A stretch of DNA of 43,654 bases from the NCBI GenBank assembly GCA_017461665.1, contig JAFTXI010000026.1, positions 1-43,654 of the forward strand, given 5' to 3'. Below are positions 1 to 43,654 of this stretch, piece after piece. This stretch comes from Bacteroidales bacterium (GTDB lineage Bacteria > Bacteroidota > Bacteroidia > Bacteroidales > F082). Positions within the stretch are counted from its first letter, which is position 1; every line of letters begins with the position of its first letter. A program made the position numbers and the translations under genes. A model generated the notes under the pieces. It saw nothing but the letters and a program-made list of their open reading frames with translations, ran no database searches and was not told the DNA's origin.

Positions 1-167
1 TATAGGATACACGGATGTCCTGAATCTGCAAGTTGATCTTTGGAAATGCCAGTTCCTTTGGATAAAGTGGCGACTTTCTGTAACTCATTGAATTCCCATT
101 CCCCACTGAACTCTGGAAATCTCAAATTCGGGACATTGAGGTTTTTATTATTACTTTCTGTTGCCAT
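1..167 (-). CDS. hsdS: Type I restriction-modification specificity subunit HsdS, 5' end only
   Basis: The minus strand from the ATG at 167 stays open to the window edge for 55 codons. The residues match the N-terminal start of HsdS proteins: a VPNLRFPEFSGEWE opening, then a KGTGISKDQL segment and GHPCILY, as in the first target-recognition domain. HsdS recognises the DNA target and assembles with HsdM and HsdR. The start lies 11 bp after the hsdM stop, consistent with co-transcription. The rest of the gene, including both recognition domains, is outside the window, so specificity cannot be judged. Confidence 0.85.
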   Translation of the reverse strand, partial: MATESNNKNLNVPNLRFPEFSGEWEFNELQKVATLSKGTGISKDQLADSGHPCIL

Positions 168-178
168 AGTCGTACGAA

Positions 179-1724
179 TTATTCAACAATACCCAATTCC
201 TTCAAATAGACCTCGATCTGAGCATCGAGTTCGGTGCGCTTTGACTCAAGCGATTTAATCTCTGCCATTACAGCCTTAATGTCAATCTTCTCTTCTTCCT
301 CGAAGGTGTCGACATAGCGAGGGATATTAAGGTTGTAATCGTTCTCCTCAACCTCCTTCAATGTTGCGCAGTGGCTATACTTCTCAATCTCCGTACGATT
401 ACGGTAGGTCTCAATAATCTTCTGGATATGCTCAGGACGGAGTTTGTTTTGCGTCTTAACCTTCTCGAACTCCTTGCTGGCATCAATAAAGAGAATGTTA
501 TCATCAGCCTGACGGCACTTCTTCATAACGAGAATACAAGTAGGGATACTTGTGCCATAGAAGATATTTGCAGGCAAGCCAATTATAGCATCAATATAGT
601 TCTTCTTCTCGATAAGGAACTTGCGAATCTTACCCTCGGCAGCACCACGGAACAACACGCCGTGAGGAGCAACACACGCCATTGTGCCACCATCATTAAG
701 GTGGTAGAGCATGTGCAAGATAAATGCATAGTCCGCCTTTGACTTTGGAGCAAGAACACCAGCCTTGCTGAAACGGTCATCATTGTTGAACTTATCGACT
801 GCAGTCCACTCTGCCGAGAATGGAGGGTTCGCAACTACTTCATCAAACTGCTGTTCGCCAAGTTCGTCATTTTCGAGAGTATCTCCATTATGGATTTCAA
901 AATCCTTGTACTTGATGCCGTGCAACAACATGTTCATTCGACAGAGATTGTATGTCGTAGGATTTTTCTCTTGTCCAAAGATTGCATCGGCATTACCTAT
1001 ACGTGTCGTGCGCAATAACAATGATCCGCTGCCACACGTAGGATCATAAATAGTTTTAAGACGTGTCTTGCCTGTGATGACAATCTCTGATAGAATCTGA
1101 CTGACTTCTTGAGGGGGTATAGAACTCTCCAGCTTTCTTGCCCGCACCAGCAGCAAACTGGCCTATCATATATTCGTATGCATCACCTAAGATGTCAATA
1201 TCTTCGGCTTCGTTAAGTCCAAAATCAATCCCATCAAGATTTAACAATACATCGCTGATAAGACGATTCTTGTCTTCAGTAGTTTTCCCCAACTTCTGAT
1301 CTGCGAGATGTATGTCGCCGAACAATCCTCCGAAGTCGTTTTCGCTGTCATGTCCTAAAGTACTGTCTTCTATTTTCTTTAGTGAGCGTTCCAACAAAGG
1401 AAGTATGTTCTCCTTATGTTCGATTTTGGAAATTACGGTAGAATATAAAAATTCAGGTTCCACAAAATATCCTAAATCTTGGATACATTCTTCTTTAAGA
1501 GCTTCTTTTAATTCTTCATCATTACCGTTCCATGCTTGTTTAAAAGTAACGCCATCTGCTTTAAGAATATCATCGGCTGTCTTTTCAATTTTTTCCGACA
1601 AATATTTATAGAAAATAAAGCCGAGAGTATAATACATAAAATCGCCAGCTGGCATATTACCTCTCAAAGTGTTGGCGACAGTCCACAACTGGGTGCGGAG
1701 TTTTTGTTGTAATTCTTCACTCAT
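179..1724 (-). pseudogene. hsdM: Type I restriction-modification DNA methyltransferase subunit HsdM, interrupted by one frameshift
   Basis: HsdM would methylate adenine in the HsdS-defined target using S-adenosylmethionine. Two overlapping frames together give a normal protein of about 514 residues. The N-terminal frame starts at the ATG at 1724 (MSEELQQKLRTQLW) and carries the helical HsdM_N domain up to GKKAGEFYTP. The C-terminal frame begins around 1118 with QEVSQIL and carries SAM motif I DPTCGSGSLLL and the catalytic NPPF motif. The break lies at a run of five G on the plus strand (1113-1117). Removing one base restores the GEFYTPQEVSQIL family sequence. The total of 1546 nt is one base over a multiple of three. 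It sits between hsdR (14 bp upstream) and hsdS. It may be a real inactivating mutation, slippage in a short homopolymer, or an assembly error. Confidence 0.85.
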
Positions 1725-1738
1725 TTTATTTATGCTTT

Positions 1739-4557
1739 TTAATCCCAATTAAATGTTTCGATTATGGTACGTAATTTTGCCATTACTCGTTTAAAAATAT
1801 TTCGTCTTTCTATAAGACCTACTTTTTTCTGTTTTATAGCTTCTTGTAATATTTCAATTTTCTCACGTTGCAGATAATCATATTCGCGGAGAAATTCAGC
1901 GAGTGACTTTTCATCAAGATTTTCTTCTTTGGCAAGCTCTGCAACAGCCTTATTCTTCTCTTTTGTTACGTATTCTTTAAGACGTGATTCCAAGTCGACA
2001 GAGCCATCAACCTTTGCTCGTTGAAAACTTGATTTGTCGTTATCTACATTATGCTTGATAAAACCGTCAATAAGTTTTGTCTTGTTACGCATTGCGGCGT
2101 CTTTTATCATTGTATCCAAAATATTCTGACGTTTTTGTTCATAATCTTCTGCATCTGGATTCAGTTCTTCAATCAAAGCGAGGATGTATGCGACATTGAT
2201 GACATCACTGTGTAAAAGTTCCAAACAGAAGTCTATATCATCGAGTTCTACATCGCCATATTCAGTAAAAGATTCTTCCAGACCATTGGGTTGTTCAGAA
2301 GATTTGTCTATCACACCTATTGTTATATCAAGATATTTGCTACGGAAATCCATGTATTCCTGTTCCGACATTATGAAATAAGGATCGTCAGCGTTATAAT
2401 CTTCATAAATCTGGACTTCTATCTTACCTCTGATAATCTCTCGGAAAGCCAAGATGAAATTTTTTTTATCATATTCACTTTTCAATTCGTCGATACAAGA
2501 TGGCTTCGGATATTTTTCGAGAAATTCAATCATCTTGATATTAAGTTCCTTTCTCACTTTCTCGTAAGGTTCACGGACAATATACTCATTCGGTTCGTTA
2601 TTGCTAAATAATCTTATTGATGCATCGACTTTTGTTTTTAAGTCTCTGAAACAAATTATTTTTCCAAATCTTTTCTTTTCATTCAAAACACGATTTGTAC
2701 GACTGAATGCCTGTAGCAATCCATGATATTCGAGGTTCTTATCTACATATAATGTATTAAGTTTCTTTGCATCGAAGCCTGTCAGAAACATACCTACAAC
2801 AAGTAACAGATCGAGCGGTTCCATATCCTTTTTACGTTTCTTCATACGCTCGTTGATGTCGTCGTAATACGCACTGAAATTATCTGTTGTAAAAGCTGTA
2901 CCGAAGTTGGTATTGTAGTCGTTCATTATCATTTGTAATTCATCGGAAGCAACACTTTCGTTTGTAAAACCCTGATTCATTCCTGTTTGCTCGTCATCTT
3001 GACTTCCGTTTGCTGCGTATGTAAATATAGCACCTATCTTGATTTTAGGATTTAACGACTTAAATATCTTGTAGTATTTCAATAGCATCGGTACTGATTG
3101 AATAGCAAATAGAGCATTGAAATCGCCATCGAATGTTGATTTATTGTAGTTGTTGAGAATAAATTGAGCTATTTCTGTCATTCTACTTTCTGCCTCCAAA
3201 TCAATATCCTTTTGTCCTTCATAATATTCGACTAAAAAACCGAGAACATTCTCGTCTGCAATGGCATCTTTAATCATATATTTATGAAGACACTCTCCGA
3301 ACACTTCCGCTGTAGTATGTTCTTGTTTTGCATTATCTGCAAAAATAGGAGTTCCGGTAAAACCAAACATCTGAATATTTTTGAAAAATCCAACTATATT
3401 TTTATGACAATCCCCAAAATGACTACGATGACATTCGTCGAAAATCATTACGACTTTTTTGTTGCGTACCTCTTGCAAATGCTTATTGTAATAATCCTTT
3501 GTTACCGCACAATTCAGTTTCTGAATAGTCGTGATGATAATCTTGGAGTTTCCGCTGAGACGTTTGATGAGTTCACGAGTGTTGTCTGTATTATCAACAG
3601 CACCAGGTTCGAATGATTCATATTCAGACTGTGTTTGAGTGTCGAGATCGTGTCGATCCACAACAAACATCACTTTGTCGATCCCATCGATTTCAGATAC
3701 GAGTTGAGCAACCTTAAAAGATGTCAATGTTTTACCCGCACCTGTCGTATGCCAGATGTAACCGTTCTTATTGGTATTCTCCACACGATTAATAATCTCC
3801 TCAACAGCATAGTATTGATATGGTCGCAAAACCATCAATGTTTTCTCGCCCTCGTGCAAAACTATGTATTTGCCAATAATCTTACCCAGAGTGCATTTGT
3901 CGAAGAAAAAGTTTGCAAAGAGATTCAACTCGTTAAACGGATTATTATTCTTATCAGTCCAATTGAAAGTGAACTTATATCCTCCATTGGGATTATTTGC
4001 AAAGTAACGAGTGTTTACTCCATTAGAGATAACGAATATCTGAATATAATCGAATAATCCATGAAACGAGGTCTTATGATAACGTTGAACACCTGGTTGT
4101 AAGCCTGCTTCAATTCCACGCCTCGTTTCTTCAACTCAATCTGAACAAGAGGTAAGCCGTTAATCAGGATAGTAACATCGTAGCGACACTTTTTTCGACC
4201 TTCAACCGTTATCTGATTAGCAACCTGAAATTCGTTCTGACACCATTTCTTTGTATTTAAGAATTCTACCCAGATATTCTTTCCATCATCAGTTTGAAGT
4301 GTATATAAATCACGGAGCTTCTTTGCTTTTTCAAAGCGAGTGCCGCCTTCCAAGTGTAACAAAATACGATCGAACTCGGCATCTGTGAAGCCCGTGCGAC
4401 CATTAAGTTCCAATTCTCTACGATTGTGCTTTTCCAATTGTCGTCTGAAATTCTCTCGAAGATTTTCTTCCTCTTTGATTACAACACGTTCGTAACTATT
4501 CTCGATAAGAGTTTTAATTAAACCTTCTTCTAATGCTGCTTCACTTTGCGTGGTCAT
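1739..4557 (-). pseudogene. hsdR: Type I restriction endonuclease subunit HsdR, interrupted by one frameshift
   Basis: HsdR is the ATP-driven translocase and nuclease of type I systems. The N-terminal frame starts at the ATG at 4557 and holds the PD-(D/E)XK nuclease core: D127, then QIELK with E141 and K143. It ends early, after GVELKQAYNQ. The second frame resumes with VQRYHKTSF and continues through FVISNGVNT, Walker A TTGAGKT, the DECH box with SHFG, the GFTGTP motif, and the motif-VI segment GLLQAFSRTNR. Together they give about 938 residues, normal for the family. The break is at 4088-4092, where a duplicated GT on the coding strand (GTGTT for GTT) adds two bases. Removing them gives the expected NQVQRY junction. 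It is the first gene of the hsd operon. Confidence 0.87.
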
Positions 4558-4593
4558 ATTGCTTTAAACTATCTACGTAATTAATAATAATCA

Positions 4594-4601
4594 CAAAAAT
4601 A
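4594..4601 (-). promoter_or_regulatory. Bacteroidota-type -7 element for the hsd operon
   Basis: The minus strand reads TATTTTTG, an exact match to the TAnnTTTG -7 consensus of the Bacteroidota primary sigma factor, 37 nt before the hsdR ATG. I see no clear -33 TTTG. Confidence 0.5.
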
Positions 4602-4708
4602 GTTAAAATTTATTAACGTATAACGAATTATTTTGATGGTTTTATTTGTGAAATCATGATGATATATAGAACTTAAATATTCCTTTTTATCAATTCTTCT
4701 TTTTTCCC

Positions 4709-4716
4709 TATCTTTG
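4709..4716 (+). promoter_or_regulatory. -7 element for the flavodoxin-fold reductase gene
   Basis: TATCTTTG matches TAnnTTTG and lies 23 nt before the ATG at 4740. The 4558-4739 spacer therefore appears to hold two divergent promoters, this one and the one for hsdR. Confidence 0.55.
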
Positions 4717-4739
4717 CATCTATATAAATTCCAACTGTT

Positions 4740-5315
4740 ATGAAAAAACTATTTTATATCGACGCTTGTATGAGGGAGGGTTCCAATACGAAGAAGATTG
4801 CTGAGGCTGTCGTCAGGGAGCTCTCCAAGAGATATGATGTTGAATGTGTGAGACTGTCGGAGATGGCGTTTCCTGTGGTTAATAACGACATCCTCGTGGA
4901 GCGTAACAACGGCTTTGTGCCGGAAGAATATGTGACGATGGCTAAGAAAATCGCTGCTGCCGACCGTCTCGTCATCGCGGCGCCGTTTTGGGATATGAGC
5001 TTCCCAAGTGCCTTGAAGGTGTTCCTTGAGAATATGTCGCTCTTTAACATCACCTTCAACTCTAACGAGAAAGAATGCTACGGACTGTGTAAGGCTGAGA
5101 AGGTCTTGTATATCACCACAAGAGGTATGAACATCAGCACCGGCGACGCCTTGGAACAGGCTACTCCTTACATCAAAGCGCTCAGTCGCCTCTGGGGCTT
5201 GGGAGAGCTGTCGGTCATCGCTGCCCAGAACATGGATTATAGCACCGAGGAACAAAAGGCTGAGAAAGTCAAAGCTGCCATAGCTGAGGGAATGAGACTT
5301 TGCGAAAAGTTTTAG
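4740..5315 (+). CDS. Flavodoxin-like fold NAD(P)H-dependent oxidoreductase (azoreductase/quinone reductase family)
   Basis: A 191-residue protein of the Flavodoxin_2 family. These FMN enzymes transfer two electrons from NAD(P)H to quinones, azo compounds or nitroaromatics in the cytoplasm. The N-terminal strand and phosphate loop (KLFYIDACMREGSNTKKIAE) has the FMN-phosphate layout. The segment APFWDMSFPSALKVFLEN corresponds to the second FMN-contacting loop with the conserved P and W/Y. TTRGMNISTGDALEQATPYI matches the third loop. No signal peptide is present. It is monocistronic, with its own TATCTTTG promoter. The physiological substrate cannot be read from the sequence. Confidence 0.8.
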   Translation: MKKLFYIDACMREGSNTKKIAEAVVRELSKRYDVECVRLSEMAFPVVNNDILVERNNGFVPEEYVTMAKKIAAADRLVIAAPFWDMSFPSALKVFLENMSLFNITFNSNEKECYGLCKAEKVLYITTRGMNISTGDALEQATPYIKALSRLWGLGELSVIAAQNMDYSTEEQKAEKVKAAIAEGMRLCEKF

Positions 5316-5340
5316 ACAATGTACAGTTAACAATGTACAA
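5316..5340. repeat. 7-bp phased micro-repeat (acaatgt/acagtta)
   Basis: Directly after the stop codon the DNA reads acaatgt, acagtta, acaatgt, acaacg in 7-bp phase. It belongs to the spacer-repeat family described in the findings. Confidence 0.5.
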
Positions 5341-5383
5341 CGAACCTGACGCGATATGGTACGACTGTGATACGAAAGGAGGA

Positions 5384-6025
5384 TTATTTCTCCATACGTT
5401 TCCTTATATCGTCTAAAATCTCATCGTTGAATGTAAAATATTTTGCACCTTGATAGGCTCCTGATGTATTTCGTTTATTTTCAGGCATAAAAGTTCCCAC
5501 AAATGGTGATAATTTATAAAGTCGTCCTTCGTATTCGATTTTATCGTCGTCGGCAACTTTCACCTTGATTCCTGTTGGAATGAATGTCAATATGGCGCCA
5601 ATTGGAATATTGACCATACTGAATTTGAAACGAGGGCGTGTTTTTTTTGAATGAACCTCTTCGCTGTCGTTGTCAGTTTTAAAGCGGTCATCTCCAAGAT
5701 AGACTTCATCAATGACAGCATCGTCTAATGTTGTAGAAATATCTTTTAAAATATCTAATGCCTTTGCTGGAGATACATTGAAAAATTCTCTATTTTGACG
5801 AATTCTTAAATCTGTTAATCTGTCTATGGTCTTATGAATCAACTTTTCCACTTCTTCATACTTTACAGTCTTAAGTGTGGCATAAATCTCAAAAGGCAAA
5901 GGTACGGCAGTGTTGTCCAATTCTTTTGAGCGAACATCCACAGGACGTGAACTTTTACCAATTTTAACCCAGTCTTCTTTAAAACTAGGATTAGTCAAAA
6001 TATAAACATAGCCAGCTTCTTTCAT
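5384..6025 (-). CDS. GIY-YIG family protein (T5orf172/MUG113-type) with an unassigned C-terminal domain
   Basis: A 213-residue protein. Residues 5-95 read as the T5orf172/MUG113 branch of the GIY-YIG nuclease fold: GYVYIL strand, KIGKSSRPVDVR with R32 in the catalytic arginine position, the conserved VPLPFE, E57/E60 with KLIHKTIDRL, and NREFFNV. Residues 96-130 form a charged linker. Residues about 132-213 make a second domain (SMVNIPIGAILTF, DKIEYEGRLYKLS, SGAYQGAKYFTF) that resembles small DNA- or modification-associated domains downstream of nucleases; I could not name it. The gene lies beside a damaged restriction locus, and nuclease or DNA-processing activity is inferred only from the fold. 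A TAcaTTTG element (6046-6053) precedes it on the minus strand. Confidence 0.7.
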   Translation of the reverse strand: MKEAGYVYILTNPSFKEDWVKIGKSSRPVDVRSKELDNTAVPLPFEIYATLKTVKYEEVEKLIHKTIDRLTDLRIRQNREFFNVSPAKALDILKDISTTLDDAVIDEVYLGDDRFKTDNDSEEVHSKKTRPRFKFSMVNIPIGAILTFIPTGIKVKVADDDKIEYEGRLYKLSPFVGTFMPENKRNTSGAYQGAKYFTFNDEILDDIRKRMEK

Positions 6026-6045
6026 AAGAGGAAATATACTTTTTG

Positions 6046-6053
6046 CAAATGTA
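6046..6053 (-). promoter_or_regulatory. -7 element for the GIY-YIG gene
   Basis: The minus strand reads TACATTTG, matching TAnnTTTG, 20 nt before the ATG at 6025. The promoter is divergent from that of the DUF2442 gene. Confidence 0.5.
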
Positions 6054-6098
6054 ATAAAAAGATGAATTAAAATAAAAATATTTTTTTAAAACTCTCGT

Positions 6099-6118
6099 AG
6101 GATATAAAATTATATCCT
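6099..6118. promoter_or_regulatory. Palindromic operator-like site at the DUF2442 promoter
   Basis: AGGATATA-aaat-TATATCCT is a perfect 8-bp inverted repeat around 4 nt. Its last base is the first base of the TATTTTTG -7 element, so a protein bound here would block RNA polymerase. The position suggests a repressor or autoregulation site for 6158-6328, possibly also for the divergent GIY-YIG gene. No regulator is identified. Confidence 0.5.
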
Positions 6119-6125
6119 ATTTTTG
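6118..6125 (+). promoter_or_regulatory. -7 element for the DUF2442 gene
   Basis: TATTTTTG matches TAnnTTTG exactly, 32 nt before the ATG at 6158 and abutting the palindrome at 6099-6118. Confidence 0.5.
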
Positions 6126-6157
6126 CAGGTGAATTAAAAAAACTAAGATTTATTCCT

Positions 6158-6328
6158 ATGACAATCACAAAGATTTGGTTTGAAAACGATCGTATTTACG
6201 GATTGACTGACGACGGCCGTACTCTATGGCAGTCGTTGCTTTACTATAAGCATCTGTTGTATGCCTCGCCAGAACAAAGAGATAAATATCGTATAGGAAA
6301 AGAGGAACTGCGTAATATAGATTGGTGA
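6158..6328 (+). CDS. Small DUF2442 family protein
   Basis: A 56-codon reading frame from the ATG at 6158 to the TGA at 6326-6328. The sequence follows the DUF2442 pattern: a short strand (IWFENDRIYGL), TDDGRT, an aromatic/leucine helix (LLYYKHLLYASPEQR), and a terminal IGKEELRNIDW matching the family's G..IHWP-like end. DUF2442 proteins are often annotated next to DUF4160 proteins and have been suggested to be antitoxin-like; no DUF4160 gene is adjacent here. It has its own promoter with an overlapping palindrome and converges on the TPM gene ending at 6346. The function is unknown. Confidence 0.72.
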   Translation: MTITKIWFENDRIYGLTDDGRTLWQSLLYYKHLLYASPEQRDKYRIGKEELRNIDW

Positions 6329-6345
6329 AAGTGGTGATTATCTCA

Positions 6346-7185
6346 TCACCAGCTTCCGCCGGCGCCGCCACCACCAAAGCTGCCGCCTCCAAAACCTCCG
6401 AAACTGCCTCCGCCACCGAAGCCTCCCGAACCTCCGGAGAATCCGCCCCAGTGGTCGTGATGGTTGTGACGGCTGCTGTTGGAAAAGACGCTCGCCCAAA
6501 ACAATGCCTTCCACACCGAAGAGTCGTCGCTCTTGGATGAGTATGTCTTCATCTTTCCTGCTATCGAGATGAACAGAATCATCACCGCCATCATGAAGAT
6601 GAAAAATACCAAGATGAAAATCTCTCCATCGTCGGAGGAATATTCGTCGGCAGTGAAGGCTCCCGATGCTAAGCCGATTATTACGTCAACGGCGTTGTCG
6701 ATGCCCGTGTAATAGTCGTTGCTCTTGAACGCTGGTATCATCTCGTTCTCGATGATTCTCTTCGCGATGGCGTCAGGGACGTATGGCTCTAATCCGTAGC
6801 CGACGCTGATGAAGACCTCGCCTTTATTGTCGGTCTTCGGCTTGACTAATATCACTATCCCGTTGTTGTCTTTCGTTCCGACGCCCCATTTCTCTCCAAG
6901 CTGATATGCGAAGTCGGCTGCCGTGGTGCCTTGTAAGTCCTTGACGGACACTACCGCAATCTGTGTCGAGGTGCTGTCGTTGTAAGCGACCAACTTCTGC
7001 TCGAGTATGTCTTCTTGATTCTTTGTCAAGATATTCGCGAGGTCGTTGACGAGTCGGGGAGGGGATGGCATGTTCGGAATCTGCTGAGCGTGGCAGTTAG
7101 AGACCACGAATAATAATAAAAGCAGTCCACTAATCCACACGAATTTACACGAATTGTTATTTTTCCTATTTGATGTCATTGTCAA
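6346..7185 (-). CDS. TPM-domain membrane protein with Gly-rich tail (YgcG-like)
   Basis: A 279-residue exported protein. A signal peptide (hydrophobic about 15-30, ending near CHAQQ) is followed by a TPM domain at about 42-175 (LVNDLANILTKNQEDILEQKL, TQIAVVSV, WGVGTKDNNGIVILV, EVFISVGYGLEPYVPD). One transmembrane helix follows at about 189-210. The C-terminus is Gly/Phe-rich ([19 protein letters not shown]), as in many YgcG homologues. The TPM domain is probably periplasmic and anchored by the later helix. It is the last gene of lemA-TPM-TPM. TPM domains have been linked to photosystem II repair and phosphatase activity in plants; the bacterial role is not settled. Confidence 0.87.
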   Translation of the reverse strand: MTMTSNRKNNNSCKFVWISGLLLLLFVVSNCHAQQIPNMPSPPRLVNDLANILTKNQEDILEQKLVAYNDSTSTQIAVVSVKDLQGTTAADFAYQLGEKWGVGTKDNNGIVILVKPKTDNKGEVFISVGYGLEPYVPDAIAKRIIENEMIPAFKSNDYYTGIDNAVDVIIGLASGAFTADEYSSDDGEIFILVFFIFMMAVMILFISIAGKMKTYSSKSDDSSVWKALFWASVFSNSSRHNHHDHWGGFSGGSGGFGGGGSFGGFGGGSFGGGGAGGSW

Positions 7186-7203
7186 TTATTAATTGTTAAT
7201 TGC
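7180..7203. repeat. 7-bp phased micro-repeat (taattgt)
   Basis: Imperfect 7-bp units (caattat, taattgt, taattg) lie against the start of the TPM membrane gene, one of two arrays in the TPM-TPM spacer. Confidence 0.45.
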
Positions 7204-7206
7204 GTT

Positions 7207-7225
7207 GGGCGTATGCGATACGCCC
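7207..7225. repeat. Dispersed GGGCGTAT hairpin, copy 1
   Basis: GGGCGTAT-gcg-ATACGCCC is a perfect 8-bp stem with a 3-nt loop. Read on the minus strand it continues as TAGGGGCGTATCGCATACG, nearly the same as the plus-strand sequence at 14215-14235. The two are inverted copies of one dispersed element. Confidence 0.65.
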
Positions 7226-7229
7226 CTAC

Positions 7230-7258
7230 GTCAATTGTAAATTGTACATTGTTTATTG
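7230..7258. repeat. 7-bp phased micro-repeat (aattgta/cattgtt)
   Basis: Units aattgta, aattgta, cattgtt, tattg run up to and into the stop region of the 144-residue TPM gene, whose last codons read ISFQ. Confidence 0.5.
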
Positions 7259-7687
7259 AAACGAAATCTCATCGCTCAACTCGTTGATGTCGTCGCTTTG
7301 ATATGGGAAATATTGTTTCAACTTCTCGCCGCATTTTAATATTCCGGTGACTAATCCTTCGGTGAACTTGGCATTTCTGAACTGTTCGCTCATCTCGTCT
7401 TTGATGTCGTTCCAGAAGTCGTGTTCGACGTTTCTGTTTATTCCCTCGTCGCCGATGATGGCGAATTTGTGGTCGTTGACTGCTAAGTAGAAGAGGATGC
7501 CGTTGCGCGCGGCAGTATGATGCATCTTCAATTCGTAAAACACTTCTGCCGCGCGCTCGAGAGCCTCTTCCTTACAGCGGTTCTCGATGTGTACTCTTAT
7601 CTCGCCGGAGGTGTTGAGCTCCGCTTCCTTGATGGCAGCAACAATCTTCTGCTGTTGTTCCTTATTAAAAAATGACCTCGCCGACAT
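7253..7687 (-). CDS. Small TPM-domain protein
   Basis: A 144-residue protein that is almost entirely a TPM domain: FFNKEQQQKIVAAIKEAELNTSGEIRVHIE, then ALERAAEVFYELKMHHTAARNGILFYLAV, KFAIIGDEGIN and a helical end. It lacks a signal peptide and membrane helix, so it should be cytoplasmic or held by partners, unlike the paralogue downstream. It starts 12 bp after the lemA stop. The order lemA, short TPM, membrane TPM is one I recall from other Bacteroidota and suggests a joint membrane-associated function that is not defined. Confidence 0.85.
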   Translation of the reverse strand: MSARSFFNKEQQQKIVAAIKEAELNTSGEIRVHIENRCKEEALERAAEVFYELKMHHTAARNGILFYLAVNDHKFAIIGDEGINRNVEHDFWNDIKDEMSEQFRNAKFTEGLVTGILKCGEKLKQYFPYQSDDINELSDEISFQ

Positions 7688-7699
7688 CTTTGCAAAAAA

Positions 7700-8287
7700 T
7701 TAAAATTCAACTTTTGGCGCGACATCGGAACCGGCTGCTGCCTCGAAATATGCTTTCTTCTCAAAGCCGAACATGCTGCCTATGATGTTAGTCGGGAATC
7801 TTCTTAAATTGCTGTTGAAGTCTTTGACGGCGTCGTTGAAGTTCTTGCGTTCCACAGCGATACGGTTCTCAGTTCCTTCAAGTTGTGCTTGCAGCTCCAT
7901 GAAATTCTGGTTGGCTTTCAAGTCGGGATATTTTTCTACCGTGACTAAAAGTCTCGACAATGCTCCTGACAGTTGGTCTTGTGCTTCTTGGAATGCCTTG
8001 AGGTTAGCCTCTGTCATATTGTCTGCATTGAGGTTGACAGAAGTAGCCTTGGCGCGTGCAGCGACAACGTCGGTCAACACTTGTTGCTCATGCTCGGCAT
8101 ATCCTTTCACAGTAGCGACAAGATTCGGGATGAGGTCGGCACGACGTTGATAAACGTTCTCAACCTGAGCCCATTTCGAATCTACGTTTTCTTCTTTTCC
8201 TACTAATCCGTTGTATTTGCCAATCATCCATAATGCAAGCAATACTACAACGCCTACGATTAAAATAATGGTGTTTCTTTTTTTCAT
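7700..8287 (-). CDS. lemA: LemA family protein
   Basis: A 195-residue protein of normal family length. An N-terminal helix (IILIVGVVVLLALWMIG, about 8-24) anchors it. The LemA core follows: YNGLVGKEENVDSKWAQVENVYQRRADLIPNLV split over conserved positions, then the helical bundle with PDLKANQNFMELQAQLEGTENRIAVERKNFNDAV, and FGFEKKAYFEA near the end. A strong Shine-Dalgarno-like AAAGGAGAAAAT before the ATG is unusual for this window. It is first in an operon with two TPM genes. LemA proteins are implicated in envelope organisation; no enzymatic role is known. Confidence 0.93.
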   Translation of the reverse strand: MKKRNTIILIVGVVVLLALWMIGKYNGLVGKEENVDSKWAQVENVYQRRADLIPNLVATVKGYAEHEQQVLTDVVAARAKATSVNLNADNMTEANLKAFQEAQDQLSGALSRLLVTVEKYPDLKANQNFMELQAQLEGTENRIAVERKNFNDAVKDFNSNLRRFPTNIIGSMFGFEKKAYFEAAAGSDVAPKVEF

Positions 8288-8303
8288 ATTTTCTCCTTTC
8301 TTT

Positions 8304-8400
8304 TAGTTGTGAAGTTGTGAAGTTGTGGAGTTGTGGAGTTCCTCCATTCCTCCACTACTTCATCGCTTCATCACTTCATCACTTCATTTCTTCATCACTT
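8304..8400. repeat. 8-bp phased micro-repeat array between lemA and htpG
   Basis: Two blocks in 8-bp phase: gttgtgaa/gttgtgga units (8304-8340), then cttcatca units (8350-8400). The second block enters htpG and encodes its last residues (EVMKK) and stop codon. Confidence 0.65.
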
Positions 8401-10288
8401 CAAAACTATTTTTAACAAACTCATTCAACTCTTTACCTTTCAAGAGGTTCTTTGAGAGGCGTGCCAAGTCGTAGAGTTTCTTGATTGTGTCTTTTTGTTC
8501 TTCTTCGCTCCTGTCGGAAAGTCCCGCTACTACAGGGTTGTTAGCGTTGAGCATGAGGGTGTAACTGTCTGGCATTGTGCCCCACATCGACATTCCGTTC
8601 ATCGCGCTCATGTCTTTCATACGGCGCATCCATTCGTTTTGAATGACTTCGACAGGTGCGTCGTCTTCGCCTAAGTTGCTGAACTCTACGTTGAAAGATG
8701 TCTTGTCGATGACTTCTTCAAAAACTTTCTTGATGTTTTCTTTTTGTTCGTCGTTGAGTTTGGATTCTTTGGCGTCGCCTTCTTTCTCGATGAGTTTGTC
8801 GATAGAGGCGGAGTCAACACGAGCAAAAGAGCAGTCGCCGAATTTCTGTTCGAAGGTGCTCATGAGATGTGAATCCAAGATGCCGTCCATCAAAAGAACG
8901 TTATAGCCTTTGCTCTTGGCGTTTTCGATGTTGTTGTATTGTTCATCGGCGTCGGTGGCATAAAGATAAACGAGTTTGTTATCTTTGTTCTTCTGTTTCT
9001 CTTCGATGAGTTTCTTGTATTCTTCTATGGTGTAATATTTTCCGTCGGTGTCTTTGAAAAGCATGAACTTCTCGGCTCTCTCGAAGAACTTAGGGTCGGC
9101 AATCATTCCGTATTGGATGAAGACGCTGATGTCGTCCCATTTCTTCTCGTATTCTGCGCGGTCTTTCTTGAAGAGCTCTTCAAGTTTTTCAGCTACTTTC
9201 TTAGTGATATATCCTGAAATCTTCTTGACGTTCTGGTCGTTTTGCAAGAAAGAACGGCTGACGTTCAAAGGAATATCGGGTGAGTCTATCACACCGTGAA
9301 GCATACTGAGGAACTCAGGCAAGATGCCTTCTACTGAGTCTGTCACGAATACTTCATTGCAATAGAGCTGAATCTTGTTGCGTTGGAACTCGTATCTGTT
9401 CTTTATTTTTGGGAAGTATAAGATACCTGTCAAGTTGAAAGGATAATCGACGTTGAGATGGATGTGGAAGAGTGGTGTCTCGAAGTTCATCGGGTACAAG
9501 ACATGGTAGAAGTCGTCGTATTCTTTGTCTTCTATTGATGAAGGCGATTTCTTCCAGAGAGGAGCTACGTCGTTGATAATCCATGGTTTCTCTACGGACT
9601 TAGTTTTTTGGTTGCCGTTTTCGTCAGTCTCGCCTTCTATTGGTTCGTTGACTGTTTTTGTTCCGAATTGGATTGGCACCGAGAGGAATTTGCAGTATTT
9701 GTTTAACAGCTCGCGTATCTTGCTTTCTTCCAAGAAATCTTCGCAGTCGTCGGAGATATAAAGGATTACGTCAGTGCCGCGTGTGCCTTTAGGAATCTCG
9801 TTCATTGTGTATTCCGGGCTGCCGTCGCATTCCCAGATGACACCTTTTTCTTCTTCTGTCTGTCTGAATGATTTTGTGATGAGAGCCACTTTGTTGGAAA
9901 CCATGAAAGAAGAGTAGAATCCTAATCCGAAGTGACCTATGATGTTAGCGGCTTCTGCTTCAGTCTGAGTCTTGAATTTCTCGACGAATTCTGTCGCACC
10001 AGAGAAAGCAATTTGGTTTATGTATTTATCGACTTCTTCGCTTGTCATGCCTATGCCGTTGTCGCGAATTGTCAGAGTTTTTTTCTGTTTGTCTATTTCG
10101 ACTTTGATGGTGAGGTCGCCGAGTTCGCCTTGGAACTCACCTGCTGAAGCAAGCGTCTTGAGTTTGTTTGTAGCATCGACTGCATTACTTACGATCTCAC
10201 GTAAAAATATCTCATTTTCAGAATATAAGAACTTTTTGATTACAGGAAAAATGTTTTCCGTTTTTACACCTATTGAACCTGTTTGCAT
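8384..10288 (-). CDS. htpG: Molecular chaperone HtpG (bacterial Hsp90)
   Basis: A 634-residue cytosolic ATP-dependent chaperone that remodels client proteins, often with DnaK. The ATG at 10288 is chosen because Hsp90 proteins begin M-Q-T-G-x-I-G; an upstream in-frame extension to 10348 has no homologous character. The N-terminal GHKL ATPase shows the classic motifs: SENEIFLREIVSNAVDA (catalytic E and N), IRDNGIGMT, and IIGHFGLGFYSSFMV with the ATP lid. The middle domain has GVIDSPDIPLNVSRSFLQ with the conserved R. The C-terminal dimerisation domain has RMKDMSAMNGM. Its last codons lie in an 8-bp repeat array. No clear promoter was seen close to the start. Confidence 0.97.
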   Translation of the reverse strand: MQTGSIGVKTENIFPVIKKFLYSENEIFLREIVSNAVDATNKLKTLASAGEFQGELGDLTIKVEIDKQKKTLTIRDNGIGMTSEEVDKYINQIAFSGATEFVEKFKTQTEAEAANIIGHFGLGFYSSFMVSNKVALITKSFRQTEEEKGVIWECDGSPEYTMNEIPKGTRGTDVILYISDDCEDFLEESKIRELLNKYCKFLSVPIQFGTKTVNEPIEGETDENGNQKTKSVEKPWIINDVAPLWKKSPSSIEDKEYDDFYHVLYPMNFETPLFHIHLNVDYPFNLTGILYFPKIKNRYEFQRNKIQLYCNEVFVTDSVEGILPEFLSMLHGVIDSPDIPLNVSRSFLQNDQNVKKISGYITKKVAEKLEELFKKDRAEYEKKWDDISVFIQYGMIADPKFFERAEKFMLFKDTDGKYYTIEEYKKLIEEKQKNKDNKLVYLYATDADEQYNNIENAKSKGYNVLLMDGILDSHLMSTFEQKFGDCSFARVDSASIDKLIEKEGDAKESKLNDEQKENIKKVFEEVIDKTSFNVEFSNLGEDDAPVEVIQNEWMRRMKDMSAMNGMSMWGTMPDSYTLMLNANNPVVAGLSDRSEEEQKDTIKKLYDLARLSKNLLKGKELNEFVKNSFEVMKK

Positions 10289-10375
10289 ATCTGTATTTTT
10301 TAAAATGTTATTTTTTTTCTGTCGCTCGAATGTCAAACAATATGCCATGAAAATGTCACTGACAAAATTTCATTT

Positions 10376-10408
10376 AATTAGGGATTAGGAGTTGGGAATT
10401 AGGAATTG
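10376..10408. repeat. 7-bp phased micro-repeat (attagga)
   Basis: Units attaggg, attagga, gttggga, attagga, attg, about 90 bp upstream of htpG on the plus strand. Apart from this array and the promoter near 10640, I see nothing recognisable in 10289-10700. Confidence 0.5.
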
Positions 10409-10639
10409 ATTTGTTTGCTAAACTTTAAACTGCTCAACACTTTTATAAACTATTCCACAAAAAAATGTAGATTTGTAAAATAATCCCGATAGAAATAAAA
10501 TCATAGGAATTTATGCAAAGGTGAAAAATATTGGATGATGTTTTTTTTAAAAATAATATTGTATGAAATTGATAAGGTACGATTAAATGAATATTAGGTA
10601 TTTACCCTCCCAATTTTCTTAAAATAATATTAAAAAATG

Positions 10640-10671
10640 TTTGGAAAATTGAAATAGAAATATAAACTTTG
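10640..10671 (+). promoter_or_regulatory. Putative promoter upstream of 10701
   Basis: TTTG at 10640-10643 is followed 19 nt later by TAaacTTTG at 10663-10671. This is close to the -33/-7 layout of Bacteroidota promoters, with one extra base in the -7 box. It could drive the decayed reading frame and the lipoprotein gene. Confidence 0.35.
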
Positions 10672-10700
10672 CGGAACATAATAGAGAAGTAAAAAGAGAT

Positions 10701-10898
10701 ATGGAGAATAAGAAAAACGACATACAAATCTTAGGCAAGAACAAGTTCATAGAACGTATATCTCGATGAATATAGCATTTATCGAGAGTTATTTTCAAAG
10801 AAATAAATCAAACTACTGATGTGGAAAAATGGGTTCTATCCATTGATGTAGGAAAATTAATAATAAATAGAACCCTTCTTAATAGAATCACAAAATAA
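10701..10898 (+). pseudogene. Possible decayed small gene of about 65 codons
   Basis: An ATG at 10701 opens MENKKNDIQILGKNKFIERI and stops after 22 codons. The neighbouring frame continues with LDEYSIYRELFSK, and the third with EINQTTDVEKWVLSIDVGK to a TAA at 10896-10898. Read through two single-base frameshifts, the three pieces join into one coherent hydrophilic protein of about 65 residues. No family is recognised. It may be a remnant or chance; the case rests on the promoter-like sequence upstream and the coding-like composition. Confidence 0.28.
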
Positions 10899-10911
10899 AA
10901 ATACTATAAAA

Positions 10912-11637
10912 ATGAAAAAAATAGTTTTACTTTTAATGGTTTGTACTCTTGGTATAATGTCATGTAAGAGAGATTATTTGAATGTTAATAATGGTAATAA
11001 TGTCCGTTTATACCATGAAGAAACGCATCAAATTGATGCTGAAGCAGAATCTGTAATAACATACAAGTCCAATAATGAGTATCATGCAGAAGTTAATGCA
11101 CAGGGTTTGGTTAAAGCAAATTATGTGGGCAAGACTAATGTTACTTTGACCAATGAAAATGGTGACGCAGCAAATGTTGAAATTGATGTTATACCTATAA
11201 GCAATTTGTTCACGGAACCAAATATTTCTATTGGTGAGACTGAAGCCTCTGTGATAAATAAATATGGGATACCAGATGTTGTTGATGACGATTCATATTT
11301 TTATAGTGGTTATTCGTCTAAGGCACCATATCTGTTGGTGCTATTTGAAAATGGTGTGGTGGAGTCTTATTCTGTATTAGTTGATGTTGATTCCTCGGAT
11401 ATCGAACAACTAGTGACATTTCTTGACGAAAGATATAAATACGTAGGTGATTCGGGAGATTGTTTATTTTATGTGAATGCATTATCTGTTTCAGATGCAA
11501 CAATATCTATAGGTGTTGGTTTTATGACATTAGATTATGAAATATATGCTATGGTGGCATACATGAATACAAATGACATCAAATCTGCATCAGACATGAA
11601 AAGATTAGAGACTGTATTTATGAAATATATTAAATAG
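10912..11637 (+). CDS. Putative lipoprotein with an Ig-like (Big_2) segment
   Basis: A 241-residue protein with a lipoprotein signal peptide: KK, a hydrophobic run, and GIMSC with the acylated Cys at 18. Residues about 40-95 read like a Big_2 Ig fold (ITYKSNNEYHAEVNAQG, VKANYVGKTNVTLTNENGD, VEIDVIP). Residues about 105-175 begin with ISIGETEASVINKYGIPD, which resembles the start of SmpA/BamE-like domains, followed by strands around YLLVLFENGVVESYSVLV. It is probably attached to the inner leaflet of the outer membrane or surface-exposed. A strong terminator follows at 11661. The function is unknown. Confidence 0.6.
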   Translation: MKKIVLLLMVCTLGIMSCKRDYLNVNNGNNVRLYHEETHQIDAEAESVITYKSNNEYHAEVNAQGLVKANYVGKTNVTLTNENGDAANVEIDVIPISNLFTEPNISIGETEASVINKYGIPDVVDDDSYFYSGYSSKAPYLLVLFENGVVESYSVLVDVDSSDIEQLVTFLDERYKYVGDSGDCLFYVNALSVSDATISIGVGFMTLDYEIYAMVAYMNTNDIKSASDMKRLETVFMKYIK

Positions 11638-11660
11638 TTTACAATATTTTTATAATAAGC

Positions 11661-11719
11661 AAATCCCTCATTGAGTGACGAAATTTTTAAAATCAAGCAC
11701 TCATTGAGGGATTTTTTTT
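11661..11719 (+). terminator. Rho-independent terminator after the lipoprotein gene
   Basis: Arms AAATCCCTCATTGAGTG (11661-11677) and CACTCATTGAGGGATTT (11698-11714) pair over 17 bp with one mismatch around a 20-nt loop, followed by a T8 run. The following gene therefore needs its own promoter. Confidence 0.85.
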
Positions 11720-11726
11720 ATATTTG
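11719..11726 (+). promoter_or_regulatory. -7 element for the AAA_14 ATPase gene
   Basis: TATATTTG directly follows the T-run of the terminator and lies 13 nt before the ATG at 11740, giving a very short leader. Confidence 0.5.
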
Positions 11727-11739
11727 CAAAAAAAATATT

Positions 11740-12915
11740 ATGATAGATATTTCTTTATATTCTTACATGGATTCAATGCTTAAGCAAACTCCTTTGAAGT
11801 TTAAGCGTTATATGTATGATAAAATTGCGTGGAATAACAGGTTGGTTGGTGTGGTCGGTCCTCGTGGTATTGGCAAGTCAACCATGTTGTTGCAATATAT
11901 TAAAGAACATAGTAATGACAAAGAATATTTATATGTGTCGGCTGACCATACGTATTTTACAAATCATAGTCTGATTGAACTTGTTGACGATTTTGTGAAG
12001 TATGGCGGAACTCGTCTTTTCATTGATGAAGTTCATAAATATAAGACGTGGTCAAGGGAGCTGAAACAGGCATACGATGTTTATCCTAATCTGAAGATTG
12101 TTTTTACAGGTTCTTCTGTCTTGGATATTATGGAAGGTGAGGCGGATCTGAGCAGAAGAGCGTTGATGTATTCAATGCAGGGATTGTCGTTTCGTGAGTA
12201 TTTGGGATTGTTTCATGACATAAATGTGCCTTCGTTTACCTTGCCTCAAATACTCGAGCACAAGATTGAATTGTCCGACTTGGAACATCCTTTACTTCTT
12301 TTTCAGGAATATTTAAAGACAGGATATTATCCTTTTTCTAAAGAAGATGGATTTGAAATTCGTATGGAAAATATTATAGACCAGACTGTTGGAATGGATA
12401 TACCGCAATATGCCGACATGAAGGCTTCAACGGCGAGGAAGTTGAAAAGAATGTTGGTCGTGATTTCTCAGTTGGCTCCATATAAACCTAATGCGGAAAG
12501 TTTAGCGACGGAGATAGGTGTAAGTAAAAATAACATCTCCGACTACTTGGTTTATTTGGAAAAAGCAGGAATGATAGGAATGTTGAGAGATGAGACGGGT
12601 GGTTTGAGAGGTTTAGGTAAAGTTGAAAAGGTTTATGTCGATAATCCAAACCTGATGAATGTTCTGTCGGGAGGAAGTCCTGATGTGGGTAATATTAGAG
12701 AGACTTTTTTCTATAATCAGATGCGAGTGATGAATGATGTCATATCGTCGAAAAAATCAGATTTCGTCATTGATGAATTCACATTTGAGATTGGAGGAAA
12801 AAACAAGAAACAGAAACAAATATCTGATATTCCTAATTCGTTTGTGGTGAAAGACGATATAGAAATAGGTCACGCCAATGTGATTCCATTATGGTACTTT
12901 GGTATGAATTATTAA
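11740..12915 (+). CDS. AAA_14 / DUF4143 family ATPase
   Basis: A 391-residue protein. The ATG at 11740 is used because a longer in-frame start at 11671 (TTG) would lie inside the terminator stem. Residues 36-130 are the AAA_14 P-loop domain: Walker A GPRGIGKST (40-48), Walker B LFIDEVHKY (D96, E97), and sensor-1 IVFTGSS. The conserved SLSFREYL-type segment appears as GLSFREYLGLF. A winged-helix-like part (SLATEIGVSKNNISDYLVYLEKAGMI) leads into the DUF4143 region (VYVDNPNLMNVL, FYNQMRV) and a C-terminal nuclease-like strand set (SDFVIDEFTFEIGGKNK). These ATPases are frequent accessory genes in Bacteroidota and their role is not established. Confidence 0.88.
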   Translation: MIDISLYSYMDSMLKQTPLKFKRYMYDKIAWNNRLVGVVGPRGIGKSTMLLQYIKEHSNDKEYLYVSADHTYFTNHSLIELVDDFVKYGGTRLFIDEVHKYKTWSRELKQAYDVYPNLKIVFTGSSVLDIMEGEADLSRRALMYSMQGLSFREYLGLFHDINVPSFTLPQILEHKIELSDLEHPLLLFQEYLKTGYYPFSKEDGFEIRMENIIDQTVGMDIPQYADMKASTARKLKRMLVVISQLAPYKPNAESLATEIGVSKNNISDYLVYLEKAGMIGMLRDETGGLRGLGKVEKVYVDNPNLMNVLSGGSPDVGNIRETFFYNQMRVMNDVISSKKSDFVIDEFTFEIGGKNKKQKQISDIPNSFVVKDDIEIGHANVIPLWYFGMNY

Positions 12916-12941
12916 TTACAAAAGATTATTGAATAAAGACT

Positions 12942-14198
12942 ATGCAAAAATTCATAAATAAATTAGAATCATCGTTGAAAGATGGTAGTTTCGTTAAGTT
13001 GACGTTATCGAAATATGTGGGTATGCGACATGTCACGTCCGTACAAAGTCAATCAATGGCGGACATTCGTAATGTTTATGTGAAACCGATAATCCTTCGT
13101 AATGAGAAGATGTTTTCTTTTACTTATCGTTACGAGAGACGCGACGAGACAAAAAACTACGATGCTGAACAATCGTTAGAGATAATAACACAACTCATTT
13201 CTGAAGTCTTCCTTAACGCTTCATTATTTACTCTGACAGAGGACGTCAGCCTGATGATAAGCAAGAAGGGAAAAGTAACGGTGATGAGCAAGTCTGTTAA
13301 AGAAGTTCGAGAGCAGAACACTGAACACGACAAGGTGAAGAATCGTCTCATAAATCTGGAGAATCCGTGGTGGTTCAAACTCGGACTGACGACGCGTGAA
13401 GGCAAAGTCACTGCCGATATGCAGCATAAGTACAAGCAGATTTGTAAGTATGTGGAGATTGTCGATGGTGTGATGAAGAACGTGAAGTTCGACGGAAAGA
13501 TTCGTATCGCCGACATGGGCGCCGGAAAAGGTTATCTCACTTTTGCGTTGTATGAATATCTCACACAAAGATGTCATTACGACATCGCGATGGAAGGTGT
13601 TGAGATTCGTCCCGACTTGGTTGTCAAGATAAACGAGATAATCAAAGAGTCGAATATGAAAGACTTCCGTTTTGTGGAAAGCAGTATTGAAGCTTACGCT
13701 TGTCAACAAGTTACCAAGTCACCAAGTCATCAAGACATCAGGTTGGTAAGCTCGGAGACTCGGAGACTTGGAGACTCGGAGACTCAATTAGGCATCCTCA
13801 TCGCTCTTCATGCTTGTAACACTGCCACCGACGATGCTATTATAAAAGGTATAGAGTCGGGAGCAAAGTTGATAATATGTGCGCCTTGTTGTCACAAGCA
13901 GATTCGTCGTGAGATGGAGAAGTCGGGAGTCGTCAATCCAATAACGCAGCACGGAATTTTCAAGGAACGTCAGGCTGTTATGATTACCGATACTATACGA
14001 GCTTTGATAATGGAATATTTTGGTTACAAGACTCAGATTATGGAGTTTATCGAGATGGAGCATACTCCGAAGAATATTCTTTTGGTGGGAAGAAAAAGCG
14101 AAGCTCCAGTAGATAGAGAGTCAATATTGAAACAGATTGAAAATATAAAGAGTCAATACGGAATAGAGAGACATTATTTGGAGAGGATTTTCAATTAA
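12942..14198 (+). CDS. SAM-dependent methyltransferase (Methyltransf_32 type) with an in-frame repeat insertion
   Basis: A 418-residue protein. Residues about 1-170 form an N-terminal region with KNRLINLENPWWFKLGLTT. The class-I methyltransferase core starts with motif I IRIADMGAGKGYLTFALYEYL (about 188-208), then AMEGVEIRPDLV (acidic end of strand 2) and GILIALHACNTATDDAI (motif IV region). CAPCCHKQIRREM follows. This layout fits Methyltransf_32, which includes tRNA- and peptide-modifying enzymes; the substrate is unknown. Between strand 3 (SSIEAY) and motif IV (GILIALHAC), about 28 residues are encoded by 8-bp repeat DNA (13708-13785). They would form a polar loop at the core edge. The gene follows the ATPase gene by 26 bp, probably in the same transcript. 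Confidence 0.82.
   Translation: MQKFINKLESSLKDGSFVKLTLSKYVGMRHVTSVQSQSMADIRNVYVKPIILRNEKMFSFTYRYERRDETKNYDAEQSLEIITQLISEVFLNASLFTLTEDVSLMISKKGKVTVMSKSVKEVREQNTEHDKVKNRLINLENPWWFKLGLTTREGKVTADMQHKYKQICKYVEIVDGVMKNVKFDGKIRIADMGAGKGYLTFALYEYLTQRCHYDIAMEGVEIRPDLVVKINEIIKESNMKDFRFVESSIEAYACQQVTKSPSHQDIRLVSSETRRLGDSETQLGILIALHACNTATDDAIIKGIESGAKLIICAPCCHKQIRREMEKSGVVNPITQHGIFKERQAVMITDTIRALIMEYFGYKTQIMEFIEMEHTPKNILLVGRKSEAPVDRESILKQIENIKSQYGIERHYLERIFN
13708..13785 (+). repeat. 8-bp phased micro-repeats inside the methyltransferase coding sequence
   Basis: Units aagttacc, aagtcacc, aagtcatc, aagacatc (13708-13739) are followed by ctcggaga, ctcggaga, cttggaga, ctcggaga, ctc (13751-13785). They are in frame, contain no stop, and resemble the spacer arrays at 37710-37860 and 43383-43405. 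Confidence 0.8.
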
Positions 14199-14212
14199 CA
14201 ATTTACAATTAT
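14193..14212. repeat. 7-bp phased micro-repeat (acaatta) at the methyltransferase stop
   Basis: Units caatta, acaattt, acaatta, beginning with the last codons and TAA of the methyltransferase gene. Confidence 0.5.
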
Positions 14213-14213
14213 G

Positions 14214-14235
14214 TAGGGGCGTTTCGCATACGCCC
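14214..14235. repeat. Dispersed GGGCGTAT hairpin, copy 2
   Basis: TAGGGGCGTttcgcatACGCCC has a 6-bp GGGCGT/ACGCCC stem. It is nearly the inverse of the element at 7207-7230. Both copies are flanked by aattgt-type 7-bp repeats. Confidence 0.6.
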
Positions 14236-14279
14236 TTGCAAATTACACAAAAGCAGCGTTTTATTCATAGCAGCGTTTT

Positions 14280-14394
14280 GCGTTAGGGATTGGAGCGACA
14301 TCCTTTGCGAACTTTCACGTGTGCGAGAGCGGGGAAGATTGAGCGAGCAAAGATATAGCGGAAAGCCCGACGGCGGAGCCGGAACGCCCAAAAG
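14280..14394 (-). other. GC-rich intergenic element of about 115 bp, possibly structured
   Basis: This block is clearly richer in G+C than the surrounding DNA. On the minus strand it opens with TTTTGGGCGTTCCGGC, has a small CGGC-tcc-GCCG hairpin, continues with GTCGGGCTTTCCGCTATATC, and closes with GGATGTCGCTCCAATCCC and TAACGC. The short reading frames crossing it have no protein-like composition. From memory, sequences with these same two ends occur in intergenic DNA of many Bacteroidota genomes; I cannot verify this here. It could be a dispersed repeat or a structured RNA. Around it, 14199-14601 also holds a hairpin (14214), short repeats and the ilvE promoter, but no gene. Confidence 0.45.
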
Positions 14395-14399
14395 CAATT

Positions 14400-14458
14400 C
14401 GTAATGCATAATTCATAATTGGAGTTGAACTTTGTGTTCTTTGCGTATTGCGAGAGAA
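14400..14458. repeat. Micro-repeats (atgcata/attcata and ttctttgcg)
   Basis: Units atgcata, attcata, attgga in 7-bp phase are followed by tttgtgttctttgcgtattg-type sequence. The latter resembles tgcgtttctttgcgtctttg at 43411-43430. Confidence 0.4.
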
Positions 14459-14545
14459 GGGTCAAAAGCAGAGATGCATCAATGTGTGTTTATATTGCAA
14501 GAAAAAATAATTTCAAAAAACATCTTCCATCTAAATAAAAATGTT

Positions 14546-14553
14546 TATCTTCG
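14546..14553 (+). promoter_or_regulatory. Probable -7 element for ilvE
   Basis: TATCTTCG matches TAnnTTTG at 7 of 8 positions, 48 nt before the ilvE ATG. Confidence 0.35.
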
Positions 14554-14601
14554 TGGACGTGAAAAAAATAACAAAGTAATTAACGTTAAAAAAATATTAT
14601 C

Positions 14602-15624
14602 ATGCAAAACATCGAATGGTCAAAATTGCCTTTTGGTTATTATCCAACTAATTACAATGTTCGTTGCTACTACAGAAACGGACAATGGGGTGAAATCGAA
14701 GTAAGTTCAGAAACAACAGTCAACATTCACATGGCAGCAACATGTTTGCACTATGGTCAAGAAGCTTTCGAAGGTTTGAAGGCTTTCCGTGGCGTTGACG
14801 GCAAAGTTCGTATCTTCCGTTTGGAAGAAAATGCAAAACGTTTGCAATCTTCATGCGACGGCATCATGATGCCTCAATTCCCAATCGAGAAGTTCAGAGA
14901 GGCTATGATCAAATGTGTTCAACTCAATTCTGAATTCATTCCTCCATACGAAAGCGGCGCTTCGTTATACCTCCGCCCATTGATTATCGGTACAGGTATC
15001 CGTGTCGGTGTTAGCCCAGCTGACGAATATTTGTTCTTAGTTTTTGCAACACCTGTAGGTCCATACTTCAAAGGTGGTTTCCAAGCTAACCCTTACGTCA
15101 TCACACGTAAATACGACCGTGCTGCTCCTCTCGGAACAGGTACATTTAAAGTCGGTGGTAACTACGCAGCAAGTATGCGTCCACACGTAGAAGCTTGTCA
15201 CGGTGGCAAATACGCATGCGAATTCTATTTGGATGCTAAAGAAAAATGCTATATCGACGAAGCCGGCGCAGCTAACTTCTTCGCTATTAAAGATAACACA
15301 TACATCACTCCATTGTCAACATCAATCCTTCCTTCAATCACAAATAAGAGCTTGATGTTCTTGGCAGAGAAACTCGGTATGAAAGTAGAACGTCGTCCAA
15401 TTCACGTTGACGAACTCGCTACATTTGAAGAAGCAGGCGCTTGTGGTACAGCAGCCGTTATCAGCCCAATCTCACGCATCGACGACTTAGACAACAACAA
15501 GTCATACACATTCGGCGATGGCAAACCAGGTCCACAAAGTGAGAAATTATACAACAAACTCCGTGGTATTCAAACAGGTGCTGAACCAGATGAATACGGT
15601 TGGATCACAGAAGTTGAAATTTGA
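14602..15624 (+). CDS. ilvE: Branched-chain-amino-acid aminotransferase
   Basis: A 340-residue class IV PLP aminotransferase that interconverts leucine, isoleucine and valine with their 2-oxo acids, using glutamate/2-oxoglutarate. Family motifs are in order: HYGQEAFEGLKAFRG (50-64), the RPLIIGTG substrate loop, GTGTFKVGGNYAAS with the PLP lysine K183, YIDEAGAANFFAI, and TAAVISPISRI for the phosphate-binding end. The length is typical of the BCAT-II branch. It is monocistronic, with a palindrome and a strong terminator downstream. In an anaerobe carrying IorAB (32528-34132), amino-acid transamination feeds 2-oxo acids to ferredoxin-linked oxidoreductases; that link is an inference. Confidence 0.96.
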   Translation: MQNIEWSKLPFGYYPTNYNVRCYYRNGQWGEIEVSSETTVNIHMAATCLHYGQEAFEGLKAFRGVDGKVRIFRLEENAKRLQSSCDGIMMPQFPIEKFREAMIKCVQLNSEFIPPYESGASLYLRPLIIGTGIRVGVSPADEYLFLVFATPVGPYFKGGFQANPYVITRKYDRAAPLGTGTFKVGGNYAASMRPHVEACHGGKYACEFYLDAKEKCYIDEAGAANFFAIKDNTYITPLSTSILPSITNKSLMFLAEKLGMKVERRPIHVDELATFEEAGACGTAAVISPISRIDDLDNNKSYTFGDGKPGPQSEKLYNKLRGIQTGAEPDEYGWITEVEI

Positions 15625-15636
15625 AAATTAATGTAG

Positions 15637-15688
15637 AGACGCGTCAATCACACTGTTGAAAATAAACAAGAATGTGATTGACACGTCT
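15637..15688. repeat. GAGACG stem-loop repeat, copy A
   Basis: Arms AGACGCGTCAATCACACT (15637-15654) and AATGTGATTGACACGTCT (15671-15688) pair with two mismatches around 16 nt. It is one member of the dispersed family described in the findings and lies 12 bp after ilvE. Confidence 0.7.
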
Positions 15689-15698
15689 GAGATTAGAC

Positions 15699-15716
15699 GT
15701 TACACAGATGTGTGAC
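15699..15716. other. Imperfect palindrome GTTACACAgaTGTGTGAC
   Basis: Eight-base arms with one mismatch around two bases, between the stem-loop and the terminator after ilvE. It could be part of the repeat cluster or a binding site; nothing else supports a function. Confidence 0.3.
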
Positions 15717-15740
15717 AGAAGATTAATACCCGAAAACCCA

Positions 15741-15788
15741 ATAGAGACGTCATTGCAAAATGGTGTCTCTATTTTTTTTTTTTTTTTT
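15741..15788 (+). terminator. Terminator downstream of ilvE with a T17 run
   Basis: Arms ATAGAGACGTCATT and AATGGTGTCTCTAT (12 of 14 complementary) are followed by 17 consecutive T (15772-15788). The arms carry the same GAGACG motif as the dispersed stem-loops. Confidence 0.8.
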
Positions 15789-15810
15789 GAAAAAAAACTT
15801 AAAATTCCTA

Positions 15811-15841
15811 TTGGTTTTATTTTGATTAATGTGTATTTTTG
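15811..15841 (+). promoter_or_regulatory. Promoter of the first Omp28-like gene
   Basis: TTG at 15811-15813 and TATTTTTG at 15834-15841 are separated by 20 nt, a good match to the Bacteroidota -33/-7 arrangement, about 54 nt before the ATG. Confidence 0.6.
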
Positions 15842-15894
15842 TAGCCTAATTTTTTTTAGAAAATTATGAATATTAATAATTAAAATTTAACCAA

Positions 15895-17658
15895 ATGAAA
15901 AAATTATCTTTACTCGTAGGTGCTTTGTTAGCTTGTTTTGTTCAAGTTAATGCACAAGATTTCGTTTCTACGACACCATCAAACAGAAATGTTATCATTG
16001 AAGAATTTACAGGTAGAAATTGTGGCTATTGCCCAGATGGTCACGTTATCGCAAATGAAATCGTACATAACAATCCAGGTAGAGTATGGTCTGTTAACGT
16101 ACATGCTGGTGGTTTCTCACCAACCTCTTATCCTAACTTAAATACAACAGAAAGCAATACCATTCTCAATGGTTTTGGTGTTTCAGGTTTCCCATCAGGA
16201 GCAGTTAACCGTTCAGACTATACCGCTTTGAACAGAGGTCAATGGGCATCATACGCTTCACAACAAATGGGTCAAGTTGCTGAATGTAATGTTGCTGGTC
16301 AGGCTGTTGTTAACCCAGCTACACGCGTTGCTAAAATCACTGTTGAAGTTTATTACACAGGAAATAGCGCAGAAGCAAACAACTATCTTACAGTTATGAT
16401 GTTACAAGATAGTATATGGGGTTCACAATCAGGTGGTTCTTACAATCCAGAACAATATGTAAACGGTCAATATTGCCACATGCATATTCTTCGTTCAACA
16501 GTAACTCCTACATGGGGTGAACAAATTGCTCCAACAACAGCTGGTACATTGATTACTAAAGAATACATGTACGAAATTCCTGAAACAATAGGTACTCCTA
16601 ATGGAGTTGAAGTTGACTTAGACAATATCACATTCCTTGCTTTTGTAACAGAAAGCGTTAAAACTCCAGGTAATGCTACACGTCCAATCCTCAATGCTTG
16701 TGAATTGTCAACACTCCAAGGTACAGAAGAAGCTATTTATCCTTACGTAGCTAATGTTAGCTCAGCTTCAGGTATCTCATGTTCAGAAACCAGAACATTT
16801 AATATAGGTGTTACAAATGGTGGTTTAGACGAAATTACATCTCTCAAATTAGAAGCTTACGTTGATGGCGAATTGGCAACAGAACAACCATGGGAAGGCA
16901 GTATCGCTTCATACGCAGGTACAATAGTTGAAATGGACATCAATGTCCCTGGTGGAACACATGATGTTGAAATTAAAATTGTTGAAGCTAACGGCGCAGC
17001 ATTTGAATTTGTAAAAGAGGTATCAGTATCATTCGATGAATGGGTTAATGTTCCAATCGAAGGTGAGGAAGAAGAATTCACAATCGAAATCATGCAAGAT
17101 AAATATGGTAACCAAATCACATGGGAACTCATCGGTTCAGACGGAACAGCTTTATCTTCAGGCGGTCCTTACACAATGTTGGTTGGTGGTTCAGCAGCAA
17201 CACAATTACACCAAGCAACAGTAACTATTCCTAATGGCGAATGCGTTAAATTCGTTATCAAAGACGCTGTCGGTAACGGTATCTGCTGCCAATATGGTGA
17301 AGGCTACTATCAAATTAAGAACGCTGCCGGTGACATCATCGTTGATGGTGATGGCGACTTCGGTACAGAAGCTGCTATCTTGTTGTCGGTAGGCGCTGGC
17401 GATGCAGTACAAGAAAATATCGCTACAGAAACATACAATGTATTCCCTAACCCTGTAAAAGACGTTCTTACAGTTAAAGGTGAAAATATGAGCCAAGTAG
17501 TTATCTACAACTCAATCGGTCAATTGGTTGAAACAATCAACACAAACGATAATGAAGTTAAAGTTAACGTAAGCGCTTACCAAAATGGTATGTATTTCAT
17601 CAACGTTATCGACAACAACGGTGAAATGACAACAACAAAAGTATCAGTCCTACATTGA
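15895..17658 (+). CDS. Omp28-like secreted protein with T9SS type-A sorting domain (paralogue 1)
   Basis: A 587-residue exported protein. A signal peptide (about 1-20, ending VNAQ) precedes an Omp28-type thioredoxin-like domain at about 25-260: NVIIEEFTGRNCGYCPDGH with C-x-x-C, VNVHAGGFSPTSYPNLNT, GFPSGAVNR, AECNVAGQAVVNP, and EVYYTGNSAEANNYLTVMML. An Ig-like part follows. A beta-sandwich domain at about 390-500 has TIEIMQDKYGNQITWEL, SGGPYT, and DAVGNGICCQYGEGYY. The C-terminus is a T9SS type-A sorting signal (NVFPNPVKDVL, IYNSIGQLV, YQNGMYFINV). It should be exported by Sec, then secreted by T9SS and attached to the cell surface. The thiol motif suggests redox or adhesin function, unproven. 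It heads a row of three paralogues. Confidence 0.88.
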   Translation: MKKLSLLVGALLACFVQVNAQDFVSTTPSNRNVIIEEFTGRNCGYCPDGHVIANEIVHNNPGRVWSVNVHAGGFSPTSYPNLNTTESNTILNGFGVSGFPSGAVNRSDYTALNRGQWASYASQQMGQVAECNVAGQAVVNPATRVAKITVEVYYTGNSAEANNYLTVMMLQDSIWGSQSGGSYNPEQYVNGQYCHMHILRSTVTPTWGEQIAPTTAGTLITKEYMYEIPETIGTPNGVEVDLDNITFLAFVTESVKTPGNATRPILNACELSTLQGTEEAIYPYVANVSSASGISCSETRTFNIGVTNGGLDEITSLKLEAYVDGELATEQPWEGSIASYAGTIVEMDINVPGGTHDVEIKIVEANGAAFEFVKEVSVSFDEWVNVPIEGEEEEFTIEIMQDKYGNQITWELIGSDGTALSSGGPYTMLVGGSAATQLHQATVTIPNGECVKFVIKDAVGNGICCQYGEGYYQIKNAAGDIIVDGDGDFGTEAAILLSVGAGDAVQENIATETYNVFPNPVKDVLTVKGENMSQVVIYNSIGQLVETINTNDNEVKVNVSAYQNGMYFINVIDNNGEMTTTKVSVLH

Positions 17659-17677
17659 TATATGAACTAAATAAAGA

Positions 17678-17713
17678 AGAGACGTTGCGAGTAGAGCAAC
17701 GTCTCTTTTTTTT
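17678..17713 (+). terminator. Terminator between Omp28-like paralogues 1 and 2
   Basis: AGAGACGTTGC (17678-17688) and GCAACGTCTCT (17696-17706) form a perfect 11-bp stem with a 7-nt loop, followed by T8. It shares the GAGACG end motif with the dispersed stem-loops. It implies that paralogue 1 is transcribed mostly on its own. Confidence 0.9.
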
Positions 17714-17789
17714 AAAATGAAAACGGTAATTATTCATTAATGATTATTAACAAACTATAGTAGAATAATTGCAATAAAATAATAATCAA

Positions 17790-19547
17790 ATGAAAAAGCT
17801 TTTACTTTCAATATGTGCGTTCTTGTTATGCGGTCAGAGTCTTTACTCTCAGGAGTTCGTCTCTACCGAAGTCGTAGACAGAAATATCTTGATAGAAGAG
17901 TTTACCGGAAAAGCCTGTATCAATTGTCCTCTTGGTCATGCAACGGCAAATATGCTTGTTGATGAGAATCCAGGAAGAATTTATATTGTTAATGTTCACG
18001 CAGGTTATTATTCCACAACGGCTTATCCCAATCTCAATACTAATATGGGCGATTCTCTGTTGCTCGCTCATAATGTAGGATTGTTTCCTTCGGCATTGAT
18101 AAATCGCACTTCGGATGGCTCGTTGCCATATAACACGTGGGAAAATACTGTGGCGCAACAACTTCCTCTGACTGCAGAATGTAATGTCGCAGGTCAGGTC
18201 GTAATAAATCCAGTGTCGCGCATCGCTACCGTAATAGTTGAGGTTTATTATACTTCCGATAGTAATGAAGAAGCTAACTATCTCACAATATACATGTTGC
18301 AAGATAGTATAATAGGGAATCAAACAGGTCATGGTTATAATCCAGATCAAGTTGTTAATGGCGAACAATACTGCCATCAACACATTCTTCGTGATGTTAT
18401 TACTCCAACTTGGGGCGATGAGATTGCTCCTACAACAGCAGGAACTCTTATCACGAAGACATACGAATACGAAATTCCAGAGATAATAGGCGACCCTAAC
18501 GGCGTTGAGATAGATTTCGATAACCTTCATTTCTTCGCCTTCGTTACGGAAAAACATCAAGGCAGTTCGACAAAACCTGTTCTTAATGTCAATTCGTTAA
18601 ATACATTCTTAGGAAGTCAAGAGGAAACGCTTCCTTATTTGAAGGAAATATTTCCTAAATCGCAGGTGGCTTGTTCCGATGATCGTGCGATAAGTGCTAA
18701 GGTGCAAAACTGCGGTACTCAGGATATTACATCAATAAAGTTTGAATATAAAGTTGATAATGCTGATGTGACGGAATTTACTTGGGAAGGAACCATCGCC
18801 TCAGGAGAAATTGCGATAATTGATAATGACGTGAATATTCCTTTGGGAAATCATGTTGTTGAAGTGAGAATTGTTGAGACTAACGGACAGACCTTCGATA
18901 TGGAAATGACAACATCCGTTGCGACTCAAGAATATCAGACTCTTTATATTGATGAGACAGAGAAAGAATTTACGCTTCAGATTATGCAGGATAAACACGG
19001 AAAACAGACTACTTGGGATGTGGTATCTTCTGAAAATGAAGTGCTTCTCTCAGGTGGACCTTATAATACATTAATCGGTGGCAGTACAGAACTTCATGAA
19101 GAACAATTGCTTTTGCATGACGGCGATTGTATCAAGTTTACTATCAGAGATAGCGAAGGTGACGGAATTTGTTGTGTTAATGGTGATGGTTATTACAGAC
19201 TTATCGACAGTGAAGGAAATATCATCATTGATGGCGACGGCGAGTTCGGAAGCGAGACTTTCTTTATGTTGAATGTTGTACGTGGCGACGCTATCGAAGA
19301 GATGACAAACGACGATACACCTTATAACATATATCCGAATCCTGCTAACGGCATCATCACAATAGAAGGTGAAAATATTAACAATATCATGTTGTTTAAT
19401 ACTTTAGGTCAATTGGTTAAAGATGTTAAAGTTACATCAAATTCTACCTCGATAAATATTGACGATTTGCAAAATGGTATGTATATAGTTAATATTATCG
19501 ATGATAAATCTTGTGTTAAGACATATAAAGTTTCAGTTCAGAATTAA
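17790..19547 (+). CDS. Omp28-like secreted protein with T9SS type-A sorting domain (paralogue 2)
   Basis: A 585-residue protein with the same architecture as its neighbours: signal peptide (ending YSQEF), thioredoxin-like domain with IEEFTGKACINCPLGH (C-x-x-C), TAECNVAGQVVINPVSRIATVIVEVYYT, and QDSIIGNQ. The beta-sandwich domain has TLQIMQDKHGKQTTWDV, LSGGPYNTL, and DSEGDGICCVNGDGYY. The T9SS type-A signal is NIYPNPANGII, LFNTLGQLV, LQNGMYIVNI. It keeps the paired Cys (ICC) of the sandwich domain. It is followed by paralogue 3 after only 20 bp, so 2 and 3 are probably co-transcribed. I see no convincing -7 box in 17714-17789. Confidence 0.88.
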   Translation: MKKLLLSICAFLLCGQSLYSQEFVSTEVVDRNILIEEFTGKACINCPLGHATANMLVDENPGRIYIVNVHAGYYSTTAYPNLNTNMGDSLLLAHNVGLFPSALINRTSDGSLPYNTWENTVAQQLPLTAECNVAGQVVINPVSRIATVIVEVYYTSDSNEEANYLTIYMLQDSIIGNQTGHGYNPDQVVNGEQYCHQHILRDVITPTWGDEIAPTTAGTLITKTYEYEIPEIIGDPNGVEIDFDNLHFFAFVTEKHQGSSTKPVLNVNSLNTFLGSQEETLPYLKEIFPKSQVACSDDRAISAKVQNCGTQDITSIKFEYKVDNADVTEFTWEGTIASGEIAIIDNDVNIPLGNHVVEVRIVETNGQTFDMEMTTSVATQEYQTLYIDETEKEFTLQIMQDKHGKQTTWDVVSSENEVLLSGGPYNTLIGGSTELHEEQLLLHDGDCIKFTIRDSEGDGICCVNGDGYYRLIDSEGNIIIDGDGEFGSETFFMLNVVRGDAIEEMTNDDTPYNIYPNPANGIITIEGENINNIMLFNTLGQLVKDVKVTSNSTSINIDDLQNGMYIVNIIDDKSCVKTYKVSVQN

Positions 19548-19567
19548 TAACAATAAAATGAATTAAG

Positions 19568-21313
19568 ATGAAAAAAATTGCATCATTATTTTTCGCTTTG
19601 ACATTTTTTATTGGAGCCAATGCGCAGCAATATGTGTCAACAGAAGTCGAAAACAGAAACCTTCTCATCGAGGAATTTACCGGAAGAGATTGTCCAAACT
19701 GTCCTGCCGGTCACATCATCTCCTCCGACATCATTCACACTAACGAAGGTCATGCTTGGAGTATCGGTATTCATACAGGTTATTTTGCTCCAACGACTTA
19801 TCCTAATTTGAACACCGACATCAGCGCTGTTCTCGTTGATCCTTACGATGATGTGAATGGCGGTTTAGGTTATCCTGCAGCAGTCTTGAATCGTTCGACT
19901 GAACAAGCAGTAGGTCGCGGTCAATGGAGAGACATCGCTGCTGAAGTGTTGCAACAAACAGCCGAGTGTAATGTGGCAGGTCATGTGGTAATCAATCCGA
20001 TAACACGTGTGGCAACGATAACAACTGAAGTTTATTATACTGCCAACAGCAACGAAGATACCAACTATCTCACAATAGTTATGGTTCAAGATAGTATCAT
20101 CGGACAGCAGGCATACGCTAATACCAATCCAGAACAATATATGGGTGATGATATGTACTGTCATCTTCATGTGCTTCGCGATGTTGTTACCGAAGATTGG
20201 GGAGATGAGATTGCTCCAACAACAGCAGGTTCTTTAGTGACAAAGACTTACGAATATACTATCCCAGAAATCATAGGTAACCCAAACGGCGTTGAAGTCG
20301 ATATGGATAACATCTATTTCATCGCTTTCGTGACTGAAAAATATCAGGGAATTGCTACACGTCCAATTCTTAATGTTAATAAACTTTCACAAAACTATTC
20401 TTCAGGTGAGGCTATTTCTCCTTATATGGCAGACATTGTAGTTGATGAGGGAATATTTTGTAAAAATGAAAGAACATTTAAAAACTATGTAAGAAATATT
20501 GGTTCCGATGAAATCACATCTATGAAGTTTGAAGTAAGCTATGAAAGTGGTGAAACTATCGAACAAGAATGGAACGGAAATATCGCTTCAGACCAAATAG
20601 AACGCATCGACTTTACCTTCGACATACCTGTAGGTGAGAATGATTTCACTTTTGATATTGTGGAAGTTAATGGTGAGGCTTTCGATTATTCAAAGACTGT
20701 GACATATAAATGTGACGAGTGGAACACTTTGACGTTGGCTTGTGTTGAAGAAACAGAAGTAACAATCGAAATACTTCAAGATAAATATGGTAATCATACT
20801 TCATGGGAGTTCTTGTCGTCAGATAATACAGTTTTGGCGTCTGATGGTCCATATATGTATCTTCCTAACACAGATAGCGAATTACATACATATACTGTAA
20901 CTGTCAGAGTTGGTGAATGTTATAAGTTTGTTATATATGACAGCTATGGAAATGGATTAGATGGCGGATATTACAGAATCTTGGATGATATGGGAAATGT
21001 CGTCGTTGATGGAAGCGTCGAGTTCACCGACATGACATATAGCGTTCTTTCTGTTGAGCCAGGTGTATCGCTTGATGAAACAATGACATCATCATCTTTG
21101 AATGTATATCCTAATCCTGCAAACGACTTTGTGAAACTATCAAAAGTCAATGGTCAGTTTTCAATGGTGAAGATATATAATATGATGGGAATGTTAATTG
21201 ATGAGATTCAGGTTAATTCTGATGAAATAGAAATCAATATCTCTGATTATAATCCTGGAATTTATTTCCTCAATGTTGATGGAGAAAGCGTTAAGGTAAT
21301 TAAGAATTCATAA
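19568..21313 (+). CDS. Omp28-like secreted protein with T9SS type-A sorting domain (paralogue 3)
   Basis: A 581-residue member of the trio. Signal peptide (ending NAQQ), thioredoxin-like domain with IEEFTGRDCPNCPAGH, and NPITRVATITTEVYYT are kept. The sandwich domain is altered: DSYGNGLDGGYYRI has lost the ICC cysteine pair found in paralogues 1 and 2. The C-terminal T9SS signal is NVYPNPANDFV, IYNMMGMLI, YNPGIYFLNV. The last residues (VIKNS) and stop lie at the start of a 7-bp repeat tract. It probably shares a transcript with paralogue 2 and ends near the hairpins at 21331-21412. Confidence 0.88.
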   Translation: MKKIASLFFALTFFIGANAQQYVSTEVENRNLLIEEFTGRDCPNCPAGHIISSDIIHTNEGHAWSIGIHTGYFAPTTYPNLNTDISAVLVDPYDDVNGGLGYPAAVLNRSTEQAVGRGQWRDIAAEVLQQTAECNVAGHVVINPITRVATITTEVYYTANSNEDTNYLTIVMVQDSIIGQQAYANTNPEQYMGDDMYCHLHVLRDVVTEDWGDEIAPTTAGSLVTKTYEYTIPEIIGNPNGVEVDMDNIYFIAFVTEKYQGIATRPILNVNKLSQNYSSGEAISPYMADIVVDEGIFCKNERTFKNYVRNIGSDEITSMKFEVSYESGETIEQEWNGNIASDQIERIDFTFDIPVGENDFTFDIVEVNGEAFDYSKTVTYKCDEWNTLTLACVEETEVTIEILQDKYGNHTSWEFLSSDNTVLASDGPYMYLPNTDSELHTYTVTVRVGECYKFVIYDSYGNGLDGGYYRILDDMGNVVVDGSVEFTDMTYSVLSVEPGVSLDETMTSSSLNVYPNPANDFVKLSKVNGQFSMVKIYNMMGMLIDEIQVNSDEIEINISDYNPGIYFLNVDGESVKVIKNS

Positions 21314-21323
21314 TGCATAATTA
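21298..21323. repeat. 7-bp phased micro-repeat (attcata/atgcata) at the paralogue 3 stop
   Basis: Units attaag, attcata, atgcata, attattt span the last codons and stop of the gene. The same unit set occurs at 14401-14418. Confidence 0.45.
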
Positions 21324-21330
21324 TTTGTAT

Positions 21331-21349
21331 GGACACATTGAATGTGTCC
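21331..21349. repeat. GGACACATT hairpin, copy 1
   Basis: GGACACATTgAATGTGTCC is a perfect 9-bp inverted repeat around one base. A second copy lies at 21984-22002 on the other side of the small PH gene. Confidence 0.65.
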
Positions 21350-21354
21350 TATGG

Positions 21355-21412
21355 AGAGACGTATCAATAATATTATGAAAATTAATAAGTTATTGTTGCT
21401 ACGTCTCTTTTT
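21355..21412 (+). terminator. GAGACG stem-loop repeat, copy D, likely terminator
   Basis: Arms AGAGACGTATCAATAATA and TATTGTTGCTACGTCTCT pair with few mismatches, followed by T5. It belongs to the GAGACG family and probably ends transcription of the Omp28-like genes. Confidence 0.65.
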
Positions 21413-21448
21413 AAGATTAATGGATCAAGGACAAAAGGAGGAGTCTCA

Positions 21449-21934
21449 ATGAAAATAAAATCATTCTTTCCATGGGATTTTTTGGTAATTGTAATCACAG
21501 TTGTTATCAATGCTATCTTCATATTATGCGTCTGGGATGCTTTTCAAACTGAGGTTTTATTGTTTGAGATTATCTCGTTATCTTTTATAACAATACCATT
21601 GCTTTTTATGCCAATCAGACTGATTGTTTCTGATAGAAATGTAATAATAATAAAACTATGTGGAAGAATTAAAATAAAACTGTCTGATATTAAATCATGT
21701 TGGATAATAAAAGATAGTAATGAGTTTTTTAATAATGGTGTTAGAAGATTTGGCAGTGGAGGTATGTATGGGATTTTAGGTCATTTCAAACACGATAATC
21801 TTGGAAAGCTTAGATGTTTCATCACTCATAGAGAACAGTGTTTTGTGGTTAAGACGAAAAATGATAAAGTATTTGTCATTAGTTCACCAAAACGAGATGA
21901 GATTGTTGAGTTTATTAATAAATATAAGGTTTAA
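21449..21934 (+). CDS. Small membrane protein with a bacterial PH-like domain
   Basis: A 161-residue protein. Two hydrophobic helices (about 10-28 and 38-58) are followed by a soluble domain of about 100 residues: LIVSDRNVIIIKLCGRIKIKLSDIKSCW, FGSGGMYGILGHFKHDNLGKLRCF, QCFVVKTKNDKVFVISSP, and a closing helix (RDEIVEFINKYK). This fits the bacterial PH (bPH) pattern. It is preceded by AGGAGG-like sequence (aaaggaggag, 21434-21443), a strong ribosome-binding site for this genome. It is enclosed by two copies of the GGACACATT hairpin plus GAGACG stem-loop. The function is unknown. Confidence 0.65.
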   Translation: MKIKSFFPWDFLVIVITVVINAIFILCVWDAFQTEVLLFEIISLSFITIPLLFMPIRLIVSDRNVIIIKLCGRIKIKLSDIKSCWIIKDSNEFFNNGVRRFGSGGMYGILGHFKHDNLGKLRCFITHREQCFVVKTKNDKVFVISSPKRDEIVEFINKYKV

Positions 21935-21983
21935 AGAAAAAACCTTAAACCTTAATTGTTAATTTATGATACGTAATTATTTT

Positions 21984-22002
21984 GGACACATTCGGTGTGT
22001 CC
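21984..22002. repeat. GGACACATT hairpin, copy 2
   Basis: GGACACAttcggTGTGTCC is a 7-bp inverted repeat, the same length and direction as the copy at 21331-21349. Confidence 0.6.
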
Positions 22003-22021
22003 GTACAAAATTATAAATAGA

Positions 22022-22076
22022 AGAGACACAGCAATTACATATTGTTTATTTTTAATGGTGTAATTGATACGTCTCT
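22022..22076. repeat. GAGACG stem-loop repeat, copy E
   Basis: Arms AGAGACACAGCAATTACA (22022-22039) and TGTAATTGATACGTCTCT (22059-22076), with three mismatches. The loop begins TATTGTT, as in copies F, G and H. It lies between the convergent PH gene and pyrF. Confidence 0.75.
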
Positions 22077-22087
22077 ACAATTGTAAA

Positions 22088-22897
22088 TTATAAAAACGCT
22101 GCCATTTGTTCTTGTAATTTTCTTGCTTCTTCAGCGGCTTTCTCTGCGAAGTCTTTTTCCTTTGAAGCGTAGATGATGCCTCTTGAAGAGTTGACCAACA
22201 AACCACATTCTTTGTTGAGACCGTATTTCGCTACTGCTGCCAAGTCGCCGCCTTGTGCTCCAACACCTGGTACTAACAAGAAATGATTTGGTAACATCTT
22301 TCTTATCTCGCCTAATTCTTCAGGGTGTGTTGCTCCAACAACGTACATCATCTTGTTGTCGTCAGCCCAAGTGCTTGACTTAGAAAGTACTTCCTTATAA
22401 AGTTCATGACCCTCGATGTTGAGATATTGGAAGTCTTTTGAACCTTTGTTTGATGTGAGAGCCAACAAGATAACCCATTTGTTATCAAAGCCTAAAAATG
22501 GTTCTACAGAGTCTAATCCCATGTAAGGCGCTACTGTTATAGCATCGCTACTCATTGTCTCAAAGAACGCTCTTGCATAGTTGGCTGATGTGTTTCCGAT
22601 GTCGCCTCTCTTAGCGTCGGCGATGACGAAAATCTCAGGATAGTTAGCCTTGATGTATTTTATTGTCTTGTCCAAACTTTCCCAACCTTTAGCTCCATAT
22701 ACTTCATAGAAAGCTGTGTTAGGTTTGTAAGCTACTGTATATTGTGCAGTCGCATCGATAATCTGCTTGTTGAACTCGAAAACAGGGTCTTCACATTCCA
22801 AAAGATGCTGTGGAATCTTGTTGATGTCGGTGTCTAAACCAACGCAAAGAAACGACTTCTTTGCAAATATCTGCTCTACTAATTGTTGCTTGTTCAT
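22088..22897 (-). CDS. pyrF: Orotidine 5'-phosphate decarboxylase (type 2)
   Basis: A 269-residue enzyme that converts OMP to UMP, the last step of de novo pyrimidine synthesis. The ATG at 22897 is chosen because [24 protein letters not shown] is the family N-terminus; the longer in-frame start at 22936 would lie in a repeat. The catalytic segment [11 protein letters not shown] is present with its Lys and Asp residues. [11 protein letters not shown] is the phosphate-binding loop near the end, and [10 protein letters not shown] follows. It is the last gene of the minus-strand group and is separated from prfA by stem-loop copy F. Confidence 0.95.
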
Positions 22898-22924
22898 GAT
22901 GTAAATTATTTTGTTATTCTTGTT

Positions 22925-22976
22925 GAGACGCATCAATTACGTATTGTTAATTATCATAGGAGTATTGGTACGTCTC
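22925..22976. repeat. GAGACG stem-loop repeat, copy F
   Basis: Arms GAGACGCATCAATTAC (22925-22940) and GTATTGGTACGTCTC (22962-22976), one base shorter on the right. The loop is GTATTGTTAATTATCATAGGA. It lies between prfA and pyrF, where it could attenuate transcription into pyrF. Confidence 0.7.
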
Positions 22977-22982
22977 TACATT

Positions 22983-23009
22983 TTAATTGTTAATTGTCAA
23001 TTGTTAATT
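22983..23009. repeat. 7-bp phased micro-repeat (aattgtt/aattgtc) at the prfA stop
   Basis: Units aattgtt, aattgtc, aattgtt, aatt overlap the prfA stop codon (23004-23006). Confidence 0.6.
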
Positions 23010-24074
23010 CTCTTTAAGTCTTTCCGCGTTTTCTGCCATCTGGAGTTTCTCGATGATCTCGTTGATGTCGCCGTCGATGATGGCTTGCAAATTATATATT
23101 GTCAGGTTGATACGATGGTCGGTGACGCGTCCTTGAGGATAGTTGTATGTCCTGATTTTCGCTGAGCGGTCGCCGGTAGATACCATCGTCTTTCTCTGAG
23201 AAGCGATGCCTTCAAGATATTTGTTGTATTCTCTTTCGTAGAGGCGCGTTCTAAGGACTTTCATCGCAGTGGCTAAGTTCTTAATCTGCGATTTCTCGTC
23301 TTGACAAGATACTACGATTCCACTTGGGATGTGTGTCAATCTGATAGCAGAGTATGTTGTGTTAACTGACTGACCGCCTGGACCTGATGCACAGAACGTC
23401 TCCTTGCGGATGTCTTTCTCGTTGAGTTCTACGTCGAACTCTTCTGCTTCAGGGAGAACTACTACCGACGCTGCTGATGTATGGATTCTGCCTTGTGTCT
23501 CGGTCTTAGGCACACGCTGCACGCGATGAACTCCCGACTCGAATTTCAGCAATCCGTATGCTCCGTCACCTATCACGTTGAAAACTATTTCTTTGAAACC
23601 GCCGGCAGTGCCTTCGTTCATCTCAACGAGTTCTATCTTCCAGCCTTTTGTCTCGCAGTATCTTACATACATTCTGTAGAGGTCGCCGGCGAAGATAGAA
23701 GCCTCGTCGCCGCCGGTACCTGCTCGTATCTCCATGACGGCGTTTTTATCGTCGGTTGGATCCTTAGGTATGAGCATGACGCGAATCTCTTCTACCAAAG
23801 TCTCGCATCTTTGTTCCGCAGTCTCCAACTCCTCTTGTGCCATCTCGCGTATCTCTTCGTCTTTCTCGTTCTTCAAGATGTCACGAGCTTCTTCTATGTT
23901 AGATAATAGATTTTTGTATTCTTTGAAAGCTACAACAATAGGCTCCAACTCTTTATAATCCTTGTTGATTTTGACAAAACGTTTCATGTCGCCAATAATC
24001 TCAGGATCGTTGAGTTGCTCGCCCAAGGCTTCCCATTTGGTTTTAATATCTTCTAACTTATCAATGATTTCCAT
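23004..24074 (-). CDS. prfA: Peptide chain release factor 1
   Basis: A 356-residue RF1 that reads UAA and UAG and triggers peptide release. It has the codon-recognition P-x-T motif as RVPKTETQGRIHTSA (189-191), the GGQ motif in ASGPGGQSVNTTYSA (233-235), and the RF1-type TGDRSAKIRTYNYPQGRVTDHR segment. The length is normal. It is encoded 20 bp after the purM stop, so the two are probably co-transcribed. The final codon and stop lie in a 7-bp repeat. Confidence 0.97.
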   Translation of the reverse strand: MEIIDKLEDIKTKWEALGEQLNDPEIIGDMKRFVKINKDYKELEPIVVAFKEYKNLLSNIEEARDILKNEKDEEIREMAQEELETAEQRCETLVEEIRVMLIPKDPTDDKNAVMEIRAGTGGDEASIFAGDLYRMYVRYCETKGWKIELVEMNEGTAGGFKEIVFNVIGDGAYGLLKFESGVHRVQRVPKTETQGRIHTSAASVVVLPEAEEFDVELNEKDIRKETFCASGPGGQSVNTTYSAIRLTHIPSGIVVSCQDEKSQIKNLATAMKVLRTRLYEREYNKYLEGIASQRKTMVSTGDRSAKIRTYNYPQGRVTDHRINLTIYNLQAIIDGDINEIIEKLQMAENAERLKEN

Positions 24075-24094
24075 CTTTGGTAGGTTAATCTTTA

Positions 24095-25261
24095 TTAATA
24101 TTCAAAGGTACCGAACTCACTCTTGATGGTAAGTTGTTTCTTTTCTGATGCTTCGACATGACCCACGATTTGTGCCTCTATGTTAAATTCCTTGGCTATC
24201 TGAATCATCTCTTCGGCTGCTTTCTCGTTGGTGTAAATCTCGAGACGATGTCCCATGTTAAACACCTTATACATTTCTTTCCAGTCTGTTCCCGAAGATT
24301 CTTGAATCATTCTGAAGAGTGGAGGAAGAGCAAACATATTGTCCTTAACGATATGTAAGTCTTTAGTGAAGTGAAGCACTTTTGTCTGAGCGCCGCCGCT
24401 GCAATGTATTATTCCGTTTATCTGTTTTCTAAATTCGTTCAAGATAGGAACCATCATCGGGAGGTATGTTCGGGTAGGGGAGAGTATCATCTTGCCCACA
24501 TCGACGCTTTCAATTTCAGTTGGTTCTGTCAATGTATGAGGTCCCGAATAGATTAGGTCTTCTGGTATAGAATGGTCGTAACTCTCTTCGTATTTCTCTG
24601 CGAGATAATGATTCAAGACGTCGTGACGTGCAGATGTTAGACCGTTGCTTCCCATGCCGCCATTGTAATTGTCTTCGTAAGTGGCTTTACCTGATGAAGA
24701 GAATCCTACTATGACATCGCTGGCTTTGATGTTGTTTTCAATGACTTCGTCTCTTCTCATGCGAGCTGTCACTGTGCTATCGACTATGACTGTTCTCACT
24801 AAGTCGCCGACGTCGGCTGTCTCGCCTCCTGTGAGATAAATGCCTACGCCTAATGAACGCAGCTTTGCCAAGAACTCTTCTGTGCCATTGATGATGGCTG
24901 AGATGACTTCACCTGGGATGAGGTTCTTGTTACGTCCTATCGTCGAGGAGAGTAACATCTTATCGATAGCTCCGACGCATAATAAGTCGTCGGTGTTCAT
25001 GACGACGGCGTCTTGAGCTATGCCAGCCCATACCGATAAATCGCCGGTCTCTTTCCAATAAAGATAAGCTAATGACGATTTGGTGCCTGCTCCGTCGGCA
25101 TGCATGATGTTACAATATTCGTTGTCGCTACCTAATACGTCAGGGATTATCTTGCAAAACGCATTAGGATACAAACCTTTGTCTAAATTCTTTATTGCAT
25201 TGTGAATGTCCTCTTTCTCTGCAGAGACACCACGTAACTGATAACGTTTTTCTACTGACAT
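24095..25261 (-). CDS. purM: Phosphoribosylformylglycinamidine cyclo-ligase (AIR synthetase)
   Basis: A 388-residue PurM that makes AIR from FGAM with ATP in purine synthesis. The conserved AIRS segments are present: HADGAGTKSSLAYLYW (N-terminal ATP/substrate region), GIAQDAVVMNTDDLLCVGA, TGGETADVGDLV, GFSSSGKATYEDNYNGGMGSNGLTSAR, and IIHCSGGAQTK with GHRLEIY near the C-terminus. It is longer than the enterobacterial enzyme, as I recall for the Bacteroidota form. It starts 8 bp after the stop of the PorE-like gene, an arrangement that points to one transcript. Confidence 0.92.
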   Translation of the reverse strand: MSVEKRYQLRGVSAEKEDIHNAIKNLDKGLYPNAFCKIIPDVLGSDNEYCNIMHADGAGTKSSLAYLYWKETGDLSVWAGIAQDAVVMNTDDLLCVGAIDKMLLSSTIGRNKNLIPGEVISAIINGTEEFLAKLRSLGVGIYLTGGETADVGDLVRTVIVDSTVTARMRRDEVIENNIKASDVIVGFSSSGKATYEDNYNGGMGSNGLTSARHDVLNHYLAEKYEESYDHSIPEDLIYSGPHTLTEPTEIESVDVGKMILSPTRTYLPMMVPILNEFRKQINGIIHCSGGAQTKVLHFTKDLHIVKDNMFALPPLFRMIQESSGTDWKEMYKVFNMGHRLEIYTNEKAAEEMIQIAKEFNIEAQIVGHVEASEKKQLTIKSEFGTFEY

Positions 25262-25269
25262 TACTTTCT

Positions 25270-27726
25270 TTATTTAAAGATGAGCTTCATAGTGTCTGTA
25301 TCGAAGGTAAACTCTCCAAATTGTTTGAGTGTCTTCTCTCCGATGAGCCAGTCTGTTCTCAAATTGTTATATACTCTTACTTTTACATTCTTTACTGAGC
25401 GGTTGGCGATCCACATCTCTTTGAGATAGAACTCTGCTCTGTCGGCGACGGCTCCCGTAGTGATTATCCTGTCGATGTTGTCGCCGATGAAATCTTCTTT
25501 GCCGATGAGACCGTCGTTCAGCATCTGCATGACTTTTCTCTGCGAGACGCCAAACTCGAAACTTTGGTCGTATGTGACATTCTCCGTATAAGCATTGATG
25601 ATAGCCTTGAACGATAAGTATCCTTGTTTGTCGGTTACGAAATCTACAGCATTGTCTTGATGTCTCATATCGACGGTTGCCATCTGGTCGTCGCTGATAA
25701 ATTCTCTTGGGACATAATCCTTGCTGATGACTCTGAACTCAGACCTACGATTCAACTGGTGAGCATATTCCTTGGTCTCTTCATTTGGTAATTTATTGAT
25801 ATAATCTTCGGTGAGTGTCGTTCCCGACTTGAAGGTAAATCCGTTGAAAGTATAATCTTTCTGTAATGTTCTTGGCACGCGTTCGCCGTAGCCTTTAGCT
25901 GTAAGTCTTAATGGGTCGATACCTCTGATGACGAGATAGTCGCAAACTGACTGAGCACGTTTCTGAGAAAGGATATCGTTCTTTTCGTGAGTGTCGCGGC
26001 TGTCGGTGTGAGAACCTAACTCAATGGTGATGTTAGGATTTACTTGTAACATTTCGATGAGTCCTCTTAAAGAGTCTTCAAACTGAGGACGTAATTCCCA
26101 TTTCGACAATTCATACAAGATGTCAGGAAGTACGACAGGCAAATCAGGGATGACGCTTATCTCATAATCTTCGGCGAAGTCCCTGCTGAACTCGAGACCG
26201 ACTGTGCTGATAGTGTCGGTGAATGAGAAATAATTTGTCTTGTCGATAGTCAAGATGTATGTGTTGCCAAGTTTTATCTGAGAGTTGGTAAACAAGAAAG
26301 CACCTTTTTCACTGCTGTTTGTCGTGAAGTTGGATCCGTCAGAACCACTGATTTTCACAGTAGCGCCTTCTACAAATTGTAAACTACTTGCATTTTTTAT
26401 CGTTCCGCTGATGGTGAATAAGATTGGAGGTTCGATGAAATAATATATGTCGTCGTCTAAGCCTTGGCGAGTGTCTCTGTTGCTGATGAAAAATCCTCTC
26501 TCTTCGGTAGGATGGAAACTGATGCCGTAGTCGTTGCCGATAGAGTTTATCGGTGATTTGAGGTTGATAGGTTCTGTCCATTCTCCTAATGAATCTAAGG
26601 TAGATACGAAAATGTCCAAGCCTCCCATTCCGCCGTGACCGTCTGAGGCGAAGTAGAGAGTGCTGTCGTTTCTGAGATAAGGATACATCTCGTCGCCTTC
26701 AGTGTTTATTGTGATTCCCAAGTTTCTTGGTCTTCCAAATTCTTCCGAACTGTTCTCTCTCTCGGAAATCCATAGGTCTTTGCCGCCGACACCGTTTCTT
26801 CTCTCAGATGCGAAGATAAGGATAAGTTCGTCGCTTGATAGGGTGGGGTGACCTACGACGTCCAAACTGTCGATAGTTTTAATCTCCACCGTTATTGGCT
26901 CGCTCCATGAACCACCAGTGCGTGACGATTTCATTATCTGGCAACCCGATTCTCTTTTTTTATGGTTGGGGCAGCGTGTGAAATATACAGTCGAGAAGTT
27001 CTTGTTCATGAAAGGCGTTCCTTCGCTGCCTGTTGAGTTAATACCTTCTTCGTCGGCTAATGTAGGTTCTTCCCATTCGCCTTGTTTGTTCTGACGCACA
27101 ATGTAAAAGTCGGGGAAGTTTTGTCCTGTGATAGCGTCTTTTTCTTTGCTGACGCCGCCTTCTCTTGAAGAAGAGATAAGCACTTCATTGTAGTTGTTTG
27201 AAATCCAGGTAACGCCGAAGTCGGCTGCTTTAGAGTTGATTTTCTTCAGACGTGTCACTTCATATTTAGAAGGATATTCAATCCATTCTTGAATATATTG
27301 CAAGTCTTCCAAAGCGTCGAATCCTCTTGGATCGTCGGGCACCAGTTCGTTATAGATGGCGTAATATTCTGCTGCGAGTTCATACTTTTGGTTTCTTTTC
27401 AATACGTTGGCGTAGTTGAGATACACTACAGGGTTCTCTTTTGGATATTCGGTACGCATCAGTCTCTTGTATTGCGACTCAGCCAATTTACTTGCTTCTG
27501 TGAGTCGATAACACTCTGCGAGTTGGTGAGTGATATAGACGCGCTCTTCCTCGTATTTTTTCTTTCCAGTTTTCTTGTATGCTTTTTTATAACGCTCGAT
27601 AGCGATGTTGTACTGTTTGCGCTCGAAGGCAATATCAGCCGACTTACTTGGATTGCGACGTTGAGCATCGGCTTGTCCTACACCTAAAATAGTGATTATG
27701 AATATTAGAAATATTTTCTTTAACAT
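25270..27726 (-). CDS. PorE-like envelope protein: TPR, PD40 propeller, CRD and OmpA domains, plus a C-terminal degenerate retropepsin-like domain
   Basis: An 818-residue exported protein. The signal peptide (1-21, ending ADAQ) is followed by TPR helices at about 25-145, then PD40/WD40-like beta-propeller repeats at about 165-430 (ISSSREGG, FASERRNGVGGKDLWIS, YFASDGHGGMGGLDIFVS, FFISNRD). A carboxypeptidase-regulatory-like fold spans about 436-525 (FTISGTIKN, VEGATVKISG). The OmpA peptidoglycan-binding domain (about 530-668) has ELGSHTDSRDTHEKN, with D575 and R590 in the diaminopimelate-binding positions, and NRRSEF. To this point it matches PorE of the type IX secretion system in architecture. 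Residues about 700-818 are an extra domain that reads like a retropepsin-like protease fold without its catalytic triad. It is first in a group with purM and prfA. I see no clear -7 box in 27727-27800. Confidence 0.85.
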   Translation of the reverse strand: MLKKIFLIFIITILGVGQADAQRRNPSKSADIAFERKQYNIAIERYKKAYKKTGKKKYEEERVYITHQLAECYRLTEASKLAESQYKRLMRTEYPKENPVVYLNYANVLKRNQKYELAAEYYAIYNELVPDDPRGFDALEDLQYIQEWIEYPSKYEVTRLKKINSKAADFGVTWISNNYNEVLISSSREGGVSKEKDAITGQNFPDFYIVRQNKQGEWEEPTLADEEGINSTGSEGTPFMNKNFSTVYFTRCPNHKKRESGCQIMKSSRTGGSWSEPITVEIKTIDSLDVVGHPTLSSDELILIFASERRNGVGGKDLWISERENSSEEFGRPRNLGITINTEGDEMYPYLRNDSTLYFASDGHGGMGGLDIFVSTLDSLGEWTEPINLKSPINSIGNDYGISFHPTEERGFFISNRDTRQGLDDDIYYFIEPPILFTISGTIKNASSLQFVEGATVKISGSDGSNFTTNSSEKGAFLFTNSQIKLGNTYILTIDKTNYFSFTDTISTVGLEFSRDFAEDYEISVIPDLPVVLPDILYELSKWELRPQFEDSLRGLIEMLQVNPNITIELGSHTDSRDTHEKNDILSQKRAQSVCDYLVIRGIDPLRLTAKGYGERVPRTLQKDYTFNGFTFKSGTTLTEDYINKLPNEETKEYAHQLNRRSEFRVISKDYVPREFISDDQMATVDMRHQDNAVDFVTDKQGYLSFKAIINAYTENVTYDQSFEFGVSQRKVMQMLNDGLIGKEDFIGDNIDRIITTGAVADRAEFYLKEMWIANRSVKNVKVRVYNNLRTDWLIGEKTLKQFGEFTFDTDTMKLIFK

Positions 27727-27995
27727 ATAAAAACCTTTTATGAGGGTAACGTAATTAATTCTACAAAAGTATAAAAAAAAATGATAATCTCAAACGATGA
27801 GGAACTAATGACGAAAGAATTTTTTTAGATAGCTTAAAGCTATAAATATGAAAATTTAATAGTCAAAAATCATTAACAAGAATGAATGCTTTTATTGTGT
27901 TTTTATTTTTGACATCTTTTATCAGTATTTAGTCATTATGTTTATATGGTAAAAAATAATGTTTATATTTGTGGAAATTTAAAAGTTGTATCGTT
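27727..27995. other. Divergent spacer, mostly featureless
   Basis: AT-rich spacer between the divergent PorE-like and BNR-propeller genes. Apart from the -7 element at 27964 I see no gene, repeat array or terminator. Confidence 0.5.
27964..27971 (+). promoter_or_regulatory. -7 element for the BNR-propeller T9SS cargo gene
   Basis: TATATTTG matches TAnnTTTG, 24 nt before the ATG at 27996. Confidence 0.55.
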
Positions 27996-29582
27996 ATGAA
28001 AAGAAATCTTTACTCAAAAGTTATCAGAATTATTGCGATGTCGATCGCTTTGTGTTGTGTCATTCCATCTTTCGCTCAGCACAATCCATGGAAATTGCTT
28101 TATAAACTTCCGGCAACAAATGCTTTTTTTATTACGGATAACGGCAATATGCTGATGGCTGATTTCCTCTATAATTTGACTGGAGGTATTTACGTCTCGA
28201 CGACTGGAGGCGCAACATGGGAGAAATGTGCCGTAGAAGATAAGAATTACAACGTTTTTCTCGAAAACAATGGTTATATTTTTGCTGCTGGATTGGGTGG
28301 CTCTATAGCTCGTTCCGCCGACAACGGTATTACTTGGGAACTTCTTAGTTATGGTTCGGCTGTGGAAGATATACTCGGTGAGAACTTACCGTATACATGT
28401 TGTTATTCCATGACAATGCACAACGGCAAACTCTTCGCCGGTGATTTCGGTGGTGGCGGTATTGTCTATTCCGAAGATGACGGTGAAACATGGATCGCTA
28501 CAGATATAACTCCACTTTCTTACGAAGTAGATGGAAAATTGTGTGTTGAAAATATTTATAATATGGTGTCATATAACGGCGATCTCTACGCTTTTGGCGT
28601 CTATATGATTTTTAAGTATCTCTCTGAGGAAAACTCATGGGAGTTAATACGCGAAGACAGTAACTTTATGGCAGTCTCAACTTTCTATCAAGGAATGTTG
28701 TGTACAGCTCGTTCTGTGATGCACGATGGCGAAGATATCCCATTTATTGAGACTCTCGATGAGAACGGCGTATGGGGTGAACTCCCTCGTCCGGAAACTG
28801 TCGATAATAATATCAGAGCTTTGTATGCCGATGGTAAAGACTTGGTGGTTGGAATGGCAATTTCTGGATTGTATTATACAGATGATGCTGGTGCTACATG
28901 GTACAAACTTGACGATGGTATTCCATACGCTTCAGGTACTTACTTCACACCAATGTGCTTCCAAAGCGATGAGAATTTTATCTATTTGGCTGCATACGAA
29001 CCTGATTTCGCGACAACAGAAAATAGTGGACTCTATCGTCTTGCTAAGACAGACCTCCCAACATACGATGACCCGGGTGATGATTATCTTCCTGAAGATC
29101 CAGTCGTAGCAGCAGAAGCTATCAGTTCTTCAGAAATAAAGTTGTCGTGGGAAACTGTTGAAACAGCTACATCATATAATGTATATTTTGAAGGTAGTGT
29201 GATTGCTTCTACAGAAGAAACATTTTATGTGGTTCAAGATCTAATCTTTAGCACTGATTATTGTTTTGAAGTCTCTGCGGTAAATGAGTATGGAGAATCA
29301 GACAAGACAGAAGCTTGTGCAAAAACATTATACGAAGGTGGTGATGAAGTTGAGAACTTGTTCAATATCTATCCTAATCCAGTTGAAAATTATCTTTTTG
29401 TTGAGACTGATGTTTGCATAGAAGAAATAAGTATCTACACATTGACAGGAGTGTTGGTAACACAACAACCTACTGACAATGGACAACAGATGATAGATGT
29501 TTCAGAATTAATCAGTGGAACATATCTTATTAAAATCAGAACCAATACGGGTGAAACTTTAAAACGTTTTGTAAAGAAATAA
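27996..29582 (+). CDS. Secreted BNR/Asp-box beta-propeller protein with Fn3 and T9SS type-A sorting domain
   Basis: A 528-residue protein. The ATG at 27996 is chosen because it starts a proper signal peptide (KRNLYSKVIRIIAMSIALCC, cleaved after SFAQ) and follows the -7 box. Residues about 30-355 form a beta-propeller with Asp-box repeats of the S-x-D-x-G-x-T-W type: STTGGATWEK, SADNGITWEL, SEDDGETWIA, TDDAGATWYK. A fibronectin type III domain follows (about 370-450; AISSSEIKLSWETVETATSY). The C-terminus is a T9SS type-A signal (NIYPNPVENYL, IYTLTGVLV, LISGTYLIKI). It is likely surface-attached; the ligand or enzymatic activity, if any, is unknown. Confidence 0.85.
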   Translation: MKRNLYSKVIRIIAMSIALCCVIPSFAQHNPWKLLYKLPATNAFFITDNGNMLMADFLYNLTGGIYVSTTGGATWEKCAVEDKNYNVFLENNGYIFAAGLGGSIARSADNGITWELLSYGSAVEDILGENLPYTCCYSMTMHNGKLFAGDFGGGGIVYSEDDGETWIATDITPLSYEVDGKLCVENIYNMVSYNGDLYAFGVYMIFKYLSEENSWELIREDSNFMAVSTFYQGMLCTARSVMHDGEDIPFIETLDENGVWGELPRPETVDNNIRALYADGKDLVVGMAISGLYYTDDAGATWYKLDDGIPYASGTYFTPMCFQSDENFIYLAAYEPDFATTENSGLYRLAKTDLPTYDDPGDDYLPEDPVVAAEAISSSEIKLSWETVETATSYNVYFEGSVIASTEETFYVVQDLIFSTDYCFEVSAVNEYGESDKTEACAKTLYEGGDEVENLFNIYPNPVENYLFVETDVCIEEISIYTLTGVLVTQQPTDNGQQMIDVSELISGTYLIKIRTNTGETLKRFVKK

Positions 29583-29601
29583 TCAGATAGGAGATAATGA
29601 G

Positions 29602-29638
29602 AAAGTACGCTTCAATGAAAAGGAAGCGTACTTTTTTT
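29602..29638 (+). terminator. Terminator after the BNR-propeller gene
   Basis: AAAGTACGCTTC (29602-29613) and GAAGCGTACTTT (29623-29634) form a perfect 12-bp stem with a 9-nt loop and a T7 run. It lies against the stop of the convergent gene at 29637. Confidence 0.9.
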
Positions 29639-30473
29639 ATAGGATTATCTCCGGATGCTGCGACAAATATAAGTCTCTAAGAGGAATACTTAAAATAAAA
29701 CAAACGTCAGCTAACCTTAGGTTACATTTTTTGTTATCTCCGTTTTTGTCTTTAACATCATATTCGGGAGAATTATAAACAAAATTCTTGATTTTGTCGA
29801 ATTCTTCGTTATCACAAAATGATATACAAGCCATAAGCGCAGATGACTCTACGTCTAATGCAGTTCTTGGTTTATTATTATCAATTGCTGAAAATAGAAT
29901 ATCTTTGTTTCTCTGAATGAGTTCCATTCCATCAATCTCTTGTAAGATGAACTTGCCAAATTCGCTAAGACTTAGAGGACTGTTCTTTAATAAAAAGAAT
30001 GCCAATGCGTCTTCGTATTTTAGACTCAAGAATTCTTTTATGGAAAAAACTTCTTTTTTGAGAGAAGCGACATCAACTTTGAGTGTTGCGACATCAACTT
30101 TGAGTGTTGCGACATCAACCTTGAGTATTGCGACATCCTTCTTGAGAGAAGCGACATCAACTTTAAGGTTACTAATATCTTCCTTTACAACCTTGAAATT
30201 TTCTCTTGTCTCACGTTTGAAATCATTGAAATCATTTCTTAGATTATCAATGCTTTGTTGGATGTCTCGCTTAAATTCGTAGAGCTGTTTCTTTAAAAGT
30301 TCGATGCTATCATCATGAGAGTCACACTTGGCGTGAGCTGTGCGTTCATCAATTTGATTGATACGCTGTGTTGTTTTGCCGAAATTAAACGCTTGATTTA
30401 CAATGAACCAAACTCCTCCTAAAATTGTTGCGATGCTAGCAATAATAATGCTTAATAGTTCAATGGTGTTCAT
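29637..30473 (-). CDS. Membrane-anchored coiled-coil protein with heptad tandem repeats
   Basis: A 278-residue protein. An N-terminal membrane helix (about 5-27) is followed by a charged coiled coil at about 53-150. Residues 102-143 are near-identical 7-residue repeats of the form LKVDVAT. A C-terminal helical domain (about 150-278; ALAFFLLKNSPLSLSEFGKFIL, SALMACISFCDNEEFDKIKNFVY) has no family I recognise. Topology suggests a short N-terminal anchor with the rest cytoplasmic. The repeats would extend or shorten a rod. It has its own TATATTTG promoter and converges on the gene ending at 29582. Confidence 0.7.
   Translation of the reverse strand: MNTIELLSIIIASIATILGGVWFIVNQAFNFGKTTQRINQIDERTAHAKCDSHDDSIELLKKQLYEFKRDIQQSIDNLRNDFNDFKRETRENFKVVKEDISNLKVDVASLKKDVAILKVDVATLKVDVATLKVDVASLKKEVFSIKEFLSLKYEDALAFFLLKNSPLSLSEFGKFILQEIDGMELIQRNKDILFSAIDNNKPRTALDVESSALMACISFCDNEEFDKIKNFVYNSPEYDVKDKNGDNKKCNLRLADVCFILSIPLRDLYLSQHPEIIL
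30067..30171 (-). repeat. 21-bp tandem repeat encoding the heptads
   Basis: Five 21-bp units begin at 30067, 30088, 30109, 30130 and 30151, each opening with gcgacatc on the plus strand. Units 1 and 2 are identical, which suggests recent duplication. Confidence 0.85.
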
Positions 30474-30498
30474 AATATTTGCCTTTTAGTTATAGTCG

Positions 30499-30506
30499 CA
30501 AATATA
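30499..30506 (-). promoter_or_regulatory. -7 element for the coiled-coil gene
   Basis: The minus strand reads TATATTTG, 25 nt before the ATG at 30473. Confidence 0.5.
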
Positions 30507-30600
30507 GAAAACTTTTTCGATATTAAAGCATTGATATGTAAATTTTTATAGTTAAAAATTATTAAGATGATTTCTATGTTTTGTTAACAATCGAAAACGA

Positions 30601-30640
30601 TTAGTTCCTCATTCCTAATTCCTCATTTCTAATTGTCAAA
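30601..30640. repeat. 7-bp phased micro-repeat (ttcctaa/ttcctca) in the M23 gene tail
   Basis: Units ttcctca, ttcctaa, ttcctca, tttctaa, ttg encode the final TIRNEELGMRN of the M23 protein and its stop codon. Confidence 0.7.
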
Positions 30641-31854
30641 ACCTCTTCAAAAGCAGCTATGTTTTCTTCTTTGACCGGTTCTGCCGATGGCGATTCAAAT
30701 GTTAATGGATTGATGTAGGTGCCGTTTTTACATAGTCTGAAATCTAAGTGCGGACCTGTCGACATTCCAGTGCTTCCTACGTATCCAATCAAGTCGCCTT
30801 GTTTTACCTTACTGCCTTTTTGTATTCCTTTGGCAAAACCGTTAAGGTGCATATAAGTAGTTGTGTATGTGCTGTTATGTTTAACTTTCAAGTAGTTGCC
30901 ACCGCCTTTTTTATCCCAGCCTTTTTCAATCACAGTGCCGTCGGCTATTGTGACGACTGGTGTTCCTGTAGGCGCAGCATAATCGACACCATGATGTGGA
31001 CGTACGACTTTTGTTACAGGATGTTTTCTTGCGTGACTGAAAGTGGAGCTGATACGTCTGTAATTTAAAGGTGCTTTCAAAAATGCTTTACGAAGGTTGG
31101 CTCCGTTTTCATCGAAAAACTCGCCTTTACCGTTTTGTTCAAAATAATAGGCATAATGACCTTCGCCACTATTTTTTAAGTATGAAGCAAGTACGTTGCC
31201 AATGCCGATACAACTATTGTCTTCCTTTAGATATTTGTTTTCATAAACGACTTTGAAAGTGTCTCCAGGCTGAATGCCAAAGAAATCCACTGTCCAAGCG
31301 TAAATGTCAGATAATTTCAGAGTTAGGTAAGGGTCATAACCCTTAGATGTCATGGCTTCCCATAACGAACTTTCTATAACGCCTTCAGCATATTCTATTC
31401 TTGTCTCCACTTCCTTATGTCCTAACCAAGCAGTAAGAGAGTCGGTGAGACTGAATACGGCGTAGTCTGTTCTGTTTATTTCATAAACCCAAAATACTGG
31501 TGTTGGTATGCTGTCGCGCGATATTAAAAAGGTATGTCTTTGACCTGGTTTTATTTTTCTAATGTCAAATACTTTTCTGTGATTCTTCTCAATATGAGCG
31601 ATAACGTTATAGTTGATGTCTTTTTTCAACATTATATCGGAAAGAAACTGATTTCTCTTTATTGTGTCGATTTCAACGTCCATAGAATCGATGCAGATTC
31701 CATAGAGAAATTCCGGTTCTTTGGTTATCTTTTTTTCTTTTTTATTAGTTTTATCGTCAGAGTTTCCACATGAGAATATAGATAAACTCACAACTACCAG
31801 CATGGAGTAAAATGCAAATAATCTTAAACCATTAATGACCTTGCGGAATTTCAT
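30601..31854 (-). CDS. M23 family (LytM-like) peptidase, lipoprotein
   Basis: A 417-residue envelope protein. A lipoprotein signal ends at the lipobox SIFSC (C29). Residues about 50-260 are an N-terminal region of the type found before M23 domains. The LytM domain (about 264-385) has HHGVDYAAPTGTPV with H287 and D291 of the HxxxD motif, YMHLNGFAKG with H336, and STGPHLDF. The last motif reads H369-L-D371, where the classical motif is H-x-H. It probably cuts peptidoglycan cross-links, but the substituted zinc ligand leaves catalysis uncertain. The last 11 residues come from a 7-bp repeat and are unlikely to belong to the fold. Confidence 0.88.
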   Translation of the reverse strand: MKFRKVINGLRLFAFYSMLVVVSLSIFSCGNSDDKTNKKEKKITKEPEFLYGICIDSMDVEIDTIKRNQFLSDIMLKKDINYNVIAHIEKNHRKVFDIRKIKPGQRHTFLISRDSIPTPVFWVYEINRTDYAVFSLTDSLTAWLGHKEVETRIEYAEGVIESSLWEAMTSKGYDPYLTLKLSDIYAWTVDFFGIQPGDTFKVVYENKYLKEDNSCIGIGNVLASYLKNSGEGHYAYYFEQNGKGEFFDENGANLRKAFLKAPLNYRRISSTFSHARKHPVTKVVRPHHGVDYAAPTGTPVVTIADGTVIEKGWDKKGGGNYLKVKHNSTYTTTYMHLNGFAKGIQKGSKVKQGDLIGYVGSTGMSTGPHLDFRLCKNGTYINPLTFESPSAEPVKEENIAAFEEVLTIRNEELGMRN

Positions 31855-31880
31855 AACGATACAATTTTCTTTCTAATTCT

Positions 31881-31918
31881 AAAGAAAAGACAAGAGACAG
31901 AATATTCCATCTCTTGTC
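31881..31918 (-). terminator. Terminator after iorB
   Basis: On the minus strand GACAAGAGA (31918-31910) and TCTCTTGTC (31897-31889) form a 9-bp stem around 12 nt, followed by TTTTCTTT. It ends the iorA-iorB transcript before the M23 gene. Confidence 0.8.
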
Positions 31919-31930
31919 GTTAGTTTTATC

Positions 31931-32506
31931 TTATTGATTTGATGCTTGTTTATAACCAGCTTCAACGGCTTTGAGGTTAAGGTTTACAACTTCTTCACCT
32001 TTACCACCGAATTGTTTGCGGATACTATTTTCGATAGTTTCCATTTCGAATCCTAAGAAAGGTACTGCTGCACCGAAGATTACCATATTGGCAGCGCGGA
32101 CGTTACCACATTCTTTTGCCAAAGTGTCGGCATCGATGATGATGGCGTTGTGTTTCTTCAACTCAGCATATATTTCTTCGACTTCAGGATAATTGTCTAT
32201 ATTAATAAAAGGTGTGCTTGCTGTGATGATGACACCGTCTTTTGCGAGCATTGGGAGATAGCGGAGAGCTTCCATTGGTTCTACCGAGATGATTAGGTCG
32301 GCTTTACCTTCAGGGATAAGGTCTGATGCTATTTCGTTGTCGGAGAGACGAAGGTGTGACTGAACGTCACCGCCTCTTTGACTCATGCCGTGAACTTCAG
32401 CTTGTTTGAGATACATGTTTTTCTCGACAGCAGCGATACCAATACAAGAAGCGATACTAAGGATACCTTGACCGCCAACACCTGCTAAAATTATATCTTT
32501 TTTCAT
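31931..32506 (-). CDS. iorB: Indolepyruvate:ferredoxin oxidoreductase, beta subunit
   Basis: A 191-residue gamma-domain subunit of 2-oxoacid:ferredoxin oxidoreductases. It shows the GVGGQGILS nucleotide-like loop at the N-terminus, AEVHGMSQRGGDVQSHLR, and ANMVIFGA. With IorA it oxidises aryl pyruvates (indolepyruvate, phenylpyruvate) to aryl-acetyl-CoA and reduces ferredoxin, in anaerobic aromatic amino-acid breakdown. It starts 21 bp after iorA. A terminator follows. Confidence 0.93.
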   Translation of the reverse strand: MKKDIILAGVGGQGILSIASCIGIAAVEKNMYLKQAEVHGMSQRGGDVQSHLRLSDNEIASDLIPEGKADLIISVEPMEALRYLPMLAKDGVIITASTPFINIDNYPEVEEIYAELKKHNAIIIDADTLAKECGNVRAANMVIFGAAVPFLGFEMETIENSIRKQFGGKGEEVVNLNLKAVEAGYKQASNQ

Positions 32507-32527
32507 GACTATCTTTTTTTATGTTAA

Positions 32528-34132
32528 TTATTTAGCTGCTTTCTTTGCACGCATCTTTCTGTTTAATGTTTGGATACATTCACGACGTGGAATGATGACA
32601 GAGACGCCTTCGTAGGACAATTCTTCTTTAATGACTTGAACGTTGATTTCGTGTTGGTTTGGCAAAGGTTTGATAACTCTGATGTGGTCAGGATCGACGC
32701 CTAAGCCTTTGCAGATGCTTTCCAAACGACCTTCTGCCGATGATTTCTGACCGCCTGTCATACCTGTTGTAGAGTTGTCGAGAATCATGACGACGATGTT
32801 GTTGTTGTTGTTAACAGCATCGAGTAAGCCTGTCATACCTGAGTGGGTGAATGTTGAGTCGCCGATACATGCCACTGCAGGATAGAGGCCTGCTTCAGAA
32901 GCACCGATCGCCATGGTGATACTTGCGCCCATATCGACTGTACTGTTGATAGAGTTGAGTGGAGGAGTAGCGCTAAGTGTGTAGCAACCGATGTCGCCGA
33001 ATACTCTACCTTTTTCATATTGTGACATAGCTTCGTTGAGAGCTCTGAAAGAATCCCAGTGAGGACATCCATCGCACAATTTTGGAGGACGAGCCTTGAC
33101 CAATTCAGGGATAGGAGCGCCGACTTCGTAAGGTCTGCCAACAGCCTTAGCAGCGATGTTAGGATTGAGTTCGCCGTCGCGTGGCAAAGTGCCGTCTAAT
33201 CTTCCGTGTATTGGTTTGCCTGTTGCCAAGAGACCTTTCAATAATTCTTCAACGATTGGATAGCCTTCTTCCATAACCAAGATTTCATCACATTCGTCAT
33301 AGAGTCTTTGAATCATATCTATTGGAAGTGGATATTGGCTTATCTTAAGAACTGGATAAGGAATTGTCTCGTTGTTGTAATTTTCTTTTAAATAGTTGTA
33401 TGCTAAACCACATGCAATGATACCCAACTTCTTGTCGCTACCTTCAAAATATTTGTTGAAGCCGCTTTCGTTGCTGTCTTGTTCCATGACAGTTTGTTTT
33501 TCGAGAAGTTGTTTGTATTGGTTTCTTGCTATTGCAGGGAGTAAAACATATTGACGTAAGTTTGAAGGAAGAGCTACTTCGTTTTGTTGACGTTTTTCTG
33601 TACATACGACGCCTGCGCGTGAGTGAGCCAAACGTGTTGTGACGCGTAACATGACAGGAGTTCCAATCTTTTCAGAGAGGTCGAAAGCATAGCGTGCCAT
33701 GTCGTAGGCTTCCTGTTGATTTGATGGTTCGAGCAATGGGATGAGGGCGAACCTAGCGTAAGTACGCGAGTCTTGCTCGTTTTGTGATGAGTGCATTGAA
33801 GGGTCGTCGGCTGCTAAAACAACCATACCGCCGTTAACGCCTGTCACTGCTGAGTTGATGAATGGGTCGGCAGCAACATTGACACCGACGTGTTTCATAC
33901 ATACGAGCGAACGTTTGCCTGCGTATGACATACCGATGGCACTTTCCATAGCGGTCTTTTCGTTAGCTGACCATAAAGCACGAATGCCTAGTTCTTTAGC
34001 TTCTTTAGAGCCTTGGATGAACTCCATGATCTCTGTCGATGGCGTGCCTGGATAAGCGTAAACACCTGAGAGACCAGCGTCGATGGCGCCTTGTGCAATG
34101 GCTTCATCTCCAAGTAATAAAATCTTCTTCAT
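32528..34132 (-). CDS. iorA: Indolepyruvate:ferredoxin oxidoreductase, alpha subunit
   Basis: A 534-residue TPP-dependent subunit. The N-terminal pyrimidine-binding domain starts with LLGDEAIAQGAIDAG and YPGTPSTEIMEF. The C-terminal TPP domain has LCDGCPHWDSF, GDIGCYTLS, GDSTFTHSGMTGLLDAV, and NSTTGMTGGQ with the GDS-N metal site. No C-x-x-C-x-x-C-x-x-x-C pattern follows, so the two-cluster ferredoxin domain found at the end of longer IorA proteins is absent. The partner may be a separate ferredoxin. It is first in the iorA-iorB operon, with a TAcaTTTG promoter 53 nt upstream. Confidence 0.93.
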   Translation of the reverse strand: MKKILLLGDEAIAQGAIDAGLSGVYAYPGTPSTEIMEFIQGSKEAKELGIRALWSANEKTAMESAIGMSYAGKRSLVCMKHVGVNVAADPFINSAVTGVNGGMVVLAADDPSMHSSQNEQDSRTYARFALIPLLEPSNQQEAYDMARYAFDLSEKIGTPVMLRVTTRLAHSRAGVVCTEKRQQNEVALPSNLRQYVLLPAIARNQYKQLLEKQTVMEQDSNESGFNKYFEGSDKKLGIIACGLAYNYLKENYNNETIPYPVLKISQYPLPIDMIQRLYDECDEILVMEEGYPIVEELLKGLLATGKPIHGRLDGTLPRDGELNPNIAAKAVGRPYEVGAPIPELVKARPPKLCDGCPHWDSFRALNEAMSQYEKGRVFGDIGCYTLSATPPLNSINSTVDMGASITMAIGASEAGLYPAVACIGDSTFTHSGMTGLLDAVNNNNNIVVMILDNSTTGMTGGQKSSAEGRLESICKGLGVDPDHIRVIKPLPNQHEINVQVIKEELSYEGVSVIIPRRECIQTLNRKMRAKKAAK

Positions 34133-34184
34133 TTGTTATTATTTGATTTTGTTGTTAAATTTCTATACTTATCTTATAAGATTG

Positions 34185-34192
34185 CAAATGTA
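34185..34192 (-). promoter_or_regulatory. -7 element for iorAB
   Basis: The minus strand reads TACATTTG, matching TAnnTTTG, in the divergent spacer with the acyltransferase gene. Confidence 0.5.
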
Positions 34193-34234
34193 ACAAATTC
34201 TTTAATTACTACGAACCTTTTTTGAAAAAAATCT

Positions 34235-34242
34235 TATCTTTG
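34235..34242 (+). promoter_or_regulatory. -7 element for the PlsC-GNAT gene
   Basis: TATCTTTG lies 15 nt before the ATG at 34258. It argues against the longer in-frame start at 34222, which would place the promoter inside the coding region. Confidence 0.55.
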
Positions 34243-34257
34243 CCGTTCTATTTAAAG

Positions 34258-36042
34258 ATGATGAAAAAGATAGTAAACAAGTCGGATATTATCAAGATAA
34301 TCGGTAAGGATAACATATTTACGAATGCTCTTGCTTCTGTGGCAATGGGTGTCCTTGGATTCAATAAAATCAATGAATTATATTCTCCTTCAGCCGATTT
34401 GAAAGATCAAACTTTCACCGAGCACATGCTCAACATTTACAATACAACATACAGCAATAACGAATCATCATTAAATTCAATTCCTAAGGAAGGCCCATTT
34501 ATCATCGTATGTAATCATCCTTTTGGTGCTATTGAAGGAATAATCTTGTACGACGCTATTTCTCGTATTCGTCCCGATTTTAAGGTAATGGCGAATTTTA
34601 TCTTGTCGTATATTCCTAATCTTAAAGATGTTTTTATTCCTGTAAACCCTTTCTCCGAGAATCCTGAGTGGGGTAGCAGCGTTGGTGGTATCAAAGCTGC
34701 CATGGAATATATCTCGCAAGGTCACGGCCTCGGAATATTTCCGGCAGGCGAAGTGTCGCGCTATTATAACAATAGTCAGCAGCCTAAAGACTTAGACTGG
34801 TCTGTCACTATCGCTAAATTGGTGAAGAAAAGTTCTGCTCCGGTGGTACCTATATATTTCGATGGTAAGAACTCGAAACTTTTCTATCGTCTCGCAAAGA
34901 TTTATTCTCTGTTCGGAACGGCGATGTTACCACACGAAATGCTCAATAAACGAGACACTCATATCACTATGGAGATTGGTAAACCGATATTGCCTTCCGA
35001 GTTGGAACCTTATACCGATTACAAGAAAATAGCTGCTTATCTGCGCGCACGCTCCTACGCTCTTGAGGCAAATGTTCATAAAAACGATATAAAATGTCCT
35101 AACACAAAAATGGAATCGTTGCCGCCACCGTTGAAATCGAATATGATGGTCAACGAGTTGAATAAGATTCGTAAGAAGTCGTTCTTGTTCGACTGCGCGC
35201 AATATGAGTGTTTTTTCGCCGACCATGACGATATTCCTAATATCATGTACGAGGTGGGTCGGCGACGCGAAGAGGCTTTCCGAGCGATAGGCGAAGGAAG
35301 CGGAAAGAAATTGGATACCGACAATTACGATAAATATTATAAACATCTTATCTTATGGGATAAGGAAGAAAATCGTCTCGTCGGCGGCTATCGCCTCGGG
35401 ATAGGAAAAGATATTGTCGAAGAGAAAGGAATCGATGGTTTTTATATAAGTTCCTTGTTCGAGATAAAAGACTCTTTCAAAGAAGTTCTCTCTAAATCTA
35501 TTGAACTCGGTCGTTCTTTTGTTACTGTTGGTTATCAGAAAGATATTCTTCCTTTGATGTTGTTGCTTAAAGGTCTTATGATGGTGGCTTATCGTTATAA
35601 AGACGTCGATTATTTCATAGGTCCGGTGAGTATCAGTAATTGGTATCCTAAGTTTTATAAGAGCCTGATGGTGCATTATATTGCCAATGAATGTCACAGC
35701 TCTTACGCCGGCATGGTTAGCGCTCGAACTCCTTTCATCGCTGATTTCCTGAGGACTGATCCTGATGTGTTGTTGGAAAACAATATCTCTTCTGTCGAGA
35801 AATTTGATCGTTATATGTTGAAACTCAGCAATGGCGATTATCGCCTGCCAACTCTTTTCAAGAAATATCTTAAAATGCAGTCGAAGTTCCTTTGCTTCAA
35901 TATTGATCCAGATTTTAACGATACCCTCGACGGACTTCTTCTTCTCAAATTCAGCGACATCCCCGAGTCGGAACTTCTTATGCTTATGAAAGACAGCAGC
36001 GATGAAGAAAAAAATCAACTGCTGAAAAGATTCCTTTCATAG
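34258..36042 (+). CDS. Fused PlsC-type acyltransferase and GNAT-type N-acyltransferase (aminolipid synthesis)
   Basis: A 594-residue two-domain protein. The N-terminal half (about 1-270) is a lysophospholipid-type acyltransferase with VCNHPFGAIEGI as the catalytic His/acidic motif, FIPVNPF, and GIFPAGEVSR. The C-terminal half (about 300-590) is an Acetyltransf_5 (hemolysin/OlsB-like) domain with RREEAFRAIGEGSG, VGGYRLGIG, GFYISSLFEI, GRSFVTVGYQKD, and DYFIGPVSISNWY. The order and content fit enzymes that make acyloxyacyl aminolipids (ornithine or glycine lipids), where the GNAT part N-acylates the amino acid and the PlsC part adds the second acyl chain. The head-group amino acid is not readable. 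It is monocistronic. Confidence 0.83.
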   Translation: MMKKIVNKSDIIKIIGKDNIFTNALASVAMGVLGFNKINELYSPSADLKDQTFTEHMLNIYNTTYSNNESSLNSIPKEGPFIIVCNHPFGAIEGIILYDAISRIRPDFKVMANFILSYIPNLKDVFIPVNPFSENPEWGSSVGGIKAAMEYISQGHGLGIFPAGEVSRYYNNSQQPKDLDWSVTIAKLVKKSSAPVVPIYFDGKNSKLFYRLAKIYSLFGTAMLPHEMLNKRDTHITMEIGKPILPSELEPYTDYKKIAAYLRARSYALEANVHKNDIKCPNTKMESLPPPLKSNMMVNELNKIRKKSFLFDCAQYECFFADHDDIPNIMYEVGRRREEAFRAIGEGSGKKLDTDNYDKYYKHLILWDKEENRLVGGYRLGIGKDIVEEKGIDGFYISSLFEIKDSFKEVLSKSIELGRSFVTVGYQKDILPLMLLLKGLMMVAYRYKDVDYFIGPVSISNWYPKFYKSLMVHYIANECHSSYAGMVSARTPFIADFLRTDPDVLLENNISSVEKFDRYMLKLSNGDYRLPTLFKKYLKMQSKFLCFNIDPDFNDTLDGLLLLKFSDIPESELLMLMKDSSDEEKNQLLKRFLS

Positions 36043-36080
36043 AATCTTAAAAATTTAGAATTTTAGAACACCAGAATTTA
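36040..36080. repeat. 8-bp phased micro-repeat (tttagaat)
   Basis: Units tttagaat, tttagaac, accagaat, tta directly follow the stop codon of the acyltransferase gene. Confidence 0.5.
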
Positions 36081-36081
36081 T

Positions 36082-36131
36082 AGACGTGTCAATTACGTAT
36101 TGTTCATTTTATTGGTGTAATTGGTGCGTCT
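36082..36131. repeat. GAGACG stem-loop repeat, copy G
   Basis: Arms AGACGTGTCAATTAC and GTAATTGGTGCGTCT pair over 15 positions; the three non-Watson-Crick positions are all G-U type on the plus strand. The loop starts GTATTGTT. Confidence 0.75.
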
Positions 36132-36167
36132 TTACCAAACATCAAAACTATTTGATGCCCATAATCG

Positions 36168-36198
36168 TCAATTGTTCATTGTAAATTGTCAATTGTTT
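36168..36198. repeat. 7-bp phased micro-repeat (aattgtt/cattgta)
   Basis: Units aattgtt, cattgta, aattgtc, aattgtt in the spacer before the pspC-like gene. With copy G and the -7 element this accounts for most of 36043-36307. Confidence 0.6.
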
Positions 36199-36254
36199 TC
36201 ATGCAGCATTTTATTTTTTTATTCGTTACTCAATCGAAATTGAATAATAATTGT

Positions 36255-36262
36255 TATTTTTG
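36255..36262 (+). promoter_or_regulatory. -7 element for the PspC-LiaF pair
   Basis: TATTTTTG lies 45 nt before the ATG at 36308. Confidence 0.5.
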
Positions 36263-36307
36263 AGGATGTAATTCAATTATGATTAATAACTAATAATTTT
36301 ACATGAA

Positions 36308-36787
36308 ATGATTGATAATAAAAAACTTGAAAGAAATCCAATGAATAAGGTCATTGGCGGTGTATGCTCCGGATTGGCAGATTATTTCAACTTAGACATC
36401 GCTCTCGTCAGAGTGGCTTTCGTGATAGCCGGACTCTTCGCGAGCTTCGGATTCTGGCTTTACATCATCTTATGGATCGTCCTTCCTGAGAATGGAAGTC
36501 AACGGACAACAGACAGCAGACAACAGTCGAGTCAAACTCAATGGTCGGCAGATGATAGTAGTTACACAACAAATGGCAGCAATAACCAAACAGAAGAGAA
36601 TGAGTCGAACTCAAAAAAAACGACTTCTATCATAGCCGGTGCGTCAATCATCTTAATCGGCTTGATTTTCCTTGTCAATAATTTCGTTCCAATCTCATGG
36701 GTGTGGAAACTCTGGCCTCTTATTTTGGTCGTCATTGGTATGGTTATGATTTTCAACGCAACTAAGAAAGGAAACGACAATGAGTAA
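36308..36787 (+). CDS. PspC domain envelope-stress protein
   Basis: A 159-residue inner-membrane protein. The PspC domain spans about 8-62 (LERNPMNKVIGGVCSGLADYFNLDIALVRV, then a membrane helix and LPEN). A polar Ser/Gln-rich linker (about 63-105) leads to two further hydrophobic stretches (about 106-150), of the DUF5668/LiaF-type transmembrane kind. PspC proteins sense or transmit membrane stress. The stop overlaps the start of the next gene by 8 bp, so the two should be translationally coupled. The ATG at 36308 is used; one at 36303 is followed by a stop. Confidence 0.87.
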   Translation: MIDNKKLERNPMNKVIGGVCSGLADYFNLDIALVRVAFVIAGLFASFGFWLYIILWIVLPENGSQRTTDSRQQSSQTQWSADDSSYTTNGSNNQTEENESNSKKTTSIIAGASIILIGLIFLVNNFVPISWVWKLWPLILVVIGMVMIFNATKKGNDNE

Positions 36788-37706
36788 GGAAAATAATAAA
36801 GACAGTGGCTTAATCAACGGCATAGTTCTCATCGCGATAGGCGTGATAGCACTCTTGGTAACCTTCTTCGATTTCTCTATAGACTGGTCGGAAATTTTAA
36901 AATTATGGCCTATTTTCATCATAGTTTTCGGATTGTCGATATTGCCAGTGAATAAAATGGTAAAATCAATATTGGTCGTGATAATGATATTATTGTCTTG
37001 TGTTTTGTATTATAATGCTGTGAAAGAAGATGATGTTGTGGAAGAAGTATTATATTATGATAATTCAAATAATAAAGATGTGACCGTACAAGAATTTTCT
37101 GAGTCTTTCAAAGAAGGTATTAATACTGCAAATGTGGAGATAAATTATGGAGCTGGTTCTCTCTATCTCAATGCTCCTGTTGAAGAACTTGTAAAAGCTT
37201 CTAATGCAAGTAATTATTATGTTCAAGATTTTTCGGTGAAATATAAAGACGATCATGCCGATATATGTTTTGATGGAAAAGACAATATCTCTGTTAACGG
37301 AAATACCATCGATTCTAATCATTTTAATATTGCATTAAATAATAATCCAATATATGATTTTGAATTGAATGTTGGAGCTTGCGGTATCAACTTCGATTTC
37401 AGTGATTATAAAGTATCTGACATCGATATTAACAGTGGAGCCTGCGACATTGACCTCAAATTAGGCGATTTATACGATAAGACAGAAGTCGATATTGAAA
37501 CCGGTGTCAGCGACATTAGGATTGGCATTCCGTCGAACTCGGCTTGTCGCGTCGAATGTGAGTCGGTGTTGAGCAGCAAAAGTTTCGAAGGATTTAATAA
37601 GAAATCGTCGAATGTTTACGAGACATCGAATTATCATTCCGCTAAAAATCAGATTGAGATAAGATTCAACGGAGCCATCTCTGATTTTGAGATTTATAGA
37701 TATTAA
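36780..37706 (+). CDS. LiaF-like membrane protein with a C-terminal beta-helix/toast-rack domain
   Basis: A 308-residue protein. Membrane segments fill about 10-85 (GIVLIAIGVIALLVTFF, IFIIVFGLSILPVN, ILVVIMILLSCVLYY) as in DUF5668. A linker precedes an exported or cytosolic beta-rich domain (about 115-308) with repeating strands: VEINYGAGSLYL, DFELNVGACGINFDF, DINSGACDIDLKLG, and VDIETGVSDIRIGIP. This recalls the LiaF C-terminal and toast-rack families. LiaF proteins restrain stress-responsive two-component systems. No kinase or regulator is adjacent. Translational coupling to the PspC gene suggests a complex. Confidence 0.8.
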   Translation: MSKENNKDSGLINGIVLIAIGVIALLVTFFDFSIDWSEILKLWPIFIIVFGLSILPVNKMVKSILVVIMILLSCVLYYNAVKEDDVVEEVLYYDNSNNKDVTVQEFSESFKEGINTANVEINYGAGSLYLNAPVEELVKASNASNYYVQDFSVKYKDDHADICFDGKDNISVNGNTIDSNHFNIALNNNPIYDFELNVGACGINFDFSDYKVSDIDINSGACDIDLKLGDLYDKTEVDIETGVSDIRIGIPSNSACRVECESVLSSKSFEGFNKKSSNVYETSNYHSAKNQIEIRFNGAISDFEIYRY

Positions 37707-37709
37707 GGT

Positions 37710-37737
37710 AGTCAATAAGTCTATGAGTCTATGAGTT
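37710..37737. repeat. 8-bp phased micro-repeat (agtctatg)
   Basis: Units agtcaata, agtctatg, agtctatg, agttttt just after the LiaF-like gene. It is the inverse of the array at 37824-37860, about 90 bp away. Confidence 0.65.
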
Positions 37738-37823
37738 TTTGTCATGAATTATCGAAAATTTAAACAGAATATAAAACATTCAAAGATAATTTTTGTTACT
37801 AAAAACGACAGACTATCATAAAC

Positions 37824-37860
37824 ACTTATTGACTCATAGACTTATTGACTCACAGACTTT
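37824..37860. repeat. 8-bp phased micro-repeat (cttattga/ctcataga)
   Basis: Units cttattga, ctcataga, cttattga, ctcacaga, cttt end 6 bp before the dnaJ-like ATG, leaving no room for a Shine-Dalgarno sequence. Confidence 0.65.
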
Positions 37861-37866
37861 AAAAAC

Positions 37867-38769
37867 ATGGAATACAAAGATTATTATAAGATATTAGGTG
37901 TTGAACGTTCTGCCTCGCAAGATGAGATTAAAAAAGCATATCGAAAGTTGGCAGTGAAGTATCATCCCGACAAGAATCCTGACGACAAGGTTGCGGAGGA
38001 GAAGTTTAAGGAGATTTCGGAGGCTTATCAGGTTATTGGCAATGCCGACTCACGTAAGAAATACGACGAACTTGGTGCCAACTGGAAACAATATGAGAAC
38101 GCGGGTTTTGGTGGATTTGGCGGTGGAAGTCAAGGCTTTAGTGCGAGTGGATTCTCCGATTTCTTCGATATGTTTTTTGGTGGAGCTCAAGGCGGAGCTG
38201 GTTTCGACATCAGAGACTTCATGGGCGGCATGGGTGGCGGTCGTCGCTCGACGCGTCCAGCTAAAGGTAGCGATCTTAATGCAACAATAAACCTCACTCT
38301 GTTAGAGGCATACCAAGGTTCGCAACGTCTCTTAGACCTCAATGGCAATACAATAAAAATATCGATAAAACCAGGAGTACGCGATGGTCAGGTGTTGCGC
38401 ATCAAAGGTAAAGGTAATCCTGGAAGAAACGGCGGCGACAACGGCGACCTCCTGATAAAAGTCGCGGTAATGAACGACCCTGCATATCAACGCGATGGCG
38501 ACGACCTCATAAAGAATGTCAACATAGATGTTTATACTGCAATACTCGGAGGTAAGATAACTGTCAATACTCTCAAAGGCGATGTCAATGTCCCGATAAA
38601 ACCTCAGACACAGAATAATAGCACCTTGCGACTGAAAGGGATGGGAATGCCGCATTATGGAAAAGAAGGTGCCGGAGCCTTGTTGCTGAAAGTACAACTG
38701 CTTCTCCCTGAACACTTCTCACAAAAAGAATTAGAACTAATAAAAGAAGCTTCATTAGAAGGGAGATAA
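37867..38769 (+). CDS. DnaJ-family co-chaperone of the CbpA type
   Basis: A 300-residue protein. The J domain (1-70) has the HPD motif (H33-P34-D35) in [10 protein letters not shown], which activates DnaK ATPase. A Gly/Phe-rich region (about 76-130; [17 protein letters not shown]) follows. The C-terminal substrate-binding domains (about 135-295) contain [35 protein letters not shown], and [12 protein letters not shown]. There is no C-x-x-C-x-G-x-G zinc finger, so it is a class B/CbpA-type protein. It has its own spacer and probably forms a single unit. Confidence 0.92.
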
Positions 38770-38772
38770 AAA

Positions 38773-38811
38773 TTTTAGAATCTTAGAACTTTAGAATCTG
38801 AGAATCTCTCA
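38773..38811. repeat. 8-bp phased micro-repeat (ttagaatc)
   Basis: Units ttagaatc, ttagaact, ttagaatc, tgagaatc, tctc directly after the dnaJ-like stop. Confidence 0.6.
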
Positions 38812-38925
38812 TAATTTTTTTTGAAATACGCTATATAAATAAGAGTTTTTTTCGTTACTTTGCAATTCGTTAAGATGTCGTATAACGGCATCTGTTTTTT
38901 AGTTATAAATTTGAGTTTTTTAGAA

Positions 38926-41259
38926 ATGCAAAGAAGAATACACCTTACAACTATAGTGACTTTATTTCTGATTTTTATGGGTAATATCGCTATTGCTCAG
39001 AACGATAACAATGTAAAAGGTTTTGTTTATGAGAAATCGACAGGCGAACCGATGATGTTCTGTAACGTCTATCTCAAAGGAACAACGATAGGAGCCTCTA
39101 CCGACATCAACGGTTTCTTTAACATAACGAAGATACCAGACGGTAATTATCAGCTTCTTGTCACCAACCTCGGATATGATACAATCAGAGACGATATAAG
39201 TCTTCGTAACAATGAGGTGTTGAACAAGAAATATTACCTTGAAGAATCGACAGTTCTACTTCAAGCAGTTAACATCACAGCCGATAAGATAGAAGCGAGA
39301 ACCGAGACCAAGACTTCTGTTGTAAATATCACACCAAAGACCATCACCAAGATTCCTTCTATGGGAGGACAAGCCGACCTCGCGCAATATCTGCAAGTCA
39401 TTCCAGGTGTCGTCTTCACTGGCGACCAGGGCGGACAGCTGTATATCAGAGGTGGATCACCTATACAAAACAAGGTGCTTCTTGATGGTATGGTCATCTA
39501 TAATCCGTTCCATTCCATCGGTCTCTTCTCGGTCTTCGATACCGATATCATCAGGAACGCTGAGATTTACACCGGCGGCTTCGGAGCTGAATATGGTGGA
39601 CGCATCTCCTCTGTGATGGACATCACCACACGCGACGGTAACAAAAAACGCATCGCCGGTAAAGTAGGTGCAAGTACATTCGGTGCAAAACTGACATTGG
39701 AAGGTCCTATCAAGAAAGCTAAGAATCCTGAAGATATGAGCGTCTCTTTCATCTTGTCGGCGAAAAACTCTTACTTGGAACAGACAAGTCAAGGTATATA
39801 TAAAGGTATCCTCGATGGTGAGGTGCTGCCTTACAACTACAGAGACCTTTATGGTAAGTTGTCGCTGAACTCATCTAATGGCAGTAAGATTAACTTCTTC
39901 GGATTTAACTTCACCGACGACGTAAATAACTATAAGTCAATATCGACATTTGGCTGGGATTCGTATGGCGGCGGTGTCAATTTCGTCGTGATTCCTGGAA
40001 AGTCGCCTGTACTCATCGAAGGTAACATCGCCTTCTCCGATTATGAGGCTGTCCTCGAGGAACAGAACAATCCAAACAGATCGAGTTCTATCAATGGCTT
40101 CAATGCCGGTTTCGCCTTCACCTATTTCATCGGAAAGAACTCTCTTAAATATGGTGTCGAGATGCTCGGATTTAAGACAGTCTTCGATTATACCAAGTCG
40201 AATGGTATCAATATAAGTCAAGTCGAAAACACTACAGAGTTAGGAGCTTACATTAAATACAAAGCACAATTCAACGACTTTATCTTGGAGCCGAGTTTGA
40301 GAATACAGGCTTACGCTTCTCTTTCTGAAGTGTCGCCGGAGCCGCGTCTCGCCCTTAAATATAACGTGACAGATTGGTTCCGTGTCAAAGCAGCTGGTGG
40401 CTTGTACTCGCAGAATCTTATCGCAGCCAACAGCGACCGCGACGTCGTAAACCTCTTCTACGGATTCCTCTCTGGTCAGTCAAATATCCCTACATATTTC
40501 AATGGTGAGAAAGTGACAACGAAGCTTCAGAAAGCTGCTCATTATATACTTGGAACAGAATTCGATGTGGCTAACAACACGACTCTCAATGTGGAAGGCT
40601 ATTATAAAGACTTTCGTCAGCTGACGAGCATGAATAGAAATCAAATCTTTAGCGAACAAGACGCTCCTCCAGGAACACCGCAGATAGAGAAAAAAGACTT
40701 CATGATAGAGACAGGCGACGCCTACGGTGTTGATATCTCAATAAAATATGAAGATAAGAGATGGTATCTCTGGGGCGCATATTCCTTGGCATACGTCAAC
40801 AGAGACTATGAAAATGCCGATGGTGAAATAGTTACCTACAGAACACATTACGACCGACGTCATAACGTCAACCTCATTGCTACATATACAGCAGGTGCAA
40901 AAAATCAATGGGAACTTAGTGCGCGCTGGAACTTCGGAACGGGATTCCCTTTCACAATGGTCACTGGATTCTATGAAGAACTGCCTTACGACAATATCTA
41001 CTTCGACCCTTATACAGAAAGCGGAAACGTTGGTCTGTTGTATGGCGACCTTAACACAGGACAACTGCCGACATATCATCGCTTAGACTTGGACATAAAA
41101 CGTAAATTCTATTTCACCGAGACAATGTTGCTCGAAGCCGATTTCAGCATCACCAATGTCTATGACAGAAGAAATATTTTCTACATCGACGTGATGTCTG
41201 CAACATCTATATATCAGCTGCCACTGATGCCAAGTCTCGGATTAACATTATCATTCTAA
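38926..41259 (+). CDS. TonB-dependent outer-membrane receptor
   Basis: A 777-residue outer-membrane transporter. The ATG at 38926 gives a proper signal peptide (QRRIHLTTIVTLFLIFMG, cleaved after IAQ); the in-frame extension to 38860 does not. A CarboxypepD_reg-like domain (about 28-112; VKGFVYEKSTGEPMMFCNVYL) is followed by the plug (about 130-235; DLAQYLQVIPGVVFTGDQGGQLYIRGG, LDGMVIYNPFHSIGLFS, GGFGAEYGGRISSVMD). The rest is a beta-barrel ending in an aromatic residue (LGLTLSF). There is no SusD-like gene beside it, so it is not a SusCD pair. The substrate is unknown. It is followed after 2 bp by ptrB. Confidence 0.9.
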   Translation: MQRRIHLTTIVTLFLIFMGNIAIAQNDNNVKGFVYEKSTGEPMMFCNVYLKGTTIGASTDINGFFNITKIPDGNYQLLVTNLGYDTIRDDISLRNNEVLNKKYYLEESTVLLQAVNITADKIEARTETKTSVVNITPKTITKIPSMGGQADLAQYLQVIPGVVFTGDQGGQLYIRGGSPIQNKVLLDGMVIYNPFHSIGLFSVFDTDIIRNAEIYTGGFGAEYGGRISSVMDITTRDGNKKRIAGKVGASTFGAKLTLEGPIKKAKNPEDMSVSFILSAKNSYLEQTSQGIYKGILDGEVLPYNYRDLYGKLSLNSSNGSKINFFGFNFTDDVNNYKSISTFGWDSYGGGVNFVVIPGKSPVLIEGNIAFSDYEAVLEEQNNPNRSSSINGFNAGFAFTYFIGKNSLKYGVEMLGFKTVFDYTKSNGINISQVENTTELGAYIKYKAQFNDFILEPSLRIQAYASLSEVSPEPRLALKYNVTDWFRVKAAGGLYSQNLIAANSDRDVVNLFYGFLSGQSNIPTYFNGEKVTTKLQKAAHYILGTEFDVANNTTLNVEGYYKDFRQLTSMNRNQIFSEQDAPPGTPQIEKKDFMIETGDAYGVDISIKYEDKRWYLWGAYSLAYVNRDYENADGEIVTYRTHYDRRHNVNLIATYTAGAKNQWELSARWNFGTGFPFTMVTGFYEELPYDNIYFDPYTESGNVGLLYGDLNTGQLPTYHRLDLDIKRKFYFTETMLLEADFSITNVYDRRNIFYIDVMSATSIYQLPLMPSLGLTLSF

Positions 41260-41261
41260 AT

Positions 41262-43301
41262 ATGAAAAAACCTGTAGCAAAAAAATATCCCCGTGAACTT
41301 ATCAAACACGGGGATATTCGTATAGATAATTATTATTGGCTTAATGAACGCGAAAATCCAGAAGTAATAGATTATCTTCAACAAGAGAATCTCTATCGGG
41401 AGACGATGATGAAAGATACCGAACAACTTCAGCAGGAACTCTATCAGGAGATATTGGGTCGTATAAAGCAAGAAGACGTCTCTTATCCGCTGAAAAGAAA
41501 TGGTTACTATTATTACTCGCGCTATGAGGAAGGAAAGGAATATCCTATCTATTGCCGACGTAAGGATAACATGGATAACCCAGAACAAGTCCTCTTGGAT
41601 GGAAACAAAATGGCTAAAGGTCATCACTATTTCGATATCGGCGCTTATAGCATAAGTCCTGATAACAGACTTATCGCTTATAGCATCGACACAGTGAGCC
41701 GACGTCAATATAACATCTATGTGAAAGATATTGAGACTGGTGTGATTTATAATGATGAGATAAGAAACACAACAGGCAACATGACGTGGGCTAACGATAA
41801 CGAGACTATTTTCTATAGTGAGAAAGACGAGTCGTTGCGTTCTTGCAAGATAAAGCGTCATCGACTGAAAGAAGATTCAGATAATGATGAGCTTGTATAT
41901 TTTGAAGATGACACTGCCTTTAATTGTTACGTAGGAAAGACAAAGTCGAGACATTATATCATGATAGTGTCGGAAAGCACGCTCTCTTCAGAGGTGCGTT
42001 TCATCGATGCCGATAGACCTTACGACGATTTTAAGATTTTTCAGAGACGTCAGAACGATATGTTGTACGGAATAGGTCATTATGGCGATAGTTTCTATAT
42101 CTTGACAAATGCTGATGGTGCGAAGAACTTCAAGATTATGAAGACATCCGTCGATAAGACAGAGAAAGAAAACTGGGTTGAGCTGATGGCGCATCGTGAT
42201 GATGTCTTGATAGAAGACTTCGACCTTTTCTCCGATTATTTGGTTGTTGAAGAACGTCGCGAGGGTTTGATAAACATAAGGATAAAGACATGGGACGGGG
42301 AAGAGGATTATTACATCGACTTCGGCGAGCCTTCTTATACAGCCTATACCTCAGCAAATCCCGACTTCGACTCTCATCTTTTGAGATATGGTTACAACTC
42401 CATGACGACGCCGAGTTCTTTGTATGAATACGATATGAAGGAACGTAAGGCGACACTCTTGAAACGTCAGGAGATAGTTGGTGGTTATGAGCCTTCCGAC
42501 TATGTCACGGAACGTCATTACGCTACTTCGCATGACGGTGTCAAAGTGCCTATATCTTTGGTTTATAAGAGAGGTCTTGAAAGAAACGGCGATAATCCTT
42601 TGGTGCTTTATGGCTACGGCTCGTATGGCAGCAGTATGGACGCGTATTTCTCCACGACCCGTCTTAGCCTCTTGAATCGTGGATTCGTATGGGCGATAGC
42701 GCATATCAGAGGCGGCGAGGAGATGGGACGTCAATGGTATGAAGACGGTAAGCTGCTGAAGAAGAAAAATACCTTTTTAGATTTTATCTCCTGCGGAGAA
42801 TATCTTATGAGAGAAAGATTTACCAATAATAGAAAGATGTTCGCTATGGGAGGCAGCGCAGGTGGTTTGCTCGTAGGTGCTGTCGCTAATATGGCACCTC
42901 AGATGTGGCGTGGAATAGTGGCACAGGTGCCTTTCGTCGATGTCGTCACGACGATGCTCGACGAGAGTATCCCGCTCACTACAGGAGAATATGACGAGTG
43001 GGGTAACCCTAATGTTAAAGAATATTATGATTATATGAAGTCGTATTCGCCTTACGACAATGTGGAGAGAAAAGACTATCCTGCTATGTTGGTGACGACG
43101 GGCTTGCACGACAGCCAGGTACAATATTGGGAGCCTGCGAAGTGGGTGGCGAAACTGAGAGAGGTGAAAACCGACGACAACCCTTTATATCTCAAAACCA
43201 ATATGGATTTCGGTCATGGCGGAGCATCCGGACGCTTTGAAAGTATTAAAGAAGTAGCATTGGAATACGCGTTCATTTTACAATTGACAATTAACAGTTG
43301 A
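41262..43301 (+). CDS. ptrB: Oligopeptidase B (S9 prolyl oligopeptidase family)
   Basis: A 679-residue serine peptidase. The N-terminal helix and beta-propeller (about 1-400; DNYYWLNERENPEVIDYL, YYYYSRYEEGKEYPIYCR) gate a C-terminal alpha/beta-hydrolase with catalytic S532 in GGSAGG, D617 in LHDSQV, and H652 in GHGG. The set matches protease II, which cuts short peptides after basic residues in the cytoplasm. No signal peptide is present. It directly follows the TonB receptor gene (2-bp gap), which suggests uptake and breakdown of peptides by one operon; that pairing is an inference. The last residues (QLTINS) come from a 7-bp repeat. Confidence 0.93.
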   Translation: MKKPVAKKYPRELIKHGDIRIDNYYWLNERENPEVIDYLQQENLYRETMMKDTEQLQQELYQEILGRIKQEDVSYPLKRNGYYYYSRYEEGKEYPIYCRRKDNMDNPEQVLLDGNKMAKGHHYFDIGAYSISPDNRLIAYSIDTVSRRQYNIYVKDIETGVIYNDEIRNTTGNMTWANDNETIFYSEKDESLRSCKIKRHRLKEDSDNDELVYFEDDTAFNCYVGKTKSRHYIMIVSESTLSSEVRFIDADRPYDDFKIFQRRQNDMLYGIGHYGDSFYILTNADGAKNFKIMKTSVDKTEKENWVELMAHRDDVLIEDFDLFSDYLVVEERREGLINIRIKTWDGEEDYYIDFGEPSYTAYTSANPDFDSHLLRYGYNSMTTPSSLYEYDMKERKATLLKRQEIVGGYEPSDYVTERHYATSHDGVKVPISLVYKRGLERNGDNPLVLYGYGSYGSSMDAYFSTTRLSLLNRGFVWAIAHIRGGEEMGRQWYEDGKLLKKKNTFLDFISCGEYLMRERFTNNRKMFAMGGSAGGLLVGAVANMAPQMWRGIVAQVPFVDVVTTMLDESIPLTTGEYDEWGNPNVKEYYDYMKSYSPYDNVERKDYPAMLVTTGLHDSQVQYWEPAKWVAKLREVKTDDNPLYLKTNMDFGHGGASGRFESIKEVALEYAFILQLTINS

Positions 43302-43308
43302 CAATTAT
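43276..43308. repeat. 7-bp phased micro-repeat (acaattg/acaatta) at the ptrB stop
   Basis: Units acaattg, acaatta, acagttg, acaatta encode the end of ptrB and its TGA stop. Confidence 0.65.
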
Positions 43309-43322
43309 GACTTATAGAATTT

Positions 43323-43375
43323 GAGACGTATCAATGACATATTGTTCAATGTTATAGGTGTCATTGGTGCGTCTC
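43323..43375. repeat. GAGACG stem-loop repeat, copy H
   Basis: Arms GAGACGTATCAATGACAT (43323-43340) and GTGTCATTGGTGCGTCTC (43358-43375). The stem base pair that is T-A in copies E and G is G-C here, a paired change. Confidence 0.8.
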
Positions 43376-43382
43376 TACTCAT

Positions 43383-43440
43383 TGACTCATAGACTTGGAG
43401 ACTTTAACTCTCTGCGTTTCTTTGCGTCTTTGCGTGAGAC
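43383..43440. repeat. 8-bp phased micro-repeats (gactcata/gacttgga and tctttgcg)
   Basis: Units gactcata, gacttgga, gacttta are followed by tctctgcg, tttctttgcg, tctttgcg. The first set resembles the array inside the methyltransferase gene. Confidence 0.55.
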
Positions 43441-43468
43441 CTCATCAATCCTTTGCGCGAGAAAAAAA

Positions 43469-43502
43469 TAATTCCTAATTCCTAACTCCTAATTCCTAAT
43501 TA
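43469..43502. repeat. 7-bp phased micro-repeat (aattcct)
   Basis: Units aattcct, aattcct, aactcct, aattcct, aatta just before the -7 element of the last gene. The 43302-43539 spacer is thus almost wholly repeats plus a promoter. Confidence 0.65.
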
Positions 43503-43506
43503 TTAC

Positions 43507-43514
43507 TATCTTTG
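43507..43514 (+). promoter_or_regulatory. -7 element for the Rpn-like gene
   Basis: TATCTTTG lies 25 nt before the ATG at 43540. Confidence 0.55.
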
Positions 43515-43539
43515 CAAGAAATCATTAAACTCAAACTTT

Positions 43540-43654
43540 ATGAAAACACAAAAATACATTAGATTCGACTGGGCTATGAAGCGCATGCTTCGCGATAAAG
43601 CCAATTACGCAGTGTTAGAAGGTCTCCTAACAACCTTGTTTAAAGAGCAAATCA
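43540..43654 (+). CDS. Rpn/PD-(D/E)XK nuclease-transposase family protein, 5' end only
   Basis: The first 38 codons run to the window edge. MKTQKYIRFDWAMKRML, then RDKANYAVLEGLLTTLF, is the typical opening of Rpn-family proteins (recombination-promoting nuclease; PD-(D/E)XK transposase-like), which are abundant in Bacteroidota. The catalytic residues would lie beyond the window, so activity cannot be judged. It has its own promoter at 43507. Confidence 0.75.
   Translation, partial: MKTQKYIRFDWAMKRMLRDKANYAVLEGLLTTLFKEQI

Follow-up and report, generated by a model that had tools for sequence, protein, structure and literature searches.

In REP/RAYT systems a transposase serves dispersed hairpins, and bacteria offer no clearer case of this. 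According to PMC8266576, the Escherichia coli enzyme was, until that study, the sole TnpAREP with experimental data on REP substrates. The available part of that study describes an enzyme that binds the folded GTAG strand, needs both the GTAG and an unpaired region of the stem, and cuts at CT. The available part of the survey by Di Nocera et al. (2013, PMC3733652) covers GTAG repeats in Proteobacteria, Cyanobacteria, Chloroflexi and PVC, and presents Bacteroidetes with CGTC repeats only. Intragenic REPs in general are described in the accessible text of PMC3733652 and PMC6006769. According to the latter, the REP search rules call for a fully paired basal stem of 7-20 and either a loop of 2-5 nt or a bulge of 1-3 nt followed by an upper stem of 1-10. 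These rules were derived from 66 mainly proteobacterial families, 4 of which break them. A literature search that took in few subscription papers found no description of GTAG REPs by sequence in Bacteroidales. The exact motif GTAGAGACG returned, among the matches listed, primers and similar items and, judged by title, nothing on repeats.

The window analyzed here, the whole stretch of 43,654 nucleotides, contains six stem-loops (A and D to H). They are very probably GTAG-superfamily REP elements spread by a RAYT (TnpAREP) that resembles subclass 2.4. We refer to their repeat family as family 52, a name coined in this analysis. Like the GTAG-tagged REPs in the available part of PMC3733652, the repeats have GTAG at one end of the palindrome and occur as several families per genome. 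In both cases they lie mostly between co-directional or convergent genes, are sometimes intragenic, and flank RAYT genes. In family 52 the arm has 16 positions and an internal 3x3 region, and the loop is about 20 nt long, whereas stems in the table of PMC3733652 measure 5-13 bp.

TnpAREP subclass 2.4, as set out in the available part of PMC6006769, occurs in Cyanobacteria and Bacteroidetes and, as here, has REPs in frame within the tnpAREP gene. The GT[AG]G, NHxH, WQ and YIxxNP motifs are common to both, and the short families here have the matching CTAC end. REPs of subclass 2.4 are long or "double foot", whereas family 52 is single-footed, and the likeness lies in motifs and internal REPs. 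Its foot of 5 bp, its 3x3 internal region and its loop of about 20 nt place family 52 outside the PMC6006769 search rules given above. The E. coli system (group 2 in the available text of PMC8266576) also has a GTAG guide and conserved stem mismatches. Of the features needed in E. coli, family 52 has GTAG, mismatches that persist and, in its foot, a CT. The E. coli enzyme is strand-specific and requires an unpaired bulge for cleavage. However, the E. coli REP has another sequence and another RAYT group, and the mismatched region of family 52 contains a covarying central pair. Rickettsia palindromic elements, in the available part of PMC3733652, are likewise short palindromes in frame in unrelated protein genes, but they carry CGTC tags, whereas the repeats here come with GTAG and a RAYT.

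Stem-loops of the window and their family

A sequence-only reading had placed the six stem-loops at positions that are confirmed here, and all six were recovered by a covariance model (Table 1) trained on 26 own-genome copies that include A and D-H among its rows. That reading described GAGACG arms common to all copies. Copy E departs from this, with a foot of GAGACA/CGTCTC. It also had E-H facing the same way, which is correct, since their GTAG lies on the minus strand; A and D are oriented oppositely. Seven hairpins of the window combine an AGACG/CGTCT foot with a GTAG-like tag, and none do so in the reversed sequence. Copy E would be the eighth, which its altered foot hid from the hairpin finder. 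Each copy was also folded as single-stranded DNA and compared with 200 shuffles, which gave z values of -4.8 (A), -5.2 (D), -3.6 (E), -1.7 (F), -3.0 (G) and -4.8 (H). Five of the six beat nearly all shuffles, and the fold of F is weak, with 12 of 200 shuffles equally stable. Two short hairpins, at 15745 and 17680, have the same foot as family 52 and different stems. The first probably belongs to the 22-nt REPs or is a terminator derived from one, and the second is possibly a terminator.

Table 1. Repeat elements and short hairpins in the window
Element	Position	Strand	Score or method	Description
A	15633..15692	+	70.8 bits	family-52 REP, GTAG tag and 52-nt hairpin
Short hairpin	15745..15768		hairpin finder	AGACG foot, ATAG tag on both sides, then T-run
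Short hairpin	17680..17704	+	hairpin finder	AGACGTTGC/GCAACGTCT, REP-like foot, tag GAAG, then T-run
D	21353..21410	+	62.3 bits	family-52 REP, tag changed to GGAG
E	22020..22078	-	78.8 bits	family-52 REP, 3' foot with one substitution, downstream of OMPdecase gene
F	22922..22979	-	65.9 bits	family-52 REP, RF-1/OMPdecase intergenic gap, decayed upper stem
G	36078..36135	-	65.7 bits	family-52 REP, tag changed to GTAA, downstream of acyltransferase gene
H	43320..43378	-	76.4 bits	family-52 REP, downstream of prolyl oligopeptidase gene

The genome that contains the window (G000) is a Bacteroidales metagenome assembly of 2.49 Mb in 60 contigs, 94% complete. Among relatives of the host, those with names are assemblies of gut or rumen origin under the labels Bacteroidales, Lentimicrobiaceae and Candidatus Limimorpha. 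The sequence-only reading would have been refuted had these been the only copies, with pairing by chance. This is not the case: the covariance model, at 61 bits or more and with 78 own-genome sources, finds family 52 in at least 68 distinct places of this genome. GTAG stands at the start of the hairpin in 63 of 68 copies and is varied in 5, although the collecting model includes these columns. Pattern searches of the same genome gave 61 forward matches to GAGACG-N6..40-CGTCTC against none with the reversed pattern, and 26 + 22 matches to GTAGAGACG-N4..36-CGTCT against one in the reversed control. The hairpins come in several lengths on one constant foot: 20 nt (TACGGACGTA), 21-22 nt (TCACTCCTGTGGC), 36 nt, 43-47 nt (CAATGTTTCC...ACACATTG) and 50-52 nt (CAATTACACC...TGTAATTG). 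The last class is family 52 and includes A, D, E, F, G and H. Removal of 6 of the 86 hairpin candidates (2 compound, 4 without a real stem) and addition of copy E by hand left a set of 81.

Stem anatomy and covariation

Read on the GTAG strand, family 52 starts with the GTAG tetranucleotide, followed by a constant 5-bp foot, AGACG/CGTCT. In the internal region above the foot, the middle pair covaries and the two outer positions are mostly non-Watson-Crick. Among 65 distinct copies, position 10 is T.G in 44, C-G in 1, T-A in 1 and another combination in 19, position 12 is unpaired in 58, and the middle pair is A-U in 48, G-C in 8 and U-A in 8. An upper stem of 8 bp (CAATTACA/TGTAATTG) leads to the loop. 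The pair after CAAT, for which all four Watson-Crick states had been claimed within the window, does take them in the alignment: C-G in A, A-T in D, T-A in E and G, and G-C in H, with F mismatched. Across the 65 copies the same pair is U-A in 47, G-C in 10, A-U in 4, C-G in 1, another combination in 2 and a gap in 1.

Pairing is present in 91.1% of 1039 cells in the 65 sequences, which makes the element a hairpin-capable imperfect palindrome. Double-sided changes occupy 40 cells against 5.8 in shuffles, and none of 500 shuffles reached that number. A second measure, that of further pair types, was unremarkable in the same copies (104 of 500 shuffles). The 65-sequence alignment was fitted to the covariance model, and a structure-free alignment of 26 copies oriented with GTAG 5' agrees with it, with 21 double-changed cells against 4.2 when shuffled (0 of 500 as high). 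RNAalifold returns the same stem on the 26-copy alignment. The covariation suspected from the window thus persists genome-wide.

The covariation could arise from a transposase that selects for the fold, from divergence of the source lineages, or from hairpin-templated correction. Quasi-palindrome template switching is a mutational process of the last kind, and the elements could be inert relics that mutation bias keeps palindromic. The broken state of the RAYT gene in this genome (see below) fits such relics. A paired change at site 1 in hldD also speaks for correction: G153 and G097 are separated at the fifth foot pair by a change from G-C to A-T within coding sequence. This evidence is a single case, one pair in one gene. 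Templated correction would moreover mend positions 10 and 12, yet both are non-Watson-Crick in most copies. Their persistent mismatch speaks for recognition, and templated correction in inert relics is a fairly unlikely account of the covariation.

A RAYT gene flanked by family 52

We built a RAYT profile from eight Bacteroidota RAYTs. H, H, WQ, Y and NP are invariant in their alignment, which contains the HUH (NH[IFV]H), WQ and YIxxNP motifs. The profile matches the own genome at G000:C23:85071-85603 (locus L287) in two frames, C23:85071-85310 and 85298-85603 (E 7.5e-16 and 2.3e-16), and the genome also has a third profile match. A change of frame falls at the HUH motif, and the motif expected to read YIxNNP is Y-I-K-N-N-I, without the P. 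The gene is therefore broken, unless the assembly is in error. Family 52 flanks it with one copy 144 bp before the gene and two after it, at 150 and 347 bp; the first of the three shares 49 of 51 core bases with copy H. The view of the stem-loops as REP-like mobile palindromes, one of those raised from the window, is supported by the GTAG tag, the many dispersed copies, and the presence in the same genome of a RAYT flanked by the same family.

By analogy with the E. coli enzyme, we infer that the RAYT bound, cut and moved family 52 before the gene broke in this lineage. Present activity in this genome is doubtful because the only RAYT found is broken, and also because three of the 11 species with family 52 (G107, G106 and G094) lack a match to the RAYT profile, although their incomplete assemblies could hide one.

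The Pfam model Y1_Tnp (PF01797) has no match in the own genome at E 0.001. It was rejected as a RAYT detector, as it finds nothing here and mostly IS200-type genes, with a Y..NQ-like motif, in the genus. For one genus RAYT the score was 23.1 bits, just above the cut-off of 23, and weaker PF01797 matches in distant Bacteroidota, in genomes picked for high palindrome counts, are RAYTs (YIxxNP). Since PF01797 misses or weakly scores genus RAYTs, such enzymes can be overlooked.

RAYTs and hairpins across the genus

At E 0.1 the RAYT profile matches 76 of the 99 genus genomes. The other 23 have no match at this threshold, among them G079, which is 99% complete and has 69 palindrome hits. At 19 of the 30 best-scoring RAYT loci of the genus, GTAGAGACG hairpins lie inside the gene or within 400 bp, and at 17 of the 30 they lie inside it, as in subclass 2.4; the remaining 11 loci have no such hairpin within 400 bp. 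This rate is based on 30 loci and not on 50, because the other 20 were hand-picked, partly for known palindromes. In the 50-locus set, the hairpins inside RAYT genes number 29, with 15 in phase 0, 14 in phase 1, and none in the phase that puts TAG in frame.

Transposases of IS200/IS605 type (TnpA, class 1) could also be thought of as movers of the hairpins, since Y1 IS200-type genes are common in the genus. The number of PF01797 hits correlates weakly with palindrome counts (rho 0.29, p 0.011, 75 genomes); as a test of the RAYT link this addresses the wrong gene, because PF01797 matches in the genus are mostly of IS200 type. A GTAGAGACG hairpin lies within 400 bp at 0 of 28 IS200-type Y1 loci in the genus, which refutes these enzymes as the main mover. 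This control omits L198, L204, L205 and L206, whose Y motif is RAYT-like or unclear; none of the four has a GTAGAGACG hairpin within 400 bp. The same distance holds no GTAGAGACG hairpin at any of 22 Y1 loci from other genera of the family. Palindromes also occur without a PF01797 match in 25 of 75 genus genomes, as they do in the own genome, and a role for IS200/IS605-type enzymes in their spread is extremely improbable.

RAYTs and their hairpins tend to vary together. Among 35 RAYTs, protein identity correlates with REP stem similarity (Mantel r 0.44, reached in 0 of 2000 permutations), and for RAYT pairs below 70% identity r is 0.21 (10 of 2000). The test omits L287 and L298, the latter a duplicate of L265. 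Shared descent explains part of this correlation, and is also what cognate pairs predict. In the clearest case, the first RAYT of G130 has a stem type that matches that of a RAYT in G153 (61% identical), unlike that of the second RAYT in G130 (54%). Three RAYTs with three stem types are found in G153. The types seen beside RAYTs include a 26-nt array in G153, 24-nt copies in G156, long forms in G130 and G147, TGCCATGGCG in G067, G127 and G090, and GGATGAAAATCC-like stems in G014 and G119.

Genomic positions and orthologous sites

Judged by a simple ORF rule, most hairpins lie outside ORFs (63 of the 78 classified, all families counted). Of the 48 between co-directional genes, 32 are nearer to the 3' end of the upstream gene, and the GTAG strand is the sense strand in 32. 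These positions would suit elements that act as RNA, as terminators, 3'-end stabilizers or processing sites, with the covariation arising from selection on the RNA fold. The frequent G.U pair at position 10 and the T-runs after the 15745 and 17680 hairpins are in keeping with such a role. However, a T-rich flank (at least 6 T in 9 on at least one side) is found in 18 of 81 hairpins and missing from 63, so the T-run of an intrinsic terminator is not a family trait. The GTAG strand is antisense in 16 of the 48, and the window has no Rfam match. In the RF-1/OMPdecase gap, an element is present in only 3 of 11 species and belongs to two different families, being family 52 in the own genome (F) and the 43-47-nt type in G102 and G153. 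An RNA function as the basis of the family is quite improbable, and hairpins that began as REPs could equally have been reused by the host.

Other intergenic sites also change between relatives. At the 3' end of the aminotransferase gene (the site of copy A), G102, G089 and G106 have hairpins too, with different upper stems. Copy G is missing from the same gap in five of five more distant relatives. The flanks at the A, F and G sites are of low complexity and changing. Comparison with related genomes for empty sites, proposed along with the original reading, gave none that is clean and due to a single event for A-H because intergenic flanks change too fast, but it did give a clean one inside hldD. 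An in-frame element occupies one hldD site in G000, G097 and G153, and 26 of 29 loci have no element. The occupied allele is 18 bp longer, with 24 bp in place of about 6 bp, and no target duplication is apparent at this, the only in-gene site that could be read. MITEs derived from a classical DDE transposon would be short, non-coding, dispersed and palindromic, as these elements are. The GTAG asymmetry (63 of 68) and the RAYT association make that origin very improbable, and the hldD replacement also speaks against it.

Each of the nine 20-nt copies falls within an ORF of 80 aa or more under the simple rule. Six are in convincing genes, namely hldD (twice), a U32 peptidase, a radical SAM protein and two alpha-2-macroglobulin-like proteins, and in all six GTA is a codon (V-E-T-Y-G-R-T-S and variants). 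For the other three, the ORF is short or the copy lies at its very start. In-frame copies of this kind show a route from such repeats to protein sequence.

Distribution among genomes

All 75 genus genomes sampled contain GTAGAGACG palindromes, with 7 to 185 hits each. Outside the genus but within the same family they occur in 5 of 74 genomes (1 to 7 hits). The statement in the sequence-only reading that such palindromes are common in Bacteroidota agrees with a phylum-wide sample, where 135 of 395 genomes have them, in a patchy distribution and with up to 121 hits. Family 52 is confined more narrowly. It is found in 11 close species, with 46 to at least 55 matches each, a count that may include weaker families, and the other 88 of 99 genus genomes sampled have none but one marginal match (G081).

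A proposed model for spread and recognition

Single-stranded DNA exposed during replication would be recognized, cut and joined elsewhere. The RAYT, a Y1 HUH single-strand transposase, would recognize the folded strand by its GTAG, foot, mismatches and inner stem. Cutting and joining of the hairpin strand would then have dispersed copies to mostly intergenic sites, with each RAYT lineage retaining its own stem type. We tentatively propose that GTAG and AGACG may form a guide and foot common to many Bacteroidota RAYT/REP pairs, which would differ in the inner stem alone, with this stem acting as a private recognition code.

Family 52 is an abundant REP family with a RAYT and is ordinary in kind; the set to which it belongs is unusually rich. 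For specialists, the interest lies in the many co-resident RAYT/REP pairs that have one foot and private inner stems. If the proposed code is true, one genome can house several RAYT/REP pairs that do not cross-react, in-frame peptides (V-E-T-Y-G-R-T-S and relatives) are a way for short families to spread, and a family like 52 can persist after its own transposase is lost. In this gut Bacteroidales genus, dozens of RAYT/REP pairs have the same guide and foot and differing inner stems, with turnover among close species, which makes the recognition code directly testable. The genus would then be a natural lock-and-key series for the choice of hairpins by a single-strand transposase.

REP arrays and RAYT counts

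Four copies of family 52, the GTAG-tagged REP hairpin family, stand in tandem at a spacing of ~90 bp on contig C58 of the genome that holds the window (locus L401:1328-1657), and this arrangement is a BIME-like array. Two 84-nt stretches adjoining the broken RAYT gene (L287:2129-2212 and 2326-2409) match the family-52 model weakly, on the strand opposite to that of neighbouring copies.

In genomes of the genus and the phylum, the Pfam profile PF01797 scores IS200-type genes far higher than true RAYTs, and one RAYT of the genus reaches 23.1 bits against a cut-off of 23. Because of this ranking, RAYT numbers in Bacteroidota derived from Pfam are likely too low.

Filler words and other repeats

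In the host genus, short words repeated again and again fill the intergenic gaps; examples are AACAATTGACAATT, CATAATTCATAATG, GAGTTGCTGAGTTAC and GACTCATAGACTTATT. In the same gap, the words of close species are not alike. The three Omp28 ORFs lie side by side (window 15895-21313). Another ORF (29637-30473) contains 21-bp direct repeats (30037-30188) that comprise whole codons and therefore give repeats of seven residues.

Filler words and Omp28 ORFs by location
Feature	Location	Setting
Iterated filler words	loci L152-L162, around OMPdecase gene	intergenic gaps
Iterated filler words	window 36043-36080	intergenic gap
Iterated filler words	window 37710-37858	intergenic gap
Iterated filler words	locus L076, after 9779	intergenic gap
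ORF with Omp28 domain and Por_Secre_tail sorting domain	window 15895-17658	
ORF with Omp28 domain and Por_Secre_tail sorting domain	window 17790-19547	
ORF with Omp28 domain and Por_Secre_tail sorting domain	window 19568-21313	

At the second site in hldD (loci L344-L354), the linker varies in length among close species and resembles filler words in translation (e.g., QQTTVNRQQTSSTKIFNSQLSTF). As a result, coding sequence also seems to receive filler of the intergenic type, in frame.
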